Below, one piece after another: positions 1-64,000 of a stretch of 64,000 bases of DNA. Within the stretch, counting starts at the first letter, position 1, and the number at the start of each line of letters is the position of its first letter. Source of the stretch: Clostridiaceae bacterium Marseille-Q4143. GTDB taxonomy: Bacteria > Bacillota > Clostridia > Lachnospirales > Lachnospiraceae. The position numbers and the translations under genes are program-made. The notes below the pieces were generated by a model. That model was not told the DNA's origin. It worked only from the letters and a program-made list of their open reading frames with translations, and made no database searches. The stretch is taken from NCBI GenBank assembly GCA_018228645.1, contig CP073693.1, positions 744,001 to 808,000 on the forward strand, in the 5' to 3' direction.

Positions 1-255
1 TGCTATAACCAGAAGAACACAAATTACAAGCAACCAGTTTTGACAATCGAATGTAGGCTCTTCATATTTTTTTGCCTGTATTAAATCAAGAATACCGACA
101 AATACCAGAAAACCGCCTACCAATACCGGCATGAATCCTGCCATAGGTCCTTTCGTCGGCGAATATATTTCATAATTCAAAAGACTTAAAACTGCAAATA
201 TTCCACCGAAAAGAATGCTGCCTATAGGAATTAAATATTTAGTTTGAAACCGCAT
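1..255 (-). CDS. TctB-like small membrane subunit of a TTT transporter (3' part cut by window edge)
   Basis: An open frame of 85 codons starts at the ATG at 255 and runs off the left edge. A strong SD (GAGGGGGGAG) lies just before it. The protein begins MRFQTKYLIPIGSILFGG and shows two hydrophobic segments (about residues 8-25 and 38-55) separated by a GPMAGFMP turn, then a charged stretch and a third hydrophobic start. This is the layout of TctB subunits of tripartite tricarboxylate transporters, whose loop typically contains a GPGFFP-like motif. The gene follows the SAF oxidoreductase by 22 bp and is probably co-transcribed with it from the sigma-54 type promoter. A TctA gene would be expected next, outside the window. 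The family call rests on topology and the GP-F-P turn. Confidence 0.6.
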   Translation of the reverse strand, partial: MRFQTKYLIPIGSILFGGIFAVLSLLNYEIYSPTKGPMAGFMPVLVGGFLVFVGILDLIQAKKYEEPTFDCQNWLLVICVLLVIA

Positions 256-277
256 TTCTACTCCCCCCTCAAGGCTT

Positions 278-1645
278 TTACAGGTTCAATCCCTGTACAT
301 AAAGTTTATAGATATCCAATCCGGACAGATCCACGTCATCCATGGTGATTGGCTGTCCTTTCTTTACTTCTCTTGTCAGTTCCGTACCGCTCAGCAGATA
401 GTACGGTGCCAGATTCTGTACCTCTTTGCTTTCCAAGAGTTCCGGTGCCAGACCATCAATTTCATGATGATGTCCGTGTACTGTAAATTTCGTTCCTGCT
501 TTCAGGTCCTCCTTTGCCACACCGGAGAGGACAGATACCTGACGGCAGTCTGTACGGGTTCCGATTCCAAGGAGATCACCCAGAAGAATGGTGATCGGGC
601 TTTCCAGTCCCATCATGTGGTACGGCCAGTAGATACATGCATATTTCTTATTTCTTCCTACTACATGACCTTTTGCTTCCAGCAGCTCCCACATCTTTGC
701 ATTGTCGCATTTTACGATAAGGTATTCGCCGCCTGCGAAGCTTGCTTCATCCACACCCCTTAAGTTATGGAAGACATCCACAACGCCTGTCTTCTTCAGA
801 ATTCCTCCATCTTCCTCTGGAATCAGGATGTCTGCCAGCTCACTTGGCTTTGCAATCGGATAATCCATGGTAGGTGTTGCCGGAACCAGACCTGTGATGT
901 TGGATACCAGATTCATCTCGCAGAGATCTGCACAAATGACTTCTGTATATTTTCCAAGAAGCTTCTTTCTTTCTTCCAGTGTTTTGGTTCCTTCATATCT
1001 CCAGCAGTCCAGCATCTGAGGCATATCTTCCTCGATACCGCTGCCATCAGTATACGTAAGCTTTCCAGTCTCTCTGTCCCAAACGAAATCATACTCACTG
1101 GATTTTCCTGCTGCAATGATCTCCAATCCAAGTGTCTTTCCCCAGGAGATCAGGTCTACCAGATTTCTCGGCTGGTCTCCATTTACCAGTGCATAAACTG
1201 CCTGATTCTTTGCTGCCAGCTGGTGAAGTGCCGGTCCGCTGACACTGTCCGTTTCCTTTGAAACCATATAGACATTGATACCTTTATTGAGTGCTATCAC
1301 TGCCGCATCGGAGCTTACTGTTGTGTTTCCGGTACACTCTACAATACCGGTCACACCACATTCCATAACCATACGATAATCTGCCACAATGATGATGGCA
1401 TCTTCCGGTGCTTTCTTAATTTCTTCCTCATCCTTGCATACAACGATTTTATTTTCGTCATAACCAATCTCTTTTAATACTGCCAGACACTCTTCCGGAT
1501 GGCGGGAGCATACTGCCCGCAGCTCCATCAGATCCACATGAAGAATCTGAGCAAGTAATGTATATCCGTATCCACGGGTCGCACCAATGATTCCGACTTT
1601 TGATTTTTTACCATTGACTCCCGCAAACAGATTTGTATAATCCAT
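278..1645 (-). CDS. NAD(P)-dependent oxidoreductase with C-terminal SAF domain (COG4091, homoserine dehydrogenase-like)
   Basis: The 455-residue protein has a Rossmann start (VGIIGATRGYGYTLL, about residues 17-31), a middle catalytic region with conserved GNTTVSSDAA and NGDQPRNLV segments, and a C-terminal SAF-like part (about 375-450, KAGTKFTVHGHHHEI and KKGQPITMDDV). Proteins of this layout are annotated as predicted homoserine dehydrogenases with a SAF domain. Their substrate is generally not established, so I give no reaction. The start has SD AAGGAGAGG ten bases upstream. The gene is the first of a unit with a TctB-like gene, preceded by a sigma-54 type -24/-12 element and an upstream palindrome. 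It is separated from the D-glutamate/5-oxoproline operon by a terminator, so it is likely regulated independently. Confidence 0.75.
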   Translation of the reverse strand: MDYTNLFAGVNGKKSKVGIIGATRGYGYTLLAQILHVDLMELRAVCSRHPEECLAVLKEIGYDENKIVVCKDEEEIKKAPEDAIIIVADYRMVMECGVTGIVECTGNTTVSSDAAVIALNKGINVYMVSKETDSVSGPALHQLAAKNQAVYALVNGDQPRNLVDLISWGKTLGLEIIAAGKSSEYDFVWDRETGKLTYTDGSGIEEDMPQMLDCWRYEGTKTLEERKKLLGKYTEVICADLCEMNLVSNITGLVPATPTMDYPIAKPSELADILIPEEDGGILKKTGVVDVFHNLRGVDEASFAGGEYLIVKCDNAKMWELLEAKGHVVGRNKKYACIYWPYHMMGLESPITILLGDLLGIGTRTDCRQVSVLSGVAKEDLKAGTKFTVHGHHHEIDGLAPELLESKEVQNLAPYYLLSGTELTREVKKGQPITMDDVDLSGLDIYKLYVQGLNL

Positions 1646-1691
1646 AAGTGAAATACCTCTCCTTCTCTTATCTGCTTATGCCATAGTATTA

Positions 1692-1707
1692 AGCAAGAGC
1701 TGTGCCA
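1692..1707 (-). promoter_or_regulatory. Sigma-54 type (-24/-12) promoter
   Basis: The minus strand reads TGGCAC-AGCTC-TTGCT, an exact fit to the RpoN consensus TGGCAC-N5-TTGCW with correct GG to GC spacing. The start point would fall near 1,681, giving a leader of about 36 nt before the SAF oxidoreductase ATG at 1,645. No comparable sigma-A promoter is evident in the same gap. Confidence 0.75.
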
Positions 1708-1788
1708 AATTAAATTTTCGCTAATTTCTCGTCAAAATCCTGTTAATTTCTACACATCTTTCATAAATTCATTGCTATCCCATACGCA

Positions 1789-1810
1789 ATGCAATGCAAC
1801 TGCATTGCAT
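1789..1810. promoter_or_regulatory. 22-bp perfect palindrome, candidate enhancer-binding-protein site
   Basis: Two 10-bp arms, ATGCAATGCA and TGCATTGCAT, are separated by AC. The centre lies about 118 bp upstream of the predicted sigma-54 start, the normal distance for an upstream activator site bound by an RpoN-dependent activator. A further overlapping GCAAT half-repeat adjoins the left arm. The activator gene is not in the window. Confidence 0.6.
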
Positions 1811-1817
1811 TTAGGTT

Positions 1818-1848
1818 TAAAAAAAGAGACTGCCTGTTCAGCAGTCTC
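1818..1848 (-). terminator. Intrinsic terminator of the D-glutamate/5-oxoproline operon
   Basis: On the minus strand GAGACTGC-TGAACAG-GCAGTCTC forms an 8-bp stem followed by a run of seven T, just past the stop codon of the DUF4392 gene at 1,871. Confidence 0.9.
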
Positions 1849-1870
1849 AAATCACGATTCTATCGCACTT

Positions 1871-2704
1871 TTATGCAATAGCTTCAGCCAAAGAATCAAG
1901 AATTTCTTTTTCCACCGTCATGTCAAATCCGTCCACACCCATCTTCTTCTCTTTAAGAACGCCATCCACACTGCCGATCTCCAGTGTAGCTGCCAGATAA
2001 GGCTCTGCTTCTGCAAACGTGAACAGCACTTCCTCGCCGGACAGTTTCTGAAGCCATGCAGTCAGTGCATAAGCACCCCAGTTAGAAGTGGTTGCAATGA
2101 TCAGGTCATCCACCGATACTACGCATGGGTTCAGCTCCAGTTTCTCGGAAATAATATCTTTTACATTGCCCATGCCGATCTCATTACCACCGTCTCCCAC
2201 ACCAATGGTCGGAATGTGTTTTTCCGGTGCCAGTTCAAAGAGATGGTCAATGGCTGCTGTCTCGCTGGTAATGCTGACACCACGCATATTGGCATATTCA
2301 TGCTCAGCGTTCTCACCGCAGCGTTCAATAGAGATCATATACACTGGATTATATTTATCCAGAATATCTTCATAGACCTGCTCATCTGCCGCAATGTCCA
2401 CATACTCTACATCCAGCTGTTTCAGTTCAAAAAATCCCTTGCAGTATTTATCCGTGACAACGACCGAATGAAATCCCAGATGGTTAAGGGCCTCCGCTAC
2501 GGCAACGGTGCCAAGAGGGCCATCCGTTTCTGCATAACCAGCCACATAGAATCCGGTAGTCAGAAGAACGGTTCCACGCTCTGCGTGAAGAAGCTTTTCT
2601 GCTGCGGTCCTGCAATAGCCATCTTTCAGATACTTTTTCAGAACATTCATTCCTCTTTTAGAATAACGAAGCACTACGTCTTCCGGTGTTAATTTACTCA
2701 TCAT
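1871..2704 (-). CDS. DUF4392 protein, homologue of the C-terminal half of D-glutamate cyclase
   Basis: About 277 residues. The protein contains the GVGDGGNEIGMGNV segment and an RGTVLLTTGFYV core typical of DUF4392 (D-glutamate cyclase-like, C-terminal). In the animal enzyme DGLUCY, which cyclises D-glutamate to 5-oxo-D-proline, a DUF1445 domain and a DUF4392 domain are joined. Here the DUF1445 partner is a separate gene two places upstream in the same operon. The start overlaps the pxpA stop (ATGATG); the second ATG at 2,701 has the better spacing from GGGAGAG. The family call is firm. D-glutamate cyclase activity is inferred from homology and context. Confidence 0.8.
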   Translation of the reverse strand: MMSKLTPEDVVLRYSKRGMNVLKKYLKDGYCRTAAEKLLHAERGTVLLTTGFYVAGYAETDGPLGTVAVAEALNHLGFHSVVVTDKYCKGFFELKQLDVEYVDIAADEQVYEDILDKYNPVYMISIERCGENAEHEYANMRGVSITSETAAIDHLFELAPEKHIPTIGVGDGGNEIGMGNVKDIISEKLELNPCVVSVDDLIIATTSNWGAYALTAWLQKLSGEEVLFTFAEAEPYLAATLEIGSVDGVLKEKKMGVDGFDMTVEKEILDSLAEAIA

Positions 2705-3480
2705 GACTCTCCCACAATAACTTCTTTCATCGGTACAATCACTACACCTACTTTTTCCAGTTCCGAACGGATCTTCTGAACAAACAGGAGTGCCTTCTGT
2801 CCGTCTCCGTGAACACAGATGGAATCTGCCTGTACCTCTATCTTTTTACCGGTAATCGCGGTAACCGTTCCCTTTTGTACCATCTCCAGTACTCTTGCTA
2901 CCGCTTCCTCTTCATCGGTAATCATGGCACCTTCCTGAGATCTTGGTACTAAGGTTCCATCTTCCATGTAAGCACGGTCTGCAAATACCTCACCTGCAGT
3001 CTTCAGCCCCAGTGCCTTTGCAGCTTTCACCATTTTGCCGCTTCCTGGTCCCAGAAGAATGAGATCCGGATTCACAGCCTTGATTCCTCTGCAGATGGCC
3101 TCTGCCAGTTTATCATCCTTCTCCGCCATATTATACATGGCTCCATGGGGTTTTACATGCTGCATGGCAATTCCATTCGCCCGGCAGAATGCTTCCAGTG
3201 CACCGATCTGATACATAACAATGTCTGTAACTTCTGCCGGCGCAACATTCATATTTCTTCGTCCGAATCCCACCAGATCCTGATAACCCGGGTGGGCGCC
3301 TGCTGCCACACCACTCTCTGCTGCCATCTTCACCGTTCTGCTCATGACCACCGGATCAGATGCGTGGAATCCGCAGGCAATATTTGCCGATGTAATGAGC
3401 GGAAGAATCTGCTCATCCATCCCCAGTTTATAATTTCCAAAGCTTTCACCAAGATCACAGTTTAAATCTACTTTTTCCAT
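2701..3480 (-). CDS. pxpA: 5-oxoprolinase subunit PxpA (LamB/YcsF family)
   Basis: The protein opens with VDLNCDLGESFGNYKLG and has SANIACGFHASDP and GAHPGYQDLVGFGRR, the signature blocks of the LamB/YcsF family. With PxpB and PxpC it forms the ATP-dependent prokaryotic 5-oxoprolinase, which opens 5-oxoproline to glutamate. The ATG at 3,480 is preferred because AGGA lies about ten bases upstream; the in-frame GTG at 3,489 sits directly on that SD. The product is 259 residues, close to the usual 250. It is the fifth gene of the operon and its stop overlaps the next start. Confidence 0.9.
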   Translation of the reverse strand: MEKVDLNCDLGESFGNYKLGMDEQILPLITSANIACGFHASDPVVMSRTVKMAAESGVAAGAHPGYQDLVGFGRRNMNVAPAEVTDIVMYQIGALEAFCRANGIAMQHVKPHGAMYNMAEKDDKLAEAICRGIKAVNPDLILLGPGSGKMVKAAKALGLKTAGEVFADRAYMEDGTLVPRSQEGAMITDEEEAVARVLEMVQKGTVTAITGKKIEVQADSICVHGDGQKALLFVQKIRSELEKVGVVIVPMKEVIVGES

Positions 3481-3496
3481 TCTGCTCACTTCCTGC

Positions 3497-4282
3497 TCAG
3501 TATTTCAAATTGATATTTTTCACATCGGTCACCAGCATATGACCCGGTGCATGGGTAATACAGAAATCCGGTTTGGAATCCATAATCACATTTTGCGGCG
3601 TCACTCCACAGGGCCAGAATACGGGAACCTCCCCTTCATGAATCGCCACCATGTCACCGAAATCAGGATGCAGCAGATCGGTAATTCCGATCACTTCCGG
3701 TGCTCCGATATGAATCGGTGCTCCGTGAACCTTCGGCATATCTCCGGTGATCAGTACCGCTTTCGGAATCAGATCATGAAGAATCGGACGCATGCTCACC
3801 ACCATATTTCCATGGAAAACACCTGCCGGTGCGCATGGGATATTGGTCTTATACATGGGAACGTTGCAACCCTCCTCAATATGACGGACCGGAACTCCTG
3901 CTTCCAGAAGATCAGCTTCAAAAGAGAAGCTGCAGCCGATCAGAAAGCTGACCAGATCCTCTCGCCAGAGGTCCGACACATCCTGAAATTCTCCTTTCAG
4001 CTCGCCATGTTCATAGAGCCGGTATTTCGGAATTTCTTTTGCAATATCACATCCCGGAGCAATGGTTTTCAGATAGCGGTCTCCCACATCTCCTACTTCC
4101 AGAATCGGACAGGATCTGGGATTTCTCTGGGTAAAGAGTAAAAAATCATAAGCATATTTTTTCGGAATAATAACCAGATTCGCCTGTGCATATCCACCGC
4201 TCATGCCTGCCGTGGGTCCGGTAATTTTTCCTTCTGAGATCAGCTTCCGGATCTCCTGTGGTTTCATATGATAATAATCCAT
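3497..4282 (-). CDS. DUF1445 protein (YcsI type), putative D-glutamate cyclase / hydro-lyase
   Basis: A 261-residue protein with the DUF1445 hallmarks: GKITGPTAGMSGGYAQANL near the N-terminus, then FLIGCSFSFEADLLEAGVPVRH, NIPCAPAGVFHGNMVVSMRP and FWPCGVTPQNV. UniProt places this family with D-glutamate cyclases because it matches the N-terminal half of animal DGLUCY. In Bacillus subtilis ycsI lies with the ycsF/kip genes. The chosen ATG at 4,282 overlaps the pxpC stop as TAATG and has SD AAAGGAG eight bases upstream, so translation is probably coupled. Its partner DUF4392 protein is encoded after pxpA. The exact reaction is inferred. Confidence 0.85.
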   Translation of the reverse strand: MDYYHMKPQEIRKLISEGKITGPTAGMSGGYAQANLVIIPKKYAYDFLLFTQRNPRSCPILEVGDVGDRYLKTIAPGCDIAKEIPKYRLYEHGELKGEFQDVSDLWREDLVSFLIGCSFSFEADLLEAGVPVRHIEEGCNVPMYKTNIPCAPAGVFHGNMVVSMRPILHDLIPKAVLITGDMPKVHGAPIHIGAPEVIGITDLLHPDFGDMVAIHEGEVPVFWPCGVTPQNVIMDSKPDFCITHAPGHMLVTDVKNINLKY

Positions 4283-5205
4283 TAAAAGCACTCCTTTTTC
4301 CGTTCTTTTCTGCTGATCTCCTGGGCTTCCTCAACCGACACTTTCCGAAATCGGATCCGGTCTCCCGGCTTACACTGGGCCACTTTCGGAAGATCTGCCT
4401 GGGTGACAGTTCCGATTTTGGCATATCCACCGGTAGTCTGATGGTCTGCCATCAGGATAATCGGTTTTCCGCTGGATGGAATCTGAATAGAGCCAAAGAC
4501 AATGCCGTCTGATACAATATCCGTTCCGTTTTTACTTTCCACTTCCGGACCTTCCAGCCGATACCCCATCCGGTCGCAGGACTCCGTCACTTCATAGCTT
4601 TCCGAATAAAAATGATGAATTCCTGCTTCTGTAAAATATTCTTCCTGTGGTCCCGGCACAACAGATACCAACACTTCCTTCGGGTAATCCGGCACCGATA
4701 CTTTCCGGTCTTTCACTTCATCCCAGCTATGTAATGCTTCTCCAATGGGAAGTTCGTCTCCCGTCTGCAGTGCACGTCCTTCATGCCCTCCGATACCGCA
4801 TTTCAGGTTCGTAGAATAACTGCCCATCACTTTCGGCACTTCAAATCCGCCTGCCACAGCCAAATAGGTACGGCATCCGGTCTTTGCCATGCCAAGGTTC
4901 AGCACCCCGTCTGCAGGTACCTTCACCGCCTGGTTCATGGCAATTGGTTTCTGATTCACCGTCGGCTGCATATCTGCACCTGTCAGCGCGATAACCGTAT
5001 CCTCTTCAAATCTGCAGCTTCCGCCATAAAGGGTCATCTCCAGCACCGCTGCTCCCTCTTCATTTCCGACCAGATAGTTTGCTTTACGATAAGCCGCCGT
5101 ATCCATCACTCCGGAACAAGTCATGCCGGATTTCTGGTACCCGAAACGTCCCAGGTCCTGCACGGTGGTCAGCACACCCGGAATCACAACTTTCATTGTC
5201 TTCAT
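4282..5205 (-). CDS. pxpC: 5-oxoprolinase subunit PxpC (KipA / biotin-dependent carboxyltransferase family)
   Basis: The 307-residue protein starts MKTMKVVIPGVLTTVQDLGR and carries GYQKSGMTCSGVMD, ALTGADMQ, GMAKTGCRTYLAVAGG and ILMADHQTTGGYAKIGTV, the standard KipA/PxpC blocks. It works with PxpB and PxpA in ATP-dependent hydrolysis of 5-oxoproline to glutamate in the cytoplasm. SD AGGAGG precedes the ATG by eight bases. It follows pxpB by 14 bp and its stop overlaps the DUF1445 start. The older 'allophanate hydrolase subunit 2' name would be misleading, since no urea amidolyase genes are present. Confidence 0.9.
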   Translation of the reverse strand: MKTMKVVIPGVLTTVQDLGRFGYQKSGMTCSGVMDTAAYRKANYLVGNEEGAAVLEMTLYGGSCRFEEDTVIALTGADMQPTVNQKPIAMNQAVKVPADGVLNLGMAKTGCRTYLAVAGGFEVPKVMGSYSTNLKCGIGGHEGRALQTGDELPIGEALHSWDEVKDRKVSVPDYPKEVLVSVVPGPQEEYFTEAGIHHFYSESYEVTESCDRMGYRLEGPEVESKNGTDIVSDGIVFGSIQIPSSGKPIILMADHQTTGGYAKIGTVTQADLPKVAQCKPGDRIRFRKVSVEEAQEISRKERKKECF

Positions 5206-5219
5206 AGTGCTTTCCTCCT

Positions 5220-5933
5220 TTACTCCTCTGTGACTTCTATCTGATACTTGCCGTCCAGCACTGCCCGACGGATATCGTAGTAATCCATAATTGTAATGGG
5301 TACAAAACGAATATAATCTCCCGCCTGTACCAGAATTGGCTGTTCCCGGTTCGGGTCATACATGTCAATCGGGGTCTCTCCCATAAGCCGCCAGCCGCCC
5401 GGTGAATCCATAGGATAAATGCCTGTCTGGCTTCCGCCAATCCCTACAGCTCCCCTGCTGATCTTCAGTCTCGGCGACTTCAGACGCGGCACATGAATTC
5501 TCTCATCCAGTCCTCCAAGATAAGCAAATCCCGGAAGAAATCCAAGCATATAGACTTTATAATCCACAGAACTGTGAATGTCAATCATCTCTTTCCGATC
5601 CAGCCCTGTCAACTGTTCCATGTCTGCCAGATCCGGACCAAACCGCGCCCCATAACAGCATGGAATTTTCAAAATCCGCTTTTTCGTCTTCTGTTCTGTC
5701 TTCAGATTCCGGGCCAGTTCCTCGATTTTATCTGCAGCTTCCCGATACGACAGCTGATAAGAATCATAATAGATCAGAAGCGACCGGAAGGTAGGAACCA
5801 CCTCTCCAATTCCCGGAATCTGCTGTTCTTCTATTTTTGCAGCCAACGCATGTACCTGATCATTGACTGCCTCATCAATCCGGTCACCAAACTCCGCTAC
5901 CAAAACCTGATCACCTGCTGCCATAAGTTTCAT
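5220..5933 (-). CDS. pxpB: 5-oxoprolinase subunit PxpB (KipI family)
   Basis: The protein (237 residues) carries YMLGFLPGFAYLGGLDERIHVPR, GAVGIGGSQTGIYP and PGGWRLMGETP, the core of PxpB/KipI. It is the second catalytic half of prokaryotic 5-oxoprolinase. I place the start at the ATG at 5,933 (MKLMAAGDQ), which has AAAGGAG ten bases upstream. The longer frame from the GTG at 5,954 would put its start codon inside that SD. The gene follows the aminotransferase by 30 bp and precedes pxpC by 14 bp. Confidence 0.9.
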   Translation of the reverse strand: MKLMAAGDQVLVAEFGDRIDEAVNDQVHALAAKIEEQQIPGIGEVVPTFRSLLIYYDSYQLSYREAADKIEELARNLKTEQKTKKRILKIPCCYGARFGPDLADMEQLTGLDRKEMIDIHSSVDYKVYMLGFLPGFAYLGGLDERIHVPRLKSPRLKISRGAVGIGGSQTGIYPMDSPGGWRLMGETPIDMYDPNREQPILVQAGDYIRFVPITIMDYYDIRRAVLDGKYQIEVTEE

Positions 5934-5963
5934 GATGAAAGAACTCCTTTCCACGACCTGCTT

Positions 5964-6665
5964 TTATATTGCTGTAGCCTCTGTAAATTCGTCGATCAGT
6001 GCGGCCCGGATCTTTTCCAGAAGTTCCGGTGCCTTTCCGCCTACCGGTCTGCCGTCCAGTTCATTTGCATGGAGACACAGGTTACTGGAACTGGTCACCA
6101 GAACCTCATCTGCATTGTACATTTCATCCAGCGTGTATGGAGTTTCACTTACCGGAATCTCCAGTTTCTTACACATCCGGATCAGATGAGCTCTTGCAAT
6201 ACCCGGAAGAATCAGATTATCGGTCGGTGCGGTAATCAGCTTGCCATCTTTTATAATATGGCAGTTGCTGTGGGCACATTCTGTAACCCTTCCGCCCGGT
6301 CTGTAGAATACTGTTTCATCTGCTCCGGCTTTCTTAGCCTTCTCAGCTGCCATAACAGATGGGATCAGATTCAGAGTTTTAATATTACAGTGGAAAAATC
6401 GGGTATCTTCCGTGCTGATCAGTTTAATGGGTTTCATTCCATCGGAAATCTCAGCCGGTTTCAGCATGATCCAGAGATTTCCAGGACCTTCTGTAAATAC
6501 ATGATTCCGAATTCCGGTTCCTCTGGTCAGTTGATAATATACAAACAGATTGCCCGTATCCATCTTATTTACCATTTCCTGAAGGAGATCTTTTAATTCC
6601 TGCTTGGTTACCGGCATCTCATCCAGTTCACCAAATTTTCCATTGTAATAACCCAGTGTTTTCAT
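5964..6665 (-). CDS. D-amino-acid aminotransferase-like class IV PLP enzyme with an internal N-terminal deletion
   Basis: The protein matches bacterial D-amino-acid transaminases from LFVYYQLTRGTGIRNHVF onward and keeps the PLP lysine context (HCNIKTLNLIPSV), the VTECAHSNCHIIKDG segment and LVTSSSNLC near the end. The start at 6,665 (MKTLGYYNGKFGELDEM) has SD GGAGGAG. It is 233 residues, about 50 shorter than the usual 280. The first 17 residues align with the family start and then jump directly to the segment normally found near residue 63. Missing is the conserved FGDGVY active-site block. The frame is intact, so this is an in-frame deletion and activity is doubtful. It heads the D-glutamate/5-oxoproline operon, where interconversion of D-glutamate and 2-oxoglutarate would fit. 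Confidence 0.8.
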   Translation of the reverse strand: MKTLGYYNGKFGELDEMPVTKQELKDLLQEMVNKMDTGNLFVYYQLTRGTGIRNHVFTEGPGNLWIMLKPAEISDGMKPIKLISTEDTRFFHCNIKTLNLIPSVMAAEKAKKAGADETVFYRPGGRVTECAHSNCHIIKDGKLITAPTDNLILPGIARAHLIRMCKKLEIPVSETPYTLDEMYNADEVLVTSSSNLCLHANELDGRPVGGKAPELLEKIRAALIDEFTEATAI

Positions 6666-6670
6666 AGCTA

Positions 6671-6749
6671 TCTCCTCCATCGTTTCCGAACAAACAAAAA
6701 ACGATGGCAATTTCCTCTTCAGGAAAACACCATCGTTTTTCGCTTGTTC
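6671..6749 (-). promoter_or_regulatory. Leader hairpin with alternative pairing near the SD (candidate attenuator)
   Basis: On the minus strand, arm 6749-6730 can pair with arm 6707-6688 over 20 bp with only two G-U pairs; a small inner hairpin sits between, and T6 lies in the downstream arm. Part of that downstream arm (6707-6699) can instead pair with 6685-6677, immediately next to the SD (6678-6671). A terminator and an alternative hairpin at the ribosome site are therefore mutually exclusive. The hairpin lies after the predicted promoter and may also end read-through from malQ. Confidence 0.55.
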
Positions 6750-6766
6750 TTATATTGATGGAACTA

Positions 6767-6794
6767 ATTATACGATCTTTCATTCAAAAGTCAA
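6767..6794 (-). promoter_or_regulatory. Sigma-A promoter of the D-glutamate/5-oxoproline operon
   Basis: TTGACT (6794-6789) and a perfect TATAAT (6772-6767) are 16 bp apart on the minus strand. The start point near 6,760 gives a leader of about 95 nt containing the hairpins described above. Confidence 0.8.
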
Positions 6795-6811
6795 TGTAAA
6801 ATTTATGGCAT

Positions 6812-8305
6812 TTACCTGCATCTTCCGTAAATTTTAATCTCATTTCGGATTTTTTCCGACAATTCCGACGTGAAACTGCCTTTCAGTGCCCTCCATTTCC
6901 AGTTCTTTCCTACTGTAGATGGAGTATTCATCCGTGACCAGCTTCCCAGTCCCAGAAGATCCTGGGCCTGCACAATGGTAAGTCCGGCAGCGCTCTCCCA
7001 GATGGCCCGCATCATCTTCCAGTTGATATCTTCCGCGGTGTCTGTATGCAGGTAACGAAATGCTTGTTTCACATCTTCCGGTTCGGCGGAAGTCACCCAG
7101 CCCACGGACGTATCATTATCATGGGTTCCTGTATAAGCCACGCAGTTTTCCGGGTAATTTTCCGGCAGGTACATATCTCCGCCGCCATCCCGGCTGTCAA
7201 ATGCGAACTGAAGCAGCTTGATACCAGGGAAACCACTGTCTGACAATAATTTTTTTACCGAATCTGTCATATAGCCGAGATCTTCTGCCATAATGTTCTG
7301 CTTGCCGATCTTCTGCTCCACGGTAGAAAACAAATCCATTCCGGGTCCCTGTTTCCAATGTCCTCTCTGGGCGTTGGCATCGCCATAAGGAATGGCAAAA
7401 TAGGAATCAAATCCACGGAAATGATCAATCCGCAGCATATCGTAAACATTGCACAGATACTGAATTCTGGCTACCCACCAGCTGTATCCGTCTTTTTCCA
7501 TATAGTCCCAGTCGAAGAGGGGATTACCCCACAACTGTCCGTCTGCGGAAAATCCATCCGGCGGACATCCTGCCACTTCTCTTGGCACTTTATCTCCGTC
7601 CAGCTGAAACAGTTCCGGATGTGCCCACACATCTACGCTGTCCAATGACACATAGATGGGAAGGTCTCCAATGATCTTCACACCATGCTCATTCGCATAA
7701 GTTCTGAGGGCTTTCCACTGCTCAAAAAACAGATACTGCATGATCTTCCAGAACTGTATTTTCTTCATGTACTGCAGGAGCACCAGGTCCAGCACTTTTT
7801 TATCTCTGTTTCGCAGTTCCGGCTCCCATTCCTGCCATGGTTTACCGTCATGTACTTCCTTCAGCGCCATAAACAGAGCATAGTCATCAAGCCAGTATGC
7901 GTTATTCCGGCAAAATGTCTCATAGCTTTCCGGTATCTGCTCAGCAAATCGTTCTGCCGCTTTTCGGAGCACCGGATACCGGCTCTCATAGATCTTTCCA
8001 TAATCCACCTGTTTCGGATCACTTCCCCAGTCCCGCTCCTTATATTCTTCCGGGAGCAGCAGTCCCTGCTCACACAGCAGATCAAGATCAATAAAATACA
8101 GATTTCCTGCGTAAGTAGAGAAAGACTGATAAGGGGAATCTCCGTAACTGGTGGGGCAGATGGGCAGCATCTGCCAGTAACTCTGACCGGCAGCTTCCAG
8201 AAAGTCCACAAACTTTCTGGCTTCCACGCCCATCGTACCAATTCCATATTCTGAAGGCAGTGAAGAAAGATGCATCAGGACTCCGCTGCATTTCGACTTC
8301 ATCAT
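6812..8305 (-). CDS. malQ: 4-alpha-glucanotransferase (MalQ, GH77)
   Basis: A 497-residue amylomaltase that transfers alpha-1,4-glucan segments during maltodextrin breakdown. The GH77 blocks are visible: SSLPSEYGIGTMG, GDSPYQSFSTYAGN, IIGDLPIYVSLDS, MLRIDHFRGFDSYF, MAEDLGYMTDSV and YTGTHDNDTSVGW, which carry the nucleophile Asp, acid/base Glu and stabilising Asp. I use the ATG pair at 8,305/8,302, which has AGAGGAG six to nine bases upstream. A longer frame to 8,374 would run into the ATPase gene. It is the last gene of the maltose-type operon. A second paralogue lies at 46,642. Confidence 0.93.
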   Translation of the reverse strand: MMKSKCSGVLMHLSSLPSEYGIGTMGVEARKFVDFLEAAGQSYWQMLPICPTSYGDSPYQSFSTYAGNLYFIDLDLLCEQGLLLPEEYKERDWGSDPKQVDYGKIYESRYPVLRKAAERFAEQIPESYETFCRNNAYWLDDYALFMALKEVHDGKPWQEWEPELRNRDKKVLDLVLLQYMKKIQFWKIMQYLFFEQWKALRTYANEHGVKIIGDLPIYVSLDSVDVWAHPELFQLDGDKVPREVAGCPPDGFSADGQLWGNPLFDWDYMEKDGYSWWVARIQYLCNVYDMLRIDHFRGFDSYFAIPYGDANAQRGHWKQGPGMDLFSTVEQKIGKQNIMAEDLGYMTDSVKKLLSDSGFPGIKLLQFAFDSRDGGGDMYLPENYPENCVAYTGTHDNDTSVGWVTSAEPEDVKQAFRYLHTDTAEDINWKMMRAIWESAAGLTIVQAQDLLGLGSWSRMNTPSTVGKNWKWRALKGSFTSELSEKIRNEIKIYGRCR

Positions 8306-8333
8306 GATTTTCTCCTCTGAATCCTTATTTTTC

Positions 8334-9431
8334 TTAATGACAGATGATCTCTTCTGTCTCTGCATCAAATACATGAATCTTATTCGTATCCAATGCCAGT
8401 TTTACATGATCCTCTGCTTTGATGCCCGTGCGGGACGGCACTCTTGCCACCAGATTCTGTCCGGCGCAGGTCAGATAAAGATAAATCTCAGAACCCATCA
8501 TCTCTGCCAGATCTACATTGGCCTCAATGTTGGATGCCTCGGAAATGCTTAAGAAGGATTCTTCTGCATGAATATCTTCCGGCCGGATACCAAGAATTAC
8601 TTCTTTGCCTACGTAAGTTTCCAGCTCCGGCTTCTGAACCGGAATCCGGTACTCACCAAAAGCAAGTGCATAGTTATCGCCGTTTTTCTCCACTTTTGCG
8701 TTCAGGAAGTTCATCTGCGGAGAGCCGATAAATCCTGCTACAAACTTATTGCACGGATAGTTATAAAGTGCCTGCGGTGTATCTACCTGCTGGATAATTC
8801 CGCCTTTCATAACCACAATGCGGTCGCCCATAGTCATAGCTTCCGTCTGGTCATGGGTAACATAGACAAAGGTCGTCTGGAGACGTTTGTGAAGCGCTGC
8901 GATCTGGCTTCTCATCTCAGTACGGAGCTTCGCATCCAGGTTGGACAGCGGCTCGTCGAGAAGGAATACGGAAGGATTTCTTACCATGGCACGTCCCAGT
9001 GCCACACGCTGTCTCTGTCCACCGGAGAGTGCCTTCGGTTTCCGGTCCAGATACTCTTCCAGTCCAAGAATCTTTGCTGCTTCATGTACCTTTTTATCGA
9101 TTTCATCCTTCGGCGTTTTTCTTAATTCCAGTGCAAACGCCATATTTTTATACACGGTCATATGCGGATACAGAGCATAGCTCTGGAATACCATGGCAAT
9201 GTCCCTGTCCTTGGGTGCCACATTATTTACCAGACGGTCGCCAATGTAAAGCTCTCCATCGGATACTTCCTCCAGACCGGCAATCATACGAAGCGTGGTA
9301 GATTTTCCACATCCGGACGGTCCTACCAGTACAATAAACTCTTTATCTTTAATTTCCAGATTGAGATCCGGAACTACCACATTACCTTTATCATATACTT
9401 TCTTTACATGCTTAAATGTAATATCTGCCAT
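8334..9431 (-). CDS. Sugar ABC transporter ATPase (MsmK/MsmX/UgpC type)
   Basis: The 365-residue ATPase has Walker A GPSGCGKST, Q-loop VFQSYALYPHM, signature LSGGQRQRVALGRA, Walker B VFLLDEPLSNLD and the switch His in THDQTEAMTMGDRIV. The C-terminal third is the MalK-type TOBE/OB regulatory region (NFLNAKVEKNG, GIRPEDIH). In Firmicutes such ATPases often serve several sugar importers. Here it is encoded with its own permeases and binding protein, between the LacI regulator and malQ. The start is preceded by AAGGAGG. Confidence 0.93.
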   Translation of the reverse strand: MADITFKHVKKVYDKGNVVVPDLNLEIKDKEFIVLVGPSGCGKSTTLRMIAGLEEVSDGELYIGDRLVNNVAPKDRDIAMVFQSYALYPHMTVYKNMAFALELRKTPKDEIDKKVHEAAKILGLEEYLDRKPKALSGGQRQRVALGRAMVRNPSVFLLDEPLSNLDAKLRTEMRSQIAALHKRLQTTFVYVTHDQTEAMTMGDRIVVMKGGIIQQVDTPQALYNYPCNKFVAGFIGSPQMNFLNAKVEKNGDNYALAFGEYRIPVQKPELETYVGKEVILGIRPEDIHAEESFLSISEASNIEANVDLAEMMGSEIYLYLTCAGQNLVARVPSRTGIKAEDHVKLALDTNKIHVFDAETEEIICH

Positions 9432-9452
9432 CTTTTTTCCTCCTTATTCTGC

Positions 9453-10469
9453 TCAAACCTTTACTGCACTTTCTCCCATCACAAGATCAAATGGGAGCAG
9501 TTCATGCACTGCAACCAGTTCTTCCTCCTGCTCCTCGTCCATGCAGGAGAGCAGAATCTCCATGCTCCTGTCTGCGATCCGTTCTCTGTCCTGACGAATC
9601 GTGGTCAGCCTGGGAGTGAGATAATTTCCAAGTTCAATTCCATCAAATCCTATGACTGAAATGTCTTCCGGCACTTTCAGGCCTTTGTCACAGATTGCCC
9701 GGATTGCTCCCATAGCCAGTACATCCGCCATGGCAAATACCGCTGTCAAATCCGGCATCCGATCAAGCAGTGCATTCATGGCGCGGTACCCTTCTTCCAT
9801 GGAAAAGAGTGCTGGTTCATACTGTTTTTTCCGGTCAAATGCCATTTTGTGCTTCTGGAATGCATCCGCACATCCTACACATCTGGTGTAAGCGGCATGG
9901 GATTTTTCCATACGGCCTCCTAAGATGCCGATATTCTTATGGCCCAGATTCATCAGGTACTCCACCGCTGCTTCGGCTCCCTTCGCATCATCCGTGCTGA
10001 CACTGGAGAGATTCCGAAAATGAAGCTGCTCCGCTGAGTTGGTAACCAGAACGCAGGGAACGTCAATTCGTGCAAACCGCTCTTGAAAGAACTTCAGATT
10101 ACTTCCCAGAAACAGGATCCCTTTCGGATGCCGTTCCAGACAGACACTTTCCGCCTGTTCGACCTCATTTTCTTCCTCACCAATGTAATAGATGAAGCAG
10201 GCAAAATCTTTTTCCTCAATCAGTCCCTGCAACCGCTCCACAATGGAAGCAAACAGCATATTCTGGGAACCTTTGATAATAATGGCAATTCCGCTGCTGG
10301 CCTGCTGCTTCAGATGCTTGGCATTGTTATTCAGTTTGAAGTGGTGTTTCTCCACCACCTCCATAATGGTCTTCCGTGCTTTTTCTGACACATCCGGATG
10401 ATTGTTAAGTACACGGGATACGGTTCCCACCGCATATCCGGATTCTTTTGCAATATCTTTGATTGTCAT
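9453..10469 (-). CDS. LacI-family transcriptional regulator
   Basis: A 338-residue repressor-type regulator. The N-terminal helix-turn-helix and hinge are clear (TIKDIAKESGYAVGTVSRVLNNHPDVS, residues 2-28), followed by a periplasmic-binding-like sensor domain (GIAIIIKGSQNMLFASIVERLQ; later VIGFDGIELGNYLTPRLTTIRQD). It sits inside the operon it probably controls, 11 bp after the second permease. The LacI-style palindrome at 13,650-13,665 is the obvious candidate operator. Its own SD is weak, suggesting low expression through read-through. The ligand is probably a malto-oligosaccharide by context only. Confidence 0.9.
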   Translation of the reverse strand: MTIKDIAKESGYAVGTVSRVLNNHPDVSEKARKTIMEVVEKHHFKLNNNAKHLKQQASSGIAIIIKGSQNMLFASIVERLQGLIEEKDFACFIYYIGEEENEVEQAESVCLERHPKGILFLGSNLKFFQERFARIDVPCVLVTNSAEQLHFRNLSSVSTDDAKGAEAAVEYLMNLGHKNIGILGGRMEKSHAAYTRCVGCADAFQKHKMAFDRKKQYEPALFSMEEGYRAMNALLDRMPDLTAVFAMADVLAMGAIRAICDKGLKVPEDISVIGFDGIELGNYLTPRLTTIRQDRERIADRSMEILLSCMDEEQEEELVAVHELLPFDLVMGESAVKV

Positions 10470-10479
10470 AGGTACTTGT

Positions 10480-11322
10480 TTAGCCTTTTACAGCTCCTGC
10501 GGCTACTCCTTTAATAATATGTTTCTGGCCAACCAGATAAACAATAACGATCGGGATGACAGTTAACATAATGCTGGCCATCATCGGTCCCATCTCAACC
10601 TTTCCGTAGCTTCCACGGAAATACTGGATCAACATCGGGATGGTCTTATAACTCTTAATATCCAGTACCAGCGTCGGCAGGAGGTAATCATTCCATACCC
10701 ACATAGCCTCCAGAATTCCTACAGAAACCATGGTCGGCTTCAGAATCGGAAGCACAATCAGGAAGAAGGTCTGGATCGGATTGCAGCCGTCAATCATGGC
10801 TGCCTCTTCAATCTCCAACGGAATGGATTTCATGAATCCCGCAAACATGAAGACCGCAAGTCCTGCACCAAACCCCAGATAGATGACCCAGATATTCCAC
10901 GGCGTATTGAGCTTCAGCCGATCTGCTGTCTGGGAAAGGGTAAACATAACCATCTGGAAGGGTACAACCATGGAAAATACAAACAGGAAGTAAAGTCCCT
11001 GGGAGATCACACCTTTCACCCTCGTGATATACCAGGCACACATGGAGCAGCAAATGAGAATTGCCACAACAGATGTAAGGGTAATCAGAAGGCTGTATCC
11101 AAGGCTCTGTAAAAATCCTTTGGATGCAATGGCATTTACATAGTTTTCAAGTCCTGCAAACCCATCTGCCGTCGGTAAGGTAAATGCACCTGCCGTAGTG
11201 ATGGTCGTCTCTTTTTTCAGCGAGTTAAAAAGGATCATAATGATCGGATATACATACAGAAGCGCCAGGATGGTTAATACAACAGTCCAGATGCGGTCTG
11301 CAATTTTTTTCTTTTTTCCCAT
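10480..11322 (-). CDS. Carbohydrate ABC transporter permease (MalG type)
   Basis: A 280-residue inner permease with about six transmembrane segments. It has the EAA motif of binding-protein-dependent permeases in the cytoplasmic loop (EIEEAAMIDGCNPIQTFFLIVLPILKP, about residues 180-205) and the family C-terminus (GQKHIIKGVAAGAVKG). It pairs with the MalF-like permease encoded immediately upstream; only one base lies between the genes. SD GGGAGG precedes the start. The substrate is inferred as maltose or maltodextrin from the adjacent malQ. Confidence 0.92.
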   Translation of the reverse strand: MGKKKKIADRIWTVVLTILALLYVYPIIMILFNSLKKETTITTAGAFTLPTADGFAGLENYVNAIASKGFLQSLGYSLLITLTSVVAILICCSMCAWYITRVKGVISQGLYFLFVFSMVVPFQMVMFTLSQTADRLKLNTPWNIWVIYLGFGAGLAVFMFAGFMKSIPLEIEEAAMIDGCNPIQTFFLIVLPILKPTMVSVGILEAMWVWNDYLLPTLVLDIKSYKTIPMLIQYFRGSYGKVEMGPMMASIMLTVIPIVIVYLVGQKHIIKGVAAGAVKG

Positions 11323-11323
11323 C

Positions 11324-12175
11324 TTACTGCTGCACCTCCCTTGAACGCGTTGCTTTCAGCTGAATCATGGAAATGACAATGACCAGCAGGCAGAACAATA
11401 CTGCCTTGGACTGTCCAAGTCCCTTCCACTGGGCTCCGGCCCTTGCATAAAACGTCTGATAAATATTCAGCGCCATCATCTCCGTCATGTGGTTCGGATC
11501 ACCACCGGTCAACGCCAGGTTCTGGTCAAAGAGTTTAAAGGAGTTGGTCAGTGTCAAGAATACACAGATCGTGATGGACGGCATAACCATAGGAAGTTTT
11601 ACTTTCCATAAAGTCTCCCATGGAGACGCTCCGTCAATGGCTGCTGCCTCGATGAGATCATCGGATACATTCTGAAGACCGGCAATATAAATGATCATCA
11701 TATAACCGATCTGCTGCCAGCACATAAGAATAATCAGTCCCCAGTATCCCGCGGAACTGTTCAGTGCCAGAAGCGGCTGTCCTACGATGGACAGAATACA
11801 GTTAATCAGAATCTGCCAGATATAGCCCAGCACGATTCCACCGATCAGATTCGGCATAAAGAAAATAGTACGGAACACATTGGTTCCTTTCAACTGTCTG
11901 GTCAGAAGCAATGCCAGAGCAAATGCAATCACATTGATAAGTACAATGGATGCCACCGCAAACATTACGGTAAATTTAAAAGATGAAAGAAAAGAACTGT
12001 CTGCCAGCGCGCTCTGATAGTTTGACAAACCAGTAAAGGTTGCATTATTTACTGTCGTGAACTGACAGAAGGACAGGTACAGTCCCTGAATAAACGGAAT
12101 GATAAATCCGATCGTAAATGCCAGCAGTGTGGGCAATACGAAGACCGGCGAATACCGTTTGATTGCTTTTTCCAT
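11324..12175 (-). CDS. Sugar ABC transporter permease (MalF type)
   Basis: A 283-residue permease with six predicted membrane helices and the EAA loop DLIEAAAIDGASPWETLWKVKLPM (about residues 193-216). It forms the heteromeric channel with the downstream MalG-type protein. SD AAAGGGGAG precedes the ATG. A terminator hairpin separates it from the binding-protein gene, so it should be expressed less than the binding protein. It is shorter than enteric MalF and lacks the large periplasmic loop, as is usual for Gram-positive homologues. Confidence 0.92.
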   Translation of the reverse strand: MEKAIKRYSPVFVLPTLLAFTIGFIIPFIQGLYLSFCQFTTVNNATFTGLSNYQSALADSSFLSSFKFTVMFAVASIVLINVIAFALALLLTRQLKGTNVFRTIFFMPNLIGGIVLGYIWQILINCILSIVGQPLLALNSSAGYWGLIILMCWQQIGYMMIIYIAGLQNVSDDLIEAAAIDGASPWETLWKVKLPMVMPSITICVFLTLTNSFKLFDQNLALTGGDPNHMTEMMALNIYQTFYARAGAQWKGLGQSKAVLFCLLVIVISMIQLKATRSREVQQ

Positions 12176-12197
12176 AAAGCCACTCCCCTTTCAAGGC

Positions 12198-12230
12198 GTA
12201 AAAAGGGCAGGCAAGTCTCTTGCCCGCCCC
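12198..12230 (-). terminator. Attenuating terminator between the binding protein and permease genes
   Basis: GGGCGGGCAAG-AGA-CTTGCCTGCCC followed by T5 lies between the binding-protein stop (12,249) and the malF-like start (12,175). Such intercistronic terminators lower permease expression relative to the binding protein. Confidence 0.8.
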
Positions 12231-12248
12231 TCATCATCATACTATCAA

Positions 12249-13628
12249 TTACTGTCCATTAGCAAGCTGATACTCTGTTGCCCATCCATCTACGAATGCG
12301 GATACAACAGCGTCCCAGTTTGCATCAGTCTCGTCTGCTGCATAAGCGGTCAGTGCCTGGCCTAAACCATTCTTCCACTCTTCAGACGGCATGGTAGTGA
12401 AGTTCCATGATACCGGAGTTTTACCTGCTGCGGTGTACTCTGCATCCTGTTTTACGAACAGATTCTTGGATTCCTGTGCACCCTTGAACGGAATTACAAA
12501 TCCCATATCGTCTGCCATGGTCTTGGTTCCAAGATCAGAAGTTACACACCAGTTCATGAAGTCCAGAGTTGCCTGAATGTCAGCCTCATCTGCCTGATTG
12601 TTTACACACCAGTAGTTCTCAGTACCGGTACACAGTCCCTGATTAGCCTCGTCGCCAACACCGATGTAGATCGGGATCATAGCGAGATCATCATCTGTAA
12701 GAGTTCCATCTGCTGTCAGGTTTCCATACTCCCAGGAACCATTCTGGAAGAATACTGCCTCGCCTGCAAGGAATTCGTTTCTGGAGTCATCACCGGTCTT
12801 TGCAGAAAGCTCGGACGGATCACAGGTGCTGTTGTTGATGTACAGATCCCAGATATTGCGGTAGTTATCAAGATAGGTTCCTTTGATTGCATCTGTACTG
12901 TCAATGCCATCTGCCTGATACTCAAAGTAGATCGGCAGATTTGCCAGATGGGTCTTGAATCTCCAGTCAGAAGATCCATCCATACCAGCGGAAGTAAATG
13001 CTGCGAAGCCAAGCTCAGAAGATCTTGCGGTGATATCCTCTGCTACTTTCTTCAGATCATCGAAGGACTGAATGTCGTCGATGGTGTAGCCTGCAGTCTG
13101 AAGTAAGGTTTTATTTACGATCAGTCCGTAGGACTCGATTACATATGCAATTCCGTATACGGTGTCGCCTTCTTTTAATGCGTAGCTGTCGCTGGTCAGC
13201 TGGCTGTAAATATCAGATCCTGCCAGATCGTAGCAGTAATCTTTCCAGTTTGCCAGTCCAACAGGTCCGTTTACCTGGAACAGAGTCGGAGCACCGCTCT
13301 TGCCCATCTCACTCATCAGGGTTGTCTCATAGTTTCCGGAAGCTGCTGTTACAACGGTTACCGGTACGCCGGTCTCTTCGGTGTAAGCTTTTGCCAGATC
13401 CTGCCACTGCTGATCCTGCTCCGGTTTGAAGTTCAGGTAATAAACAGAGCCTTCTGCATCAGATGCTGTGGTCTCAGCTGCTGCACTGTCAGTTGTGGTC
13501 TCAGCTGCTGCGCTGTCAGTCTTGGTGTCTGCTGCGCTGCTTCCTCCGTTTGAGGAACCGCCGCATCCAGTCAGTGCGGTAGCTGCCAGTGTGCATGCCA
13601 TAGTCATTGCTACTAATTTTCTCTTCAT
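12249..13628 (-). CDS. Extracellular sugar-binding lipoprotein (MalE type)
   Basis: A 459-residue solute-binding protein. A lipoprotein signal with lipobox ALTGCGG places the lipidated Cys at residue 22. A Ser/Ala/Thr/Asp-rich linker follows (about 25-60), which includes a 9-residue tandem repeat (DSAAAETTT, DSAAAETTA). The mature family-1 binding domain has typical segments (LAKAYTEETGVPVTVVTAASGNYETTL; GEAVFFQNGSWEYGN). It is the first gene of the operon, with a good promoter and an operator just upstream, and SD GGGAGG. The ligand is probably a malto-oligosaccharide by context. Confidence 0.92.
   Translation of the reverse strand: MKRKLVAMTMACTLAATALTGCGGSSNGGSSAADTKTDSAAAETTTDSAAAETTASDAEGSVYYLNFKPEQDQQWQDLAKAYTEETGVPVTVVTAASGNYETTLMSEMGKSGAPTLFQVNGPVGLANWKDYCYDLAGSDIYSQLTSDSYALKEGDTVYGIAYVIESYGLIVNKTLLQTAGYTIDDIQSFDDLKKVAEDITARSSELGFAAFTSAGMDGSSDWRFKTHLANLPIYFEYQADGIDSTDAIKGTYLDNYRNIWDLYINNSTCDPSELSAKTGDDSRNEFLAGEAVFFQNGSWEYGNLTADGTLTDDDLAMIPIYIGVGDEANQGLCTGTENYWCVNNQADEADIQATLDFMNWCVTSDLGTKTMADDMGFVIPFKGAQESKNLFVKQDAEYTAAGKTPVSWNFTTMPSEEWKNGLGQALTAYAADETDANWDAVVSAFVDGWATEYQLANGQ
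13468..13521 (-). repeat. 27-bp tandem duplication in the binding-protein linker
   Basis: Two adjacent 27-bp units, 13,468-13,494 and 13,495-13,521, differ at two positions and encode nine residues each in the Ala/Ser/Thr linker of the lipoprotein. The repeat keeps the frame. Confidence 0.85.
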
Positions 13629-13649
13629 ATTGGAATCCTCCCGTTTTTT

Positions 13650-13665
13650 CTGGAAACGTTTCCAG
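13650..13665. promoter_or_regulatory. Palindromic LacI/CcpA-type operator
   Basis: The 16-bp perfect palindrome CTGGAAACGTTTCCAG fits LacI-family operators with a central CpG and also the catabolite-responsive element pattern. It lies just downstream of the predicted start point of the operon, where binding would block transcription. The operon's own LacI regulator, CcpA, or both may bind. Confidence 0.8.
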
Positions 13666-13678
13666 CTCTTGTGTCTTT

Positions 13679-13707
13679 ATAATAGATCTTTTCTGTAATA
13701 AATGCAA
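13679..13707 (-). promoter_or_regulatory. Sigma-A promoter of the maltose-type operon
   Basis: TTGCAT (13707-13702) and TATTAT (13684-13679) are separated by 17 bp on the minus strand. The operator palindrome begins about 13 bp after the -10 element. Confidence 0.75.
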
Positions 13708-13839
13708 GTAAATTCTGTCGATCATTGATATTTTCGTCATAAGTACAGATTTTAGTCTATCGCTTTTGTGCAATATTACTACGCGAGCAGTAAATAGCAA
13801 TGAAAACAACCGGTGGATTCATCATCTGACAGGCAAATT

Positions 13840-14877
13840 TTAGAAACGAATGGCAATTTTTCCTTTATTTTTCTTTGCTTTGAAATATTCAATTGCCTCT
13901 ACGCTGTCTTTAAAGTCAAACACATCAGATATATAATTAGAGCCTTTCAGTATGCCCTGCTTCATAAGTTCTATGATCTCATCATGTACCGCTGCTTCTT
14001 CTGCCTTTGACGGCCACTGGGCAAAGCGCAGATTGAAGCAAAATGGTGCCTCTTCCCAGTTGATCAGATGCTCACTCTTTGCAGTTTCTCCATAAACACA
14101 GACATCACCAAAATTCTTTACCAGCTTCAGATTCTGATTGATCAATGAGGGAATGCCGGCTGCATCCAGAATCATATCTGCTTTATCCGGAAGGATTTTC
14201 AGTACCTCTTCCATTACATTGCACTGATCAAAATTCAGCGTATAATCCGCACCACAGGTTCTGGCTGATTCCAGTTTTTTCTCTGTATGATCCACGCTGA
14301 TGATCGGAGAAAGTCCCATATATTTGGCCAGGGTAATAAATACCAGGCCCACCGGTCCTGCACCATAGATTACCAGACTTTTTCCTTTCCGGAATCCCAG
14401 ACGTTTCATGGTAGAATATACTTCCCGATAAGTCACGATCATGGCTGCTTCCACATCATCAAATTCCTGCGGGATTTTCTTTTGTGCCAGATTGCCTTCT
14501 GTCAGGACGCCGTCACCAACCGTATGTCCATCTTCCATCATAGCCTCAGCGTCACCAATAACTGCGTATTCTGCAAAAGCTCCCCAGGTGGAATAGAAAT
14601 CTTCTCCATCATCCAGAAATGGAAGAACGATTTTATCGCCCACGGCAAAATTTTTCACTTTGCTTCCGACTGCCTCTACAATCCCCACTCCTTCATGGCC
14701 AAGCACCGTTGGATAATTGTGAAATCCCTTCAGAACATCATATATGATTTCCTTGTCGGTACCACATAAAGCTCCTGCTGTCACCCGGACCAGTGCCTGG
14801 TATTCGCCAATTTCCGGCTTTTTCATTTCCTCCAGACTTGCATGTCCATCCTTCCAGATTACTAATCCCTTCATCAT
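13840..14877 (-). CDS. Zinc-dependent medium-chain alcohol/polyol dehydrogenase
   Basis: A 345-residue MDR-family dehydrogenase. The N-terminal catalytic domain has GALCGTDKEI (catalytic-zinc Cys) and TVLGHEGVGIVEAVGSKV (zinc His-Glu). The Rossmann domain begins SLVIYGAGPVGLVFITLAKYMG (about residues 175-196). A four-Cys structural zinc lobe is not evident, and the insertion DDGEDFYSTWGAFAEY resembles glucose/threonine dehydrogenase-like members. The substrate is unknown. SD AGGAGGG precedes the ATG. It follows the three membrane genes by 19 bp on the same strand and may belong to that unit. Confidence 0.85.
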   Translation of the reverse strand: MMKGLVIWKDGHASLEEMKKPEIGEYQALVRVTAGALCGTDKEIIYDVLKGFHNYPTVLGHEGVGIVEAVGSKVKNFAVGDKIVLPFLDDGEDFYSTWGAFAEYAVIGDAEAMMEDGHTVGDGVLTEGNLAQKKIPQEFDDVEAAMIVTYREVYSTMKRLGFRKGKSLVIYGAGPVGLVFITLAKYMGLSPIISVDHTEKKLESARTCGADYTLNFDQCNVMEEVLKILPDKADMILDAAGIPSLINQNLKLVKNFGDVCVYGETAKSEHLINWEEAPFCFNLRFAQWPSKAEEAAVHDEIIELMKQGILKGSNYISDVFDFKDSVEAIEYFKAKKNKGKIAIRF

Positions 14878-14896
14878 TGCAACCCTCCTGATTTTA

Positions 14897-15301
14897 TTAA
14901 TGATTAAAATAATTTACAAAATAAGAATCAATCTCCGCTGCGCAGTATTCCAGTTCTCCCATGCCGGACTGTGCAGTTTTCATATCTGCCTGTGCTTTCT
15001 GACCCTTCTCCGTATCGCCATTCTGCAGATACATATAGTACATGGACGCCGCTTCATAATAATCTGCCACTGCATAGCACTCCTGAAGCTGCGCGTCTGC
15101 TTTCACATGTTCCATCTCATTCCTTCGTTTCTTATCCGGCAGTTCTGAATACCTGCCATCCTGGATCGTATAGAGGAAGGTATCTTCATCATAACTGTAA
15201 TGATATACATCGCTATGAATCTGAAGTGCCAGATTCAGAAGCTGTCCTACAATCAGCACCGCCAGTACTACGGTAATCACCCGAAATAGTTTACGATTCA
15301 T
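14897..15301 (-). CDS. Small uncharacterised single-span membrane protein
   Basis: I do not recognise the family. The ATG at 15,301 is used because AAAGGAG precedes it; the product is 134 residues. One hydrophobic N-terminal segment (LFRVITVVLAVLIVGQLLNLAL, about 5-26) is followed by an acidic, Tyr-rich soluble region of helices (AVADYYEAASMYYMYLQNGD; KAQADMKTAQSGMGELEYCAAEID). The gene overlaps the end of the upstream zinc-ribbon gene by 11 bp. It probably acts with its two neighbours at the membrane. Confidence 0.7.
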   Translation of the reverse strand: MNRKLFRVITVVLAVLIVGQLLNLALQIHSDVYHYSYDEDTFLYTIQDGRYSELPDKKRRNEMEHVKADAQLQECYAVADYYEAASMYYMYLQNGDTEKGQKAQADMKTAQSGMGELEYCAAEIDSYFVNYFNH

Positions 15302-16067
15302 CCTTGTTATAGCTCCTTTCCAGTAGTACCACCAGCTTGGTCCTGGACATCTCACGGATCTGTCCGGACTCGATCACTTCACTGTCTACACCTGCATAAG
15401 CCTGTACTAATTTCTCCGCCTCTGTAAGAATAGGATCACACCAGTCCCGATGGGCCTGATAGACTTCATAATAAGTGGAATATTCATCTTTTTTCACAAA
15501 GTCATACATATGTTTCAGGCTGTCTGCAATCTGTTCCAGAGAATTATCCGGTGTATAGTAATAATACTCTTCTTCATCCAGATTTTCATAATCCACCAGA
15601 TGCATACAGGATTCATAAATGTAATTGTAATCATCTGCCAGCTGCCGGAAATACCGATAATCTTCCAGTTCATCAACGCCGGAAAAATACAGCTGATTCA
15701 CGTCAATATAATCGGTGAAGGAAGCCCAGTCCTCTTCCGCAAGATACTGGTCAAGCTTCGCAAGATGGGTGGAAATATTATTTCGGATTTTATGACGCTG
15801 AATCATTCGCTCCACAGTCCAGATATTGGTATTCAGCACAACTGTCCCAAGGAAAAGTCCTCCCAGCACTGCCAGAATCGCAATCTGTGTCGCTTTCCGG
15901 CTGGTCTTTCCCGCTGTCTCATAGACGTCGCTCTTGGTCTCCTGATAATCCTGCTCATACCGGTGCATGTCTTCCCGGTGCTTTACATAATACGGATTCG
16001 GATTATGGCAAAAAGGACATACTTCATCTTCAATCGTCAGATCCGCCCCACAGTACTTACATTTCAC
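15291..16067 (-). CDS. Zinc-ribbon membrane protein of unknown function (second of pair)
   Basis: The start is probably the GTG at 16,067, nine bases after a GGAGG. The protein opens with a zinc ribbon (CKYCGADLTIEDEVCPFC), then about 40 polar residues, one transmembrane helix (ATQIAILAVLGGLFLGTVVL) and a C-terminal soluble region with repeated Tyr/Asp-rich helices. The layout matches the next upstream gene, suggesting duplication. The start overlaps that gene by 11 bp. The family is not recognised. Ribbons of this kind often occur on membrane sensor or scaffold proteins, but no function can be assigned. Confidence 0.75.
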   Translation of the reverse strand: MKCKYCGADLTIEDEVCPFCHNPNPYYVKHREDMHRYEQDYQETKSDVYETAGKTSRKATQIAILAVLGGLFLGTVVLNTNIWTVERMIQRHKIRNNISTHLAKLDQYLAEEDWASFTDYIDVNQLYFSGVDELEDYRYFRQLADDYNYIYESCMHLVDYENLDEEEYYYYTPDNSLEQIADSLKHMYDFVKKDEYSTYYEVYQAHRDWCDPILTEAEKLVQAYAGVDSEVIESGQIREMSRTKLVVLLERSYNKDES

Positions 16068-16863
16068 TCTTATTTTCCTCCACATACTGATAGATTACTT
16101 TATAATCCAGGAATCCGTCTTTCTCTGCTTTTGCTTTCAGATCCTGAATCTCCTGCTCATCCATGTCATATACCTCTTTTACAAATGCATCTGCATCTGC
16201 GATCCAGGCATCTGCCTGCTCACGATCCTTCTCATCCTTCAGCGGAAAAAGTTCCCGATCATAGCTCATGGTCAATGCATCATAAAGGGCACTCTGAAAC
16301 TCATAGAAATAGGTTTCTCCTCCATTTTTCGTCCGATCCCACAGATCCATGCATTCTCGCCAGGGGTCATAGAAGGCCATGAGTCCCCAGTGTTCCCAGT
16401 TGGAGTAATTGTACTGGATTCCATCTGCCGCCTCATCCGTTTCATTGAAGAAATTCTGAATTGCCTCATAATTTTCTTCTTCATACCAGGCATCCAGCTG
16501 TGGGAAATATTTCCGTTCCCATTGCATCTGCTCCCTCATATCTGCAGATCTCGTATGGGTAATGACCTCATGCGCTTTCCAGATCAGATCACCAGAAAAC
16601 CGTAAGAAAAGGAAAATCCCCACCAGCAACAGCGCAATCAGTACAATCACCCCAAATGCTTTTCCGGTAAATTTTGCATGGGTTTTTACTTCGTCGGAAA
16701 TCTCCTCCTGAGGCATGTCCCCCAGATCTTCAAGGTCATCCTTCAGTTTATATAAATCCTGCATGTATTTATGCTCTGCACCCGGTTCATTCATGGCCCC
16801 GCAGTAGGGGCAGCGCGGCACCAGTTCTTCGATATCAGCGCCGCAGTTCTGACATTTGATCAC
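16057..16863 (-). CDS. Zinc-ribbon membrane protein of unknown function (first of pair)
   Basis: A 268-residue protein beginning at a GTG with GGAGG nine bases upstream. The N-terminal zinc ribbon is CQNCGADIEELVPRCPYCGA (residues 4-23). A charged region is followed by one membrane helix (AFGVIVLIALLLVGIFLFLRF, about 69-89) and a Trp/Tyr-rich soluble C-terminal part (SNWEHWGLMAFYDPWRECMDLWDR). It is the first gene of a three-gene unit with its own promoter. The family is not recognised. Confidence 0.75.
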   Translation of the reverse strand: MIKCQNCGADIEELVPRCPYCGAMNEPGAEHKYMQDLYKLKDDLEDLGDMPQEEISDEVKTHAKFTGKAFGVIVLIALLLVGIFLFLRFSGDLIWKAHEVITHTRSADMREQMQWERKYFPQLDAWYEEENYEAIQNFFNETDEAADGIQYNYSNWEHWGLMAFYDPWRECMDLWDRTKNGGETYFYEFQSALYDALTMSYDRELFPLKDEKDREQADAWIADADAFVKEVYDMDEQEIQDLKAKAEKDGFLDYKVIYQYVEENKSEM

Positions 16864-16905
16864 CTTTTGTATCCTCCCCCGATTTTATGTCATTACGATA
16901 GTTTT

Positions 16906-16934
16906 ATTATACGTTATAACAAATAGGAACACAA
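16906..16934 (-). promoter_or_regulatory. Promoter of the zinc-ribbon membrane gene unit
   Basis: TTGTGT (16934-16929) and TATAAT (16911-16906) are 17 bp apart on the minus strand, directly after the aspS terminator. Confidence 0.65.
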
Positions 16935-16972
16935 TAAAAATCCGCAGTCCCGGTTACCCGGTTCTGCGGATT
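16935..16972 (-). terminator. Terminator after aspS
   Basis: On the minus strand ATCCGCAG and CTGCGGAT pair around an inner GGGTAACC-type stem and are followed by T5 (ATTTTTATT), just after the aspS stop at 16,982. Confidence 0.85.
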
Positions 16973-16981
16973 ATCTTAACA

Positions 16982-18754
16982 TTACTCTTCTGTTTTTTCT
17001 TTTTCTTCTTTGACAATCTGGATATGCACGTCGCGAAGCTGTCTTTCCTCTACTTCTGCCGGTGCTCCCATCATGACATCCTGTGCATTCTTGTTCATCG
17101 GGAACGGAATGATCTCACGGATGCTTTCCTCTCCTGCAATGAGCATCACCATACGGTCTACACCCGGGGCGATACCAGCATGTGGCGGTGCTCCGTAGCA
17201 GAATGCATTGTACATAGCCGGGAATTTTGCTTTTACATCCTCCTCGCCAAGACCGACGATGTTGAATGCTTTGACCATGATCTCCGGATCGTGGTTACGA
17301 ACAGCACCGGAAGAAAGCTCAACACCGTTACATACCAGGTCATACTGATATGCCAGAATGTCCAGCGGATTCTGGTTCTCCAGAGCATCAAGTCCGCCCT
17401 GGGGCATGGAGAACGGATTATGGCAGAACTCCAGCTCGCCGGACTCCTCACCGATCTCATACATCGGGAAGTCTACGATCCAACAGAACTCATAGCAGTC
17501 TTTCTTCATGTAAGCATCGGAAGATGCTCCCAGCATCTTTCTGAGCACGCCTGCAGTCTTCTGAGCAGTCTTTAAGTCACCTGCAGTCAGACCTACAAAA
17601 TCTCCTGCCTTCAGTCCAAGAGCTGTTACTACTGCATCTTTCTTATCCTGCAGGAACTTGGAGATACCGCCTACCAGCTCCATCTTGTCATCCAGGCGGA
17701 ACCAGTATGCTTTCTGTCCGCTCTGTACTTCTACATCTGCACACAGTTTATCAATGACTTTTCTCGTACCCTTGAACTCAGGAGCTACGATTGCTTTTAC
17801 CGTCTTTCCTTCAAAAGGTCCGAATCCACAGTCAGCAAGTACATCCGTTGCATCCTGCACTAACAGGCTGATACGAAGGTCCGGTTTATCGGAACCATAT
17901 TTATCCATTGCCTCCAGATACGGAATTCTCTTGAATGGCGGTTTGGAAGCCTCTTTGTAAATGCCGTATTTGGAGAAGATCGGCGGCAGTACATCCTCAA
18001 GAACTGCAAATACGTCCTCCTGGCTTGCAAATGCCATCTCCATATCCAGCTGATAGAACTCTCCCGGAGAACGGTCTGCTCTGGCGTCCTCATCACGGAA
18101 ACATGGAGCAATCTGGAAATAACGGTCAAATCCGGAAGCCATCAGAAGCTGTTTGAACTGCTGCGGAGCCTGGGGCAGTGCATAGAACTTGCCCGGATGA
18201 TTTCTGGAGGGTACCAGATAATCTCTTGCTCCCTCCGGAGAAGAGCAGGTCAGAATCGGGGTGGTGATCTCCATAAAATCATGAGCAGTCATGCTCTGAC
18301 GAAGGTCAGCCACGATCTTGCTTCTCAGAACAATTTTGCCCTTTACCTCCGGATTGCGGAGATCCAGATAACGATATTTCAGACGGATATTCTCGTCAGC
18401 CTCTTTGGAATGGTTGATCTGGAAGGGCAGCTCATTGTAACGGCATTTTCCTAAAACTTCAATCTTCGTCGGTACTACTTCGATGTCTCCGGTCGGAAGC
18501 TTTGCATTTTTGCTGCTTCTCTCACGTACGACACCATCTACCTGAATGGTAGACTCATAATTCAGCTCTGACAGCTGATCCATGATCTCCTCAGTCTCTA
18601 CTACGATCTGGGTCGTTCCGTAGAAATCTCTTAAAATGAGGAATCCTAAATTCTTACTTACTTTACGGATGTTCTCGTACCAGCCTACCAGACGTACTTC
18701 CTGTCCGGCATTCTCAAGACGCAGTTCTCCGCAGTTATGGGTTCTTCCCTGCAT
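16982..18754 (-). CDS. aspS: Aspartate-tRNA ligase
   Basis: A 590-residue class II synthetase of the bacterial type. It has an N-terminal OB-fold anticodon domain (about 1-110, VRLVGWYENIRKVSKNLGFLILRD), motif 2 with QIAPCFRDEDARADR, the bacterial GAD insertion (about 300-410) and motif 3 (GIAPGVDRMVMLIAGEESIREIIPFP). It charges tRNA-Asp in the cytoplasm. It lies 30 bp downstream of hisS and is probably co-transcribed. A terminator follows. Confidence 0.97.
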   Translation of the reverse strand: MQGRTHNCGELRLENAGQEVRLVGWYENIRKVSKNLGFLILRDFYGTTQIVVETEEIMDQLSELNYESTIQVDGVVRERSSKNAKLPTGDIEVVPTKIEVLGKCRYNELPFQINHSKEADENIRLKYRYLDLRNPEVKGKIVLRSKIVADLRQSMTAHDFMEITTPILTCSSPEGARDYLVPSRNHPGKFYALPQAPQQFKQLLMASGFDRYFQIAPCFRDEDARADRSPGEFYQLDMEMAFASQEDVFAVLEDVLPPIFSKYGIYKEASKPPFKRIPYLEAMDKYGSDKPDLRISLLVQDATDVLADCGFGPFEGKTVKAIVAPEFKGTRKVIDKLCADVEVQSGQKAYWFRLDDKMELVGGISKFLQDKKDAVVTALGLKAGDFVGLTAGDLKTAQKTAGVLRKMLGASSDAYMKKDCYEFCWIVDFPMYEIGEESGELEFCHNPFSMPQGGLDALENQNPLDILAYQYDLVCNGVELSSGAVRNHDPEIMVKAFNIVGLGEEDVKAKFPAMYNAFCYGAPPHAGIAPGVDRMVMLIAGEESIREIIPFPMNKNAQDVMMGAPAEVEERQLRDVHIQIVKEEKEKTEE

Positions 18755-18784
18755 GTTTTTTACCTCTCTCTTCCTCGCTGCAGC

Positions 18785-20035
18785 TTATCTGCAGAAAAAT
18801 TCCTTGAATTCCGTATAGCCTTCTTTGGAAAGCTGTTCCTTCTGGAATTTTTTATTCTTATTCATCAGAGCCACAAGTACCTGAGCACCTGCTTCACGCT
18901 CTGCCTTTGCCTCTTTTAATACCTCACAGAGTTTCTCCGCAGGCATATTTTTCTCGATCAGGAATGCTTTCTTTCCGGAGGTACCCGGTACCTGGAAATT
19001 CTGCTCCATAAGAATCGTGATAATTCTCTCAAATCCAATGGAAAAACCGCAGGCCGGTGTATCTTTTCCGGTAAATTTTCCGATCATCTTGTCATAGCGG
19101 CCGCCGCCTGCTACAGAACTTCCAAACTCTGCCATCTCGATCTCAAAGATGGTTCCGGTGTAGTAAGACATACCACGTACCAGAGTCGGGTCAAACACCA
19201 GCTGGAACTGGGAAGCAGCGGTTGCCTCTACACTGGTACGGATGGTACGGAGATTCTCAATCACGTCCTCTTCCAGAACGCCGGAAAGCTTCTCTGACAG
19301 GTACGCAAGTGCATCTTCTGCCTTCTCCATCTCATCGAACATGGTGACATATTTCTCTACGTTTGCTTCTGGATAGCCGGACTCAATAAGTTCTGCTTTC
19401 ACGCCATCCCAGCCGATCTTATCCATCTTGTCAAGGATGATGAATACCTGATCATACTGATCCTCGGTAAATCCACTGTAGGATGCCATTGCTTTTAAGA
19501 TACGGCGCTCATTGATACGTACTTTGAAATCTTTAAAATTCAGTTTTCCAAGCAGTGTGGTGGTAGCCAGGATCAGCTCGATCTCTGCCAGGCAAGTCGG
19601 CTCACCAAGGATATCGATATCACACTGAACGAACTGACGGAAACGTCCTCTCTGGGGACGGTCAGCTCTCCATACACTGCCCATCTGCAGAGCTTTAAAC
19701 GGAGTCGGCAGATCGTTGGCATTGTTGGAATAGAATCTGGAAAGCGGTACCGTCAGGTCATAACGAAGTCCGCTGTCGGTCAGGTCTGCTTCACTCTGGG
19801 CAGTCTCCAGATTCAGTTTCTCGCCTCTCTTCATGATCTTGAAGATCAGCTTCTCGTTGTCTCCGCCCTGTTTGCTGCACAGGTTCTCGATATGCTCCAC
19901 ACACGGAGTCTCAATCGGAGAAAATCCAAAACTTTTATAGGTTTCTTTAATCAGTCCGGTAACATAATCTCTGACCTGCATCTCTGCGGGCAGAATGTCT
20001 TTCATACCGGTAACCGGTTTCTTCTTTAAAGGCAT
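18785..20035 (-). CDS. hisS: Histidine-tRNA ligase
   Basis: A 416-residue class II synthetase. The chosen ATG (MPLKKKPVTGMKDILP) has GAGAGG upstream; a longer frame to 20,098 is unlike the family start. Motif 2 (MGSVWRADRPQRGRFRQFVQCDIDI), the His-specific FDPTLVRGMSYYTGTIFEI and GGGRYDKMIGKF blocks, and a C-terminal anticodon domain are all present. A consensus sigma-A promoter lies about 75 bp upstream. No T-box leader is visible. hisS and aspS form an operon. Confidence 0.97.
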   Translation of the reverse strand: MPLKKKPVTGMKDILPAEMQVRDYVTGLIKETYKSFGFSPIETPCVEHIENLCSKQGGDNEKLIFKIMKRGEKLNLETAQSEADLTDSGLRYDLTVPLSRFYSNNANDLPTPFKALQMGSVWRADRPQRGRFRQFVQCDIDILGEPTCLAEIELILATTTLLGKLNFKDFKVRINERRILKAMASYSGFTEDQYDQVFIILDKMDKIGWDGVKAELIESGYPEANVEKYVTMFDEMEKAEDALAYLSEKLSGVLEEDVIENLRTIRTSVEATAASQFQLVFDPTLVRGMSYYTGTIFEIEMAEFGSSVAGGGRYDKMIGKFTGKDTPACGFSIGFERIITILMEQNFQVPGTSGKKAFLIEKNMPAEKLCEVLKEAKAEREAGAQVLVALMNKNKKFQKEQLSKEGYTEFKEFFCR

Positions 20036-20109
20036 AAATCTTGTTCCTCTCTGTATTACGTATTGTGAAAACAGCTGTATTTTGCTGATTTTTCTCACAC
20101 CTACCGACT

Positions 20110-20138
20110 ATTATACGTTTCGGTTTTGCCACTGTCAA
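20110..20138 (-). promoter_or_regulatory. Sigma-A promoter of hisS-aspS
   Basis: Perfect TTGACA (20138-20133) and TATAAT (20115-20110) with a 17-bp spacer on the minus strand. The stretch 20,139-20,344 upstream of it is AT-rich and holds nothing else that I recognise. Confidence 0.9.
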
Positions 20139-20344
20139 GAACGTATCCGACTGTCATCAAGCCTTATTCCAGCAAAATTTTCTTTTCCTCATTTTTATTT
20201 TTTGTATTATTACACCCGAACTATTTCACATTCTTGTCAATTAAGTCTATTACAAATGGACCTGATTGTTTAATACAAAAATACTGTCAAAAATATAATC
20301 TGTGAAAACAACCACCTAAGTTCACCTCCAATGTCAAAGATACT

Positions 20345-20611
20345 GGGCATATAATACATTTATTCTGTTTAATACCCAAAGAAGATATCAGAAATCTTGA
20401 AAATTCATTTTAGCAACCATATACAAAGAGCATTTGTACATATAGACTATCATGCTTTTCGACTGCCCAGATATTAGTACTTTCGTGGGTAGAGAATACT
20501 GCACTTCCTTTATATATCCAAATCGAACACTAAAATATGCTATTTATATAGAGTTTCAGATACTATGATTGATTCATCGGGCAGAATAGAAATTTTCGCT
20601 TTTATCTGCCC
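20345..20611. repeat. Dispersed structured intergenic element, copy A
   Basis: A 267-bp non-coding stretch that begins GGGCATATAATAC and ends TTTATCTGCCC, giving short imperfect terminal inverted repeats. It shares an ordered set of blocks with copies B and C: TATTCTGTTT near the left end, an internal CTGCCCA/TGGGTAG hairpin (near 20,463-20,494), TTTCAG about 60 bp from the right end, and a terminal GGGCAGA...ATCTGCCC hairpin (20,579-20,611). Sequence identity to B and C is modest but order and length are kept. It lies between the hemZ terminator and the hisS promoter. Confidence 0.7.
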
Positions 20612-20642
20612 GGCAGAACAGAAACTGACTGTCAGAACCGAA

Positions 20643-20698
20643 AAAAGGCCTGTCATAGAATAGATGACACCATCTATTCTGCAACAGTCCCTTTTCTT
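20643..20698 (-). terminator. Terminator of hemZ
   Basis: On the minus strand AAAGGGACTGT...ACAGGCCTTTTTT encloses a second perfect stem, AGAATAGATG-GTGT-CATCTATTCT. It starts directly after the hemZ stop and ends in T6. Confidence 0.85.
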
Positions 20699-22174
20699 TT
20701 AAATTCCATTTTTACAGAAAAATTGTTCTTTCCGTTCGATCATCTCATCGATCCGCTCAATGTATTGGCTGACATCTTTTACATTTTCGCATCGTTCAAT
20801 CCGGCTTTCCATAACTTCCGGCTGATCTGATGGAAGGACTACTTTAGTAGATGCACCCGCACCTGCTGCCAGAATCGTCTGCTTTTCCTCCATAATCAGA
20901 ATGTTGTAGATGCCTGCCTTATCCACTTTCGCATAACCGACATTTTCAAAATTACCTGCCATATTTTTCTGACGGTAGAGATAATAGGGAGACAGTTCCA
21001 TCTCGGCACAGTATCTGGCGGTCATATCCATGATCTGCATGTTATTTTCCAGACCCATCTCTTCATATTTATCTTTGAAAAGACTAAGCCTTGCTGCTCG
21101 CTTGATGGCAAGAGAATGAACCGTCACACTGTCCGGCGCCATCCTCTGTACTTCCTGCATGGTCCGTTCCACATCCTCATACGTCTCGCTCGGAAGTCCT
21201 ACGATGAGATCCATATTAATATGAGAAAATCCCATCTCACGGGCCAGCGCAAATGCTTCCTGCACCTGCACCACCGTATGTCTTCTGCCAATAATGTCCA
21301 GCGTCTTCTGATTCATGGTCTGGGGATTAATGGAAATCCGGTCAATACCGTGATCAAGAAGTACCTGTAACTTTTCTCTGGTAATGCTGTCCGGACGGCC
21401 TGCCTCTACAGTAAATTCCTGCAGATGTTCTGTATCAAAGCAACTCTGAATCTTCGTCAGCAGACGGTCCAGCTGATAAGGCTCCAGTGTGGTCGGTGTT
21501 CCGCCGCCAATATAAACTGTATTTAATTTTTTATGGCGGAACCGGCTAGATAAATAGTCCAGTTCCTTGCATAATGCATCCAGATACTCATCTACCCGTT
21601 TCCGCCAACGTTCCAGCGGGTAGGAAGAAAAAGAACAGTACAAACAGATGCTAGGGCAAAAGGGAATTCCCACATACAGACTATAACCGTCCTTGTAGTC
21701 AATATTTCTTAATACATACTGTTCCCGGTTGGCAATCATAACACTTAAAGCCACTTTCTCTTTGCTGGCTAAGTACGTATTTCTCATATATTCCGCAATT
21801 TCTACATTGCGTTTGCCCTGCTCCAGAAGTCCCATGGCAATCTTAGTAGGGCGGATACCGGTCAGCGTTCCCCAGGGAAGCTCCTGTCCTGTATAATTTG
21901 AAAGTTTCCGGTAGATCAGACGCTTCAGATGATTTTTTGTTTCTTTCCGGTCACTGTAGTCAATGGCCTGCTCGCCATTTTCTTTCAGACATCCGTCTTC
22001 TGTCACGGAAAATGACACCTGGTCGTCCGTGAAATGCACTGTCATCCGGATCTTGGTATCATCCGTAAATGTATCCTGTACTCTGACTTGCACGTCCTCC
22101 CGTGGAAAGAAAGCTTTCACCAGGGAATGAATATCATATTCAAAGCTTGGCCTATTTACAATTACTTCTATCAT
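20699..22174 (-). CDS. hemZ: Oxygen-independent coproporphyrinogen dehydrogenase-like radical SAM protein (HemZ)
   Basis: A 491-residue protein. An N-terminal extension of about 160 residues typical of HemZ precedes a radical SAM domain with CPSICLYCSF (C-x3-C-x2-C), GGGTPTTLE, EAGRPDSIT and INMDLIVGLPSE. The C-terminal part has YLYRQKNMAGNFENVGY, a HemZ marker. It belongs to the HemN/HemZ branch, proposed to oxidise coproporphyrinogen III anaerobically; haem synthesis itself is not evidenced here. In many relatives hemZ directly follows the metallo-hydrolase gene downstream of relA. Here that link is broken by about 9 kb. Confidence 0.92.
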   Translation of the reverse strand: MIEVIVNRPSFEYDIHSLVKAFFPREDVQVRVQDTFTDDTKIRMTVHFTDDQVSFSVTEDGCLKENGEQAIDYSDRKETKNHLKRLIYRKLSNYTGQELPWGTLTGIRPTKIAMGLLEQGKRNVEIAEYMRNTYLASKEKVALSVMIANREQYVLRNIDYKDGYSLYVGIPFCPSICLYCSFSSYPLERWRKRVDEYLDALCKELDYLSSRFRHKKLNTVYIGGGTPTTLEPYQLDRLLTKIQSCFDTEHLQEFTVEAGRPDSITREKLQVLLDHGIDRISINPQTMNQKTLDIIGRRHTVVQVQEAFALAREMGFSHINMDLIVGLPSETYEDVERTMQEVQRMAPDSVTVHSLAIKRAARLSLFKDKYEEMGLENNMQIMDMTARYCAEMELSPYYLYRQKNMAGNFENVGYAKVDKAGIYNILIMEEKQTILAAGAGASTKVVLPSDQPEVMESRIERCENVKDVSQYIERIDEMIERKEQFFCKNGI

Positions 22175-22259
22175 CTATCGTTCTATCCTCTCATTTTTCG
22201 CTCTTATGAAAAAAGTGTAACTCAAATATCTCCCGGTGGCAACCTTTTTCCTGCAAGTG

Positions 22260-22297
22260 AAAGACGGAGTCAGACACTGTGTTCTGACCCCGTCTTT
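22260..22297 (-). terminator. Hairpin after the 2-hydroxyacid dehydrogenase gene
   Basis: AAAGACGGGGTCAGA and TCTGACTCCGTCTTT pair almost perfectly on the minus strand, between the dehydrogenase stop (22,331) and the hemZ start (22,174). The T-run is weak, so termination may be partial. Confidence 0.6.
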
Positions 22298-22330
22298 CGG
22301 AGGTAGTATAATTATATCAACAAATTGTTT

Positions 22331-23293
22331 CTAGCAAACCAGATTATACGGTTTCTCTCCTTCAAGAAGTGTTCTCACACCCTGAAGCAATTCATGAATC
22401 ATCTCCACACGAACCTCTGCCACGTTGGTGCAGCAATGTGGAGTCATGACGATATTATCAAGCGCCGCAAGCTCCGGATTTACATTCGGTTCAAACTCCT
22501 GTACATCAAGAGCTGCGCCCTTGATCACATGGTTTTTCAAAGCATCCAGAAGAGCTGCTTCCTCTACAATCGGACCTCTGGAGGCATTGATGAGGTACGC
22601 ATCTTTCTTCATGAGCGCAAGCTTCTCTGCATTGATGAAATGTTTCGTTTCTTCCATCAGTGGAATGTGGATAGTTACCACATCTGCGTTTTTCAGTACT
22701 TCCTCGGCGGTCATGTACTGTGCTCCGCCCAGTTCTTCCTCTGCTTCCTTCGGAATTGCACCCTGGTTGGAGTAGATAATCTTCATTCCAAGGCCATGAG
22801 CCTTGCGGGCTACCATATGTCCAATTCTTCCCATTCCGATAACACCAAGCGTCTTTCCGTAGAGAACCATATCTCTGTAGAAGAACAGCTGACGTTTCAT
22901 CACCAGATCTCTCTTAAGCTCTCTGTCGTACTGTACAACACCACGGCATACGCTCATCATCAAAGCAACTGTCATCTCACTGGTGGCTTCCATTACAGAT
23001 CGCGGTGCGTTCAGCACATGAATTCCTTTTTCTTTTGCATAACGCCAGTCAACATTATCATATCCGGAACCGACATTTCCTACGATCTCCAGATTTTCTG
23101 CACTGTCGATGAGTTCCTGATCCATCTTAAAATCATGGTAGCAGATAAAGATATCTGCATCTTTGATGACTTCTTTTGCTTCTTCTTTGGTCCATGCGGT
23201 CAGTGGCTCCTTCGGAACTGCGACCTGCATGTCTGTTACATATTCTTCATAATATTCTTTCGGAATATTATGACTCAGAACAATCTTTTTCAT
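22331..23293 (-). CDS. D-isomer-specific 2-hydroxyacid dehydrogenase family protein
   Basis: A 320-residue NAD(P)-dependent oxidoreductase. The nucleotide-binding motif is GVIGMGRIGHMVARKAHGLGM (about 150-170). The catalytic Arg (INASRGPIV), Glu (LDVQEFEP) and His (MTPHCC) are in the expected order. It resembles glyoxylate/hydroxypyruvate reductases and phosphoglycerate dehydrogenase without the ACT domain. It follows tctA by six bases and is the last gene of the transporter unit, so its substrate is probably the imported acid or a derivative. Confidence 0.88.
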   Translation of the reverse strand: MKKIVLSHNIPKEYYEEYVTDMQVAVPKEPLTAWTKEEAKEVIKDADIFICYHDFKMDQELIDSAENLEIVGNVGSGYDNVDWRYAKEKGIHVLNAPRSVMEATSEMTVALMMSVCRGVVQYDRELKRDLVMKRQLFFYRDMVLYGKTLGVIGMGRIGHMVARKAHGLGMKIIYSNQGAIPKEAEEELGGAQYMTAEEVLKNADVVTIHIPLMEETKHFINAEKLALMKKDAYLINASRGPIVEEAALLDALKNHVIKGAALDVQEFEPNVNPELAALDNIVMTPHCCTNVAEVRVEMIHELLQGVRTLLEGEKPYNLVC

Positions 23294-23299
23294 ATCTTC

Positions 23300-24781
23300 C
23301 TATACTTCCTTTCTCTCTTTGAAATAGTGTCTGATTCCTTTGTAAATCGGCAGACTCAGAGAAATCAGTGCAACAACGATAAATGCACAGCTGATCGGGC
23401 GGCTGAAGAAGATAGAATAGCTTCCCTGTGTCATAACAAGACTACGACGAAGGTTACCTTCACACATCTGACCAAGAATCAGAGCAAGTACGATCGGAGA
23501 CAGCGGATATCCACCTTTAGTCAGCAGATATCCAATGACACCTGCAATAAACATCACAAGTACGTCATAGTAGTTATTATTGATTGCAAAAGATCCAATA
23601 GAGCAAAGTACCAGAATAACCGGGATCAGTACACGTTTCGGAATAGATACAATTCTCACAAACAACGGCTGCGCTGCAAATCCAAGGATCAAGACAAATA
23701 CATTTGCCAGCATAAAACCGGCGAAAATCGTCTGTACAGTAGTCAAATGAGTCATAAACAACTGCGGTCCCGGGATAAGATTATGCATCTGAAGAGCCCC
23801 CAACATAACTGCAGTGTTCGCATCTCCAGGGATACCAAGCGTCAGAAGTGGAATCAGTGCTCCGCCAGTCGTACCATTGTTGGAAGACTCCGGAGCTGCA
23901 ATTCCTTCCGGAATACCGGTGCCAAATTTCTCTGGATGTTTGGAAAGGCGCTTCTCCATATCATAGGAAATAAATGCACTGATGTCTCCTCCTGCACCAG
24001 GGATAATACCGATACCGGTGCCAGTCAGGCCTCCTCTGATAATAGTCGGTATAATAGTTTTCAAGTCACTCTTGCTGGGGAATGGATGCTTGGTTGCCTT
24101 CGCAGCAGGTCTCTCAGTAAACAAATCCTCACATGTGATGAAACACTGACTCAGTGCAAACAGGCCTACCAGAACCGGAATGAAGGAAAGACCGTTCATC
24201 AGGTAAACGCTTCCGAAGTTATAACGGCTGAATGCCGTAATGTTATCAATACCAATCAATGACAAAAGAATTCCAAGACATCCGGACATCAGCCCTTTTA
24301 CAAGGCTCTTGCCACTGATTCCTGCTATAATGGAAAGTCCGAAGAATGCCAGTGCAAATGACTCTGGTGCACTGAATTTCAGGGATACCATTGCAATTTT
24401 CTGCGCGATAAGAATCATAATCGTACCAGAAATAATTCCACCTCCGAAGGAAGCCAGCGTAGAAATACCAAGCGCTCGTCCGGCCTCACCTCTTAGAGTG
24501 AATGGATAACCATCAAGTACAGTTGCAGCTGCAGACGGTGTACCCGGTGTATTAATCAAAATTGCAGTAATAGAACCACCATACAGGGCTCCACAGAAAA
24601 TACCTATCAGCATCAACATACCTTCTGCAGGTCCCATACTGAAAGTCAGCGGCATCAGCAGGCAGACACCCATGGTGGAAGTCAGACCCGGCATGGCACC
24701 GAAAGAAATACCCATAATAACTCCGCCCAGTGTACACAGCAGAACTGAGGGCTGAAGCACTGCGGAAAGAACTTCTAACAT
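23300..24781 (-). CDS. Tripartite tricarboxylate transporter permease (TctA)
   Basis: A 493-residue polytopic membrane protein with about 11-12 helices. The TctA blocks are visible: GVIMGISFGAMPGLTSTMGVCLLMPLT at the N-terminus, FGGGIISGTIMILIAQ, GIIPGAGGDISAFISYDMEKRLSK and GIAAPESSNNGTTGGALIPLLTLGIPGDANTAVMLGAL. It is the large membrane subunit that uses a periplasmic-type binding protein to import carboxylates with a cation gradient. It lies 12 bp after tctB. SD AGGAGG precedes the start. Confidence 0.95.
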   Translation of the reverse strand: MLEVLSAVLQPSVLLCTLGGVIMGISFGAMPGLTSTMGVCLLMPLTFSMGPAEGMLMLIGIFCGALYGGSITAILINTPGTPSAAATVLDGYPFTLRGEAGRALGISTLASFGGGIISGTIMILIAQKIAMVSLKFSAPESFALAFFGLSIIAGISGKSLVKGLMSGCLGILLSLIGIDNITAFSRYNFGSVYLMNGLSFIPVLVGLFALSQCFITCEDLFTERPAAKATKHPFPSKSDLKTIIPTIIRGGLTGTGIGIIPGAGGDISAFISYDMEKRLSKHPEKFGTGIPEGIAAPESSNNGTTGGALIPLLTLGIPGDANTAVMLGALQMHNLIPGPQLFMTHLTTVQTIFAGFMLANVFVLILGFAAQPLFVRIVSIPKRVLIPVILVLCSIGSFAINNNYYDVLVMFIAGVIGYLLTKGGYPLSPIVLALILGQMCEGNLRRSLVMTQGSYSIFFSRPISCAFIVVALISLSLPIYKGIRHYFKERKEV

Positions 24782-24793
24782 AATTTTTCCTCC

Positions 24794-25255
24794 TTAAAAC
24801 AGCAGTCCCTTGGGAAGGTTTACATGTAGCAGGTTATGGAATACAAAGTACAGGACAGCTACCACGATAATCGGCAATATTGCTGAAAGTACTTTACTCT
24901 TCTCATGCACTTTGAAATAATAATTCAAGCCATATTGGAATACAATCGAACTTACAATAAATCCAACTTCTTTTATACAAATGATATATACAAGCGTAAT
25001 ACCCATAGTGAGCCATACACGCAAATTTTCTTTTTTAAAGATCGTTACTTTCTCTAATTCTGCCGGAATCATCTCTCCTTTAGAGAGAACCAGCTCCAGT
25101 ACTGACAACAGAATTACCAGTACACACATAATCCGCGGAAAATATCCAGGTCCGACAGCTCCGTTGCTTCCTGCCGGGAAACTAAGAGAAATGATAAAAA
25201 ATACTACTGCAACAGCAATAAAGATACAGGCTATCGCATTTGCAATTTTCTTCAT
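24794..25255 (-). CDS. Tripartite tricarboxylate transporter small subunit (TctB)
   Basis: A 153-residue protein with four predicted membrane helices and the GAVGPGYFPRIMCVLVILLS turn (about residues 33-52) characteristic of TctB. It is the small membrane subunit partner of the TctA encoded next. SD GGAGG precedes the ATG. A hairpin lies between it and tctC. Confidence 0.9.
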   Translation of the reverse strand: MKKIANAIACIFIAVAVVFFIISLSFPAGSNGAVGPGYFPRIMCVLVILLSVLELVLSKGEMIPAELEKVTIFKKENLRVWLTMGITLVYIICIKEVGFIVSSIVFQYGLNYYFKVHEKSKVLSAILPIIVVAVLYFVFHNLLHVNLPKGLLF

Positions 25256-25283
25256 TCTTATATTACCTCCTTCTTCGAAAATT

Positions 25284-25310
25284 GAGGCAAGGCACCAGAT
25301 GCCTTGCCTC
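25284..25310 (-). terminator. Intercistronic hairpin between tctC and tctB
   Basis: GAGGCAAGGCA and TGCCTTGCCTC form a perfect 11-bp stem with a 5-base loop just after the tctC stop. The following AATTTT is a weak T-run. It probably stabilises the tctC message or lowers tctBA expression. Confidence 0.7.
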
Positions 25311-25332
25311 TCTTTGCATTACATTCGTTTGA

Positions 25333-26454
25333 TTATTTTGTGGCAATTCCAAGCTGATGAGTCATCTCATCACAGATCTTGTCCATGCCATCAAGCAGTT
25401 CTGAGAACTCAGCTGCATCCATGTAATCATCAGTATAACTGTTGTTTGCCATGAATTCCTGTACTTCCGGCTGCGCCAGAGCATATCTGGTAGCTGCGTC
25501 AATATCATCGATTACTTCCTGAGAAGTTCCCTTTGGTGCAAGGAATCCACGATATACAACTACTTTGGAAGCATCGCCGTATCCACACTCTTCTGCAGTC
25601 GGTACATCCGGATAATCAGCCAGACGCTCCGGGCTGAAGGTCATAAGCATTTTCAGAAGACCAGACTCAAGATAAGTCTTACACTCACCATCAGAAACCG
25701 GTACACACTCTACATTTCCACCTGCCGCTGCAATTGCTGCCGGTCCACCGCCATCGCACGGAACATGAACAATATCTACACCTGCAAGTTCTGCGAATTT
25801 AGCAGAAAGCAAATGCCAAGGTCCACCGATACCGGAGTTGGAGAAGCGAACCTCACCCGGATGCTCTTTCATGTAAGCTACAAAATCTTCGATCGTATCA
25901 TACGGAGCGTCCTTCGGAACACAGATAGTTCCATAGCATGCATTGAAATTACAGATCGGCTCGAAATCTTTATAAGTATACTGGAAATCGGTTGTATACG
26001 GAAGTCCGTTCAGCTCTGCAACACCTGCGGTAATACAGGAACCATCGTTCGGATCAGTTGCACCTGCTGCAAATCCGATAGCACATCCACCGCCGGATTT
26101 GTTAACTACAGTAATCGGTACATTTAAGTACTCTTCCATGTAGATTGCCAGCTGACGGATCAGAACGTCCGTACCACCACCTGCTGAAGGCGGAACTGTA
26201 ATCTGAAGAGAAGACGCTGGATAATTGTCGATCGGAGTCAGTTCCGCATCAGCACTTCTGTCACCAGTTGCTGCATCCGTAGTTTCCGTTGCTGCATCAG
26301 CAGTGTCCTCTGCCTCTGCATCATCTGCGGTCTCTTCTGCTGCAGCATTGTCAGTCTGCGCATTGTCTGTTGTTGCTGATCCTGAAGAACCACATGCAGT
26401 CGTTACAAGCATGGCAGCTGTCAGAAGCAGTGCAACAAGTTTCTTGTTTTTCAT
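25333..26454 (-). CDS. Tripartite tricarboxylate transporter substrate-binding lipoprotein (TctC)
   Basis: A 373-residue TctC-type binding protein. The signal peptide ends in lipobox VTTACGS (Cys 21). A 50-residue acidic Ala/Thr/Asp linker follows. The domain core has ITVPPSAGGGTDVLIRQLAIYMEEYLNVPITVVNKSGGGCAIGFAAGA, the family's carboxylate-binding loop region, and VRFSNSGIGGPWHLLSAKFAE. It is the first gene of the transporter unit, with a promoter 60-90 bp upstream, and is divergent from the TIM-barrel gene. Confidence 0.94.
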   Translation of the reverse strand: MKNKKLVALLLTAAMLVTTACGSSGSATTDNAQTDNAAAEETADDAEAEDTADAATETTDAATGDRSADAELTPIDNYPASSLQITVPPSAGGGTDVLIRQLAIYMEEYLNVPITVVNKSGGGCAIGFAAGATDPNDGSCITAGVAELNGLPYTTDFQYTYKDFEPICNFNACYGTICVPKDAPYDTIEDFVAYMKEHPGEVRFSNSGIGGPWHLLSAKFAELAGVDIVHVPCDGGGPAAIAAAGGNVECVPVSDGECKTYLESGLLKMLMTFSPERLADYPDVPTAEECGYGDASKVVVYRGFLAPKGTSQEVIDDIDAATRYALAQPEVQEFMANNSYTDDYMDAAEFSELLDGMDKICDEMTHQLGIATK

Positions 26455-26516
26455 ACCATTCCCTCCTGGTTTTGCAAAATCTCAAAATGCATTTCCCTCT
26501 CGCATTTCATGCATTT

Positions 26517-26545
26517 AGCATAGCGTTTTTTGTCATTTTTTTCAA
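26517..26545 (-). promoter_or_regulatory. Promoter of the tctCBA-dehydrogenase unit
   Basis: TTGAAA (26545-26540) and TATGCT (26522-26517) are 17 bp apart on the minus strand. Confidence 0.65.
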
Positions 26546-26633
26546 TTTGGAATAGTTGACAAGCTTTTATCAATGTTTTTATTGCATTTAAACATTGACT
26601 GTGTCAGTTTTATGTCAAAGTTAGTCCAAATTC

Positions 26634-26677
26634 AGTTATGACTTTTCTGTGACTTTTTCATGAAAAATTTATGTCAT
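26634..26677. promoter_or_regulatory. Four tandem 11-bp repeats, candidate response-regulator operator
   Basis: Consecutive 11-mers AGTTATGACTT, TTCTGTGACTT, TTTCATGAAAA and ATTTATGTCAT share a TATGACTT-like core in register. A related pair (TTTTATGTCAA, AGTTAGTCCAA) lies at 26,609-26,630. OmpR/PhoB-type regulators bind direct repeats with 11-bp periodicity. The array lies between tctC and the TIM-barrel gene, and an OmpR-family regulator is encoded about 2.5 kb away. Confidence 0.5.
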
Positions 26678-26725
26678 TCGTTGACACATTTCGAATATAT
26701 GTTTGATTGACGTTAGGGACCTGCA

Positions 26726-27715
26726 ATGCTACCATCTTCACATATTAAAGAAGAGGGGGCCAACTGTGCCATGACTAATTTTGAATCACGCATTCGCTTC
26801 GGATTCAGTCCTTCCATGCTGTTTCCGAAATCCTTTGAAGATCCGTACATGCATTTTGCAGCTATTCAGACCTGCTGTCACTGTGCACCTTATGAAAGTT
26901 TTGAGACTTTTCTTCCTGACGATGCAGCCATGAGGAAATTATGTATTCAGAGTATGAAGAAACATGAAATCACCCTTCACTATAATACTCCTGGAGTCTT
27001 CCAGCTGGATGGAGAATTCAATCCGTGCAGTGATAATCCAGAATATCGGAAAAACGCTCTGGAGCTCGCAAAAACACAGATTGAATATGCTGCAGAGGCA
27101 GAGTCTCCGATCATCGTATTTACTGGATGCCCTGATAAGGGAGAGGAAAGAAGACCAGAACTTTTAAAGATGTATATGGAATATTTCCTGCAGCTGGCCG
27201 AGTTTTGCCGTACTTTCAATATGGAGATCACCATTGAACCTATCGAGCGCCACCGCTTCAAAAAACTCCTGCTCGGGCCATGCAAAGACTGTGCAGACTT
27301 TATGCTGGAAGCTCAGAAAAATGGAGCAAATAATGCTCATCTGATGCTTGATATTGCTCATCTTCCTCTGATGGAAGAAACCATGGAAGCCGCTACCAGG
27401 GAAGTTTTGCGTGCCGGACTGATTCATGTTCATATGGGAGATGCTGTTCTCGATGAGAAAAGTGTCTTCTATGGACATACTCATCCACCTGTAGGTGTAC
27501 AAAATGGTACCTTTGATCTGGTAGAGCTGACTCATCAGTTCATGGTACTGTTTGAGTGTGGTTACATTCCACATACTACCGGACAGAAACGTGCCAATAT
27601 TTCTCTGGAAGTGCGTCCATATCCGGGATGTGATGAACTGACTTCCATCAGACTCATGTATGAAAAAATGAAGACTGCATGCGATCTCGCTGCACACAAA
27701 CTGGGAATTTACTAA
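26726..27715 (+). CDS. Sugar phosphate isomerase/epimerase-like TIM-barrel protein
   Basis: Up to 329 residues. It fits the AP-endonuclease-2-like TIM-barrel fold, with metal-ligand type positions in ITIEPIERHRF, HLMLDIAHLPL, AGLIHVHMGDAV and a late ISLEVRPYPG. The substrate cannot be read from sequence. The start is uncertain: the ATG at 26,771 (MTNFESRIRFGF) has GAGGGGG 11 bases upstream and begins where the fold does, while the ATG at 26,726 has AGGG seven bases upstream. It is divergent from tctC across the repeat array and converges on the histidine kinase gene. Confidence 0.8.
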   Translation: MLPSSHIKEEGANCAMTNFESRIRFGFSPSMLFPKSFEDPYMHFAAIQTCCHCAPYESFETFLPDDAAMRKLCIQSMKKHEITLHYNTPGVFQLDGEFNPCSDNPEYRKNALELAKTQIEYAAEAESPIIVFTGCPDKGEERRPELLKMYMEYFLQLAEFCRTFNMEITIEPIERHRFKKLLLGPCKDCADFMLEAQKNGANNAHLMLDIAHLPLMEETMEAATREVLRAGLIHVHMGDAVLDEKSVFYGHTHPPVGVQNGTFDLVELTHQFMVLFECGYIPHTTGQKRANISLEVRPYPGCDELTSIRLMYEKMKTACDLAAHKLGIY

Positions 27716-27719
27716 AAAA

Positions 27720-27754
27720 ATGAGGAAAGGCTTTTTATAGAAGCCTTTCCTCAT
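27720..27754. terminator. Bidirectional terminator between the TIM-barrel and histidine kinase genes
   Basis: A perfect 14-bp stem, ATGAGGAAAGGCTT / AAGCCTTTCCTCAT, with a 7-base loop, preceded by A-rich sequence. It overlaps the last codons of the kinase gene, so the kinase C-terminus is encoded in the stem. Confidence 0.8.
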
Positions 27755-29237
27755 ATGGAATATGAACCGTTACCTTGGTTCCTTTATATTCTTCACTTTC
27801 CAGTGAAAGTGTAAAATTCATAAGCGATGCAATCTCGTTTGCAATGGCAAGTCCAAGCCCGTTTCCGGATTTATTGCCAGTATTGGACGCACGGAACTGA
27901 TGCTGGAAGACCTGATCTACCTCCGTTTTCGGAATACCGCATCCTTCATCCTGTACAACCAGTTCCAGAGCTTTTTCCTTTTCTGTAAGCTGAATCCAGA
28001 CATGTGCTCCTCTTTCGCTGTATTTGATGGCATTTTCTGTAAAAATAATAATCAACTGGCGGATTCTGGTGTAGTTTCCATTTACCACCGTATATTCCGG
28101 TGCAAGTGTTCTGTCAAGCCAGAGCTCTATCCCTTTCCCGTCAGCCGCAGGACTGAGACTTTGATAGACATCATTTAAAATGTCCGTCAGACAGCATGGT
28201 TCTTTCTCCATCTTATATCCGGGAGCCTGCAATCTGGAGAGTGTCAGAAGATCATCCACCATGTGCTGGATATAAATTGTTTCGCGCAAAATACTATCAT
28301 AATATCCCGGCAGTTCCTCTTCCGTGGCCAGACCATCTTTTAATAATTCTGTTTGAGCCCTGAGTGCCGCCACTGGCGTCTTCAGTTCATGTGAAACATT
28401 ATTAAAAAAATTACGGCGGTTTTCATCATCTCTATCGCGGCGTTGTTGCTCTTCTTCCAGCTTGTCCGCCACTTCATCCAGCGTGCGAGCCAACCGTCCG
28501 ATCTCATCTGTACGGTTTGCTACATCAGACCCTGAAAAACGGCTTAAAGACCAGGCTTCCAGCGCAGAAGTGATATTATTGAGCGGTGAGGCCAAAATTT
28601 GGGAAAACCCTTTCTGTGCATTGATTAAAAACGCAAATGACAATATCAGAGAAAGTCCAATCGTCAAAAAAACAGGGAACAGCCTTGTGATCACATCTCT
28701 AGTATAGATACTGGTGATCACAATTCCCCCGGAATTACCAGTATACCCTCTAATAGGAACCGCCACATTCCATCTGGAAAAATGATTCCGAACTCCCGGC
28801 CATTCTGTCGTAAGCTCATCATTTTTGATTGCCTCACGAAATACATAGAAAAAATCTGGCGGCAAAAGCTCAAATACTACCTGCTCCAGTTTTTCACTGT
28901 ACTGACTTGTAACTCCATTGGGAAACACCACATAAATATGAACCTTCTCCGGACGGGAATATTTATTCAGGTCATTTAACTGTTGAAGGAAATGAACGGT
29001 CTGCGATTCATTAAAATATTTTTCCATTGTGAGATTCCTGGTTGTGTCTTCAAACTGAACCGTTACACGGTTTGCCATGTCCACCAGTTCATCCGTATAA
29101 AGATATGACAGATTAATGTAACAAAAAGATATCAGCAGAAGCCCATTCAGAAGAATCATTCCTATACTGTAAATGCGGGAAATGCGGCTTACCAGAGAAT
29201 ATTCTTTTTTATGAGATTTATCTTTCCGTATATTCAA
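27735..29237 (-). CDS. Membrane sensor histidine kinase
   Basis: A 500-residue kinase. Helix 1 (about 24-44) and helix 2 (about 188-208) flank an extracellular sensor of about 140 residues. A HAMP-like region, the HisKA H-box (NNVSHELKTPVAALRAQ), N-box (IFTENAIKYSERG), G1 (VVQDEGCGIPK) and G2 (SGNGLGLAIANEI) follow. It probably starts at a TTG at 29,237 that overlaps the response-regulator gene by 20 bp. It should sense an extracellular ligand, by context the acid taken up by the TctABC system, and phosphorylate the adjacent regulator. Confidence 0.92.
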   Translation of the reverse strand: MNIRKDKSHKKEYSLVSRISRIYSIGMILLNGLLLISFCYINLSYLYTDELVDMANRVTVQFEDTTRNLTMEKYFNESQTVHFLQQLNDLNKYSRPEKVHIYVVFPNGVTSQYSEKLEQVVFELLPPDFFYVFREAIKNDELTTEWPGVRNHFSRWNVAVPIRGYTGNSGGIVITSIYTRDVITRLFPVFLTIGLSLILSFAFLINAQKGFSQILASPLNNITSALEAWSLSRFSGSDVANRTDEIGRLARTLDEVADKLEEEQQRRDRDDENRRNFFNNVSHELKTPVAALRAQTELLKDGLATEEELPGYYDSILRETIYIQHMVDDLLTLSRLQAPGYKMEKEPCCLTDILNDVYQSLSPAADGKGIELWLDRTLAPEYTVVNGNYTRIRQLIIIFTENAIKYSERGAHVWIQLTEKEKALELVVQDEGCGIPKTEVDQVFQHQFRASNTGNKSGNGLGLAIANEIASLMNFTLSLESEEYKGTKVTVHIPYEERLL

Positions 29238-29910
29238 ACTGATACCCCACTCCCCATACCGTCTTGATATCCCAGTTCGGATGAGGCTGCTGAGACAGTA
29301 TCAGACGCATACGTTTTACCTGCGAATCAACAGCACGGATATCTCCATGATATTCCTCACCCCATAGCTGTTCCAGAAGAGTTTCTCTTGTAAAAGTACG
29401 ATGCGGTTTGCTGGCAAGCGTCCACAGAATCTCAATTGCTTTTTTTGCAAGTCCGAGAGGTTCTCCGTTGACCGTTACAGAATAACTGGACAAGTCAATC
29501 TTCAAATTGTCGATGTTCAGGATCTGGTGAGCAGCCAGATCACTGTAATTACTCATGCGACGCAGAATGGCACGGATACGCGCCATTACTTCACCAGGAC
29601 TGAACGGCTTTACAATGTAATCATCCGCTCCAATGTCGAGGCCCATGATACGCTCGAAATCCTCGCCTCTGGCAGTGATGAGAATAATCGGTATGTTACT
29701 CGTTTTACGGATATGCCTGCAGACTTCAAATCCATCTACTTTAGGCATCATGACGTCAAGCAGCACAAGGCTGACCTGATTTTTTTCATACAGATCAATG
29801 GCCTGTTCACCGTCCTTTGCCAGTATAACTTTATAACCCTCGTTCAGTGCGTACCGTTCCAATACTGATAATATCTGTTCGTTATCGTCAGCAATTAATA
29901 CTGTAGCCAT
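29218..29910 (-). CDS. OmpR/PhoB-family response regulator
   Basis: A 230-residue regulator. The receiver has ATVLIADDNEQIL, the phospho-acceptor VLLDVMMPKVDGFE, ILITARGE and DYIVKPFSPGEV. The C-terminal winged helix ends TVWGVGYQFEYTER. The ATG at 29,910 has GGAGG nine bases upstream, better than the starts further up. It overlaps the kinase gene. It is the likely ligand of the 11-bp repeat array at 26,634. Confidence 0.94.
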   Translation of the reverse strand: MATVLIADDNEQILSVLERYALNEGYKVILAKDGEQAIDLYEKNQVSLVLLDVMMPKVDGFEVCRHIRKTSNIPIILITARGEDFERIMGLDIGADDYIVKPFSPGEVMARIRAILRRMSNYSDLAAHQILNIDNLKIDLSSYSVTVNGEPLGLAKKAIEILWTLASKPHRTFTRETLLEQLWGEEYHGDIRAVDSQVKRMRLILSQQPHPNWDIKTVWGVGYQFEYTER

Positions 29911-29956
29911 TGACCTCATCCTCCCTGTTTTTTGCAAATTCTTAACATATTTTTTA

Positions 29957-29985
29957 ATTATAAGATACAAACGAAAACTTTACAA
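29957..29985 (-). promoter_or_regulatory. Promoter of the two-component genes
   Basis: TTGTAA (29985-29980) and TATAAT (29962-29957) have a 17-bp spacer on the minus strand, in the 99-bp gap shared with the divergent aldolase gene. Confidence 0.7.
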
Positions 29986-30009
29986 GTAATAAACATAAGG
30001 AGGCTTCTT

Positions 30010-30912
30010 ATGAAAGCACAATTTTTAACACCTGTCGTTACTGTTTTTGAAAATGACGGTATTACTCCGTCATGGGAAGAGACCGCAAAAGTTCATGATT
30101 TCCTTATTGAGAACGGTATGGACGGCCTTGTCCTCATGGGCAGCACTGGTGAATTTTTCTCCATGTCCATGGAAACTCAGAAAGCATACATTGATTTTGC
30201 CGCTAAGATCTTAACAGGCCGCACCCGCATCTTTATTGGAACCACCCGTATGAATCTTGCGGAAACTATCGAGCTGACCAACTATTCTGTCTCCAAAGGA
30301 CTGAATGAAGTCATGATCGTAAGTCCGTATTACTTCCGCCTGCCGGAGACTTCTCTGGAAGAATGGTACAGTCAGATTGCCGAGCATACAGATGCGCACA
30401 TCTTCCTTTACAATTTTCCGGACCGCACCGGACATGATCTAACTCCGGAACTAGTCGTAAAACTTGCTCAGAAATATCCGAACATCGTGGGAATCAAAGA
30501 TACCGTAACTCCTATGAACCACACCAGTAATATCTTAAGCGCTGTCATGAAAGTCCGCCCGGACTTCGAAGTATTCAGCGGATTTGATGACAATCTCATT
30601 CACAACATCGCAGGCGGCGGAGCCGGATGCATCGGCGGCCTTTCCAACCTGATCCCGGAGAAATGTGCAGCCTGGACCAGATCCATTCGCGAAGGTGATT
30701 TCAAAGCCATGTCCGACTGGCAGCAATATTTCAACGACGCCATGGCTCTCTATAATATCTGTACTCCGTTCATTCCTGCCGTTAAATATGCTATGAATCT
30801 TCGCGGCCTGGGAATCAACGAGACCTGCAGCGCACCCATCCTCCCTCCCAATGAAGCACAGAAAAAGCAGCTTCAGAAGTTGCTTGAAAAGCTGAATATT
30901 AAGCCGCTGTAG
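30010..30912 (+). CDS. DHDPS/N-acetylneuraminate lyase family aldolase
   Basis: A 300-residue TIM-barrel aldolase. Markers are LVLMGSTGEFFSMS (pyruvate-carboxylate loop), VSPYYFRLPE, FLYNFPDRTGHDL (catalytic Tyr) and NIVGIKDTVTP (Schiff-base Lys). Members cleave or form 2-keto acids from pyruvate and an aldehyde (dihydrodipicolinate, 2-keto-3-deoxy sugar acids, sialic acid). The neighbourhood (TTT transporter, 2-hydroxyacid dehydrogenase, TIM-barrel isomerase, own two-component system) points to a catabolic aldolase acting on a sugar acid and not to lysine synthesis. AAGGAGG lies six bases before the ATG. Confidence 0.88.
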   Translation: MKAQFLTPVVTVFENDGITPSWEETAKVHDFLIENGMDGLVLMGSTGEFFSMSMETQKAYIDFAAKILTGRTRIFIGTTRMNLAETIELTNYSVSKGLNEVMIVSPYYFRLPETSLEEWYSQIAEHTDAHIFLYNFPDRTGHDLTPELVVKLAQKYPNIVGIKDTVTPMNHTSNILSAVMKVRPDFEVFSGFDDNLIHNIAGGGAGCIGGLSNLIPEKCAAWTRSIREGDFKAMSDWQQYFNDAMALYNICTPFIPAVKYAMNLRGLGINETCSAPILPPNEAQKKQLQKLLEKLNIKPL

Positions 30913-30921
30913 GATTGCGTA

Positions 30922-30976
30922 ACAGTACCAGCCTGTAAAGGGAACCACAAGTGGAGCTTTTACAGGCTGGTACTGT
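30922..30976 (+). terminator. Long-stem terminator after the aldolase gene
   Basis: A perfect 18-bp stem (30,922-30,939 with 30,959-30,976) encloses a 19-base loop containing GGAACCAC-AA-GTGG. The T-run afterwards (TTTGTATC) is short. The stretch 30,977-31,108 that follows is AT-rich with nothing recognisable. Confidence 0.75.
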
Positions 30977-31108
30977 TTGTATCTACTTCATTTCAAATCG
31001 TTAATCATCGTGATTTTTCGGTATTTTTATTCTTTATTCCAGCATTCACTGCAGATTTTCTCCACATCATAATCTGAGGTCTACTGCATCTATTTTTTAA
31101 TTTCATTT

Positions 31109-31374
31109 GGGCATATAATGCTTTTATTCTGTTTCAAATCCAAAATTCCTATCAAAAAACTTATTTCCTATTATACAAGCTCACATCTTTCGTCTGATTG
31201 GACCTATGGAAAAATTCACATTGTCTCCACCCAAATTTTCTGACTCTCCCGGGCAGAATAAGCCCTGGATTCTCTATAGGTCCAATTACCGATTAAAACT
31301 TACTTTTTCGCGAAGAATTCAAGGACTTTCACCGCTTCCGTGGGCAGAGAGTAAAGGGATTTTACTATCTGCCC
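31109..31374. repeat. Dispersed structured intergenic element, copy B
   Basis: A 266-bp non-coding element beginning GGGCATATAATGC and ending TTTACTATCTGCCC. Shared blocks with copy C include TCCAAAATT near position 31, GTCTCCACCCAAAT in the middle, and the terminal hairpin GGGCAGA-GA-GTAAA...TTTAC-TA-TCTGCCC. A perfect 11-bp stem (31,198-31,208 with 31,277-31,287) encloses the CCACCC block. It lies between convergent genes, the aldolase and the metallo-hydrolase. Confidence 0.75.
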
Positions 31375-31423
31375 AAACAATGGGTCAGCAAGTAAAAATC
31401 CACGGAATTGCACTTCCCCACGC

Positions 31424-31473
31424 ATAAAAAGCCACCGTCTCACAGATGATTACCTATCTATGAAACAGTGGCT
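31424..31473 (-). terminator. Terminator after the metallo-hydrolase gene
   Basis: On the minus strand AGCCAC...GTGGCT with a second inner stem (AGAT/ATCT region) is followed by T5, just after the stop at 31,483. Confidence 0.85.
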
Positions 31474-31482
31474 CCTTCACGC

Positions 31483-32115
31483 TTAAACAAACGGATTACA
31501 TTTTTTCTCATACCCAATACTGGTCTCATCCCCATGTCCGGGGCAGACTCTTGTGTCATCCGGCAGGAGAAACAGTTTCTCTTTCACAGAACGGACAATG
31601 GCTGACATGCTGCCACCCGGAAAATCGGTTCTTCCCACAGAGCCCTGAAACAGGGTGTCTCCGGAAAATACACAGCCTGCTTCCGCACAGTAGTAAGATG
31701 CGCCGCCCGGCGTATGTCCCGGTGTGTGGAAGACTTTCAACTTCACCCCTGCAAGTTCCAGTTCCTGCCCGTCATGCACGAACTCATCCGGTGCAAACGT
31801 CACCACTTTTCTGGCAATGTAGACCGACAGATTCTGCTTGGCATCCAGAAGAAGGTCTTCTTCCTCCCGAAGTGCATATACTTTTGCACCTGTCAGGTTT
31901 CGAAGGGCATCCGCACCACCCATGTGATCAATATGTCCATGGGTCAGGAGTGCCGCTGTAATCTTGACGCCCTGCTCAGATGCATACTGAACAATTTTAT
32001 CCGCCTGATCCCCTGGATCAAATACCAGCGCTTCTTTTGTATCTTCATTGATCAGAAACCAGCAGTTGACTGCAAGCTGTCCTACTGTAACGCTGGAAAC
32101 ACGCACTCTCGACAT
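31483..32115 (-). CDS. Metallo-beta-lactamase-fold hydrolase (YqgX / glyoxalase II-like)
   Basis: A 210-residue MBL-fold protein with the metal motif LTHGHIDHMGGADALR (HxHxDH), FHTPGHTPGGASYY, FSGDTLFQGSVGRTDFPGG and CPGHGDETSIGYE. It resembles hydroxyacylglutathione hydrolase-like proteins of Firmicutes that lack a clear substrate. It lies 12 bp downstream of relA, the usual place in related genomes, where hemZ would normally follow. SD AGGAGG precedes the ATG. Confidence 0.9.
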   Translation of the reverse strand: MSRVRVSSVTVGQLAVNCWFLINEDTKEALVFDPGDQADKIVQYASEQGVKITAALLTHGHIDHMGGADALRNLTGAKVYALREEEDLLLDAKQNLSVYIARKVVTFAPDEFVHDGQELELAGVKLKVFHTPGHTPGGASYYCAEAGCVFSGDTLFQGSVGRTDFPGGSMSAIVRSVKEKLFLLPDDTRVCPGHGDETSIGYEKKCNPFV

Positions 32116-32127
32116 AAAAAATCCTCC

Positions 32128-34425
32128 TTAGCTGGCGGAACGCTCGATATCCAGAACGCTCTCAATCTGACGCAGCTTGTCGATGATCCGGTTCAGTTCT
32201 TCCACGCTGGAAATATCAAAACTGATGGTAATCGTCGCCGTACCCTGCTTGCTGGTGCGGACATTCATGGCCGTCACATCAATATTACGCTCCGTGAGAG
32301 TTCTGGAAATATCCACCAGAAGACCGGTACGGTTGTTTCCGTAGATCTTGATCTCCGTCGTATATTTTTCACCTGCAGGTGCTTTCAGGCCGGACTGCCA
32401 TTCCGCATCAATCAGACGTTCACGCTCTGATTCTGCCAGATGAAGCATATTGACACAGTCTGTTCTGTGAATGGTCACACCGCGTCCACGAGTAACAAAA
32501 CCAACAATCTCGTCTCCCGGCACCGGATTACAGCACTTGGAAAAACGGACGGCCACATCATCAATACCTTTAACGACAATACCACTCTTTGACTTACTGA
32601 TCTTGATCTTCTGCTCTTTTGCTTCGCTGACGCTCTCCATGATTTTAGCGTCCGTGACAGCTTTCTTCTTGGCTTTTTCATACTGCTCCAGCATCTTGTT
32701 GACAACCTGGCCCTCTTTGAGACCGCCGTGTCCGACAGCTGCCAATACAGAATCCCAGTCCCGGAATCCGTATTTCCGCAAAACACCTTCCTGATATTCC
32801 GAACGCACTACCTGCGCCTGTGGAATTCCCTTCATCTTGCAGTACTGGGCAATCAGTTCCTTACCTTTGACAATATTTCCCTCTTTGAATTCTGTCTTGA
32901 ACCACTGATTGATCTTGTTCTTCGCCTGGGTACTCTTAACCGTATTCAGCCAGTCGCGGCTGGGACCTCTGGAGTTCTGAGATGTAATGATCTCAATTCG
33001 GTCACCATTTTTAATTACATATTCAATCGGCACCAGTTTTCCATTGACTCTGGCTCCGATCATTTTATTTCCTACTGCACTGTGAATGCTGTAGGCAAAA
33101 TCAATCGTATTGGAACCGTTCGGCAATGTCTTTACATCACCGCCTGGTGTAAAGCAGTATACACTCTCGGAAAAAAGATCAAGGTCACTCTTCAGGAGAC
33201 TCATAAACTCCCGGTTATCGGACATATCCCGCTGCCACTCAAGAATCTGTCTTAACCATGTAAGCTTCGCTTCTGCACTGTTCTTTCCTTCGATATTCTG
33301 CTCATTACTTCCGCCGCTCTCCTTATATTTCCAGTGAGCAGCGATACCATACTCTGCTGTTCTGTGCATCTCATACGTACGAATCTGAATCTCAAAGGGC
33401 TGGCCCTTAGGACCAATCAGTGTCGTATGAAGAGACTGGTACATATTAGCTTTCGGCATGGCAATATAGTCTTTGAAACGACCCGGAATCGGTTTGTACA
33501 TCTCATGGATAACACCCAATGCCGCATAACAGTCCTTCACGGAATCCACAAGAATACGCACTGCAAACAGGTCATAGATCTGATCCAGTGTCTTATCCTG
33601 ATTAACCATCTTCTTATAAATACTGAAGAAATGTTTCACACGTCCCTGCACATCTGCTTCGATATGCGCATTTTCCATGTGCTGTTTTACTTCCGCTACA
33701 ATGGATTTCACATATTTTTCCCGGACACTTCTCTTATCGGCAATCTGTGCTACCAGATCATAGTAGACCTCCGGCTGAAGATATTTCAATGCAAGGTCAT
33801 CCAGTTCGATCTTCACCTTGGAAATACCAAGACGCTGTGCGATCGGCGCATAGATATCCATGGTCTCGCGTGCTTTTTCCTTCTGTTTCTCCGGACGCAT
33901 GTATTTCAGAGTCCGCATATTATGCAGTCGGTCAGCAAGTTTGATCAGGATAACACGGATATCCTTCGCCATGGCCAGGAACATTTTTCGAAGATTCTCC
34001 GCCTGCTCATCTACCTTGTCCGCGGAATAACTCAACTGGCCCAGCTTGGTAACACCGTCTACCAGAAGCGCTACCTCATCTCCGAATTCTGCTGCCACAT
34101 CCTCGGTCGTCATCGGTGTATCTTCCACTACATCATGCAGAAGACCTGCCGCAATACTTTCCTTATCAAGCTCCAGATCTGCCAGAATAATACCTACACA
34201 CAACGGATGAATGATATATGGTTCTCCGGATTTACGGACTTGATCCTTATGCGCGGCCTTAGCCACCTGATATGCTTTTTCAATCATGGAAAGATCCGTA
34301 GAAGGATGGTATCTCATCACACTCTTTACCAGCTCCTGATAAAGTTCATCAGGGCTTGTAAAATCTTCCATCTTCTTGATACTTCTGTCGTCCTCCTGGA
34401 CTTCCCGTGCCTGTTCTTCCGTCAT
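32128..34425 (-). CDS. relA: Bifunctional (p)ppGpp synthetase/hydrolase
   Basis: A 765-residue RelA/SpoT homologue. Domains in order: HD hydrolase with LLHDVVEDTPMT (about 95-106), synthetase (about 240-360, VKHFFSIYKKMV, FAVRILVDSVKDCYAALGVIH), TGS (about 415-475, CFTPGGDVKTLPNGSNTIDFAYSIHS), a zinc-finger/helical part with FSKCCNPVPGDEIVGFVTRGRGV, and a C-terminal ACT domain. An intact HD motif suggests both activities. It is part of the conserved recJ-apt-relA-hydrolase order. Confidence 0.96.
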   Translation of the reverse strand: MTEEQAREVQEDDRSIKKMEDFTSPDELYQELVKSVMRYHPSTDLSMIEKAYQVAKAAHKDQVRKSGEPYIIHPLCVGIILADLELDKESIAAGLLHDVVEDTPMTTEDVAAEFGDEVALLVDGVTKLGQLSYSADKVDEQAENLRKMFLAMAKDIRVILIKLADRLHNMRTLKYMRPEKQKEKARETMDIYAPIAQRLGISKVKIELDDLALKYLQPEVYYDLVAQIADKRSVREKYVKSIVAEVKQHMENAHIEADVQGRVKHFFSIYKKMVNQDKTLDQIYDLFAVRILVDSVKDCYAALGVIHEMYKPIPGRFKDYIAMPKANMYQSLHTTLIGPKGQPFEIQIRTYEMHRTAEYGIAAHWKYKESGGSNEQNIEGKNSAEAKLTWLRQILEWQRDMSDNREFMSLLKSDLDLFSESVYCFTPGGDVKTLPNGSNTIDFAYSIHSAVGNKMIGARVNGKLVPIEYVIKNGDRIEIITSQNSRGPSRDWLNTVKSTQAKNKINQWFKTEFKEGNIVKGKELIAQYCKMKGIPQAQVVRSEYQEGVLRKYGFRDWDSVLAAVGHGGLKEGQVVNKMLEQYEKAKKKAVTDAKIMESVSEAKEQKIKISKSKSGIVVKGIDDVAVRFSKCCNPVPGDEIVGFVTRGRGVTIHRTDCVNMLHLAESERERLIDAEWQSGLKAPAGEKYTTEIKIYGNNRTGLLVDISRTLTERNIDVTAMNVRTSKQGTATITISFDISSVEELNRIIDKLRQIESVLDIERSAS

Positions 34426-34475
34426 ATACCAATCACCGCTTTTCTATCTAATCTCTGTCTCTGCTCGTAACTATA

Positions 34476-35000
34476 TTAGTTACCCTCGTAACGGATAACA
34501 CTTCTTACATCGTAGTTTTTCAGTTTTTCTCTTCCCTTCAGACCTGCAAGCTCCATCAGGAAAATAATTCTGACCACTTCACCTCCGAGAGATTCCACCA
34601 ACTTTGCAGCTGCTTCAATGGTACCTCCGGTTGCAATCAGATCATCAATCAGTACTACCTTCTGTCCCGGTTTGATGGAATCTTTATGCATTTCAATCTC
34701 TGCACTTCCGTACTCCAGATCGTAACTTGCGGATACGGTCTCTCTTGGAAGTTTTCCCTTTTTACGAACCAGCACAAATGGTTTATGGAGATTATATGCA
34801 ATCGGCATACCAAAGATAAATCCTCTGGACTCGGTTCCTGCAATCACATCAAAATCCAGCCCGTCAAGTTCTGCCTGCAGACTATCAATGGCAAGCTTCA
34901 GTCCTTCCGCATCCTGCAGAATACTGGTGACATCCCTGAATATAATTCCTGGTTCCGGATAATCCGGAATACTTACCACATAATCCTCTAACTTTTTCAT
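34476..35000 (-). CDS. apt: Adenine phosphoribosyltransferase
   Basis: A 174-residue purine salvage enzyme converting adenine and PRPP to AMP. It shows IPDYPEPGIIFRDVTSIL at the N-terminus, FDVIAGTESRGFIFG and the PRPP loop VVLIDDLIATGGTIEAA. The length is typical. SD AAAGGAGAG precedes the start. It lies between recJ and relA on the same strand. Confidence 0.97.
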   Translation of the reverse strand: MKKLEDYVVSIPDYPEPGIIFRDVTSILQDAEGLKLAIDSLQAELDGLDFDVIAGTESRGFIFGMPIAYNLHKPFVLVRKKGKLPRETVSASYDLEYGSAEIEMHKDSIKPGQKVVLIDDLIATGGTIEAAAKLVESLGGEVVRIIFLMELAGLKGREKLKNYDVRSVIRYEGN

Positions 35001-35075
35001 GTGTATCTCTCCTTTTCACGCACCTTTTGGTAAAGTTTACCCACAATAAGACAAATATAGCACACTTTTTCTGGT

Positions 35076-36767
35076 TTAACAATATCCCTGCACTCTCAGC
35101 TGCAGAGTTCTTCTTCCCCGGAATTCATTGATTTCAGGGTAATACAGAATATGAAATGTCGGCTTCTTCTGTAGATCTGCAATCACTTCCTGCATACAGT
35201 TATTAAAATAAATACCTTCCAGTGTCATTCCGCTTTCATCCATCAGTTTCATCCGGAGTACATTCTGATTTTTTCCAAGTACTCTGGATTCCAGTACTCG
35301 CACATTCCGTGCTGCAAAGACTGGTTTGGTATTCGCTTTTCCGAAAGGTTCCAGCAGAGAAAGTTCTCCTACGATCTGTTCAGAAACACAGTTAAATGGC
35401 AATGCCATGTCAATATGTACGACTTCTGTCAGGTCTTCTTTGCTGAGCGTACACAGTTCATTAAGTCTTCTCCTGAACAGTTCTACATGTTCTTCCGGCA
35501 TGGAGACACCTGCTGCCATGGGATGCCCGCCATATCTGGTATACAGCTCTTTGCATTTACTCATTTCTTCAAACATGGAGTAGGTTTCAATCGAACGTCC
35601 AGAACCTTTCACACCGTCTTCTGCCCTGGTCAACACAAAAACCGGACGGTAATACCGCTCCCGGATTCGTCCGGCAATGATTCCGGCCAGACTTTCATGG
35701 CAGTCCGGCAGATAGACTACCAGCACCCGGTCTTCCATCAGATCACTGTGTTCGATCAGATCTACTGCCTGGGCAAGTCCCTGCTCCGTCAGTTCTTTTC
35801 GCTCGTCATTCAGTTCTTTTAATTCCGCCGCCCGCTCTATGGCAAGCGCCTGATCTTTTGTGTCCAGAAGTGCCAGCGCCCTCTTTGCCGTCGCAAGACG
35901 TCCACTTGCATTGATACAGGGTCCTAAAACAAATCCAATATGAAATGCCGAGAGTGTATCTCTTGCCAGTTCATTGGCTTCGATAAGAGCTGACATTCCC
36001 GGATGTGTTGTCTTCTGCAGGCGTTTCAGTCCTTCCCTCACAAGAATCCGGTTCTCACCAGTCAGATCCATCACATCTCCCACCGTTGCAAATCCTGCGA
36101 ACATCAGGAGTTCATCATAAAGATCGTCGAGAGGAAGTCCCATCTGCTGCCAGAACGCACCTACCAGCTTCCAGGCAACCGCTGCCCCGCACAGTTTTTT
36201 GAACGGATACGGACAGTCTGCCTGGCGGGGATTTACAATCACCTGCGCAGACGGCAGTTCCTCCTGCACTTCATGATGATCCGTCACAATGACCGTCATA
36301 CCCAGTTCTCTGGCATAGGCAATCTCCTGCACAGCGGCTATTCCGTTATCACAGGTGACGATCGTATCCACGCCTGCATCATAAGCTCTCTTTACCAGCT
36401 CCCGGTTCAGTCCGTAGCCGTCCTTCATTCGGTCTGGAATATCTGTATCCACCCGCGCTCCGGCCGCACGGAATCCTCTGAGTAAAATATAAGTAGCGCA
36501 CACACCATCAATGTCATAGTCTCCGATAATACGGATATATGCATTTTCTCCAATCTTCTGTTCAAGCAGATCCACCGCTTCCGGAATACCTTTCATCAGA
36601 GAAGCAGGATGAAGATCCTCAAGTGTTCCATGAAGATATTCTTCAATCTCCTGATCGCCGACGATATCTTTATTTCGAATCAGCCGTGCCGTGAACGGAC
36701 TGATGCCGTACTTTTCTCCGATGGCCCGAAAGTCCGCGCCTTTTCTTATCTCCACCCACTTTGCCAT
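35076..36767 (-). CDS. recJ: Single-stranded-DNA-specific exonuclease RecJ
   Basis: A 563-residue DHH-family exonuclease. Motif I is IIGDYDIDGVCAT, motif III is VIVTDHHEVQEELP, and the DHHA1 region has KGSGRSIETYSMFEEM and RYGGHPMAAGVSM. The C-terminal OB-fold region follows. The start is placed at the ATG at 36,767 ([13 protein letters not shown]), eight bases after GGAGG. Longer frames reach into the upstream helicase gene, with which this start already overlaps by about 98 bp. Confidence 0.95.
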   Translation of the reverse strand: MAKWVEIRKGADFRAIGEKYGISPFTARLIRNKDIVGDQEIEEYLHGTLEDLHPASLMKGIPEAVDLLEQKIGENAYIRIIGDYDIDGVCATYILLRGFRAAGARVDTDIPDRMKDGYGLNRELVKRAYDAGVDTIVTCDNGIAAVQEIAYARELGMTVIVTDHHEVQEELPSAQVIVNPRQADCPYPFKKLCGAAVAWKLVGAFWQQMGLPLDDLYDELLMFAGFATVGDVMDLTGENRILVREGLKRLQKTTHPGMSALIEANELARDTLSAFHIGFVLGPCINASGRLATAKRALALLDTKDQALAIERAAELKELNDERKELTEQGLAQAVDLIEHSDLMEDRVLVVYLPDCHESLAGIIAGRIRERYYRPVFVLTRAEDGVKGSGRSIETYSMFEEMSKCKELYTRYGGHPMAAGVSMPEEHVELFRRRLNELCTLSKEDLTEVVHIDMALPFNCVSEQIVGELSLLEPFGKANTKPVFAARNVRVLESRVLGKNQNVLRMKLMDESGMTLEGIYFNNCMQEVIADLQKKPTFHILYYPEINEFRGRRTLQLRVQGYC

Positions 36768-38745
36768 CTGTGGTTCCTCCATTTTTGTCTTTCCGTCCGT
36801 ATTTCGCACGCACTTCCTGGCGGAAACAGTCATCGCACACAGGAAAAGTCGATCCCAGCGGAAGCAGTTTTCCGCAGTATCTGCATCTGGCAATATAACT
36901 CTGCTTGCCCTTCGTGAGATAACTCATGATCCGCATCTCTGTCTTCTCACGTTCTCTGCGAAGCCAGTCTTCCTCTATCACTTTCTGCATGCGATGTGAA
37001 AACTGATAATACAGATCCAGCTGTTTATAGTACGTCTCATACTGCTGGATACCTCCTTTTTTCTCCCGGTACAGTACCGGCCGCTCCAGAGATACGTCCG
37101 CTGTATAGGTACAGCAATAGTGATTCCACAGATCCACTACCTTCTTATCTTTAATGTCGATAGGACAGGTAATCATCTTATACAGCACATACTTGTCGTC
37201 AAATCCATCGATCATCTTCCGGTTCTGCTTTGCCTGCTCATAAAGGAACAGTGCTTCATCGATATTCTCTTTTACGAACGGATCCGTCGGTGTCACGGAA
37301 TGCCAGATCTTCAGAATTTCATCCAAAGGTGCATCAATGTCCAGAAGCATCTGCGGGAAGCCTAAATTTACTTCCGTCAGAGATTCCTCCGGTGCCGCAT
37401 AGTGATCTCTGATATAGGAAAGCTCTTCCTCTCCCATGGCAGTAACATAACCTTTGTCATAGAGACCAAATCTTCCGGCCCGGCCTGCAATCTGCCGCAC
37501 CTCTGCAGTCGTTAGTTTCCGTCTGGACACGCCATCAAATTTCTCGGCCTGCAGAAAAATAATTCTGCGGACCGGAAGATTCAGCCCCATCCCGATAGCG
37601 TCTGTCGCCACAACAACTTTTGTTTTTCCCTTATGAAACAGATGCATCTGTCTCCGACGGATTTCCGGCGGCAGACTTCCATAGATCACACTGGCATTGA
37701 TGCCCGTCTCCTCCAGGCGCCCCGCCACATCCAGCACTGATTTCTTGGAAAATGCGATCAGCGCATCTCCAGGCTGTATATCATCCGGAAAATGAAATGG
37801 CTGTTCCTCACAGATCAGTGCTGTCTTCCGTTCATAGCGATCCACTTCATAGTCATCGCCACACAGTTCTATAAGATGACAGATCACCTGCTCCGCAGCA
37901 GGACTCATGCAGATATGAATTTCTTTTGCACGCAGTCCCAGGATTGCCTTTGTCCAGGAATGTCCCCTGTCTACATCAGCCACCAACTGCGCTTCATCAA
38001 TAACGGCAATGTCATAGTTCTCATCATAATCTGCCATCTCAATGGTACACGCCGTCACACGGCTCCCGGCTTCTTCAATGCACTCCTGTCCGGTTCTCAT
38101 GGTACAGGGGACATGATATTTCTGCATCTGCTCAAATACTTCCAGCGCGAGCAGACGTAATGGTCCCAGATAGACGCCGTTTCCTGCCAGCTTCAGCCGT
38201 TCCAGTGACCGGAACGTCTTTCCGCTGTTGGTTGGTCCGATGTGCAGAATAAAATGCCGGTGCAACTCCCGTACTTCCGGGAACTCCATCTCCGGACGCA
38301 CCGGTACCAGATCCATGATCTGATCTTTCACTACATGCTGCCGGAACGCAGGATACAGGGTAAACAAAGTTTCCTGGCAGACCGCACAGGGACGTTCTTT
38401 GCGCAGCCATACCAGGAAATCTTCAGTCATTCCTTTTTTCTGTTCATCCAAAAGAAGACCCAGGTCCAGCTCAGCCAGCCTGGGTAATATCACCGTATTC
38501 AGTTTTTCAAGGATATCATCCCTGTTTTTTCTTCTGGCAAACATCACCACATTTTTCAACTGCCGGTGATATTCCTCCAGAGACCGGATATTGACCCTGG
38601 AGGATTTTGTATTTTCCAGCAGACGGAACAGCTTTTCCGTCTTATAAAGCATCTCATTGGTCCCCGGCATTTTCCGGGGCCGTTTTTTCGATGCCTTTGT
38701 ATACTGTTCCACATAGAATGCGGTCAGTCTTTTCTTCTGTATCAT
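36670..38745 (-). CDS. Suv3-type DExH helicase with C-terminal zinc finger
   Basis: A 691-residue helicase. The P-loop is GPTNSGKT (170-177), followed by [21 protein letters not shown], motif II VIDEAQL and motif [13 protein letters not shown]. The GPTNSGKT loop and GPLRLLA block are hallmarks of the Suv3 (SUPV3L1) RNA helicase family, best known from mitochondrial RNA degradation. A C-terminal [20 protein letters not shown] motif suggests zinc binding. The ATG overlaps the trpS stop as ATGA. It is probably an RNA helicase; the partner nuclease is unknown. Confidence 0.85.
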
Positions 38746-39803
38746 TTAATCAGACTCTCATCCTCAAAATAATTGATTTTCATAGCTGCTTTTACATCAC
38801 GAAGGGTCTCTGCTGCTTTTGCCTCTGCTGCTTTGCTTCCTTCACGCAGAATCTCGTATACTTCCGGAATTCTCTGCTCCCACATCTTTCTTCTCTCACG
38901 AATCGGAGTCAGCTCTGCCTGCATGACATTATTCAGGAATTTCTTTACTTTCACATCACCCAGTCCACCGCGGGTATAGTGATCTTTCAGTTCGTCCAGA
39001 TTCTTATAATCCGGAAGAAACTCTTCGAAATGCTCCGGACGGCTGAATGCATCCAGATACAGGAATACCGGGTTTCCTTCCACACGTCCCGGATCTTCCA
39101 CTCTCAGATGATTCGGATCTGTGAACATGGACATGATCTTCTTTCTCACATCCTCTGCCTCATCAGACAGGTAGATACAGTTTCCGAGAGACTTGCTCAT
39201 CTTTGCTTTTCCGTCGATACCCGGCAGACGTAAGCATGCTTTGTTGGACGGAAGCACGATCTCCGGTTCGGTCAGAGTCTCGCCATATACACTGTTAAAC
39301 TTATGTACAATCTCCTTACACTGCTCAAGCATTGGAAGCTGATCCTCACCTACCGGCACTGCTGTTGCACGAAATGCGGTAATATCTGCCGCCTGACTGA
39401 TCGGATAGCAGAAGAAACCAACCGGAATGCTGGCCTCGAAATTTCTCATCTGAATCTCTGCCTTTACAGTTGGATTCCGCTGTACACGGGATACCGTAAC
39501 CAGATTCATATAATAAAAAGTCAGCTCTGTCAGCTCCGGGACCATGGACTGGATAAAGATCGTGGATTTCTCCGGATCAATTCCACATGCCAGATAGTCG
39601 AGCGCCACATTCATGATGTTCTGGCGTACTTTCTCCGGATGCTCCGCATTATCAGTCAGCGCCTGTGCGTCTGCGATCATAATATAAATTTCATCATAAT
39701 CTCCGGAATTCTGGAGTTTTACTCTTTCTTTTAGAGAACCTACATAATGTCCTACATGAAGGCGTCCGGTAGGACGGTCTCCTGTCAGAATAACTTTTTT
39801 CAT
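38742..39803 (-). CDS. trpS: Tryptophan-tRNA ligase
   Basis: A 353-residue class I synthetase with [17 protein letters not shown] (HIGH-type motif), an intact [11 protein letters not shown] and [17 protein letters not shown]. The ATG at 39,803 follows GAGG by seven bases; a GTG two codons upstream is less well placed. The stop overlaps the helicase start by four bases, so the two may be translationally coupled. A good promoter lies about 40 bp upstream. Confidence 0.96.
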
Positions 39804-39837
39804 CTTCACACCTCTAATGTATACTTCTTTCTTATTT

Positions 39838-39866
39838 ATTTTATCTCACAACACAGACAGCGTCAA
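39838..39866 (-). promoter_or_regulatory. Promoter of trpS-helicase
   Basis: TTGACG (39866-39861) and TAAAAT (39843-39838) are 17 bp apart on the minus strand, overlapping the end of the DUF1934 gene. Confidence 0.75.
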
Positions 39867-40300
39867 CAAAGCTTAAACGTTTCTTTTGCCTGTACTGTCA
39901 CCTGGATATCACAGTCCGAGCAGTGTTCTCCATTGATGCTGAGTCTGTAGGAAGCTTTTGATTCGATCTTTTCTTCCTCCACATTCAGGCGGACACTGGA
40001 TGTGTGGACAGAAACCATAAATGCTCCAAAGGGCATATTATAGGCACTTTCACTGGTACTGCCTTCCTCAAAAAAAAGTTCCGATGATACCGGACCTCTT
40101 TTTCTGACTGCTACACTCCGTTCGCCAAGCTTGATCATATTCCGTACCGGCTGATCATGGCCTTCCAGAATCTCATCAAAGAAAACGTAGTGAACTCCGT
40201 CCTTCTCATGATATTCCCCCACATGAACCGTCTCTATGGTATCCTGATCACCGTCCGAGAGCTGAAGCCCGGATATGGTCACCACTACTTCTTTTGTCAT
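39863..40300 (-). CDS. DUF1934 beta-barrel domain protein (YwiB-like)
   Basis: A 145-residue protein beginning MTKEVVVTISGLQLSDGD, with alternating hydrophobic beta-strand patterns and the LSINGEHCSDCDIQVTV ending typical of DUF1934, a calycin-like small barrel of unknown function. The ATG at 40,300 has GGAGG six bases upstream. It is last in a run of minus-strand genes that begins with the germination genes. Confidence 0.85.
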   Translation of the reverse strand: MTKEVVVTISGLQLSDGDQDTIETVHVGEYHEKDGVHYVFFDEILEGHDQPVRNMIKLGERSVAVRKRGPVSSELFFEEGSTSESAYNMPFGAFMVSVHTSSVRLNVEEEKIESKASYRLSINGEHCSDCDIQVTVQAKETFKLC

Positions 40301-40353
40301 CATACACCTCCGCTTTATCCTCTTGTTTATTCTATCTTCTTTCCGGGAACACT

Positions 40354-40539
40354 TCAACCCCCATTTCTCCACCAGAAATCTACTTTTACCGGAAGATGTT
40401 CCGGATTCGGCTGCTCATAGAGCAGTGTCCACCATGCCACCGTGGATGTCTGTCTTACCTGATTCGCCTCGTTCACACATTCCATGGCGCCGAGCCCTAT
40501 CAGGCAGGCCAGCAGTAAAATTACCATATCTCTTTTCAT
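40354..40539 (-). CDS. Small 61-residue protein with N-terminal hydrophobic segment, in the germination operon
   Basis: No recognised family. MKRDMVILLLACLIGLGAM looks like an export or anchor segment. The rest is short and Trp-rich (VAWWTLLYEQPNP, VDFWWRNGG) and ends at once. SD GGAGAGG lies about nine bases upstream, and the gene starts 17 bp after the GerB-GerC stop. The tight position and SD support it as real. It could be an accessory piece of the germinant receptor, comparable in size to known small Ger subunits, but there is no sequence evidence for that. Confidence 0.6.
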   Translation of the reverse strand: MKRDMVILLLACLIGLGAMECVNEANQVRQTSTVAWWTLLYEQPNPEHLPVKVDFWWRNGG

Positions 40540-40556
40540 CGGCTACGCCTCTCCTG

Positions 40557-42032
40557 TCATTTCTTCTGACTGGAGTATGGCCGAAAAGATTCCCTGTTAT
40601 ACCATGCATTCAACATCCGGTGGACAGGCGTCCCTTCCTCCGGCTGTTCTTTCATCTCCACTGCTTTCGCAGGATCATCGTCCGTTACCCATACGCTGAT
40701 TCCACGCGAATACGTTCCATCCGTCTGAATCTCCATCAGGAGATTTCCGAAGACTTTTTCTTCCATCAGATTTTCAGAAAAATAAAAATTCCTCAGATGA
40801 TTGAAATCCAGATTTTTTTCATGACCACTGTCATACATATTCCTTGCTTCCTCCAGCGAATCCGCCTCCGTCCGGTAAGTTTCTGCTGCTCCGTCCAACA
40901 TGTAAAACCCAAATGTGACCGTATAGGCTTTCTCCGTTCCCACATCCACGCAGATACTTTCTGTCAGATTTTCTTTTTCCAGCTCCTGATGCCCACAGCC
41001 AGTCAGTAACATACAGAGAAATCCAAGTCCTGTCAGTAACATTTTCTTTCCATTTCCCGCCAAAAACTGCCAGATGAACAAAACCATCTGTACCGGCGTA
41101 GAGATCCAATACAGCCATCCAGACAACAATTCCTGTGATTTTTCCTGGCAGGCAAATGCCAGTGATGCAGTGAGGAGTACTCCAAACAGATATTTTTTCC
41201 TCCGATCCGGCTCTTCTGCCTGCAAAGGTGCAAACAGGGTACTGCAGGCTGTAAAAAGCCCGATCACCCAGACAAATACAAATATTGAATCCAGTCTGCC
41301 GATCACATTTCCCGGCAAATGTGCCAGCGTCATGGCCGAAGCAAGCGGAAAGACAAGTCCTGTATGCCCTGCATCTCCGTAAATAAAAAATGTAAACAGT
41401 GCCCAGAACACCACCCCGGCCGTTCCGAACAGCCAGACTCTGCCAACAGCCGTCTTCTTTTCCGTCATATGGTTTTGAAGAGACCAGAGTCCCTGAACTG
41501 CAGTCAGCCAGCAGAACAGTTCATAGCCTTTCCAAATCCCGTTTTTATCCAGTATCCATGTAAATTCCCGGATTCTCATCACTTCTGCTTCTCCATGCAT
41601 GGCGATAGCAAGTCCCGCCAGCAGAAGAAGAAACGGCAGAAACAAAATTTCTCCCACGCGCATCCGGCATTCCAGCCCCTTGTACAAATTGTAATAGCAC
41701 ATGGCATAGAACAATATCAGAATTCCCCACAGCGGCACCCCGTTCAGCAGAAATTTCTGCACCAGAAGTCCTGTCATCCGTGCTGTCAATGTCCCCAGTA
41801 TCCAGCCATGGACATATGATGCAGTCTGGAATATTCTATTTTCCGGTGCTGCAGCCGCAGCCATTCCTGCAAGATAGACTCCCAGCAGCCCTGCTGCCAG
41901 CAATACAGACGGCATGGCAGTATGATTCATAGCAACCGGTATCACCAGCGCGCTGATGCTGATAACCATCATCCCATAATTTCTGACCGCCTGCCGGACA
42001 GAGATTCTGTTATTCTCACTAAACATCTTCAT
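40557..42032 (-). CDS. Germinant receptor GerB-type permease fused to a short GerC-type lipoprotein domain
   Basis: A 491-residue protein. Residues 1-325 form about ten membrane helices like GerAB/GerKB permeases (ISVRQAVRNYGMMVISISALVIP at the start). At 331-346 a lipoprotein-like signal follows, LLTGLGFLCMLLTGC, with a candidate lipidated Cys 346. Then comes about 145 residues resembling the N-terminal GerAC domain (ENLTESICVDVGTEKAYTVTFGFYML). GerAC proteins are usually about 370 residues, so the C part is short. The Met at 331 has GGAAAG upstream and could allow internal initiation. The start may be ATG 42,032 or 42,026; it overlaps gerA. Confidence 0.85.
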   Translation of the reverse strand: MKMFSENNRISVRQAVRNYGMMVISISALVIPVAMNHTAMPSVLLAAGLLGVYLAGMAAAAAPENRIFQTASYVHGWILGTLTARMTGLLVQKFLLNGVPLWGILILFYAMCYYNLYKGLECRMRVGEILFLPFLLLLAGLAIAMHGEAEVMRIREFTWILDKNGIWKGYELFCWLTAVQGLWSLQNHMTEKKTAVGRVWLFGTAGVVFWALFTFFIYGDAGHTGLVFPLASAMTLAHLPGNVIGRLDSIFVFVWVIGLFTACSTLFAPLQAEEPDRRKKYLFGVLLTASLAFACQEKSQELLSGWLYWISTPVQMVLFIWQFLAGNGKKMLLTGLGFLCMLLTGCGHQELEKENLTESICVDVGTEKAYTVTFGFYMLDGAAETYRTEADSLEEARNMYDSGHEKNLDFNHLRNFYFSENLMEEKVFGNLLMEIQTDGTYSRGISVWVTDDDPAKAVEMKEQPEEGTPVHRMLNAWYNRESFRPYSSQKK

Positions 42033-43434
42033 CCTTCTTTCGGAGTTTTATTTTTTCCGCCCTTCTGGCAAATACCGGACGATACTTCAGCTGTCGGAAA
42101 GGATAACGGATCAGTGAATCCTTCTTCTCCTCCTGTCCACTTCCGACACATGCCGCATAAGGATACAGATATGGGATTCCAAAACTGTTCAAATGAGAGA
42201 GATGAATCAGCACCCACAGGCAGGAAAGCAGAATACCGTATAGCCCAAACCATGCCCCCATAAAAATACATCCGTATTTTAAGAGCCGGAATGCCGATGC
42301 AAATTCTTCATTGGGAATAGCAAAAGAACATAGTGCTGTGAAAGCCACAACGATCACGACAACCGGACTTACCAGATTTGCATCCACTGCAGCCTGTCCA
42401 ATAATAAGACCTCCTACAATCCCAATGGTGTTTCCCATGGGACCTGGCAGACGGATTCCTGCTTCTCTTAAAAGTTCAAATGAAATTTCCATCAGAAGAA
42501 TTTCTCCCAACGACGGAAATGGTACTCCTGCCCTGGCCTCTGCCATGGAGAGAACCAGTTTCGTCGGAAGAAGGCTTGTATGCCATGTCGTCGCTGCCAC
42601 GTATACTGCCGGGAAGCACATCGCCATGATCGCTGCCAGAAATCGAATCATTCTCGCGAATGATGCTGTTTCAAACCGGTTATACCAGTCATCACTGGTC
42701 TGAAAAAAACTGTTATAATTGGACGGAAATAAAAGCACCGTCGGAGAGTGATCTGTTACCAGTATCAATCTGCCTTCCAACACCGCTGACGCCGCCCTGT
42801 CAGGCCGCTCTGTCGTCTGAAACTGTGGAAACGGTGACATCCAGTGTTCTTCCAGAAGCTGTTCCAGCATGCCGCTGTCCATAATTCCATCTATTTCATA
42901 CTGTTCCATCCGGTCTTTGATCATGCGCAGAATTTGCGGTTCTATCAGGTCTTCCATATAGACCAGCGCTGTCATCGTATGAGACCTTACTCCGATTCGT
43001 TGTTCCTCTACTTTCATTCTGACATCCCTGATTCTTTTTCGGATCAATGCCACATTGATTTTCTCGCTCTCTGTAAATCCTTCCCGCGAACCCCGCATAA
43101 CCTTTTCACTTTCTGCCGGGGATACCCCGATGCCCGGATATCCTTTACTGGATATTTTGTACAGACAGGTATCTCCCTGTACAAAAAGAATCCCGTTTCC
43201 TGCAAGAAGTGCTGCCTCGCCTTCTTCGTAAGTAGTAAGTGGCTGCACATCAGAAAGCCCGATGACATGCTCCTCCAGCATCAGATTACTGACCGCCACT
43301 TCCACATAGACCAGAATTCCTTCGTCCTTTCCATTATTCAGAAACACCTGCCGGTGAAGAATATCATCGCAGTTCTGAAATGTCTCTTCGACCCATTGCC
43401 TGTTTTTCTCAAGATCCGGTGAAATCCTGTCCAT
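42019..43434 (-). CDS. Spore germination receptor subunit GerA (GerAA/GerKA type)
   Basis: A 471-residue GerA-family protein. The soluble N-terminal half has VEVAVSNLMLEEHVIGLSDVQPL and ESEKINVALIRKRIRD. The membrane half has VYVAATTWHTSLLPTKLVLSMAEARAGVPFPSLGEILLMEISFELLREAG and GGLIIGQAAVDANLVSP, which are family signatures. It forms the germinant receptor with GerB and GerC parts in the spore inner membrane. The ATG at 43,434 follows AGGAGGG by five bases; the frame upstream of it contains that SD. Confidence 0.93.
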   Translation of the reverse strand: MDRISPDLEKNRQWVEETFQNCDDILHRQVFLNNGKDEGILVYVEVAVSNLMLEEHVIGLSDVQPLTTYEEGEAALLAGNGILFVQGDTCLYKISSKGYPGIGVSPAESEKVMRGSREGFTESEKINVALIRKRIRDVRMKVEEQRIGVRSHTMTALVYMEDLIEPQILRMIKDRMEQYEIDGIMDSGMLEQLLEEHWMSPFPQFQTTERPDRAASAVLEGRLILVTDHSPTVLLFPSNYNSFFQTSDDWYNRFETASFARMIRFLAAIMAMCFPAVYVAATTWHTSLLPTKLVLSMAEARAGVPFPSLGEILLMEISFELLREAGIRLPGPMGNTIGIVGGLIIGQAAVDANLVSPVVVIVVAFTALCSFAIPNEEFASAFRLLKYGCIFMGAWFGLYGILLSCLWVLIHLSHLNSFGIPYLYPYAACVGSGQEEKKDSLIRYPFRQLKYRPVFARRAEKIKLRKKDEDV

Positions 43435-43452
43435 CTTTTCCCTCCTGTTCAC

Positions 43453-43488
43453 GAAAAAAGGATGAGCGTATCACACTCATCCTTTTTC
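43453..43488 (-). terminator. Terminator of ispE, directly before gerA
   Basis: AAAAAGGATGAG and CTCATCCTTTTT form a perfect 12-bp stem with A- and T-runs on both sides. It ends only about ten bases before the gerA SD, so the germination operon promoter must overlap or lie upstream with read-through. Confidence 0.85.
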
Positions 43489-43526
43489 TGAAGTCCAGTA
43501 TTTCCCGTCTTCCTTATTTTATGCAA

Positions 43527-44408
43527 TTATCGTTTCACATTATAAGGTGTTGTCAGATACAGCTGTTTTGCAAGTCCATTTACCTTCAGATCTTTCATAG
43601 CCGCTTTTGCCTGCACCGGTGAATGGAAAATTCCAAAAACAGTCGGACCGCTTCCGCTCATCATAGCTCCCGCAGCACCGCATGCCATCATATGCTCCTT
43701 GATCTCCTGAATGACCGGATAAGCCGGAATCGTCACAGTCTCCAGTACATTTCCCATTCTCTCACAGAGCAGATCCAGATTTTTCTCCTTCATCGCCTCA
43801 ATCATACGATCCACATCCGGATGCTGTTCCGGCTTTAAGTCATTGGCATGAAGATTCTCATAGACAAATTTTGTAGATACACTGATACCCGGTTTTGCAA
43901 TGAGAATGGTACATTTGGGCATGGACGGAAGCACACTTAAGCGTTCCCCGATGCCTTCTGCCAATGCCGTTCCCCTCTGCACACAGTATGGCACATCTGC
44001 TCCCAGCTTCACGCCGCGTTCCATCAACTCCTGTCTGGAAAGTCCCAGTCCGTACATCTGATTCATTCCCCACAACACTGCTGCACCATCCGTACTGCCG
44101 CCTGCCATGCCTGCTGCAACCGGAATCCGTTTCTTCAGCTGGATTGCCACTCCTTCTTTGATACCAAATTCGTCCATCAGAAGTTTTGCTGCCTTATAGA
44201 CCAGATTGTTCTCATTGGTCGGCAGATAATAAAGATTCGTTTTCACCTGGATCTCCGGTGTCTTGATTCTCCGGATCTCCAGATCATCATGAAGGCTGAT
44301 GGTCTGCATAATCATCTTTACTTCATGATATCCGTCTTCCCTTCTCCTTAATACATCCAGCCCAAGATTAATCTTGGCAAGTGCTTTCAGCTGTATCCTG
44401 TCTTTCAT
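43527..44408 (-). CDS. ispE: 4-diphosphocytidyl-2-C-methyl-D-erythritol kinase
   Basis: A 293-residue GHMP kinase of the non-mevalonate isoprenoid pathway. Markers: ALAKINLGLDVLRRREDGYHEV at the N-terminus, the ATP loop KRIPVAAGMAGGSTDGAAVL and the C-terminal GAAGAMMSGSGPTVFGIF. Of the two adjacent ATG codons the second (44,408) has the better SD spacing (AAGGAG, six bases). Confidence 0.96.
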   Translation of the reverse strand: MKDRIQLKALAKINLGLDVLRRREDGYHEVKMIMQTISLHDDLEIRRIKTPEIQVKTNLYYLPTNENNLVYKAAKLLMDEFGIKEGVAIQLKKRIPVAAGMAGGSTDGAAVLWGMNQMYGLGLSRQELMERGVKLGADVPYCVQRGTALAEGIGERLSVLPSMPKCTILIAKPGISVSTKFVYENLHANDLKPEQHPDVDRMIEAMKEKNLDLLCERMGNVLETVTIPAYPVIQEIKEHMMACGAAGAMMSGSGPTVFGIFHSPVQAKAAMKDLKVNGLAKQLYLTTPYNVKR

Positions 44409-44444
44409 CATTATCTCCTTGTTCCAATCAAACTATTTATTCTT

Positions 44445-44473
44445 ATTTTAATCTATTTACGGCAGGGATACAA
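44445..44473 (-). promoter_or_regulatory. Promoter of ispE
   Basis: TTGTAT (44473-44468) and TAAAAT (44450-44445) are separated by 17 bp on the minus strand. Confidence 0.7.
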
Positions 44474-44497
44474 TTCTTTTCTTTCATGCCGCTGCTT

Positions 44498-46078
44498 TCA
44501 GTCTGTTCTGTTCCTGTGAGCGGCAATTTCTTTCACGATCAAAAGCCTGCTTCCTGGATGCAGAGTCTCCTCTTTCAGGTCATTTAGTTCCATCACAGAC
44601 TCGCAGGAGGTGCCGTGGGTTTTGGCTATGCTCCAGAGATCTTCACCTGGCTGTACTATATGAATGGCAATACCCGGAAGACTCCGCATCTTTGCCATGT
44701 CTGCCGGCTGTTCGGTAAGCTCTTCTATGACAGTCAGTGTCCGGGGACATCTTACCTCAACCTGAATCTGCAGCACTGCCTTCATCTCCAGTTCCCGCGC
44801 ATCCAGCATACTGACCATCAGCTGATCGAGACCTGCAGTGATCTGCCATGCGGCATCCGGCTCTGTTTTCTGAATCTCTGCCGTATGTTCAAATGGAAAT
44901 GTCTCCTTTACACAGGCAAAGGGCATCGCATCATCCGTGGATGCATACAGTACCCACACCTCCACATTTCCCTGAATCAGAATCCCATGCTCCGTCCGCT
45001 CACTGTAGTCCGTATGAATTCCGATTCCCGCGCAGAGAATCTGCATCATCTCCGGACTCTGCTCCGGAATTTTCATTCTTCCCGATACCCGCGCCCGGGA
45101 ATCTGTCATCTGGCAAATATCATCCCATGCATACTCTTTCTTACCGGGAATCATCTCACAGGAAAGGCTGTAAGCATCCTCAAGCACCTCGCAGACCCTC
45201 TCTTCATAATATCGGATCTTCAGTTCCAGCACGGCATCCACCCGAATCATCCGAGGCTCGCCGTCGTAATCAGCCTGCAGTTCCATATCTGCTCTCAAAA
45301 GAGTCACTTCCGTCCTGCCAATGAGATCTCCTCTGCTCATCTCGCATTCTGTCTCATTGCGGAATGGAATCATCTTTTCTTCCCACTGTACCGGTATCTC
45401 CGTCCCGTCGCTCTCATAGAGAAAGAAGACTGCCAGTTCTCCCTTGACCAGAATTTTCCCGTCTTCCTGTCTTGCTTCGGCTCCCTGAAGCCTTACCTCC
45501 CGCCATAGAATCCGCCGAATGTTGGGCTTGCCCGGAGATATCGTCACATCTTCCCTCACCCGCACGGTATCTTTTTTATGCAGCATCTCCTGCTTCAGAC
45601 TCACCGGGCTGGTTTTCAGGTACAGATCTTCCGCTGCTTCCGGCTGCTCAAGCAGCGGCACCGGTTGCTCACGGTAAGCCTCCGCCGAAAATGACAGCAC
45701 ACATTTCATATTGGCCTTTCTGGAATGTACTGCTGATACCCGGAAATCTTCCTGTTTCCAGCTCACATCCAGCATATCGCCCTCTTCCAGCCCGTTCAGA
45801 AAAACGGTCTCATCAACAGGCACGCTTCCTTCCAACATCTCCGGCATCCGGTCCACATTTTCACTGATATAAAGAATGCGGTACAGAAAGATTCCACGCA
45901 CCTTGATCTTACCGGTCTCCCCCTTGATCTCATCCGGCCGGAATTCTCCCTGTCCGTGAATGATCTTATAAATATCCGGTTTCTGGTCCGGCACATTCAG
46001 ATCTTCCTCCATGGTCATCTGACTGAATGCCTCTCCCTTTCGGTGATTCAGATTTACATATCTTCGCTCCAGTTCCAT
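44498..46078 (-). CDS. SPOCS (DUF3794) repeat protein with C-terminal LysM domain
   Basis: A 526-residue soluble protein with three SPOCS/DUF3794 units (about 30-150, 165-295 and 305-430; e.g. PDIYKIIHGQGEF, GKPNIRRILWREV, beta-rich repeats around GKIKVRGIFLYRILY) and a LysM domain at 475-520 (HIVQPGEDLWSIAKTHGTSCESVMELNDLKEETLHPGSRLLI). This layout is common in clostridial proteins assigned to the spore coat or cortex interface, resembling SpoVID. No signal peptide is seen. It lies 15 bp after the PrcB-like lipoprotein gene. Confidence 0.85.
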   Translation of the reverse strand: MELERRYVNLNHRKGEAFSQMTMEEDLNVPDQKPDIYKIIHGQGEFRPDEIKGETGKIKVRGIFLYRILYISENVDRMPEMLEGSVPVDETVFLNGLEEGDMLDVSWKQEDFRVSAVHSRKANMKCVLSFSAEAYREQPVPLLEQPEAAEDLYLKTSPVSLKQEMLHKKDTVRVREDVTISPGKPNIRRILWREVRLQGAEARQEDGKILVKGELAVFFLYESDGTEIPVQWEEKMIPFRNETECEMSRGDLIGRTEVTLLRADMELQADYDGEPRMIRVDAVLELKIRYYEERVCEVLEDAYSLSCEMIPGKKEYAWDDICQMTDSRARVSGRMKIPEQSPEMMQILCAGIGIHTDYSERTEHGILIQGNVEVWVLYASTDDAMPFACVKETFPFEHTAEIQKTEPDAAWQITAGLDQLMVSMLDARELEMKAVLQIQVEVRCPRTLTVIEELTEQPADMAKMRSLPGIAIHIVQPGEDLWSIAKTHGTSCESVMELNDLKEETLHPGSRLLIVKEIAAHRNRTD

Positions 46079-46093
46079 TCTTTTCCTCCCCTT

Positions 46094-46492
46094 TTACTCA
46101 AATACGACAGAAAGTCCCGGATCTTCCAGTTTCAGCACAATATACGGGCAGGTAACAAGACTTTCCGTCTTCTCCGCATTTCCCGGTCCCAGCAATTCCG
46201 TATCCACATACACTGCATTTTCCGTCAGATACAGATCCTTTACCGCAATGCTGTATCCGCTGCTTTTCTGTTCTCCATATCCCTCACAAATATACAGATA
46301 TCCTTCATCCTTATAGGTTACCTTGAAAGGTGATGTTTTCTTCTCCTCCAGCACATTCAGCAGTTCTTCCGGCATTTCTTCCGGTGCAAGCACTGTGAAA
46401 TCAAGACTTTTCAGTTTCTTCGGACTCTGCTTTTCAATTCCACACCCACAGAACAGGAGCGCTGTCAGAAGCAACAGACATATTTTTCGCAT
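46094..46492 (-). CDS. Lipoprotein with PrcB C-terminal-like domain
   Basis: A 132-residue protein with signal and lipobox LLFCGCG (Cys about 15-17). The mature part has YLYICEGYGEQKSSGYSIAVKDLYLTENAVYVDTELLGPG and CPYIVLKLED, the pattern of the PrcB C-terminal family of protease-complex accessory or stress proteins. It is encoded just upstream of the SPOCS-LysM gene. Function unknown. Confidence 0.75.
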   Translation of the reverse strand: MRKICLLLLTALLFCGCGIEKQSPKKLKSLDFTVLAPEEMPEELLNVLEEKKTSPFKVTYKDEGYLYICEGYGEQKSSGYSIAVKDLYLTENAVYVDTELLGPGNAEKTESLVTCPYIVLKLEDPGLSVVFE

Positions 46493-46563
46493 AGAACCGT
46501 TTCTCTCTTTCTTATTTGCTCTAGTCTATGAAGAAAAAAAGCATTTAAGACCAGTCTTCTTCC

Positions 46564-46592
46564 TTGTATTCCGGTTGCCAGTAAAGTATAAT
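46564..46592 (+). promoter_or_regulatory. Promoter of malQ-plsC-ddl-murF
   Basis: TTGTAT (46,564-46,569) and TATAAT (46,587-46,592) with a 17-bp spacer, about 50 bp before the malQ start. Confidence 0.75.
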
Positions 46593-46641
46593 GTTACGGA
46601 CAGGATATTCACAAAAAAGTATAAAAGGGAGTACATAAACG

Positions 46642-48168
46642 ATGCATTTTAAAATAGCTGCTGAGGACAAAACCAATCACCGCTACAGCGGAGTCCTCGC
46701 TCATCCGACTTCCTTCCCATCTCCTTATGGGGTCGGTGATATGGGGAAGGAAGCATACAACTTCATTGACTTTCTGCACATGGCAGGTCAGCATCTCTGG
46801 CAGGTTCTGCCCCTTGGCCCTTGTGGCAATGGAAACTCTCCTTATCAGAGTTTTTCGGTCTTTGCAGGACAGCCCCTTCTCATCAGTCCGGATCTTCTGA
46901 TTGAGAAAAAACTTCTTACCAGAGAGGATCTGGAACCGATTCCGGAATTCAATCCGGACAAAGTAGAATACACAAAAGTCACTGAGTATAAGACCGGACT
47001 GTTTCGGAAAGCCTATCAGAACTTCCGCCACACCTCAGATAAGGATCTGCTGGAGGAATATGATTCCTTCCAGAAAAATAATAAGTTCTGGCTGGAAGAC
47101 TACTGTCTCTACATGGCAGGAAAAGATTATCATGAGAATCTGCCCTGGTATGAGTGGGAAGACAGCCTCTTGGATCCGACACCTGCAGAGCGCGCTGACT
47201 GGCTTAAGCTTCTGGAAACAGAAGTCGACTATTACTGCTTCGTACAGTTCTGCTTCTTCAGTCAGTGGTCTGCACTGAAGGATTATGCAAATGAAAAAGG
47301 AATTGCCATCATCGGTGATATTCCGATCTTCACCTCCCCGGACAGCGCTGATGTCTGGGCAAATAAAAATATGTTCCGCCTGGATACCAAGGGACATCCG
47401 CTGGAAGTAGCCGGAGTTCCGCCAGACTATTTTGCTGCTGAGGGACAGCTGTGGGGCAACCCGCTCTATGACTGGAAAGCACATAAAAAGGACGGCTATC
47501 GCTGGTGGATTGAACGCGTCCGCCACCAACTGGATCAGGTAGATTATGTCCGCATCGACCATTTCCGCGGATTTGAAGCTTACTGGGCAGTTCCGGCAGA
47601 TGAGAAGACTGCTATAAACGGTAAATGGAAGAAAGGTCCTGGCGAGGAACTGTTCCGTGCCATTGAAAAAGCATTAGGCGAAGAACTTCCGATCTTTGCA
47701 GAGGATCTTGGCATTATTACACCGGAAGTAGAAAAACTGCGAGATTCTCTCGGTTATCCGGGCATGAAAGTCCTGCAGTTTGGTTTTGATGGACTGGGAG
47801 AGAGTTCTTTCCTTCCCCATCAGCTTGACACCCGGAACTGTATCTGCTATACCGGAACCCATGACAATGATACAACCCTTGGCTGGTATCAGCATACAGC
47901 CCATCAGAATCAGGACAAAGTGCGCCGTTATATGAATACGGACGCTTCCAGCATCAGCTGGGATTTCATCCGCGTCTGCCTGGGTACCATTGCAAGATAT
48001 GCCATTTTCCCGGTACAGGATCTTTTGAATCAGGGAAGTGAACACCGCATGAACACCCCTGGTACCGCAGTCGGCAACTGGGAGTACCGCTTCCGCGCCG
48101 GACTTCTGAACGAAGGCATGGCAAAAGGACTTCGCCAGATGACCGAACTGTTCGGCCGTTTCGGTTGA
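46642..48168 (+). CDS. malQ: 4-alpha-glucanotransferase (MalQ, second copy)
   Basis: A 508-residue GH77 enzyme, full length, with SFPSPYGVGDMG, GNSPYQSFSVFAGQ, IIGDIPIFTSPDSADVW, YVRIDHFRGFEAYW, FAEDLGIITPEV and YTGTHDNDTTLGW. It is clearly diverged from the copy at 6,812. It is followed 25 bp later by plsC and then ddl and murF, so in this locus it is tied to cell-envelope genes and not to a sugar transporter. It may act in glycogen or general maltodextrin turnover. Confidence 0.94.
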   Translation: MHFKIAAEDKTNHRYSGVLAHPTSFPSPYGVGDMGKEAYNFIDFLHMAGQHLWQVLPLGPCGNGNSPYQSFSVFAGQPLLISPDLLIEKKLLTREDLEPIPEFNPDKVEYTKVTEYKTGLFRKAYQNFRHTSDKDLLEEYDSFQKNNKFWLEDYCLYMAGKDYHENLPWYEWEDSLLDPTPAERADWLKLLETEVDYYCFVQFCFFSQWSALKDYANEKGIAIIGDIPIFTSPDSADVWANKNMFRLDTKGHPLEVAGVPPDYFAAEGQLWGNPLYDWKAHKKDGYRWWIERVRHQLDQVDYVRIDHFRGFEAYWAVPADEKTAINGKWKKGPGEELFRAIEKALGEELPIFAEDLGIITPEVEKLRDSLGYPGMKVLQFGFDGLGESSFLPHQLDTRNCICYTGTHDNDTTLGWYQHTAHQNQDKVRRYMNTDASSISWDFIRVCLGTIARYAIFPVQDLLNQGSEHRMNTPGTAVGNWEYRFRAGLLNEGMAKGLRQMTELFGRFG

Positions 48169-48193
48169 TGCGTACCGTTTTAAGGAGTTTTAT

Positions 48194-48925
48194 ATGATAC
48201 GTTTAATTTTAATAGCAACAATTCTGATCCTTTATCTGATCATCGGCATTCCGGTTCTTCTGATCGAATGGGTGATTGGTAAATTCAATCCCCGCGCAAG
48301 AGATATCAGCAGTCTTCGTATGGTACAGACAGCCTTCAAACTCATGCTGTGGATCACCGGTTCCGATATTACCTATATCGGTCATGAAAATGTGCCAAAA
48401 GATCAGGCTGTTCTCTATGTCGGAAATCACTGCAGCTATTTTGATATTCTGCTCACCTATTCCATGTGTCCGGATCTGACCGGATATGTGGCGAAGGCAG
48501 AGATGCTCAAAGTACCACTCCTGCGCGACTGGATGAAACGGCTTTATTGTCTTTTCCTGGATCGTTCCAACGTCAAGGAAGGATTAAAAACCATTCTGAC
48601 TGGTATTGAATATATTAAGAAGGGAATCTCTATCTGTATTTTCCCGGAAGGCACCAGAAGTAAGGACGGAAACATGATTCCGTTCAAAGAAGGCAGCATG
48701 AAGATAGCATCCAAAACCGGATGTCCCATCATTCCCATTGCCATTACCAATTCCGCGCAGATCTGGGAAGCACATCTTCCTTATATCAGACCTGCCCATG
48801 TCATCGTAGAATACGGTGCACCCATTTACCCGAAGGAACTTTCCAAAGAAGACCAGAAGTTTCTCGGGTCCTATGCCCAGCATAAAATTCAGGAAATGCT
48901 GGATCAGCATAAACAGGAGGATTGA
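48194..48925 (+). CDS. plsC: 1-acyl-sn-glycerol-3-phosphate acyltransferase
   Basis: A 243-residue membrane-associated acyltransferase. A hydrophobic N-terminus (LILIATILILYLIIGIPVLLI) precedes VGNHCSYFDILL (HX4D motif) and IFPEGTRSKDGNMIPFKEGSMKIA. It makes phosphatidic acid from lysophosphatidic acid. SD AAGGAG precedes the ATG. The 3' end adjoins the ddl start. Confidence 0.93.
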   Translation: MIRLILIATILILYLIIGIPVLLIEWVIGKFNPRARDISSLRMVQTAFKLMLWITGSDITYIGHENVPKDQAVLYVGNHCSYFDILLTYSMCPDLTGYVAKAEMLKVPLLRDWMKRLYCLFLDRSNVKEGLKTILTGIEYIKKGISICIFPEGTRSKDGNMIPFKEGSMKIASKTGCPIIPIAITNSAQIWEAHLPYIRPAHVIVEYGAPIYPKELSKEDQKFLGSYAQHKIQEMLDQHKQED

Positions 48926-48927
48926 TT

Positions 48928-49989
48928 ATGAAAATCGTAGTTCTTGCAGGAGGCATCAGTACCGAACGTGATGTATCTCTCTGCAGTGGAAGAAATATTT
49001 ATGAAGCATTAAAAGGAAACGGACACGATGTGGTTCTGGTGGACTTATTTCTGGGTCTGCCGGAAGAAAAAGAACCATTAGATCATCTGTTCACAGATGA
49101 TCGCGACTGGTCTGCTTCTGTTGGTACCATTGCGGAGGATGCCCCGGATATCGCCCATGTAAAAGCGCTCCGTCCTGATTACAGAAGTCTTCTGGGACCA
49201 AATGTCCTGAAACTCTGCGAACTGAGTGATATGGTATTTCTGGCTCTTCACGGAGAGAACGGAGAGGACGGCAAGATTCAGGCCCTCTTCGATCTGATGG
49301 GCATCCACTATACCGGAACCGGGTACACCAGCAGTGCCCTCTGCATGGATAAAAACATTACCAAGCAGATGTTCCGGGGACGGAATGTTCCGACACCTCC
49401 CGGTATCACCGTTCAGAAAGGAAAACCATTCCGTCTTCCGGAAAGCGTCGGTTATCCCTGCATGGTCAAAACCTGCTGCGGCGGTTCTTCCGTAGGTGTT
49501 TACCGTGTAAATGATGCCTCCGAACTGGAGAAAGCACTGGATGAAGCCTTTACCTTTGAAGATCAGGCCATCATTGAGCGCTGCATTATCGGCCGTGAAT
49601 TTTCCATTGCCGTTATCGAAGGGGAAGCACTCCCGATCATTGAGATCGCACCGATCAGCGGCTTTTATGATTATAAAAATAAATACCAGCCCGGCAGCAC
49701 CATCGAGACCTGCCCGGCGAAACTTCCGGAAGAGACCGCTGTCCGCATGCAGCGTCACGCAGAAGCAGCCTGTGCTTCCGTAGGAATCGAAGGATATGCC
49801 CGTGTGGACTTCATGCTGGATGACCGTACCGGTGAAGACTATGCACTGGAGGTCAATACCCTTCCCGGCATGACCCCTACCAGTCTGATGCCCCAGGAAG
49901 CACAGGCGATTGGTTACTCTTTCCCGCAGCTCTGTGAGTGGATTCTGAATGTTTCCATGAAGAAATACGCGAATACGGAAAGGAACTAA
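48928..49989 (+). CDS. ddl: D-alanine-D-alanine ligase
   Basis: A 353-residue ATP-grasp ligase for the peptidoglycan dipeptide. It shows VVLAGGISTERDVSLCSG, LALHGENGEDGKIQALFDLMG, YPCMVKTCCGGSSVGV (ATP loop), IERCIIGREFSIAV, YARVDFMLD and EVNTLPGMTPTSLMPQEA. The ATG at 48,928 has AGGAGG seven bases upstream; a TTG two codons before is less likely. It is followed three bases later by murF. Confidence 0.95.
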   Translation: MKIVVLAGGISTERDVSLCSGRNIYEALKGNGHDVVLVDLFLGLPEEKEPLDHLFTDDRDWSASVGTIAEDAPDIAHVKALRPDYRSLLGPNVLKLCELSDMVFLALHGENGEDGKIQALFDLMGIHYTGTGYTSSALCMDKNITKQMFRGRNVPTPPGITVQKGKPFRLPESVGYPCMVKTCCGGSSVGVYRVNDASELEKALDEAFTFEDQAIIERCIIGREFSIAVIEGEALPIIEIAPISGFYDYKNKYQPGSTIETCPAKLPEETAVRMQRHAEAACASVGIEGYARVDFMLDDRTGEDYALEVNTLPGMTPTSLMPQEAQAIGYSFPQLCEWILNVSMKKYANTERN

Positions 49990-49992
49990 CCC

Positions 49993-51348
49993 ATGAAACA
50001 TTTTACTGTCAGACAGTTTAAAGATGCATGTCATGCACGTTATTTTGGACCGGAAGAAGCGCTCGACCAGGAACTTTCCGGTGTGGAGACCGACAGCCGC
50101 GGGGTCACGAAAGGCACTCTCTTTGTCGCCATTCCCGGAGAACGTGTTGATGGCCACAAATTCATTCCGGACGTCTATGCCAAAGGGGCTGTCTGTGCCT
50201 TAAGCCAGCAGGAGCTGACCGATCCAGCAGGCCCTTATCTTCTGGTGGAAGATACCCAGCAGGCCCTGAAAGAGGCCGCTGAAAGCTATCGCCAGACACT
50301 TGGCATTCCGGTTATCGGTATTACCGGAAGTGTAGGAAAGACCAGCACCAAGGAGATGGTAGCTTCCATTTTGAGCCAGAAATATAATGTTCTGAAAACC
50401 CAGGGAAATTTTAACAATGAACTTGGTGTGCCACTGACCATTTTTCGTATCGGAGAAGAACATGAGGTGGCAGTCATCGAGATGGGCATGAACCATTACG
50501 GCGAGATGCATCGCCTAAGCAAAATGGTGCGCCCGACCCACTGTCTCTTCACCAACATCGGCGTTGCCCATCTGGAATTTCTTGGTTCCAGAGACGGTAT
50601 TTTAAAAGCGAAATGTGAGATGTTTGATTATGCTGCTGACGATGTAAAAGCATTCGTCAACGGGGACGATGATAAACTGATTACGTTAAAAGACATTGCC
50701 CGTACTTTCGGTATGGACCCGTCCCGTGATGTGTGGGCGGATTCTGTGGAGAAGTTGGGATTCGACGGTGTCCGCTGCCGGATTCACACAGACACAAAAA
50801 ACTCCTTTGAAGTAGTCATTCCCCTTCCCGGCACCCACATGGTCTACAATGCCATGGCAGGTACCTGCATCGGATTGGCCTTAGGACTTTCCATCGACGA
50901 AATCCGTGCCGGCATCGAAAGTTTAAAGCCGCTGCCCGGCCGCAGCAATATTCTTCATACCGAACATTACACATTGCTTGATGACTGCTACAACGCAAAC
51001 CCGGCTTCCATGATGGAATCCCTGAACGTGCTGGATGACACCCACTCCCGAAAAGTAGCCATCCTTGGTGACATGGGAGAACTCGGTCCCCAGTCCGACA
51101 CACTCCATGCTTCCGTGGGCAAGCATCTGAAAAATCTGCATGTGGATATTCTTGTGACTATCGGAACTTTGAGCGCCGCTCTTCACGAAGCAGCAAAGAA
51201 ATCTGCTCCGCAGACCAGATGCCTGCACTTTGCAGATGTGGACAGTTTCTTAAAAGAAACCGATCAGATCTTAAAATCCGGCGATGCCGTTCTCGTAAAA
51301 GCGTCCCATTCCATGGGATTTACAAAGATCGTGGAGGCACTGCAGTAA
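49993..51348 (+). CDS. murF: UDP-N-acetylmuramoyl-tripeptide-D-alanyl-D-alanine ligase
   Basis: A 451-residue Mur ligase. The N-terminal substrate domain has SGVETDSRGVTKGTLFVAIPGERVDGHKFI. The ATP loop is VIGITGSVGKTSTKEMVASIL, then NFNNELGVPLTIF, LDDCYNANPASMMESL and AILGDMGELG. It adds D-Ala-D-Ala to the UDP-MurNAc tripeptide, directly downstream of ddl in the pathway and on the chromosome. A long-stem terminator follows. Confidence 0.96.
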   Translation: MKHFTVRQFKDACHARYFGPEEALDQELSGVETDSRGVTKGTLFVAIPGERVDGHKFIPDVYAKGAVCALSQQELTDPAGPYLLVEDTQQALKEAAESYRQTLGIPVIGITGSVGKTSTKEMVASILSQKYNVLKTQGNFNNELGVPLTIFRIGEEHEVAVIEMGMNHYGEMHRLSKMVRPTHCLFTNIGVAHLEFLGSRDGILKAKCEMFDYAADDVKAFVNGDDDKLITLKDIARTFGMDPSRDVWADSVEKLGFDGVRCRIHTDTKNSFEVVIPLPGTHMVYNAMAGTCIGLALGLSIDEIRAGIESLKPLPGRSNILHTEHYTLLDDCYNANPASMMESLNVLDDTHSRKVAILGDMGELGPQSDTLHASVGKHLKNLHVDILVTIGTLSAALHEAAKKSAPQTRCLHFADVDSFLKETDQILKSGDAVLVKASHSMGFTKIVEALQ

Positions 51349-51353
51349 GCAAA

Positions 51354-51409
51354 AAAGTGCCATCCTGTGAGGAGGAACCGCTAACGTTCTTTTCACAGGA
51401 TGGCACTTT
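51354..51409 (+). terminator. Long-stem terminator after murF
   Basis: A perfect 17-bp stem (51,354-51,370 with 51,393-51,409) with a 22-base loop carrying GGAACC, preceded by A-run and followed by TTTCTC. Stem length and the loop GGAACC recall the terminator at 30,922. Confidence 0.85.
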
Positions 51410-51445
51410 CTCTATCATGAAGATGCCGGGGATCTTAAAGATGTT

Positions 51446-51710
51446 GGGCATATGGCGTTTTCATCCCGTCCTTCGTCCAAAATTTATGATAAAAATCTCA
51501 TTTTCTATCATATTACTGCATATTGCGAGTTAATTTGGCAGATAGAAAAATCTGCATCGTCTCCACCCAAATATCTCCGTTTTTCTGGGTGTAATGACCT
51601 GTGGATTTTCCATATCGCCAAACTGACTTCCAAATCCGCTTTTTCCCGGAAATTTCAGCTATTAGGACAGACTCTTTGGGTGAGAATAAAGCTTGTTTTT
51701 CTATCTGCCC
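51446..51710. repeat. Dispersed structured intergenic element, copy C
   Basis: A 265-bp non-coding element starting GGGCATATGGCG and ending TTTTTCTATCTGCCC. It shares TCCAAAATT, TTTTCTAT, GTCTCCACCCAAATATC and the right-end block with copy B in the same order. A 14-nt perfect complement joins 51,538-51,551 (GGCAGATAGAAAAA) to 51,697-51,710, and an inner CACCCA/TGGGTG hairpin lies near 51,564-51,592. It ends 16 bp from the stop of the CarD-like gene. Confidence 0.75.
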
Positions 51711-51726
51711 GACGCCTGTTTTCTTT

Positions 51727-52236
51727 TCAGACAATCGCACACGGAATCTGGGATGTAAGCATCTCTTTCAACTCCTGCTTGGTCTTTCCCAGCACAAAAG
51801 CCAGTTCCCCACACAGTGCCTCTTCTACCATTTTCTGATAACGCTCGTCCACTGATGCAATTCTCTTACCCGTTTTCAATCGATCCTGTTTGCGTTCATA
51901 CAATGTTTTCAAAAGTGATGCCCATATTTTCTGGTTGCCGGAATAAAGAGCTTTCTTATAGGTATCTTCCCGCAATTTTTCGATTCCAATCTGTATCTTC
52001 TCAATTGTAGGAAATTCTTCCAGAAGGCATAACGCTTCCTCCTTTGTCATCAGATATCTGGCATTCCTATTTTCACGATCCGCCGGATAATAGATTCTGC
52101 TTCCCCTTGTCCCTACAGGCACCAACACATAGTACAGTTTCTTCTCATCTGCTTCTGACATATTAAGATGGGTAATATCCTCTACCAGACAAATTCCATG
52201 CTGTCCATAGACAATATATTTCCCTTTCTGAAACAT
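51727..52236 (-). CDS. CarD-family transcriptional regulator
   Basis: A 169-residue protein. The N-terminal Tudor-like CarD/TRCF RNA-polymerase interaction domain is clear (MFQKGKYIVYGQHGICLVEDI, then YYVLVPVGTRGSRIYYPADRE). The helical C-terminus has KKALYSGNQKIWASLLKTLYERKQDRLKTGKRIASVDERYQKMVEEAL. Such proteins bind the RNA polymerase beta subunit and tune promoter opening, often at rRNA or stress genes. The ATG at 52,236 follows GGAGG by seven bases. Confidence 0.88.
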   Translation of the reverse strand: MFQKGKYIVYGQHGICLVEDITHLNMSEADEKKLYYVLVPVGTRGSRIYYPADRENRNARYLMTKEEALCLLEEFPTIEKIQIGIEKLREDTYKKALYSGNQKIWASLLKTLYERKQDRLKTGKRIASVDERYQKMVEEALCGELAFVLGKTKQELKEMLTSQIPCAIV

Positions 52237-52383
52237 CAGCCTTCCTCCTTTCCATTTTTCACCAATATACATTAATATTACCAATTTTTTCACAAATTAG
52301 TAAGTATTTTTTTGAAAAATAGAAAATTTCAGCATTTTTACCTACTGAGAAGATGCATTTTTTATTACTTTTTCCTATAAAAA

Positions 52384-53292
52384 TTACTGTTGATTCAGAT
52401 ACGCACAGGCTGCAAGTGCCGCTACTGCACCATCTGCAGCAGCTGTTGCCAGCTGACGCACTTCCTTTGTACGGCAGTCCCCTGCCACAAAAATTCCTTT
52501 CACATTTGTGTGACAATTTTCTCCAGCTTCTACATATCCATGTGCATCCAGATCCACCATTCCGGCAAATTTTTCATTCTGCGGCATCTGGCCGATGGCT
52601 ACAAAGACGCCGGATACCGGGATGGTCTGTTCCTTTTTTGTCTCTACATTTTGTACGATAAGAGACTCCAAAGAATCGGTTCCATTTAATGCCGTCACTT
52701 TACTGTCCAGGACAAATTCTACATTTTTCTTTTGTTTCAGGGACTGCACAAGCTTCTCTTCCCCACGGAATTCTGATCTCCGGTGGATGATATACACTTT
52801 GCTGCAGTAATTAGCGAGAAATGCAGCATCTTCCAATGCGGTGTTGCCGCCGCCAACCACTGCCACATCTCTTCCCCGGAAAAACATGCCGTCGCAGGTA
52901 GCGCAGTAAGACACTCCCGCTCCGATAAGTTCCTGTTCACGCGGCAGGGAAAGAGGGCGATTCTTTGCTCCCGTCGCCAGAATCACACTGCGGCATTCAT
53001 AGGAATCTTTCGTTGTCTTTACCAGCTTCCCGGATTCTGCCATTTCAATAGCGGTGACCTGTTCAAAGCGGATCTCCGCTCCCAGATCTTTTGCCTGCTC
53101 ATACAGATTTTTTGCATATTCAAATCCGGAAATTTCTTTAATTCCCGGATAATTCTCTATCTTCGGTGTATTGATAATCTGGCCGCCATAGGTCTTCGCT
53201 TCCAGTACCAGCACACTTTTTCCTGCACGCACTCCGTAAATAGCTGCCGTCAGGCCAGCAGTTCCCGCACCGACAATGATAATATCATACAT
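52384..53292 (-). CDS. trxB: Thioredoxin reductase
   Basis: A 302-residue flavoprotein. The FAD motif is IIIVGAGTAGLTAAIYGVRAG, the redox pair lies in SYCATCDGMFF, the NADPH motif is VAVVGGGNTALEDAAFL with HRRSEFRGEE, and the C-terminal FAD block is GIFVAGDCRTKEVRQLATAAADGAVAA. It reduces thioredoxin with NADPH. It is divergent from trxA across a 141-bp gap with one central palindrome. Confidence 0.93.
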   Translation of the reverse strand: MYDIIIVGAGTAGLTAAIYGVRAGKSVLVLEAKTYGGQIINTPKIENYPGIKEISGFEYAKNLYEQAKDLGAEIRFEQVTAIEMAESGKLVKTTKDSYECRSVILATGAKNRPLSLPREQELIGAGVSYCATCDGMFFRGRDVAVVGGGNTALEDAAFLANYCSKVYIIHRRSEFRGEEKLVQSLKQKKNVEFVLDSKVTALNGTDSLESLIVQNVETKKEQTIPVSGVFVAIGQMPQNEKFAGMVDLDAHGYVEAGENCHTNVKGIFVAGDCRTKEVRQLATAAADGAVAALAACAYLNQQ

Positions 53293-53322
53293 GATGTATC
53301 TTCCTTTCGTTTCTTTTCTATC

Positions 53323-53390
53323 AGTATACCCCAGGCAAAGGAATACTTATGTGACTTTGTCACAGATAAAACACATTTTTCCGGTATAAT
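53323..53390. promoter_or_regulatory. Divergent trxB/trxA promoter region with central Crp/Fnr-type palindrome
   Basis: The perfect palindrome TGTGAC-TTT-GTCACA (53,350-53,364) lies midway between two -10 elements: TATACT on the minus strand (53,328-53,323) for trxB and TATAAT on the plus strand (53,385-53,390) for trxA. Its centre is about 40-41 bp from each predicted start, the class II activator position. Neither side has a convincing -35 box. Confidence 0.65.
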
Positions 53391-53433
53391 AAGGATTATA
53401 AGACAAAAGAATTCAAGAGAAAGGGGTACAACC

Positions 53434-53745
53434 ATGAATACAATACAGATAACAAAAGATAATTTTGAGCAGGAAGTCCTTTTATCCGACAAGCCGGTAC
53501 TTCTGGACTTCTGGGCATCCTGGTGCGGACCCTGTGCCGCAGTCAGCCCGATTGTGGAAGAGATTGCAGAAGAAAATGCCGACACCCTGAAAGTCGGAAA
53601 AATCAATGTAGACGAACAGGTGGAACTGATGCAGCGCTTCCACATTGCCAGCATCCCCATGTTTATCGTCATCAAAGACGGTGAAATCGCAAAAAAATCC
53701 ATCGGACTGCTGAGCAAAGAAGAGCTGCTGGATTTATTAAAATAA
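53434..53745 (+). CDS. trxA: Thioredoxin
   Basis: A 103-residue thioredoxin with LLDFWASWCGPCAAVSPIVEEIA and HIASIPMFIVIKDGEI (cis-Pro). The redox motif WCGPC is intact. The start at 53,434 follows AAAGGGG; the frame is open far upstream but that part is antisense to trxB. It is paired with trxB and faces the Crp/Fnr regulator gene. Confidence 0.95.
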   Translation: MNTIQITKDNFEQEVLLSDKPVLLDFWASWCGPCAAVSPIVEEIAEENADTLKVGKINVDEQVELMQRFHIASIPMFIVIKDGEIAKKSIGLLSKEELLDLLK

Positions 53746-53757
53746 AGATCATTATTT

Positions 53758-53781
53758 AGAGCCGGGCATGTACCCGGCTCT
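53758..53781. terminator. Bidirectional terminator between trxA and the Crp/Fnr gene
   Basis: AGAGCCGGG and CCCGGCTCT form a 9-bp stem with a 6-base loop, with AT-rich flanks on both sides, between convergent genes. Confidence 0.7.
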
Positions 53782-53843
53782 GAAATTAAATATTCACTTC
53801 ACAATATAAACTAATATACTCTTGCAAACTGGCTGCGGCTTCA

Positions 53844-54518
53844 CTATATCTTCCCTCGAAGTTTTTTCATGTCCAGTACATGAAGAATTCCGCGGGATTG
53901 TTCTATGATCCCATCTTTCTGAAATTCTTTTAACACTCTGGAAACTGCCTCTCTGGCACTTCCAATATAACGGGCAATCTGCTCCTGGGTAACCTTCAAT
54001 TCCCGTGATTCTCTTCGCTCGGTCTCATCCATCAGGAAAATAGCAATCCGTTCTTCCAGACTCATGAATAAAATCTGCTCCATGACCCACATGACATCCC
54101 GGAATTTCTCCACGGTTTTCTCATAGGTAAAGTTCTCTACATAGATATTCTGTTCTTTCAGGCGGCGATAGGCACTGGACGGAATCAGCCATGCTTCCAT
54201 GTCCGTCTCCGCATCAATATGTGCTTCAAAGGTCATACCACCCAGACAGCAGGCTGCAGAAATCACGCAGACTTCTCCAGGGCCCATGCGGTACAGGGTA
54301 ATTTCCCGCCCATCACGGGACAACATATAGACACGCACCCAGCCACTTTTGATGAGCAGCACTCCCGGGCAGTCGCAGTCCATACTGTAAATATTGAACC
54401 CCTTCCGGTAGGATACCTCTGCCACATTATCTTCCAGAAACTGATTTTCTTCTTCTGTCAGTTTGTCTACAAATGCAAGTTCCTGCTTTGCTGCTTTCCA
54501 TCCCTGCTGGTCTTTCAT
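53844..54518 (-). CDS. Crp/Fnr-family regulator with clustered cysteines
   Basis: A 224-residue regulator from the ATG at 54,518 (AGGAG nine bases upstream). The effector domain has PGVLLIKSGWVRVYMLSRDGREITLYRMGPGEVCVISAACCLGG. The C-terminal HTH is VTQEQIARYIGSAREAVSRVLKEFQKDGII, with the recognition helix around SAREAVSR. Cysteines at about 48, 50, 84, 90 and 91 lie within the sensor half. Their spacing differs from FNR, so a thiol or metal sensor is possible. It lies next to trxA and is divergent from the DUF2798 gene. Confidence 0.9.
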   Translation of the reverse strand: MKDQQGWKAAKQELAFVDKLTEEENQFLEDNVAEVSYRKGFNIYSMDCDCPGVLLIKSGWVRVYMLSRDGREITLYRMGPGEVCVISAACCLGGMTFEAHIDAETDMEAWLIPSSAYRRLKEQNIYVENFTYEKTVEKFRDVMWVMEQILFMSLEERIAIFLMDETERRESRELKVTQEQIARYIGSAREAVSRVLKEFQKDGIIEQSRGILHVLDMKKLRGKI

Positions 54519-54653
54519 GCCTGTCATCTCCTCTTTTGCCTCATTTCTTTTATTATACACGCGCCTTTGCAAAACTGTCCAGCATCTGCAATCATGAGCC
54601 GTCTGCACAAACGATCCGGCATGAAGCTTGAAATTTTCTCCCATTCTGCACTA

Positions 54654-54682
54654 TTACGAAGGCCATTATTTTCTGGTACAAT
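54654..54682 (+). promoter_or_regulatory. Promoter of the DUF2798 gene
   Basis: TTACGA (54,654-54,659) and TACAAT (54,677-54,682) have a 17-bp spacer; a TG one base before the -10 gives an extended -10. The Crp/Fnr gene has its own divergent TGGACA-18-TATAAT element in the same gap. Confidence 0.6.
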
Positions 54683-54714
54683 AAGCAACTGATTAGAAAA
54701 GGAGAATTTACATT

Positions 54715-55197
54715 ATGCCACAGAACAAACGCGAAAGTCTTATTTTTACGATTATCATGTGCTTCACCATGGTTTTATGGATGAGCATGTACAATGTCAC
54801 CCTGCACATGGGCGGTTTTTCCATGACTGTCCTGAAAGAAGGATGGCTGGGATTCCCCTTCGCCTACATTTACGCCATGTGCTTTGACTGGTTTGTCGTA
54901 TCACATCTGGCTAAAAGTGTCGCATTCCGTTTTTTTGTTAAACCGGACAGTGCTCCGCTTAAGAAAGCCATTGCTGTTTCCTGCTGTATGGTGATTCCTA
55001 TGGTCATCGTCATGTCCTTTTACGGAAGTCTGGAAGCCTGTGTAAAATCCGGTATGTGGTCCCTGCTGCTTCCGGTATGGATCACCAACATTCCGAAAAA
55101 CCTGATTATGGCACTGCCGTTCCAGCTCATTGTTGCCGGACCTTTTGTACGCAAAGTATTCCGCAGCGCATTTCCGGAGGGAAAAGTGCTGGCATAA
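54715..55197 (+). CDS. DUF2798 family membrane protein
   Basis: A 160-residue protein with four predicted helices (ESLIFTIIMCFTMVLWMSMYNV; GWLGFPFAYIYAMCFDWFVV; AIAVSCCMVIPMVIVMSFYG; NLIMALPFQLIVAGPFVR). The paired-helix repeat and the MSMYNVTLHMGGFS and NIPKNLIMALPFQL segments fit DUF2798. Function unknown. It is divergent from the Crp/Fnr regulator, a neighbour pairing that suggests regulation by it. Confidence 0.85.
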   Translation: MPQNKRESLIFTIIMCFTMVLWMSMYNVTLHMGGFSMTVLKEGWLGFPFAYIYAMCFDWFVVSHLAKSVAFRFFVKPDSAPLKKAIAVSCCMVIPMVIVMSFYGSLEACVKSGMWSLLLPVWITNIPKNLIMALPFQLIVAGPFVRKVFRSAFPEGKVLA

Positions 55198-55210
55198 ATT
55201 TGTGCAGAAA

Positions 55211-55244
55211 AAAGCTCCGCAAACCTTTCGGTCTGCGGAGCTTT
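55211..55244. terminator. Bidirectional terminator between the DUF2798 gene and rplY
   Basis: AAAGCTCCGCA and TGCGGAGCTTT form an 11-bp perfect stem with a 12-base loop between convergent genes. Confidence 0.85.
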
Positions 55245-55260
55245 CCTACATTCTATTCCA

Positions 55261-55854
55261 TTATTTTTCAGCAGCTTCTTCATCTGCATCTTCAGCTTCC
55301 GGAATCGGCGCATTATGCGGAACGGTTACTGTTACAACAACTGTGTCCGGATCGGTAGAAAGAACAACATCTTTATCTGCAGCAATGGCAAGATCTTTTA
55401 CTTTTACTACATCACCCGGTTTTAATCCGCTTAAGTCAACTTCAACGGTCTCAACCAGTGCTTCCGGCAATGCCTTGTATGCGATCTCTTCCAGTTTCTG
55501 TTCTACAACACCACCAGCAACTTTCTCATGATTTACAAGAACGACTTCTGCAACGGAGTGAACTTTTTCACCTTTGACCAGTGCCTGAAAATCCATCTCA
55601 ATCGGCTGTCTCTTTAATGTATCAAAATCAACTTCCTTGATCAGCACATCATACTGAGTACCCTCTACATCCAGCATGATCTGGCTGCCTTTTTTCTTTT
55701 TCTTCAGGATGTTTTCTGCATCATTTTTTGCAATCTTAACAGGGATAGAACCTTCAATGTCATGTCCGAATACATTACCGGTGACATATCCTTCTCTTCT
55801 CAGTCTTTTTGCTTTTGTCTCCATGCTTCTTTTTTCAGCTTTTAAAGTATCCAT
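55261..55854 (-). CDS. rplY: Ribosomal protein bL25 (Ctc type)
   Basis: A 197-residue long-form L25. The N-terminal 5S-rRNA-binding domain starts LKAEKRSMETKAKRLRREGYVTGNVFG, and the C-terminal TL5/Ctc beta domain has LPEALVETVEVDLSGLKPGDVVKVKDL and an acidic tail. SD TTGGAGG precedes the ATG. A TATAAT element at 55,947-55,942 suggests a leader of about 80-90 nt. Confidence 0.93.
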   Translation of the reverse strand: MDTLKAEKRSMETKAKRLRREGYVTGNVFGHDIEGSIPVKIAKNDAENILKKKKKGSQIMLDVEGTQYDVLIKEVDFDTLKRQPIEMDFQALVKGEKVHSVAEVVLVNHEKVAGGVVEQKLEEIAYKALPEALVETVEVDLSGLKPGDVVKVKDLAIAADKDVVLSTDPDTVVVTVTVPHNAPIPEAEDADEEAAEK

Positions 55855-56044
55855 TTATCTATTCCTCCAAAAAACTGATCTGTTAGCAAGGCATTTTTTA
55901 ATTTGTGTCTGTTGAGCAGGTCTTTTATTTGTTACAAGTGCATTATAACACTTATGGCAGAAAATACTGCACAAACATGGAAAAAATCGGGCATGGTTTC
56001 TTTTAAAAATACTTGTAAAAGGGCAGGAAATGTAACTCAGTCAC

Positions 56045-56743
56045 TTATTTAATATACGACTCTCCCAGTCCTCTTACTTCCCCTTCCATCTCTCCGAGCA
56101 AGGAAAGTCCGGCTGCTCTTGCCGTCATGACTGCAGTCTTTACCGCGCTGGTCTCGCCGCTTAATGCCACGATCACTTCATTGGTATGACTGGTACCCTC
56201 ATCCGGCGTCATATATTTTACGATGTCCACATCGGCTGCTTTCACCGCCAGATCCGCCATGACAAAACCGATCGCTGCCGGAGATCCGCAGACAAATCCA
56301 AAGGCTTTTCCTCTGGGAATGTCGAAGGCAAAACCAAGTGCCTGATCCGCCCGTGGGGAATAGGCAAATTCCAGATGTCCGGCATCGCTGACATAGATCT
56401 CCCCGGCATTACGCTTCGTCTTTTCCAGTGCAATCTCCACCGCTCTTCTGGCATCTGCCACGGTCTCTGCGCCGATCACAATGTAGTTTCCATGTCCGCC
56501 CCAGCCTTTGGTATCTCTGGGCAGCATAATGGAAAGCACTTCTGTGTTCGTCTCTTTTACCGCATCGTCTACCGCCGTGATCTGACCGGCTGCACCGGTT
56601 CTGGAACTGATGATTCCCACACTGCGGTAATTCTCTTTTATTTTCATTTTCTTCCGGAGCTCCGGGTCTACACTGGCAATGACAAGTCCAATGGTGTCAA
56701 GCACGGTAGTTCCCACAAACTCCGGCATGGTATTCTGTTTCAT
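56045..56743 (-). CDS. Orphan PduB-like bacterial microcompartment shell protein (tandem BMC)
   Basis: A 232-residue protein with two BMC domains in tandem. It follows PduB closely: EFVGTTVLDTIGLVIASVDPEL, YRSVGIISSRTGAAGQITAVDDAVKETNTEV, MLPRDTKGWGGHGNYIVIG, then a second unit FGFVCGSPAAIGFVMADLAVKAADVDIV and GTSHTNEVIVALSG. PduB-type trimers form shell facets of propanediol/choline-type compartments. No other shell, aldehyde dehydrogenase or signature enzyme gene is present in the window. It sits between rplY and feoAB, about 190 bp from rplY. Confidence 0.9.
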   Translation of the reverse strand: MKQNTMPEFVGTTVLDTIGLVIASVDPELRKKMKIKENYRSVGIISSRTGAAGQITAVDDAVKETNTEVLSIMLPRDTKGWGGHGNYIVIGAETVADARRAVEIALEKTKRNAGEIYVSDAGHLEFAYSPRADQALGFAFDIPRGKAFGFVCGSPAAIGFVMADLAVKAADVDIVKYMTPDEGTSHTNEVIVALSGETSAVKTAVMTARAAGLSLLGEMEGEVRGLGESYIK

Positions 56744-56937
56744 TTGTTCACAATTCTCCGTTTTACTGACTGCAATGATTCTTTTATCATCTTATCATAA
56801 GTACTTCTTTTGTGAAAGCTTATTTTCTGTCGCAAGCCCGAACACAAACTTTCCAAACACGCAGGTGCACTTGTGGGTCTATATAAAAACAAATGCTCAC
56901 CAGTTCCTGTTTTTATTCTTCACAACAAGCTTTTTCA

Positions 56938-57081
56938 AGTGAAATGGGCCAGGATACCATCTCCGGTTACACCGTCAAAGATCAGACGGGCCGGATCTTC
57001 TTTTCCGCCGATTTCAAGCGGGATCACATCAATTTCCGGTTTGGTTGCTGCAAATGCAACCGGTACTTCCAGCATAAAAGT
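56938..57081 (-). pseudogene. Relic of L-arabinose isomerase (araA), C-terminal fragment
   Basis: A short reading frame encodes TFMLEVPVAFAATKPEIDVI and continues PLEIGGKEDPARLIFDGVTG. This matches the conserved AraA segment HMLEVCPSIA...KP..DV..LGIGGK.DPARL.F. Sequence before TFMLEV and after HFT (a stop follows) has no AraA match. About 48 of roughly 500 residues remain, so this is a decayed remnant. The rest of 56,744-57,267 holds only promoter-type sequence for its flanking genes. Confidence 0.65.
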
Positions 57082-57200
57082 AGAAGATTCACTGGTCATT
57101 TTGTCACTATTTAACATTTTACATTTTTGCCGCATCAAAGGAAAGCAGACAACCTTCCTCTTTTCTAATGCTGTATTTTCTGTATTTCTTTCCATTACTC

Positions 57201-57234
57201 TTGACCATTCCACTACAAAAAGATAAAATTTATC
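57201..57234 (+). promoter_or_regulatory. feoAB promoter with overlapping palindrome
   Basis: TTGACC (57,201-57,206) and TAAAAT (57,224-57,229) are 17 bp apart. The -10 lies inside the perfect palindrome GATAAA-A-TTTATC (57,222-57,234), a plausible site for a metal-dependent repressor, although it is not a full Fur or DtxR consensus. Confidence 0.55.
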
Positions 57235-57267
57235 AATAAGAAAAGTACATCAGAAAGGACAAAAGAC

Positions 57268-59607
57268 ATGACTTTACGAGACTTACCAATTGGAAAGACA
57301 GCCACCATCCGGTCTGTGGGCGGTGAAGGTGCACTTCGCCAGCATTTTCTGGACATGGGACTGATTCCCAAAGGTGATGTAACTATGGTAAAATACGCCC
57401 CCATGGGTGATCCTATGGAGCTTCGTATTCACAGTTATGAACTGACTCTGCGTCTTGCAGATGCTGAAAAAATAGAAATTGAAAATATTCGGGATACCAG
57501 TGAGGAAACAGTCACACGTAACCGTGAAAATATTCCTCATCCCGGTCTTGGTGAAGGTGGAAAATATCATCAAAAGGAAACAGAACATCCTCTTCCGGAT
57601 GATGCGCCCCTCACCTTTGCACTGGCCGGTAATCAGAACTGCGGAAAGACAACCTTATTTAATCAGCTGACCGGTTCCAATCAGCACGTAGGAAATTTCC
57701 CCGGTGTAACCGTAGACCGAAAAGACGGTGCTATTCGCGGCAAAGCAAATACACTGGTCACTGATCTTCCGGGCATTTATTCCATGTCACCTTATACCAG
57801 TGAAGAGATTGTTACCCGGAACTTTGTACTGAACGAGCATCCAAAAGGAATTATCAATATTGTGGATGCCACCAATATTGAGCGGAACCTGTATCTGACC
57901 ATGCAGCTCATGGAACTGGATATTCCTATGGTTCTTGCACTGAACATGATGGATGAAGTCCGGGAAAACGGAGGCTCCATCCATGTCAATCAAATGGAAG
58001 AGATGCTTGGTATTCCGGTCGTCCCTATCTCCGCTGCCAAAAACGAAGGGATTGATGAACTGATCTCCCATGCACTGCATGTAGCAAAATATCAGGAGAA
58101 GCCAACCGAAATTGATTACTGTGACGCCAATGACGATGGGGGGGCTGTTCACCGCTGTCTTCATGCCATTATGCATCTGATCGAAGATCATGCTGCAGAA
58201 GCAGGTATCCCGGTTCGTTTTGCCGCTTCCAAACTGGCAGAAGGTGATTCCCTGATTCTCGACAGTCTTCATCTGGACCAGAATGAAAAAGAGATGCTGG
58301 AACACATTATTGTACAGATGGAAAATGAACGGGGACTGGATCGTGCTGCTGCCATTGCTCATATGCGCTTTGATTTTATTCAGAAAATCTGTGATGAGAC
58401 CGTCATCAAACCAAAAGAGAGTAAAGAACATCTTCGAAGCGTTGCGATTGATAAAATACTTACTGGTAAATATACTGCTATTCCCTGCTTCATCGGCATC
58501 ATGGGACTGGTATTTTTCCTGACTTTCGGCGTGATCGGTGCCTTCCTGTCTGATCTGCTGGATCTGGGAATTACATCTCTCGGAAATCTGGTCGATGGTC
58601 TTATGACATCCTGGAATGTGAACCAGGCACTGCATTCTCTGGTCATTGACGGAATTTTCAATGGTGTAGGAAGTGTTTTAAGTTTCCTTCCTATTATAGT
58701 CACGCTGTTTTTCTTCCTGTCATTGCTGGAAGACAGCGGATATATGGCGCGGGTTGCCTTTGTCATGGACAAGCTGCTCCGAAAGATCGGTCTGTCAGGA
58801 CGAAGCATTGTTCCTATGCTCATCGGATTCGGATGCACCGTTCCCGGCGTTATGGCAAGCAGAACTCTTCCTTCCGAGAGAGACCGCAAAATGACAATTC
58901 TGCTCACACCGTTTATGAGCTGCTCGGCAAAACTTCCCATCTATGCCTTTTTTGCAGCAGCCTTCTTTCCTGAGCACGGTGCACTGGTCATGATCGCCCT
59001 GTATTTTGGCGGAATCTTCATGGGAATTCTCATGGCACTGCTCATGGGACACACTATGTTCAGTGGCGAAGCCGTTCCCTTTGTTATGGAGCTTCCCAAT
59101 TATCGACTTCCTGGAGCAAAAAATGTCGGACATCTCCTGTGGGACAAAGCAAAGGATTTTCTGCAGCGTGCATTTACCGTTATCTTCCTGGCAACTATGG
59201 TGATCTGGTTCCTTCAGAGTTTCAACCTTCACCTGAATATGGTTTCTGATTCGAGAGACAGTATCCTTGCCATGGTGGCAGGTGTGATTGCTCCTTTGTT
59301 TGCACCTATGGGACTGGCTGACTGGCGGATCTCTACAGCACTGATCACCGGATTTCTCGCAAAAGAAAGTGTGGTTTCCACCTTGTCCATTCTGTTTGGC
59401 AGCACCGCTGCCCTGACTTCCGACATTACACCACTCTCAGCAGCAAGCCTGCTGGTATTCTGCCTGCTCTATACGCCCTGTGTGGCAGCTATTGCTTCTA
59501 TCAAAAGAGAGCTTGGCAGCAAATGGGCCATCAGTGTCGTTATCTTACAGTGCGCGATCGCATGGATTGCTGCATTTCTTATTTATCTGATTGGGAGCTG
59601 GATGTAA
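57268..59607 (+). CDS. feoB: Ferrous iron transporter, FeoA-FeoB fusion
   Basis: A 779-residue fusion. Residues 1-75 are an SH3-like FeoA domain (MTLRDLPIGKTATIRSVGGEG, LRQHFLDMGLIPKGDVTMVKYAPMGDP). A linker of about 35 residues follows. The FeoB G domain has GNQNCGKTTLFN (G1), DLPGIYSMSPYT (G3) and NMMDEV (G4), then the helical GDI-like domain, and the membrane part has gating motifs (GFGCTVPGVMASRTL, TPFMSCSAKLPIYAFF). It imports Fe(II). SD AGAAAGGA precedes the ATG. Confidence 0.95.
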   Translation: MTLRDLPIGKTATIRSVGGEGALRQHFLDMGLIPKGDVTMVKYAPMGDPMELRIHSYELTLRLADAEKIEIENIRDTSEETVTRNRENIPHPGLGEGGKYHQKETEHPLPDDAPLTFALAGNQNCGKTTLFNQLTGSNQHVGNFPGVTVDRKDGAIRGKANTLVTDLPGIYSMSPYTSEEIVTRNFVLNEHPKGIINIVDATNIERNLYLTMQLMELDIPMVLALNMMDEVRENGGSIHVNQMEEMLGIPVVPISAAKNEGIDELISHALHVAKYQEKPTEIDYCDANDDGGAVHRCLHAIMHLIEDHAAEAGIPVRFAASKLAEGDSLILDSLHLDQNEKEMLEHIIVQMENERGLDRAAAIAHMRFDFIQKICDETVIKPKESKEHLRSVAIDKILTGKYTAIPCFIGIMGLVFFLTFGVIGAFLSDLLDLGITSLGNLVDGLMTSWNVNQALHSLVIDGIFNGVGSVLSFLPIIVTLFFFLSLLEDSGYMARVAFVMDKLLRKIGLSGRSIVPMLIGFGCTVPGVMASRTLPSERDRKMTILLTPFMSCSAKLPIYAFFAAAFFPEHGALVMIALYFGGIFMGILMALLMGHTMFSGEAVPFVMELPNYRLPGAKNVGHLLWDKAKDFLQRAFTVIFLATMVIWFLQSFNLHLNMVSDSRDSILAMVAGVIAPLFAPMGLADWRISTALITGFLAKESVVSTLSILFGSTAALTSDITPLSAASLLVFCLLYTPCVAAIASIKRELGSKWAISVVILQCAIAWIAAFLIYLIGSWM

Positions 59608-59617
59608 ATCCAGCTCC
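59594..59617 (+). terminator. Terminator overlapping the feoB stop
   Basis: GGAGCTGGAT and ATCCAGCTCC form a 10-bp stem around the last codons of feoB, followed by T-rich sequence. Confidence 0.75.
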
Positions 59618-59680
59618 TTTACAATTTCTGTTTTTATGTCACATTTTCTTCGTGTTTCCTTCATTTTTCAGACAAATATC

Positions 59681-59708
59681 TTGCTTTCCTTTATATCCTG
59701 TTTATAAT
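59681..59708 (+). promoter_or_regulatory. Promoter of the membrane protein-cotH unit
   Basis: TTGCTT (59,681-59,686) and TATAAT (59,703-59,708) are 16 bp apart, about 60 bp before the start at 59,771. Confidence 0.65.
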
Positions 59709-59770
59709 GTTAATTTACGATAATCTACTGACATATAATAAACTGAACAAGAAAAGGATATCAAAGAATA

Positions 59771-61438
59771 ATGAAACACATCTCCATACGAAACGTCTTA
59801 AGCTGCGTGATACCGGCTTTTTTCTTTGCTGTTTTTATGGTTCTCGGGCACTCCTTTTATGAGGATAACAGCTGGGATCTGGTATTTGGCAGTACAGAAC
59901 TCTTCCGATCATCCGTACTTCACGGAATCGGATATTTCATCCTGTTTTTTGTCGGCATTGCGCTCCTGTTCCATGGGCTGGACCGGCTCAGCCGGAAGCA
60001 TTACAACGAATGTACCTGGCCAAAGCCCATACAGTTTTATCTGAATCTGCTGCACCGACACCCCATTACCACCACCTTTTTCACCCTGTTTCTCCTGTAT
60101 CTTCCTTACATGATCTATTCCTTCCCTGGAATCTTCACTTCCGATACAGTTGCGCAGCTGGAAAACAGTTATGTGGCACTTTTTGAAAAAACCAGCCGCC
60201 TGAAAAATCATCATCCGGTGGTACATACTCTGCTTTTATACGGATTTAGCCGGTTCGGTGCAACCGTCTTTCATTCCCCCACCATCGGAATCGGGCTTTT
60301 CTCTCTGCTGCAGATCTGTTTTCTGTTCTTTGCCATTGGCTGGATGGTACAGTTTTTACTGGAGCGGCATGTTTCTGCCAGATGTCTGGGACTGATTTTA
60401 CTCTTCTATGTACTGTCCCCACGTATGAGAAACTACATGTTCCTGCTGGTAAAAGATGCCTGGTTTGCCGGATTTCTGCTTTTATTTCTCGTAGAACTCT
60501 ATCGGATCCTCACTGTACAGAACGGGTCATCCGCAGAGAAATGGCAGCATCGGGGAATGTTCCTTCTCTCCGTACTCGGTATCTTTTTCTTCCGTCAGGA
60601 AGGTGTTTATCTGATCATCCTTAGTTCTCTGGTCATGCTGATCGCAACCCGGAGACGTTCCTTCCTCCGTCTGGCGGTTCTGGCATTTGCAGGATTTTAC
60701 TTATATACCCAGATACTTTTACCGGCCTGCTCGGTAAAAGCATCGAATCCAAGAGAAGTATTCTCCATACCCTTCCAGCAGACCGCACGGTATCTCCGGG
60801 ATGCCGGAGATGATGTGACACCGGAAGAAAAGGAAGCGATCTCCGCGATTCTGGATTATGACAATCTGGCTGAGCGGTATAACCCGAATCTGTCTGATCC
60901 GGTAAAAGCAACTTATAACACGGATGCCGGTACGGATGAACTGCTGGCCTACTTTGAGGCCTGGTTCCAGATGCTGCTTCGGCATCCGGATATCTATGTG
61001 CAGGCAACCATGAATAATCTGTACGGATATTTTTATCCGGGCGGTTTCACCACAAAACTGTACAGCTATGATAACAGTGAAGAGCACCTGGAAGAGCTGA
61101 ATGAGAGTCTTTACGCGTATGGCGTTTCCTTTCACTATCCAACTGCTTTTGATGCCGTCAGACAGAATCTGGAAACGCTTCGGGAATCCATATTCCAGCT
61201 TCCGGGTCTGGTACTGTTCAATTATACAGCAACCTATATCTGGATGCTGATTCTGTGGTTCTTCTACTGTATCCGCAGAAAGAATCAAAAAGGCCTCGTG
61301 CTCCTTACTCCATTGATGATTGTATTACTTGTCTGCATCGCAGGTCCTACTTATGGATGGTATTTCCGTTACGCATATTCCATCGCATTCTGCCTGCCGG
61401 CAGTGATCTTAACTTCATGGAGTGAATACAGACAATGA
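59771..61438 (+). CDS. Polytopic membrane protein, DUF6020-like (glycosyltransferase-C-like layout)
   Basis: A 555-residue protein with about 11-12 membrane helices. An extracytoplasmic loop after helix 3 has YSFPGIFTSDTVAQLENSY and KNHHPVVHTLLLYGF, a conserved pattern in DUF6020 family proteins whose fold resembles GT-C glycosyltransferases. Helices alternate with aromatic-rich loops, and there is a large external region (about 320-450). The substrate is unknown. Its stop overlaps the cotH start by four bases (ATGA), so the two are probably coupled. Confidence 0.75.
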   Translation: MKHISIRNVLSCVIPAFFFAVFMVLGHSFYEDNSWDLVFGSTELFRSSVLHGIGYFILFFVGIALLFHGLDRLSRKHYNECTWPKPIQFYLNLLHRHPITTTFFTLFLLYLPYMIYSFPGIFTSDTVAQLENSYVALFEKTSRLKNHHPVVHTLLLYGFSRFGATVFHSPTIGIGLFSLLQICFLFFAIGWMVQFLLERHVSARCLGLILLFYVLSPRMRNYMFLLVKDAWFAGFLLLFLVELYRILTVQNGSSAEKWQHRGMFLLSVLGIFFFRQEGVYLIILSSLVMLIATRRRSFLRLAVLAFAGFYLYTQILLPACSVKASNPREVFSIPFQQTARYLRDAGDDVTPEEKEAISAILDYDNLAERYNPNLSDPVKATYNTDAGTDELLAYFEAWFQMLLRHPDIYVQATMNNLYGYFYPGGFTTKLYSYDNSEEHLEELNESLYAYGVSFHYPTAFDAVRQNLETLRESIFQLPGLVLFNYTATYIWMLILWFFYCIRRKNQKGLVLLTPLMIVLLVCIAGPTYGWYFRYAYSIAFCLPAVILTSWSEYRQ

Positions 61439-62723
61439 AACTGAAAAAACACATAAGACGACTTCTTCTGATAAATGCCATTCTTATTTTCATCTGCGCA
61501 GGTCTTATTACCCGGGACAGCAGCGAAGATCCGGAAATGGATCTTCCTGCTATCCATATTTTCCTCAATGACTGTACCCTGGAAGAAATCCATGATGGTG
61601 CTACCGGTATTCCTTATGAGGGAAATACCCTTGATCTGGACGGAAAAGAATATACCAACGTCAGGGTCAAAGGCAGAGGAAATTCTTCCTAGAAAATGCC
61701 CCGGCGAAGTTATCAGATCAAGCTTCCCAGTCGCGACTCTATGCTTGGCATGCCCCGGCAAAGAAATGGCTTCTCATCGCCAATTATGCCGACGCCTCCA
61801 TGATGCGCAACAAGCTCATGTATGATCTGGCCGGGCAGATGATGGATTTTGCCCCGCAGGCTAAATTTGCAGATGTATGGATTGATGATGAATACAAGGG
61901 GACCTACCTTGTCTGCCAGCGGCTTGCAACCGGAAAAACATCCATGAACCTGAAGAGCGAAGAAGGCATTCTGGCAGAGGTCGATACCTTCTACTGGTAT
62001 GACACCGAATACCGTTTCAGCAGTGAATACAGTCCCGCAGTCTTTACGTTAAAAGATGCCTGCGCCGACGATCTGGGAAAAGAGGATTCGATTGCCGAAA
62101 AATCATTTGCAGACTTTGAAAATTATGTGCGCAGATTTGAAGATCTTCTTTATGCGGAAGACAAGGACTGGGATCAGATCTCTTCCATGATTGATGTGGA
62201 CAGTTTTGTTGCTTTCTATCTGCTGGAAGAGTTTTCCGAGAATCCGGACAGCTGCCGGACCAGTCTCTACATGTACCAGGATGGCCCGAACGACGTCTTA
62301 CATATGGGTCCTGTCTGGGATTTTGACAAGGCACTCGGCTATGCCCAGAAAAAGAAATATGGCGGTGATCCAAAAAGAGATTATGTCAGCCAGATCCAGG
62401 AATACATGGGAACAGAGAAAGACTGTACCTGGTATATGGAGCTTATGAAAATTCCGGAATTTCAGGATGCAGTACAGGAATGTTATCAGACGACTACCCG
62501 CGATGTTTTCCTGACATCAGAACAGCTTATTGAGGATTACCGACACAGAATTGCCAAGTCTGCAGAATATACAGAAAGCATCTGGCCTGTAGCAGAGATT
62601 GCTGAGAACTGCGGACATGATCCCGTACAGTTTTCCTGTTGGAATGACGCAGTCGATTATCTAAAAAACTGGACAAAAAAGAGAATTCAATATTTTGATC
62701 AGAAATGGATGTCCTCCAACTGA
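61435..62723 (+). pseudogene. Broken CotH-type spore coat kinase gene (nonsense codon plus frameshift)
   Basis: Starts MKLKKHIRRLLLINAILIF (membrane anchor) and reads to VRVKGRGNSS, then TAG at 61,690-61,692 where the family has Trp. The same frame continues KMPRRSYQIKLPSRDSMLGMP. Near 61,750-61,765 the match moves to another frame (AKKWLLIANYADASMMRNKL) and stays open to 62,723. The C-terminal part has the CotH blocks MMRNKLMYDLA, YKGTYLVCQRL and MGPVWDFDKALGYA. CotH proteins phosphorylate coat proteins. Two independent lesions suggest loss of function, unless they are sequencing errors. Confidence 0.85.
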
Positions 62724-63271
62724 GAAAATGGAATCGGAGACGGCTGCTCGTCAGCATGTTCTCCGATTATTTTTTCCATCCAGATCATATTGTACCAGCG
62801 ATGAAATTTGTAACCGCATTTTTGAAATTCACCTACCATGCGATAACCCAGATGGGCGTGAAATTCTCCACTGTTCTTCGTCAGTGTTTCATCCTCTTCT
62901 CCGTCTGGCCAGGCAATACAGGCATTCATGTTTAAAATGCCCTGAGTTTTCAACACCTGTTCCAGTGCATCGTGAAGTTTTCCACCAACACCTTTGTGTA
63001 TCTTCCGCTCATCCACATAAATCGACGTTTCCACCGCCCAGTCATAGGCCGGCCGGTCATGAAAAGGTCCCACATAGGCATAGCCCAACAACTCTCCGTC
63101 TTCTTCTGCCACCAGATAAGGATATTTTTCCAGCGTATGCCGGATTCTGGAACGAAATTCTTCTACCGAAGGAACCTCATATTCAAACGTAATGGCCGTA
63201 TGCTCCACATAAGGCGCGTATATTTTCGAAAGCGCTTCTGCATCATTTTCCGTTGCTCTGCGTATCTGCAT
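62699..63271 (-). CDS. GNAT N-acetyltransferase (phosphinothricin acetyltransferase-like)
   Basis: A 190-residue GNAT protein. Markers: IRRATENDAEALSKIYAPYVEHTAITFEYE, a long middle with YAYVGPFHDRPAYDWAVETSIYVDERKIHKGVGGKLHDALEQVL (acetyl-CoA loop, here KGVGGKL), and FHAHLGYRMVGEFQKCGYKFHRWYNMIWMEK. The Pat-like branch acetylates amino groups of small amino-acid-like substrates. The actual substrate is unknown. Its 3' end overlaps the broken cotH by 25 bp on the opposite strand. Confidence 0.88.
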   Translation of the reverse strand: MQIRRATENDAEALSKIYAPYVEHTAITFEYEVPSVEEFRSRIRHTLEKYPYLVAEEDGELLGYAYVGPFHDRPAYDWAVETSIYVDERKIHKGVGGKLHDALEQVLKTQGILNMNACIAWPDGEEDETLTKNSGEFHAHLGYRMVGEFQKCGYKFHRWYNMIWMEKIIGEHADEQPSPIPFSQLEDIHF

Positions 63272-63283
63272 ATTTTTCTCCTT

Positions 63284-64000
63284 CTACCAGAATTTCTTCT
63301 TTTTAAAATATAGAATGTTTAATATCGTAATCACAATACTCAAAAGAATGATGAATCCATACCCATAATGCCAGGTAAGTTCCGGCATATTGGTAAAGTT
63401 CATACCATACCAGCCTGCCACCAATGAAAGTGGCAGCACAATGGTCGTAACAATCGTAAGCAGCTTCATGATCTCGTTCTGGCGCTCATCAATCAGGGAC
63501 TGGTATACTTCGCGGATCTGCACACAGTAATCTCTGAGCATCAGTGTCTCATCATGAAGTCGGTTAACTCGTTCCGTAAGCAATGAAAAACTGCGCTTTT
63601 CTTTTTCTTTGAAAATGTGATTGTCGTCCTCACACAAAATACTGCTCAGATCTGCCAGCTGCAGATAGTAATGTGAAAACAGGCTGACTTTTCTTCTGTA
63701 TCCACTAATCTCATGATTGAACGGAATGTCACTGCCCTTTTCCAGCACCATGTCCTCCAGTTCCTCCAGACTATGTTCCAGTTTCGTGATAAATATCACA
63801 TCATCCTTGATCAGATATTCTAGAAAATCCGCAAAGAAAATTCCAAGCTCCGGCTGTTTTTCATCGCCTGCCTTCAGCATTTCTTTCAGCCACTCCAGAA
63901 CTTTGCCGCTGTCATCCACAAATATAATTTTATCTTTTTCTATCCGAAAATAAAATCCGGTATGGGAACGATTCTTTGCTCTGGACGGAATATAAAGGCT
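63284..64000 (-). CDS. CorA-family divalent cation transporter (5' end cut by window edge)
   Basis: 239 codons are visible; the frame is open to the right edge, so the start lies outside. The visible part contains the long coiled helical region (EHSLEELEDMVLEKG, RVNRLHDETLMLRDYCVQIREVYQSLIDERQNEIMKLLTIVTTI), the first helix LPLSLVAGWYGMNF with the GMN pore motif, and a second helix before a lysine-rich C-terminus (FKKKKFW). It is a Mg2+ (or other divalent ion) channel. It lies 12 bp upstream of the GNAT gene. Confidence 0.92.
   Translation of the reverse strand, partial: SLYIPSRAKNRSHTGFYFRIEKDKIIFVDDSGKVLEWLKEMLKAGDEKQPELGIFFADFLEYLIKDDVIFITKLEHSLEELEDMVLEKGSDIPFNHEISGYRRKVSLFSHYYLQLADLSSILCEDDNHIFKEKEKRSFSLLTERVNRLHDETLMLRDYCVQIREVYQSLIDERQNEIMKLLTIVTTIVLPLSLVAGWYGMNFTNMPELTWHYGYGFIILLSIVITILNILYFKKKKFW

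Follow-up and report, generated by a model that had tools for sequence, protein, structure and literature searches.

The three non-coding elements in the window (the whole 64-kb stretch of DNA that was analysed) are, on the basis of sequence comparison, probably clusters of sites that belong to a nuclease-repeat system and are dispersed by nature. The wider reading, to which we assign a probability of roughly 0.55, is an undescribed selfish or domesticated DNA system of Lachnospiraceae, in which stand-alone predicted PD-(D/E)XK nucleases would each read a fast-changing 5-base key of their own. The 33-bp units would form arrays next to the nuclease gene and helically phased four-unit clusters genome-wide. 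Such a system would parallel the REPtron, but with a non-HUH enzyme and double-stranded DNA, key and protein co-diversifying. The co-occurrence of elements and nuclease family, together with the sites flanking the nuclease genes, suggests a repeat-plus-enzyme partnership that is as yet undescribed; no description of it was found in the titles and abstract openings of the papers that literature searches listed.

Three Elements of the Window

An earlier note on this DNA had described three non-coding copies, and these were borne out, with lengths of 267, 266 and 265 bp:

20345..20611, plus strand, element e1, 267 bp, between hemZ (20699-22174, minus strand) and a hisS/hisZ-type gene (18785-20098, minus strand)
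31109..31374, plus strand, element e2, 266 bp, downstream of a relA / metallo-hydrolase pair (both minus strand), between this pair and the genes separating it from hemZ
51446..51710, plus strand, element e3, 265 bp, between murF (49993-51348, plus strand) and a CarD-domain gene (51727-52293, minus strand)

All three copies carry the termini GGGCATAT and ATCTGCCC, which form imperfect 8-bp terminal inverted repeats (7/8 complementary). The pattern GGGCATAT-N{212,242}-GGG-N22-ATCTGCCC has three matches in the window, compared with none in 100 dinucleotide shuffles. In the alignment against shuffled sequence that had been proposed as a test, the three pairs among e1, e2 and e3 score 30, 14 and 59, i.e., 8-14 SD above the shuffles (means about -46, SD 7.0-7.6; best of 300 shuffles, -20). 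Their pairwise identities, 148-174 over 270-274 columns, do not agree with the clonal unit that the same note had considered. Because the longest stop-to-stop frames comprise 51 (copy 1), 85 (copy 2) and 88 codons (copy 3), no frame is open across all three copies, as had been claimed; a conserved reading frame was rejected, the frames of copies 2 and 3 having no comparable counterpart in copy 1. A fourth copy in the 64-kb window was found neither with nhmmer nor with two covariance models.

Unit Architecture, Keys and Spacing

Each element consists of four 33-bp units, two pointing to the right followed by two pointing to the left:

20345..20377, plus strand, e1 unit U1, 33 bp, GGG...CCC
20436..20468, plus strand, e1 unit U2, 33 bp, ends GTACATATAG / CTGCCC
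20487..20519, minus strand, e1 unit U3, 33 bp, mirror of U2, 18 bp beyond it
20579..20611, minus strand, e1 unit U4, 33 bp, GGGCAGA...TCTGCCC
31109..31141, plus strand, e2 unit U1
31200..31232, plus strand, e2 unit U2, GGACC...CACCC
31251..31283, minus strand, e2 unit U3, GGGCA...GGTCC
31342..31374, minus strand, e2 unit U4, hairpin with arms of 14 bp
51446..51478, plus strand, e3 unit U1
51536..51568, plus strand, e3 unit U2, TGGCA...CACCC
51587..51619, minus strand, e3 unit U3, GGGTG...TCGCC
51678..51710, minus strand, e3 unit U4, GGGTGAG...ATCTGCCC

The block order described earlier corresponds to these four units, most of which have complementary ends, and not to unrelated boxes. Within most elements, the unit ends have one 5-base "key" in common, whereas between elements the keys differ (e.g., units start with GGGCA, GTATC or GGTCC), and even the elements of one genome (G683) can have quite different keys. 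This key analysis covered 63 hits and left out a tandem (L113), a duplicate (L132:2501) and weak hits (L162-L164); an 8-mer version of the key test was dropped as too permissive. When the window was scanned for more arrays with shared keys, nothing beyond triples and two fours came up, and these were taken as chance.

The gaps between the units of the window elements are 57-58, 18 and 58-59 bp, as taken from the unit coordinates and not from the automatic key rule, which yields no usable spacing from e2 and e3 and one in range from e1. Across the family, the gaps are quantised with a step of about 10 bp, the 18-bp class being partly imposed by model R2, which contains the 33-18-33 core; the phasing test was also run with all gaps below 25 bp excluded, and some gaps still fall outside the pattern. 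The outer gaps can differ inside a single element. The quantisation of about 10 bp favours protein-bound double-stranded DNA over RNA.

Distribution in Lachnospiraceae

Further copies in relatives, which the earlier note had proposed to look for, were indeed recovered by covariance-model search, giving related elements in several Lachnospiraceae. Of 397 genomes of this family, 6 have matches to a model built from the central hairpins of the window elements. In a search of 39 genomes with a broader model, 8 contain a total of 52 loci (E<=0.01), with 1 to 18 loci per carrier genome at this threshold, and the other 31 contain none. Weak model matches in four genomes without the nuclease (G633, G747, G750, G751) were taken as chance. 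Dispersed intergenic inverted doublets are also present. With the window and G633 excluded, the placement of the elements (n=59) is co-directional in 30 cases, convergent in 9 and divergent in 8, with 7 at an edge and 5 in an ORF of at least 150 aa.

Matches to the exact pattern in genome contigs (9) and viral contigs (1) came from unrelated or unplaced organisms, had no profile support and were rejected as chance. Three further patterns gave 0, 9 and 0 stretches in viral contigs, none with convincing profile support, and blastn of e2 against plasmid and phage sequences returned only short chance matches.

A Predicted Nuclease as Candidate Partner

Clustering of 334 neighbouring ORFs identified as the most widely recurrent neighbour an undescribed protein family that adjoins elements in five genomes. 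Its distribution coincides with that of the elements: all 8 element genomes have it, and beyond them there is a single partial match. No partner gene was seen within the 64-kb window. The partner is a stand-alone protein of about 255 aa, for which a confident fold model, with 103 homologues aligned, gives a helical N-terminal part and a predicted restriction-endonuclease-like domain. The nuclease-like C-terminal part has matches to PDC-S68, the best at 4.5e-32, and fold model and profile matches agree on a candidate PD-(D/E)XK assignment; five partner proteins scanned at E<=10 had no credible Pfam or NCBIfam match, nor one to a Y1 transposase. In the alignment of 17 of the 18 gene products (the broken L196 copy was excluded), RSK.E, DFT and EH.G are invariant, and acidic, catalytic-type residues are conserved. 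In the PD-(D/E)XK motif, a lysine usually follows the last acidic residue; in these 17 products, it is absent from this place. Homologues number 3029 at E<=1e-5, with two named among the 120 listed, and no relative of the nuclease was found in viral contigs.

Many partner genes have units of this design on their flanks; the keys of these units are specific to the gene, and several of them match dispersed elements. At least four shared-key units occur in 8 of 18 partner-gene flanks versus 1/17, 0/92 and 2/~87 in the comparison sets; in the remaining 10 of 18 flanks, arrays were read by eye or there are none. Upstream of several partner genes the units form regular arrays; at L192 and L195, for example, the step from one 33-bp unit to the next is about 53 bp. 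At L204, a stand-alone homologue in a faecal contig, the script found two shared-key units, no more than in controls.

Alternative Explanations

That the elements are a multicopy structured non-coding RNA, or an RNA regulatory motif acting via the central hairpin, is unlikely. Pairing in the hairpin does covary: in 11 sequences from 7 genomes, the window counted in, 15 of 25 pairs are changed on both sides (score 0.343; 0.161 when shuffled, no more than 0.153 when slid), and the three-copy alignment folds better than 200 of 200 column shuffles on either strand. However, complementary, shared unit ends covary without any RNA, folding is similarly good on both strands, and gap steps of about 10 bp with unequal outer gaps in one element fit double-stranded DNA. 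The Rfam comparison proposed in the earlier note, which had recognised no named family, agrees with it: no family matches over any element, at gathering score, with no match at all in the window and only a T-box and an S10 leader, both off-element, in 20 relative loci. The selection on structure suggested there gains support from the covarying hairpin; phased DNA sites whose ends are complementary, however, describe the elements better than an RNA does.

Helical phasing, mostly intergenic placement and the regular arrays upstream of several partner genes (L192, L195) would also suit a domesticated DNA-binding regulator, for which the dispersed elements would be non-mobile operators. Against this quite unlikely reading stand the conserved acidic, catalytic-type residues of the 17 products, the occurrence of elements in all gene orientations (30/9/8/7/5) and the 1 to 18 loci per carrier genome. 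Even less probable is an ordinary MITE, i.e., a deleted IS relative moved by a DDE transposase. The imperfect terminal inverted repeats, the small size, the mostly intergenic position (5/59 inside an ORF of at least 150 aa) and the fact that no element was found in the syntenic operon of relatives are in its favour, whereas flanking direct repeats in 13 four-unit elements (target-site duplication; longest 3 bp, as in the null) do not exceed chance, keys can be quite different in one genome (G683), and the neighbour that recurs most widely resembles a nuclease. The mobile unit proposed earlier gains support in that the corresponding operon of related species yielded no element; the copies, however, are not clonal. 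There is also a candidate partner protein, though not in the window.

Comparison with Known Systems

ERIC, BIME and Correia-type repeats are short, palindromic, intergenic and multicopy, and they keep a genome-wide consensus. The elements resemble them in the first four traits and differ in having unit ends that are common within an element and different between elements. The PADLOC phage-defence candidates PDC-S68/S69 are similar to the partner in its C-terminal nuclease-like part (PDC-S68); their profiles, in contrast, have 1,202-1,273 positions (S69: 289), while the partner, at about 255 aa, stands alone and often has arrays on its flanks. Unlike Tn7 TnsA, to which it is about 9% identical, the partner has a long N-terminal helical region, and no TnsB/TnsC stood out among the recurrent neighbours when the 334 ORFs were clustered.

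The closest parallel is RAYT/REPIN (REPtron), in which a TnpA-REP tyrosine transposase is coupled with REP palindromes. Published work on it (PMC3116915, PMC8266576, PMC3733652) describes palindromic units that are dispersed, mostly between genes, and arranged as inverted pairs, one partner gene with such units on its flanks, and several partner-repeat families per genome with proposed co-evolution, all of which have their likeness here. The differences concern the partner, with a predicted restriction-endonuclease-like domain and no HUH fold, and the units, which are 33 bp long, have variable keys and no GTAG tag, and typically occur in fours with helical phasing.

Proposed Mode of Action and Significance

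By this analogy, the best reading is a partnership acting like RAYT/REPIN with an unrelated enzyme, in which mobilisation is inferred. Each nuclease would bind units with its own key, probably several units together and on one face of the DNA, and may regulate itself via the array flanking its own gene. It would further spread or maintain the scattered elements, similar to the role proposed for RAYT enzymes with REPINs. A nuclease gene with a GGGCA-type key would be expected elsewhere in the genome of the window's species.

If true, this would be a second, independently built bacterial repeat-plus-nuclease partnership, located in a major gut family. It would also account for a class of palindromes scattered across gut genomes. 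Many natural nuclease-site pairs would become available; given the changing keys, protein-DNA specificity would be directly testable through swaps of these pairs.

The three window copies

The three elements of nearly equal length proposed in the earlier note were confirmed, as was their likeness: copy pairs align better than dinucleotide shuffles by 8 to 14 SD, and the end-plus-hairpin pattern occurs three times in the window versus not at all in 100 shuffled windows.

20345-20611, element e1, 267 bp
31109-31374, element e2, 266 bp
51446-51710, element e3, 265 bp

A fourth copy within the window was found neither by nhmmer nor by two covariance models. Genes near the copies include hemZ, relA and murF; the best HemZ protein matches show 94% identity, with 83% for 'Eubacteriales bacterium' and 78% for 'Lachnospiraceae bacterium'. 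Both the gene neighbours and these matches suggest an origin in the Lachnospiraceae or close relatives. The gene after e1 (18785-20098) scores above the hisS cut-off, and models of HisZ, the ATP phosphoribosyltransferase regulatory subunit, also match it below their cut-offs.

Comparison with relatives points to possible insertions. In 10 of 14 nearest-genus loci, the aligned hemZ and hisS ranges are adjacent (gap at most 189 bp), while the corresponding window gap is 600 bp with e1 inside. Likewise, a metallo-hydrolase gene adjoins hemZ in 11 of the 14, while in the window the two are parted by e2 and several genes (22331-31482, e2 at the edge), among them:

25333-26454, TctC-type receptor
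29218-29970, response regulator

No elements were detected in these 14 loci by nhmmer (best E 0.86) or by R2, a broader covariance model (best E 1.1).

Distribution in the Lachnospiraceae

R1, a covariance model of the central hairpin built from the window copies, had no hit up to E=1 among 17 nearest-genus genomes; across the family, hits at E≤0.05 came from 6 genomes out of 397. The top two reached 8.7e-7 and 5.0e-6; with 397 genomes searched, E-values alone do not make the other four significant, and these were assessed by reading the sequence. R2 detected 52 loci (E≤0.01), confined to 8 of the 39 genomes it was run on, a non-random sample comprising the six R1-hit genomes, the 17 of the nearest genus and 16 whose HemZ scored high; G623 and G424 entered via HemZ alone. 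Among 110 first-look candidates scored per genome, the other 31 genomes yielded no locus.

R2 loci and genes of the partner nuclease-like protein (see below) in the eight carrier genomes
Genome; R2 loci; partner genes
G696; 18; 2
G532; 10; 1
G683; 9; 4 (one partial, apparently broken)
G617; 5; 5
G619; 4; 1
G623; 3; 2
G541; 2; 1
G424; 1; 2

Other repeats were also seen. In G696 (L117-L119, L121-L123, L146, L149), a second palindrome, AACAGTTCAG...CTGAACTGTTAC, often lies left of the first unit and may represent a further repeat or a terminator. Several G532 elements (L126-L131) adjoin tandem arrays that resemble minisatellites and are unrelated in sequence. Near-perfect, mutually similar 43-bp palindromes, GGCATATGTCAA...TTGACATATGCC, occur at 2501-2543 of both L162 (G751) and L163 (G747), from nearest-genus genomes lacking the partner nuclease, and may be a different repeat.

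Units, keys and spacing

By reading, the elements are built of 33-bp units with complementary ends, U1 to U4, two pointing right and then two left. U2 and U3 mirror each other across 18 bp; U1 and U4 lie outside, one of them unseen in some copies. A 5-base "key" at both unit ends is common to the units within most elements and varies between elements, even within one genome (GTATC, GGGTC, GTATG and GGCAA types in G683). GGGCA is not kept at the U2 and U3 outer ends of e2 and e3, those of e2 still being complementary to one another; outer ends of e1 deviate as well. The strong covariation of pairing in 11 aligned cores is RNA-like and is explained by pairing among unit ends, without any RNA; the hairpins may have an additional role of their own.

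Inter-unit gaps group at 18, 28-29, 38, 47-48 and 57-59 bp, with a few outliers. With related values collapsed to 36 genome-by-gap classes, the gaps show a period of 10.0 bp (R=0.73), a strength equalled by none of 2000 null sets. Because R2 favours the 18-bp gap, the analysis was repeated excluding gaps below 25 bp (R=0.71 at 10.4 bp; 1 of 2000 null sets as high). These steps of about 10 bp point to sites along one face of double-stranded DNA.

A candidate nuclease-like partner

Clustering of 334 ORFs around elements revealed one protein family, the putative "partner", recurring beside elements in five genomes, while every other neighbour family recurs in at most three; in G541 and in G532 the partner gene sits between two elements. 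It is present in exactly the eight element genomes of the 39, and elsewhere there is one partial match only (G753, within a 1,224-aa ORF). Since five genomes served for discovery, the independent co-occurrence comparison comprises G696, G623 and G424: the partner is present in 3/3, versus 0/31 full-length in element-free genomes.

The partner has no credible match in Pfam or NCBIfam (the top Pfam hit, E 0.00055, misses its family's cut-off). Homologues number 3029 at E≤1e-5; among 120 listed, only two are named, both 'ATPase', perhaps because the nuclease-like domain also occurs in annotated AAA ATPases. AlphaFold2 with 103 homologues (pLDDT 94.5, pTM 0.65) gives a predicted fold of long N-terminal helices followed by a restriction-endonuclease-like domain. 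Foldseek returned only weak matches, none at E≤0.001, and its top-ranked hits included Bax1 and restriction enzymes; VIA-align scores for Bax1 (8.5) and TnsA (8.2) lie at the edge of the informative range. Similarity to the PADLOC candidate PDC-S68 covers the C-terminal half, with values as strong as 4.5e-32; in 3 of 5 partner proteins there is also a weak hit to a model named PD-(D/E)XK.

At least four shared-key units occur in 8 of 18 partner-gene flanks (at least five in seven), versus 1/17 and 0/92 control windows; within the 64-kb window, 2 of about 87 overlapping windows hold four and none five. Regular arrays accompany some partner genes: 33-bp units recur at ~53-bp steps at those of L195 and L192, and units at that of L191 lie about 84 bp apart. 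Upstream of the nuclease gene in L195 (G617) and L192 (G424), seven units show CRISPR-like regularity; CRISPR-type spacers were rejected at L195, where inter-unit stretches resemble each other. Flank keys identical to those of dispersed elements are GTATC, GGTCC and GGCAA; further pairs, matched by eye, are GTATG (L189), GGGCG (L188), AGGCA (L190) and, in 40-bp units, GGGCATATATAG (L193). G683 has GGGTC elements, yet no partner gene with a GGGTC key.

Proposed mechanism

Co-occurrence, adjacency and key matching of partner and elements are seen in the sequences; from these we infer unit binding, cutting and element movement by the partner. No target duplication was seen around elements. The searched nearest-genus genomes lack both elements and partner nuclease, yet e1-e3 look old; this would call for several elements having been retained or imported in a lineage-specific way. 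Most likely, each predicted nuclease would recognise units bearing its own key, bind several at once, act on its own flanking array and disperse four-unit clusters, as has been proposed for the RAYT enzymes and their REPIN repeats.
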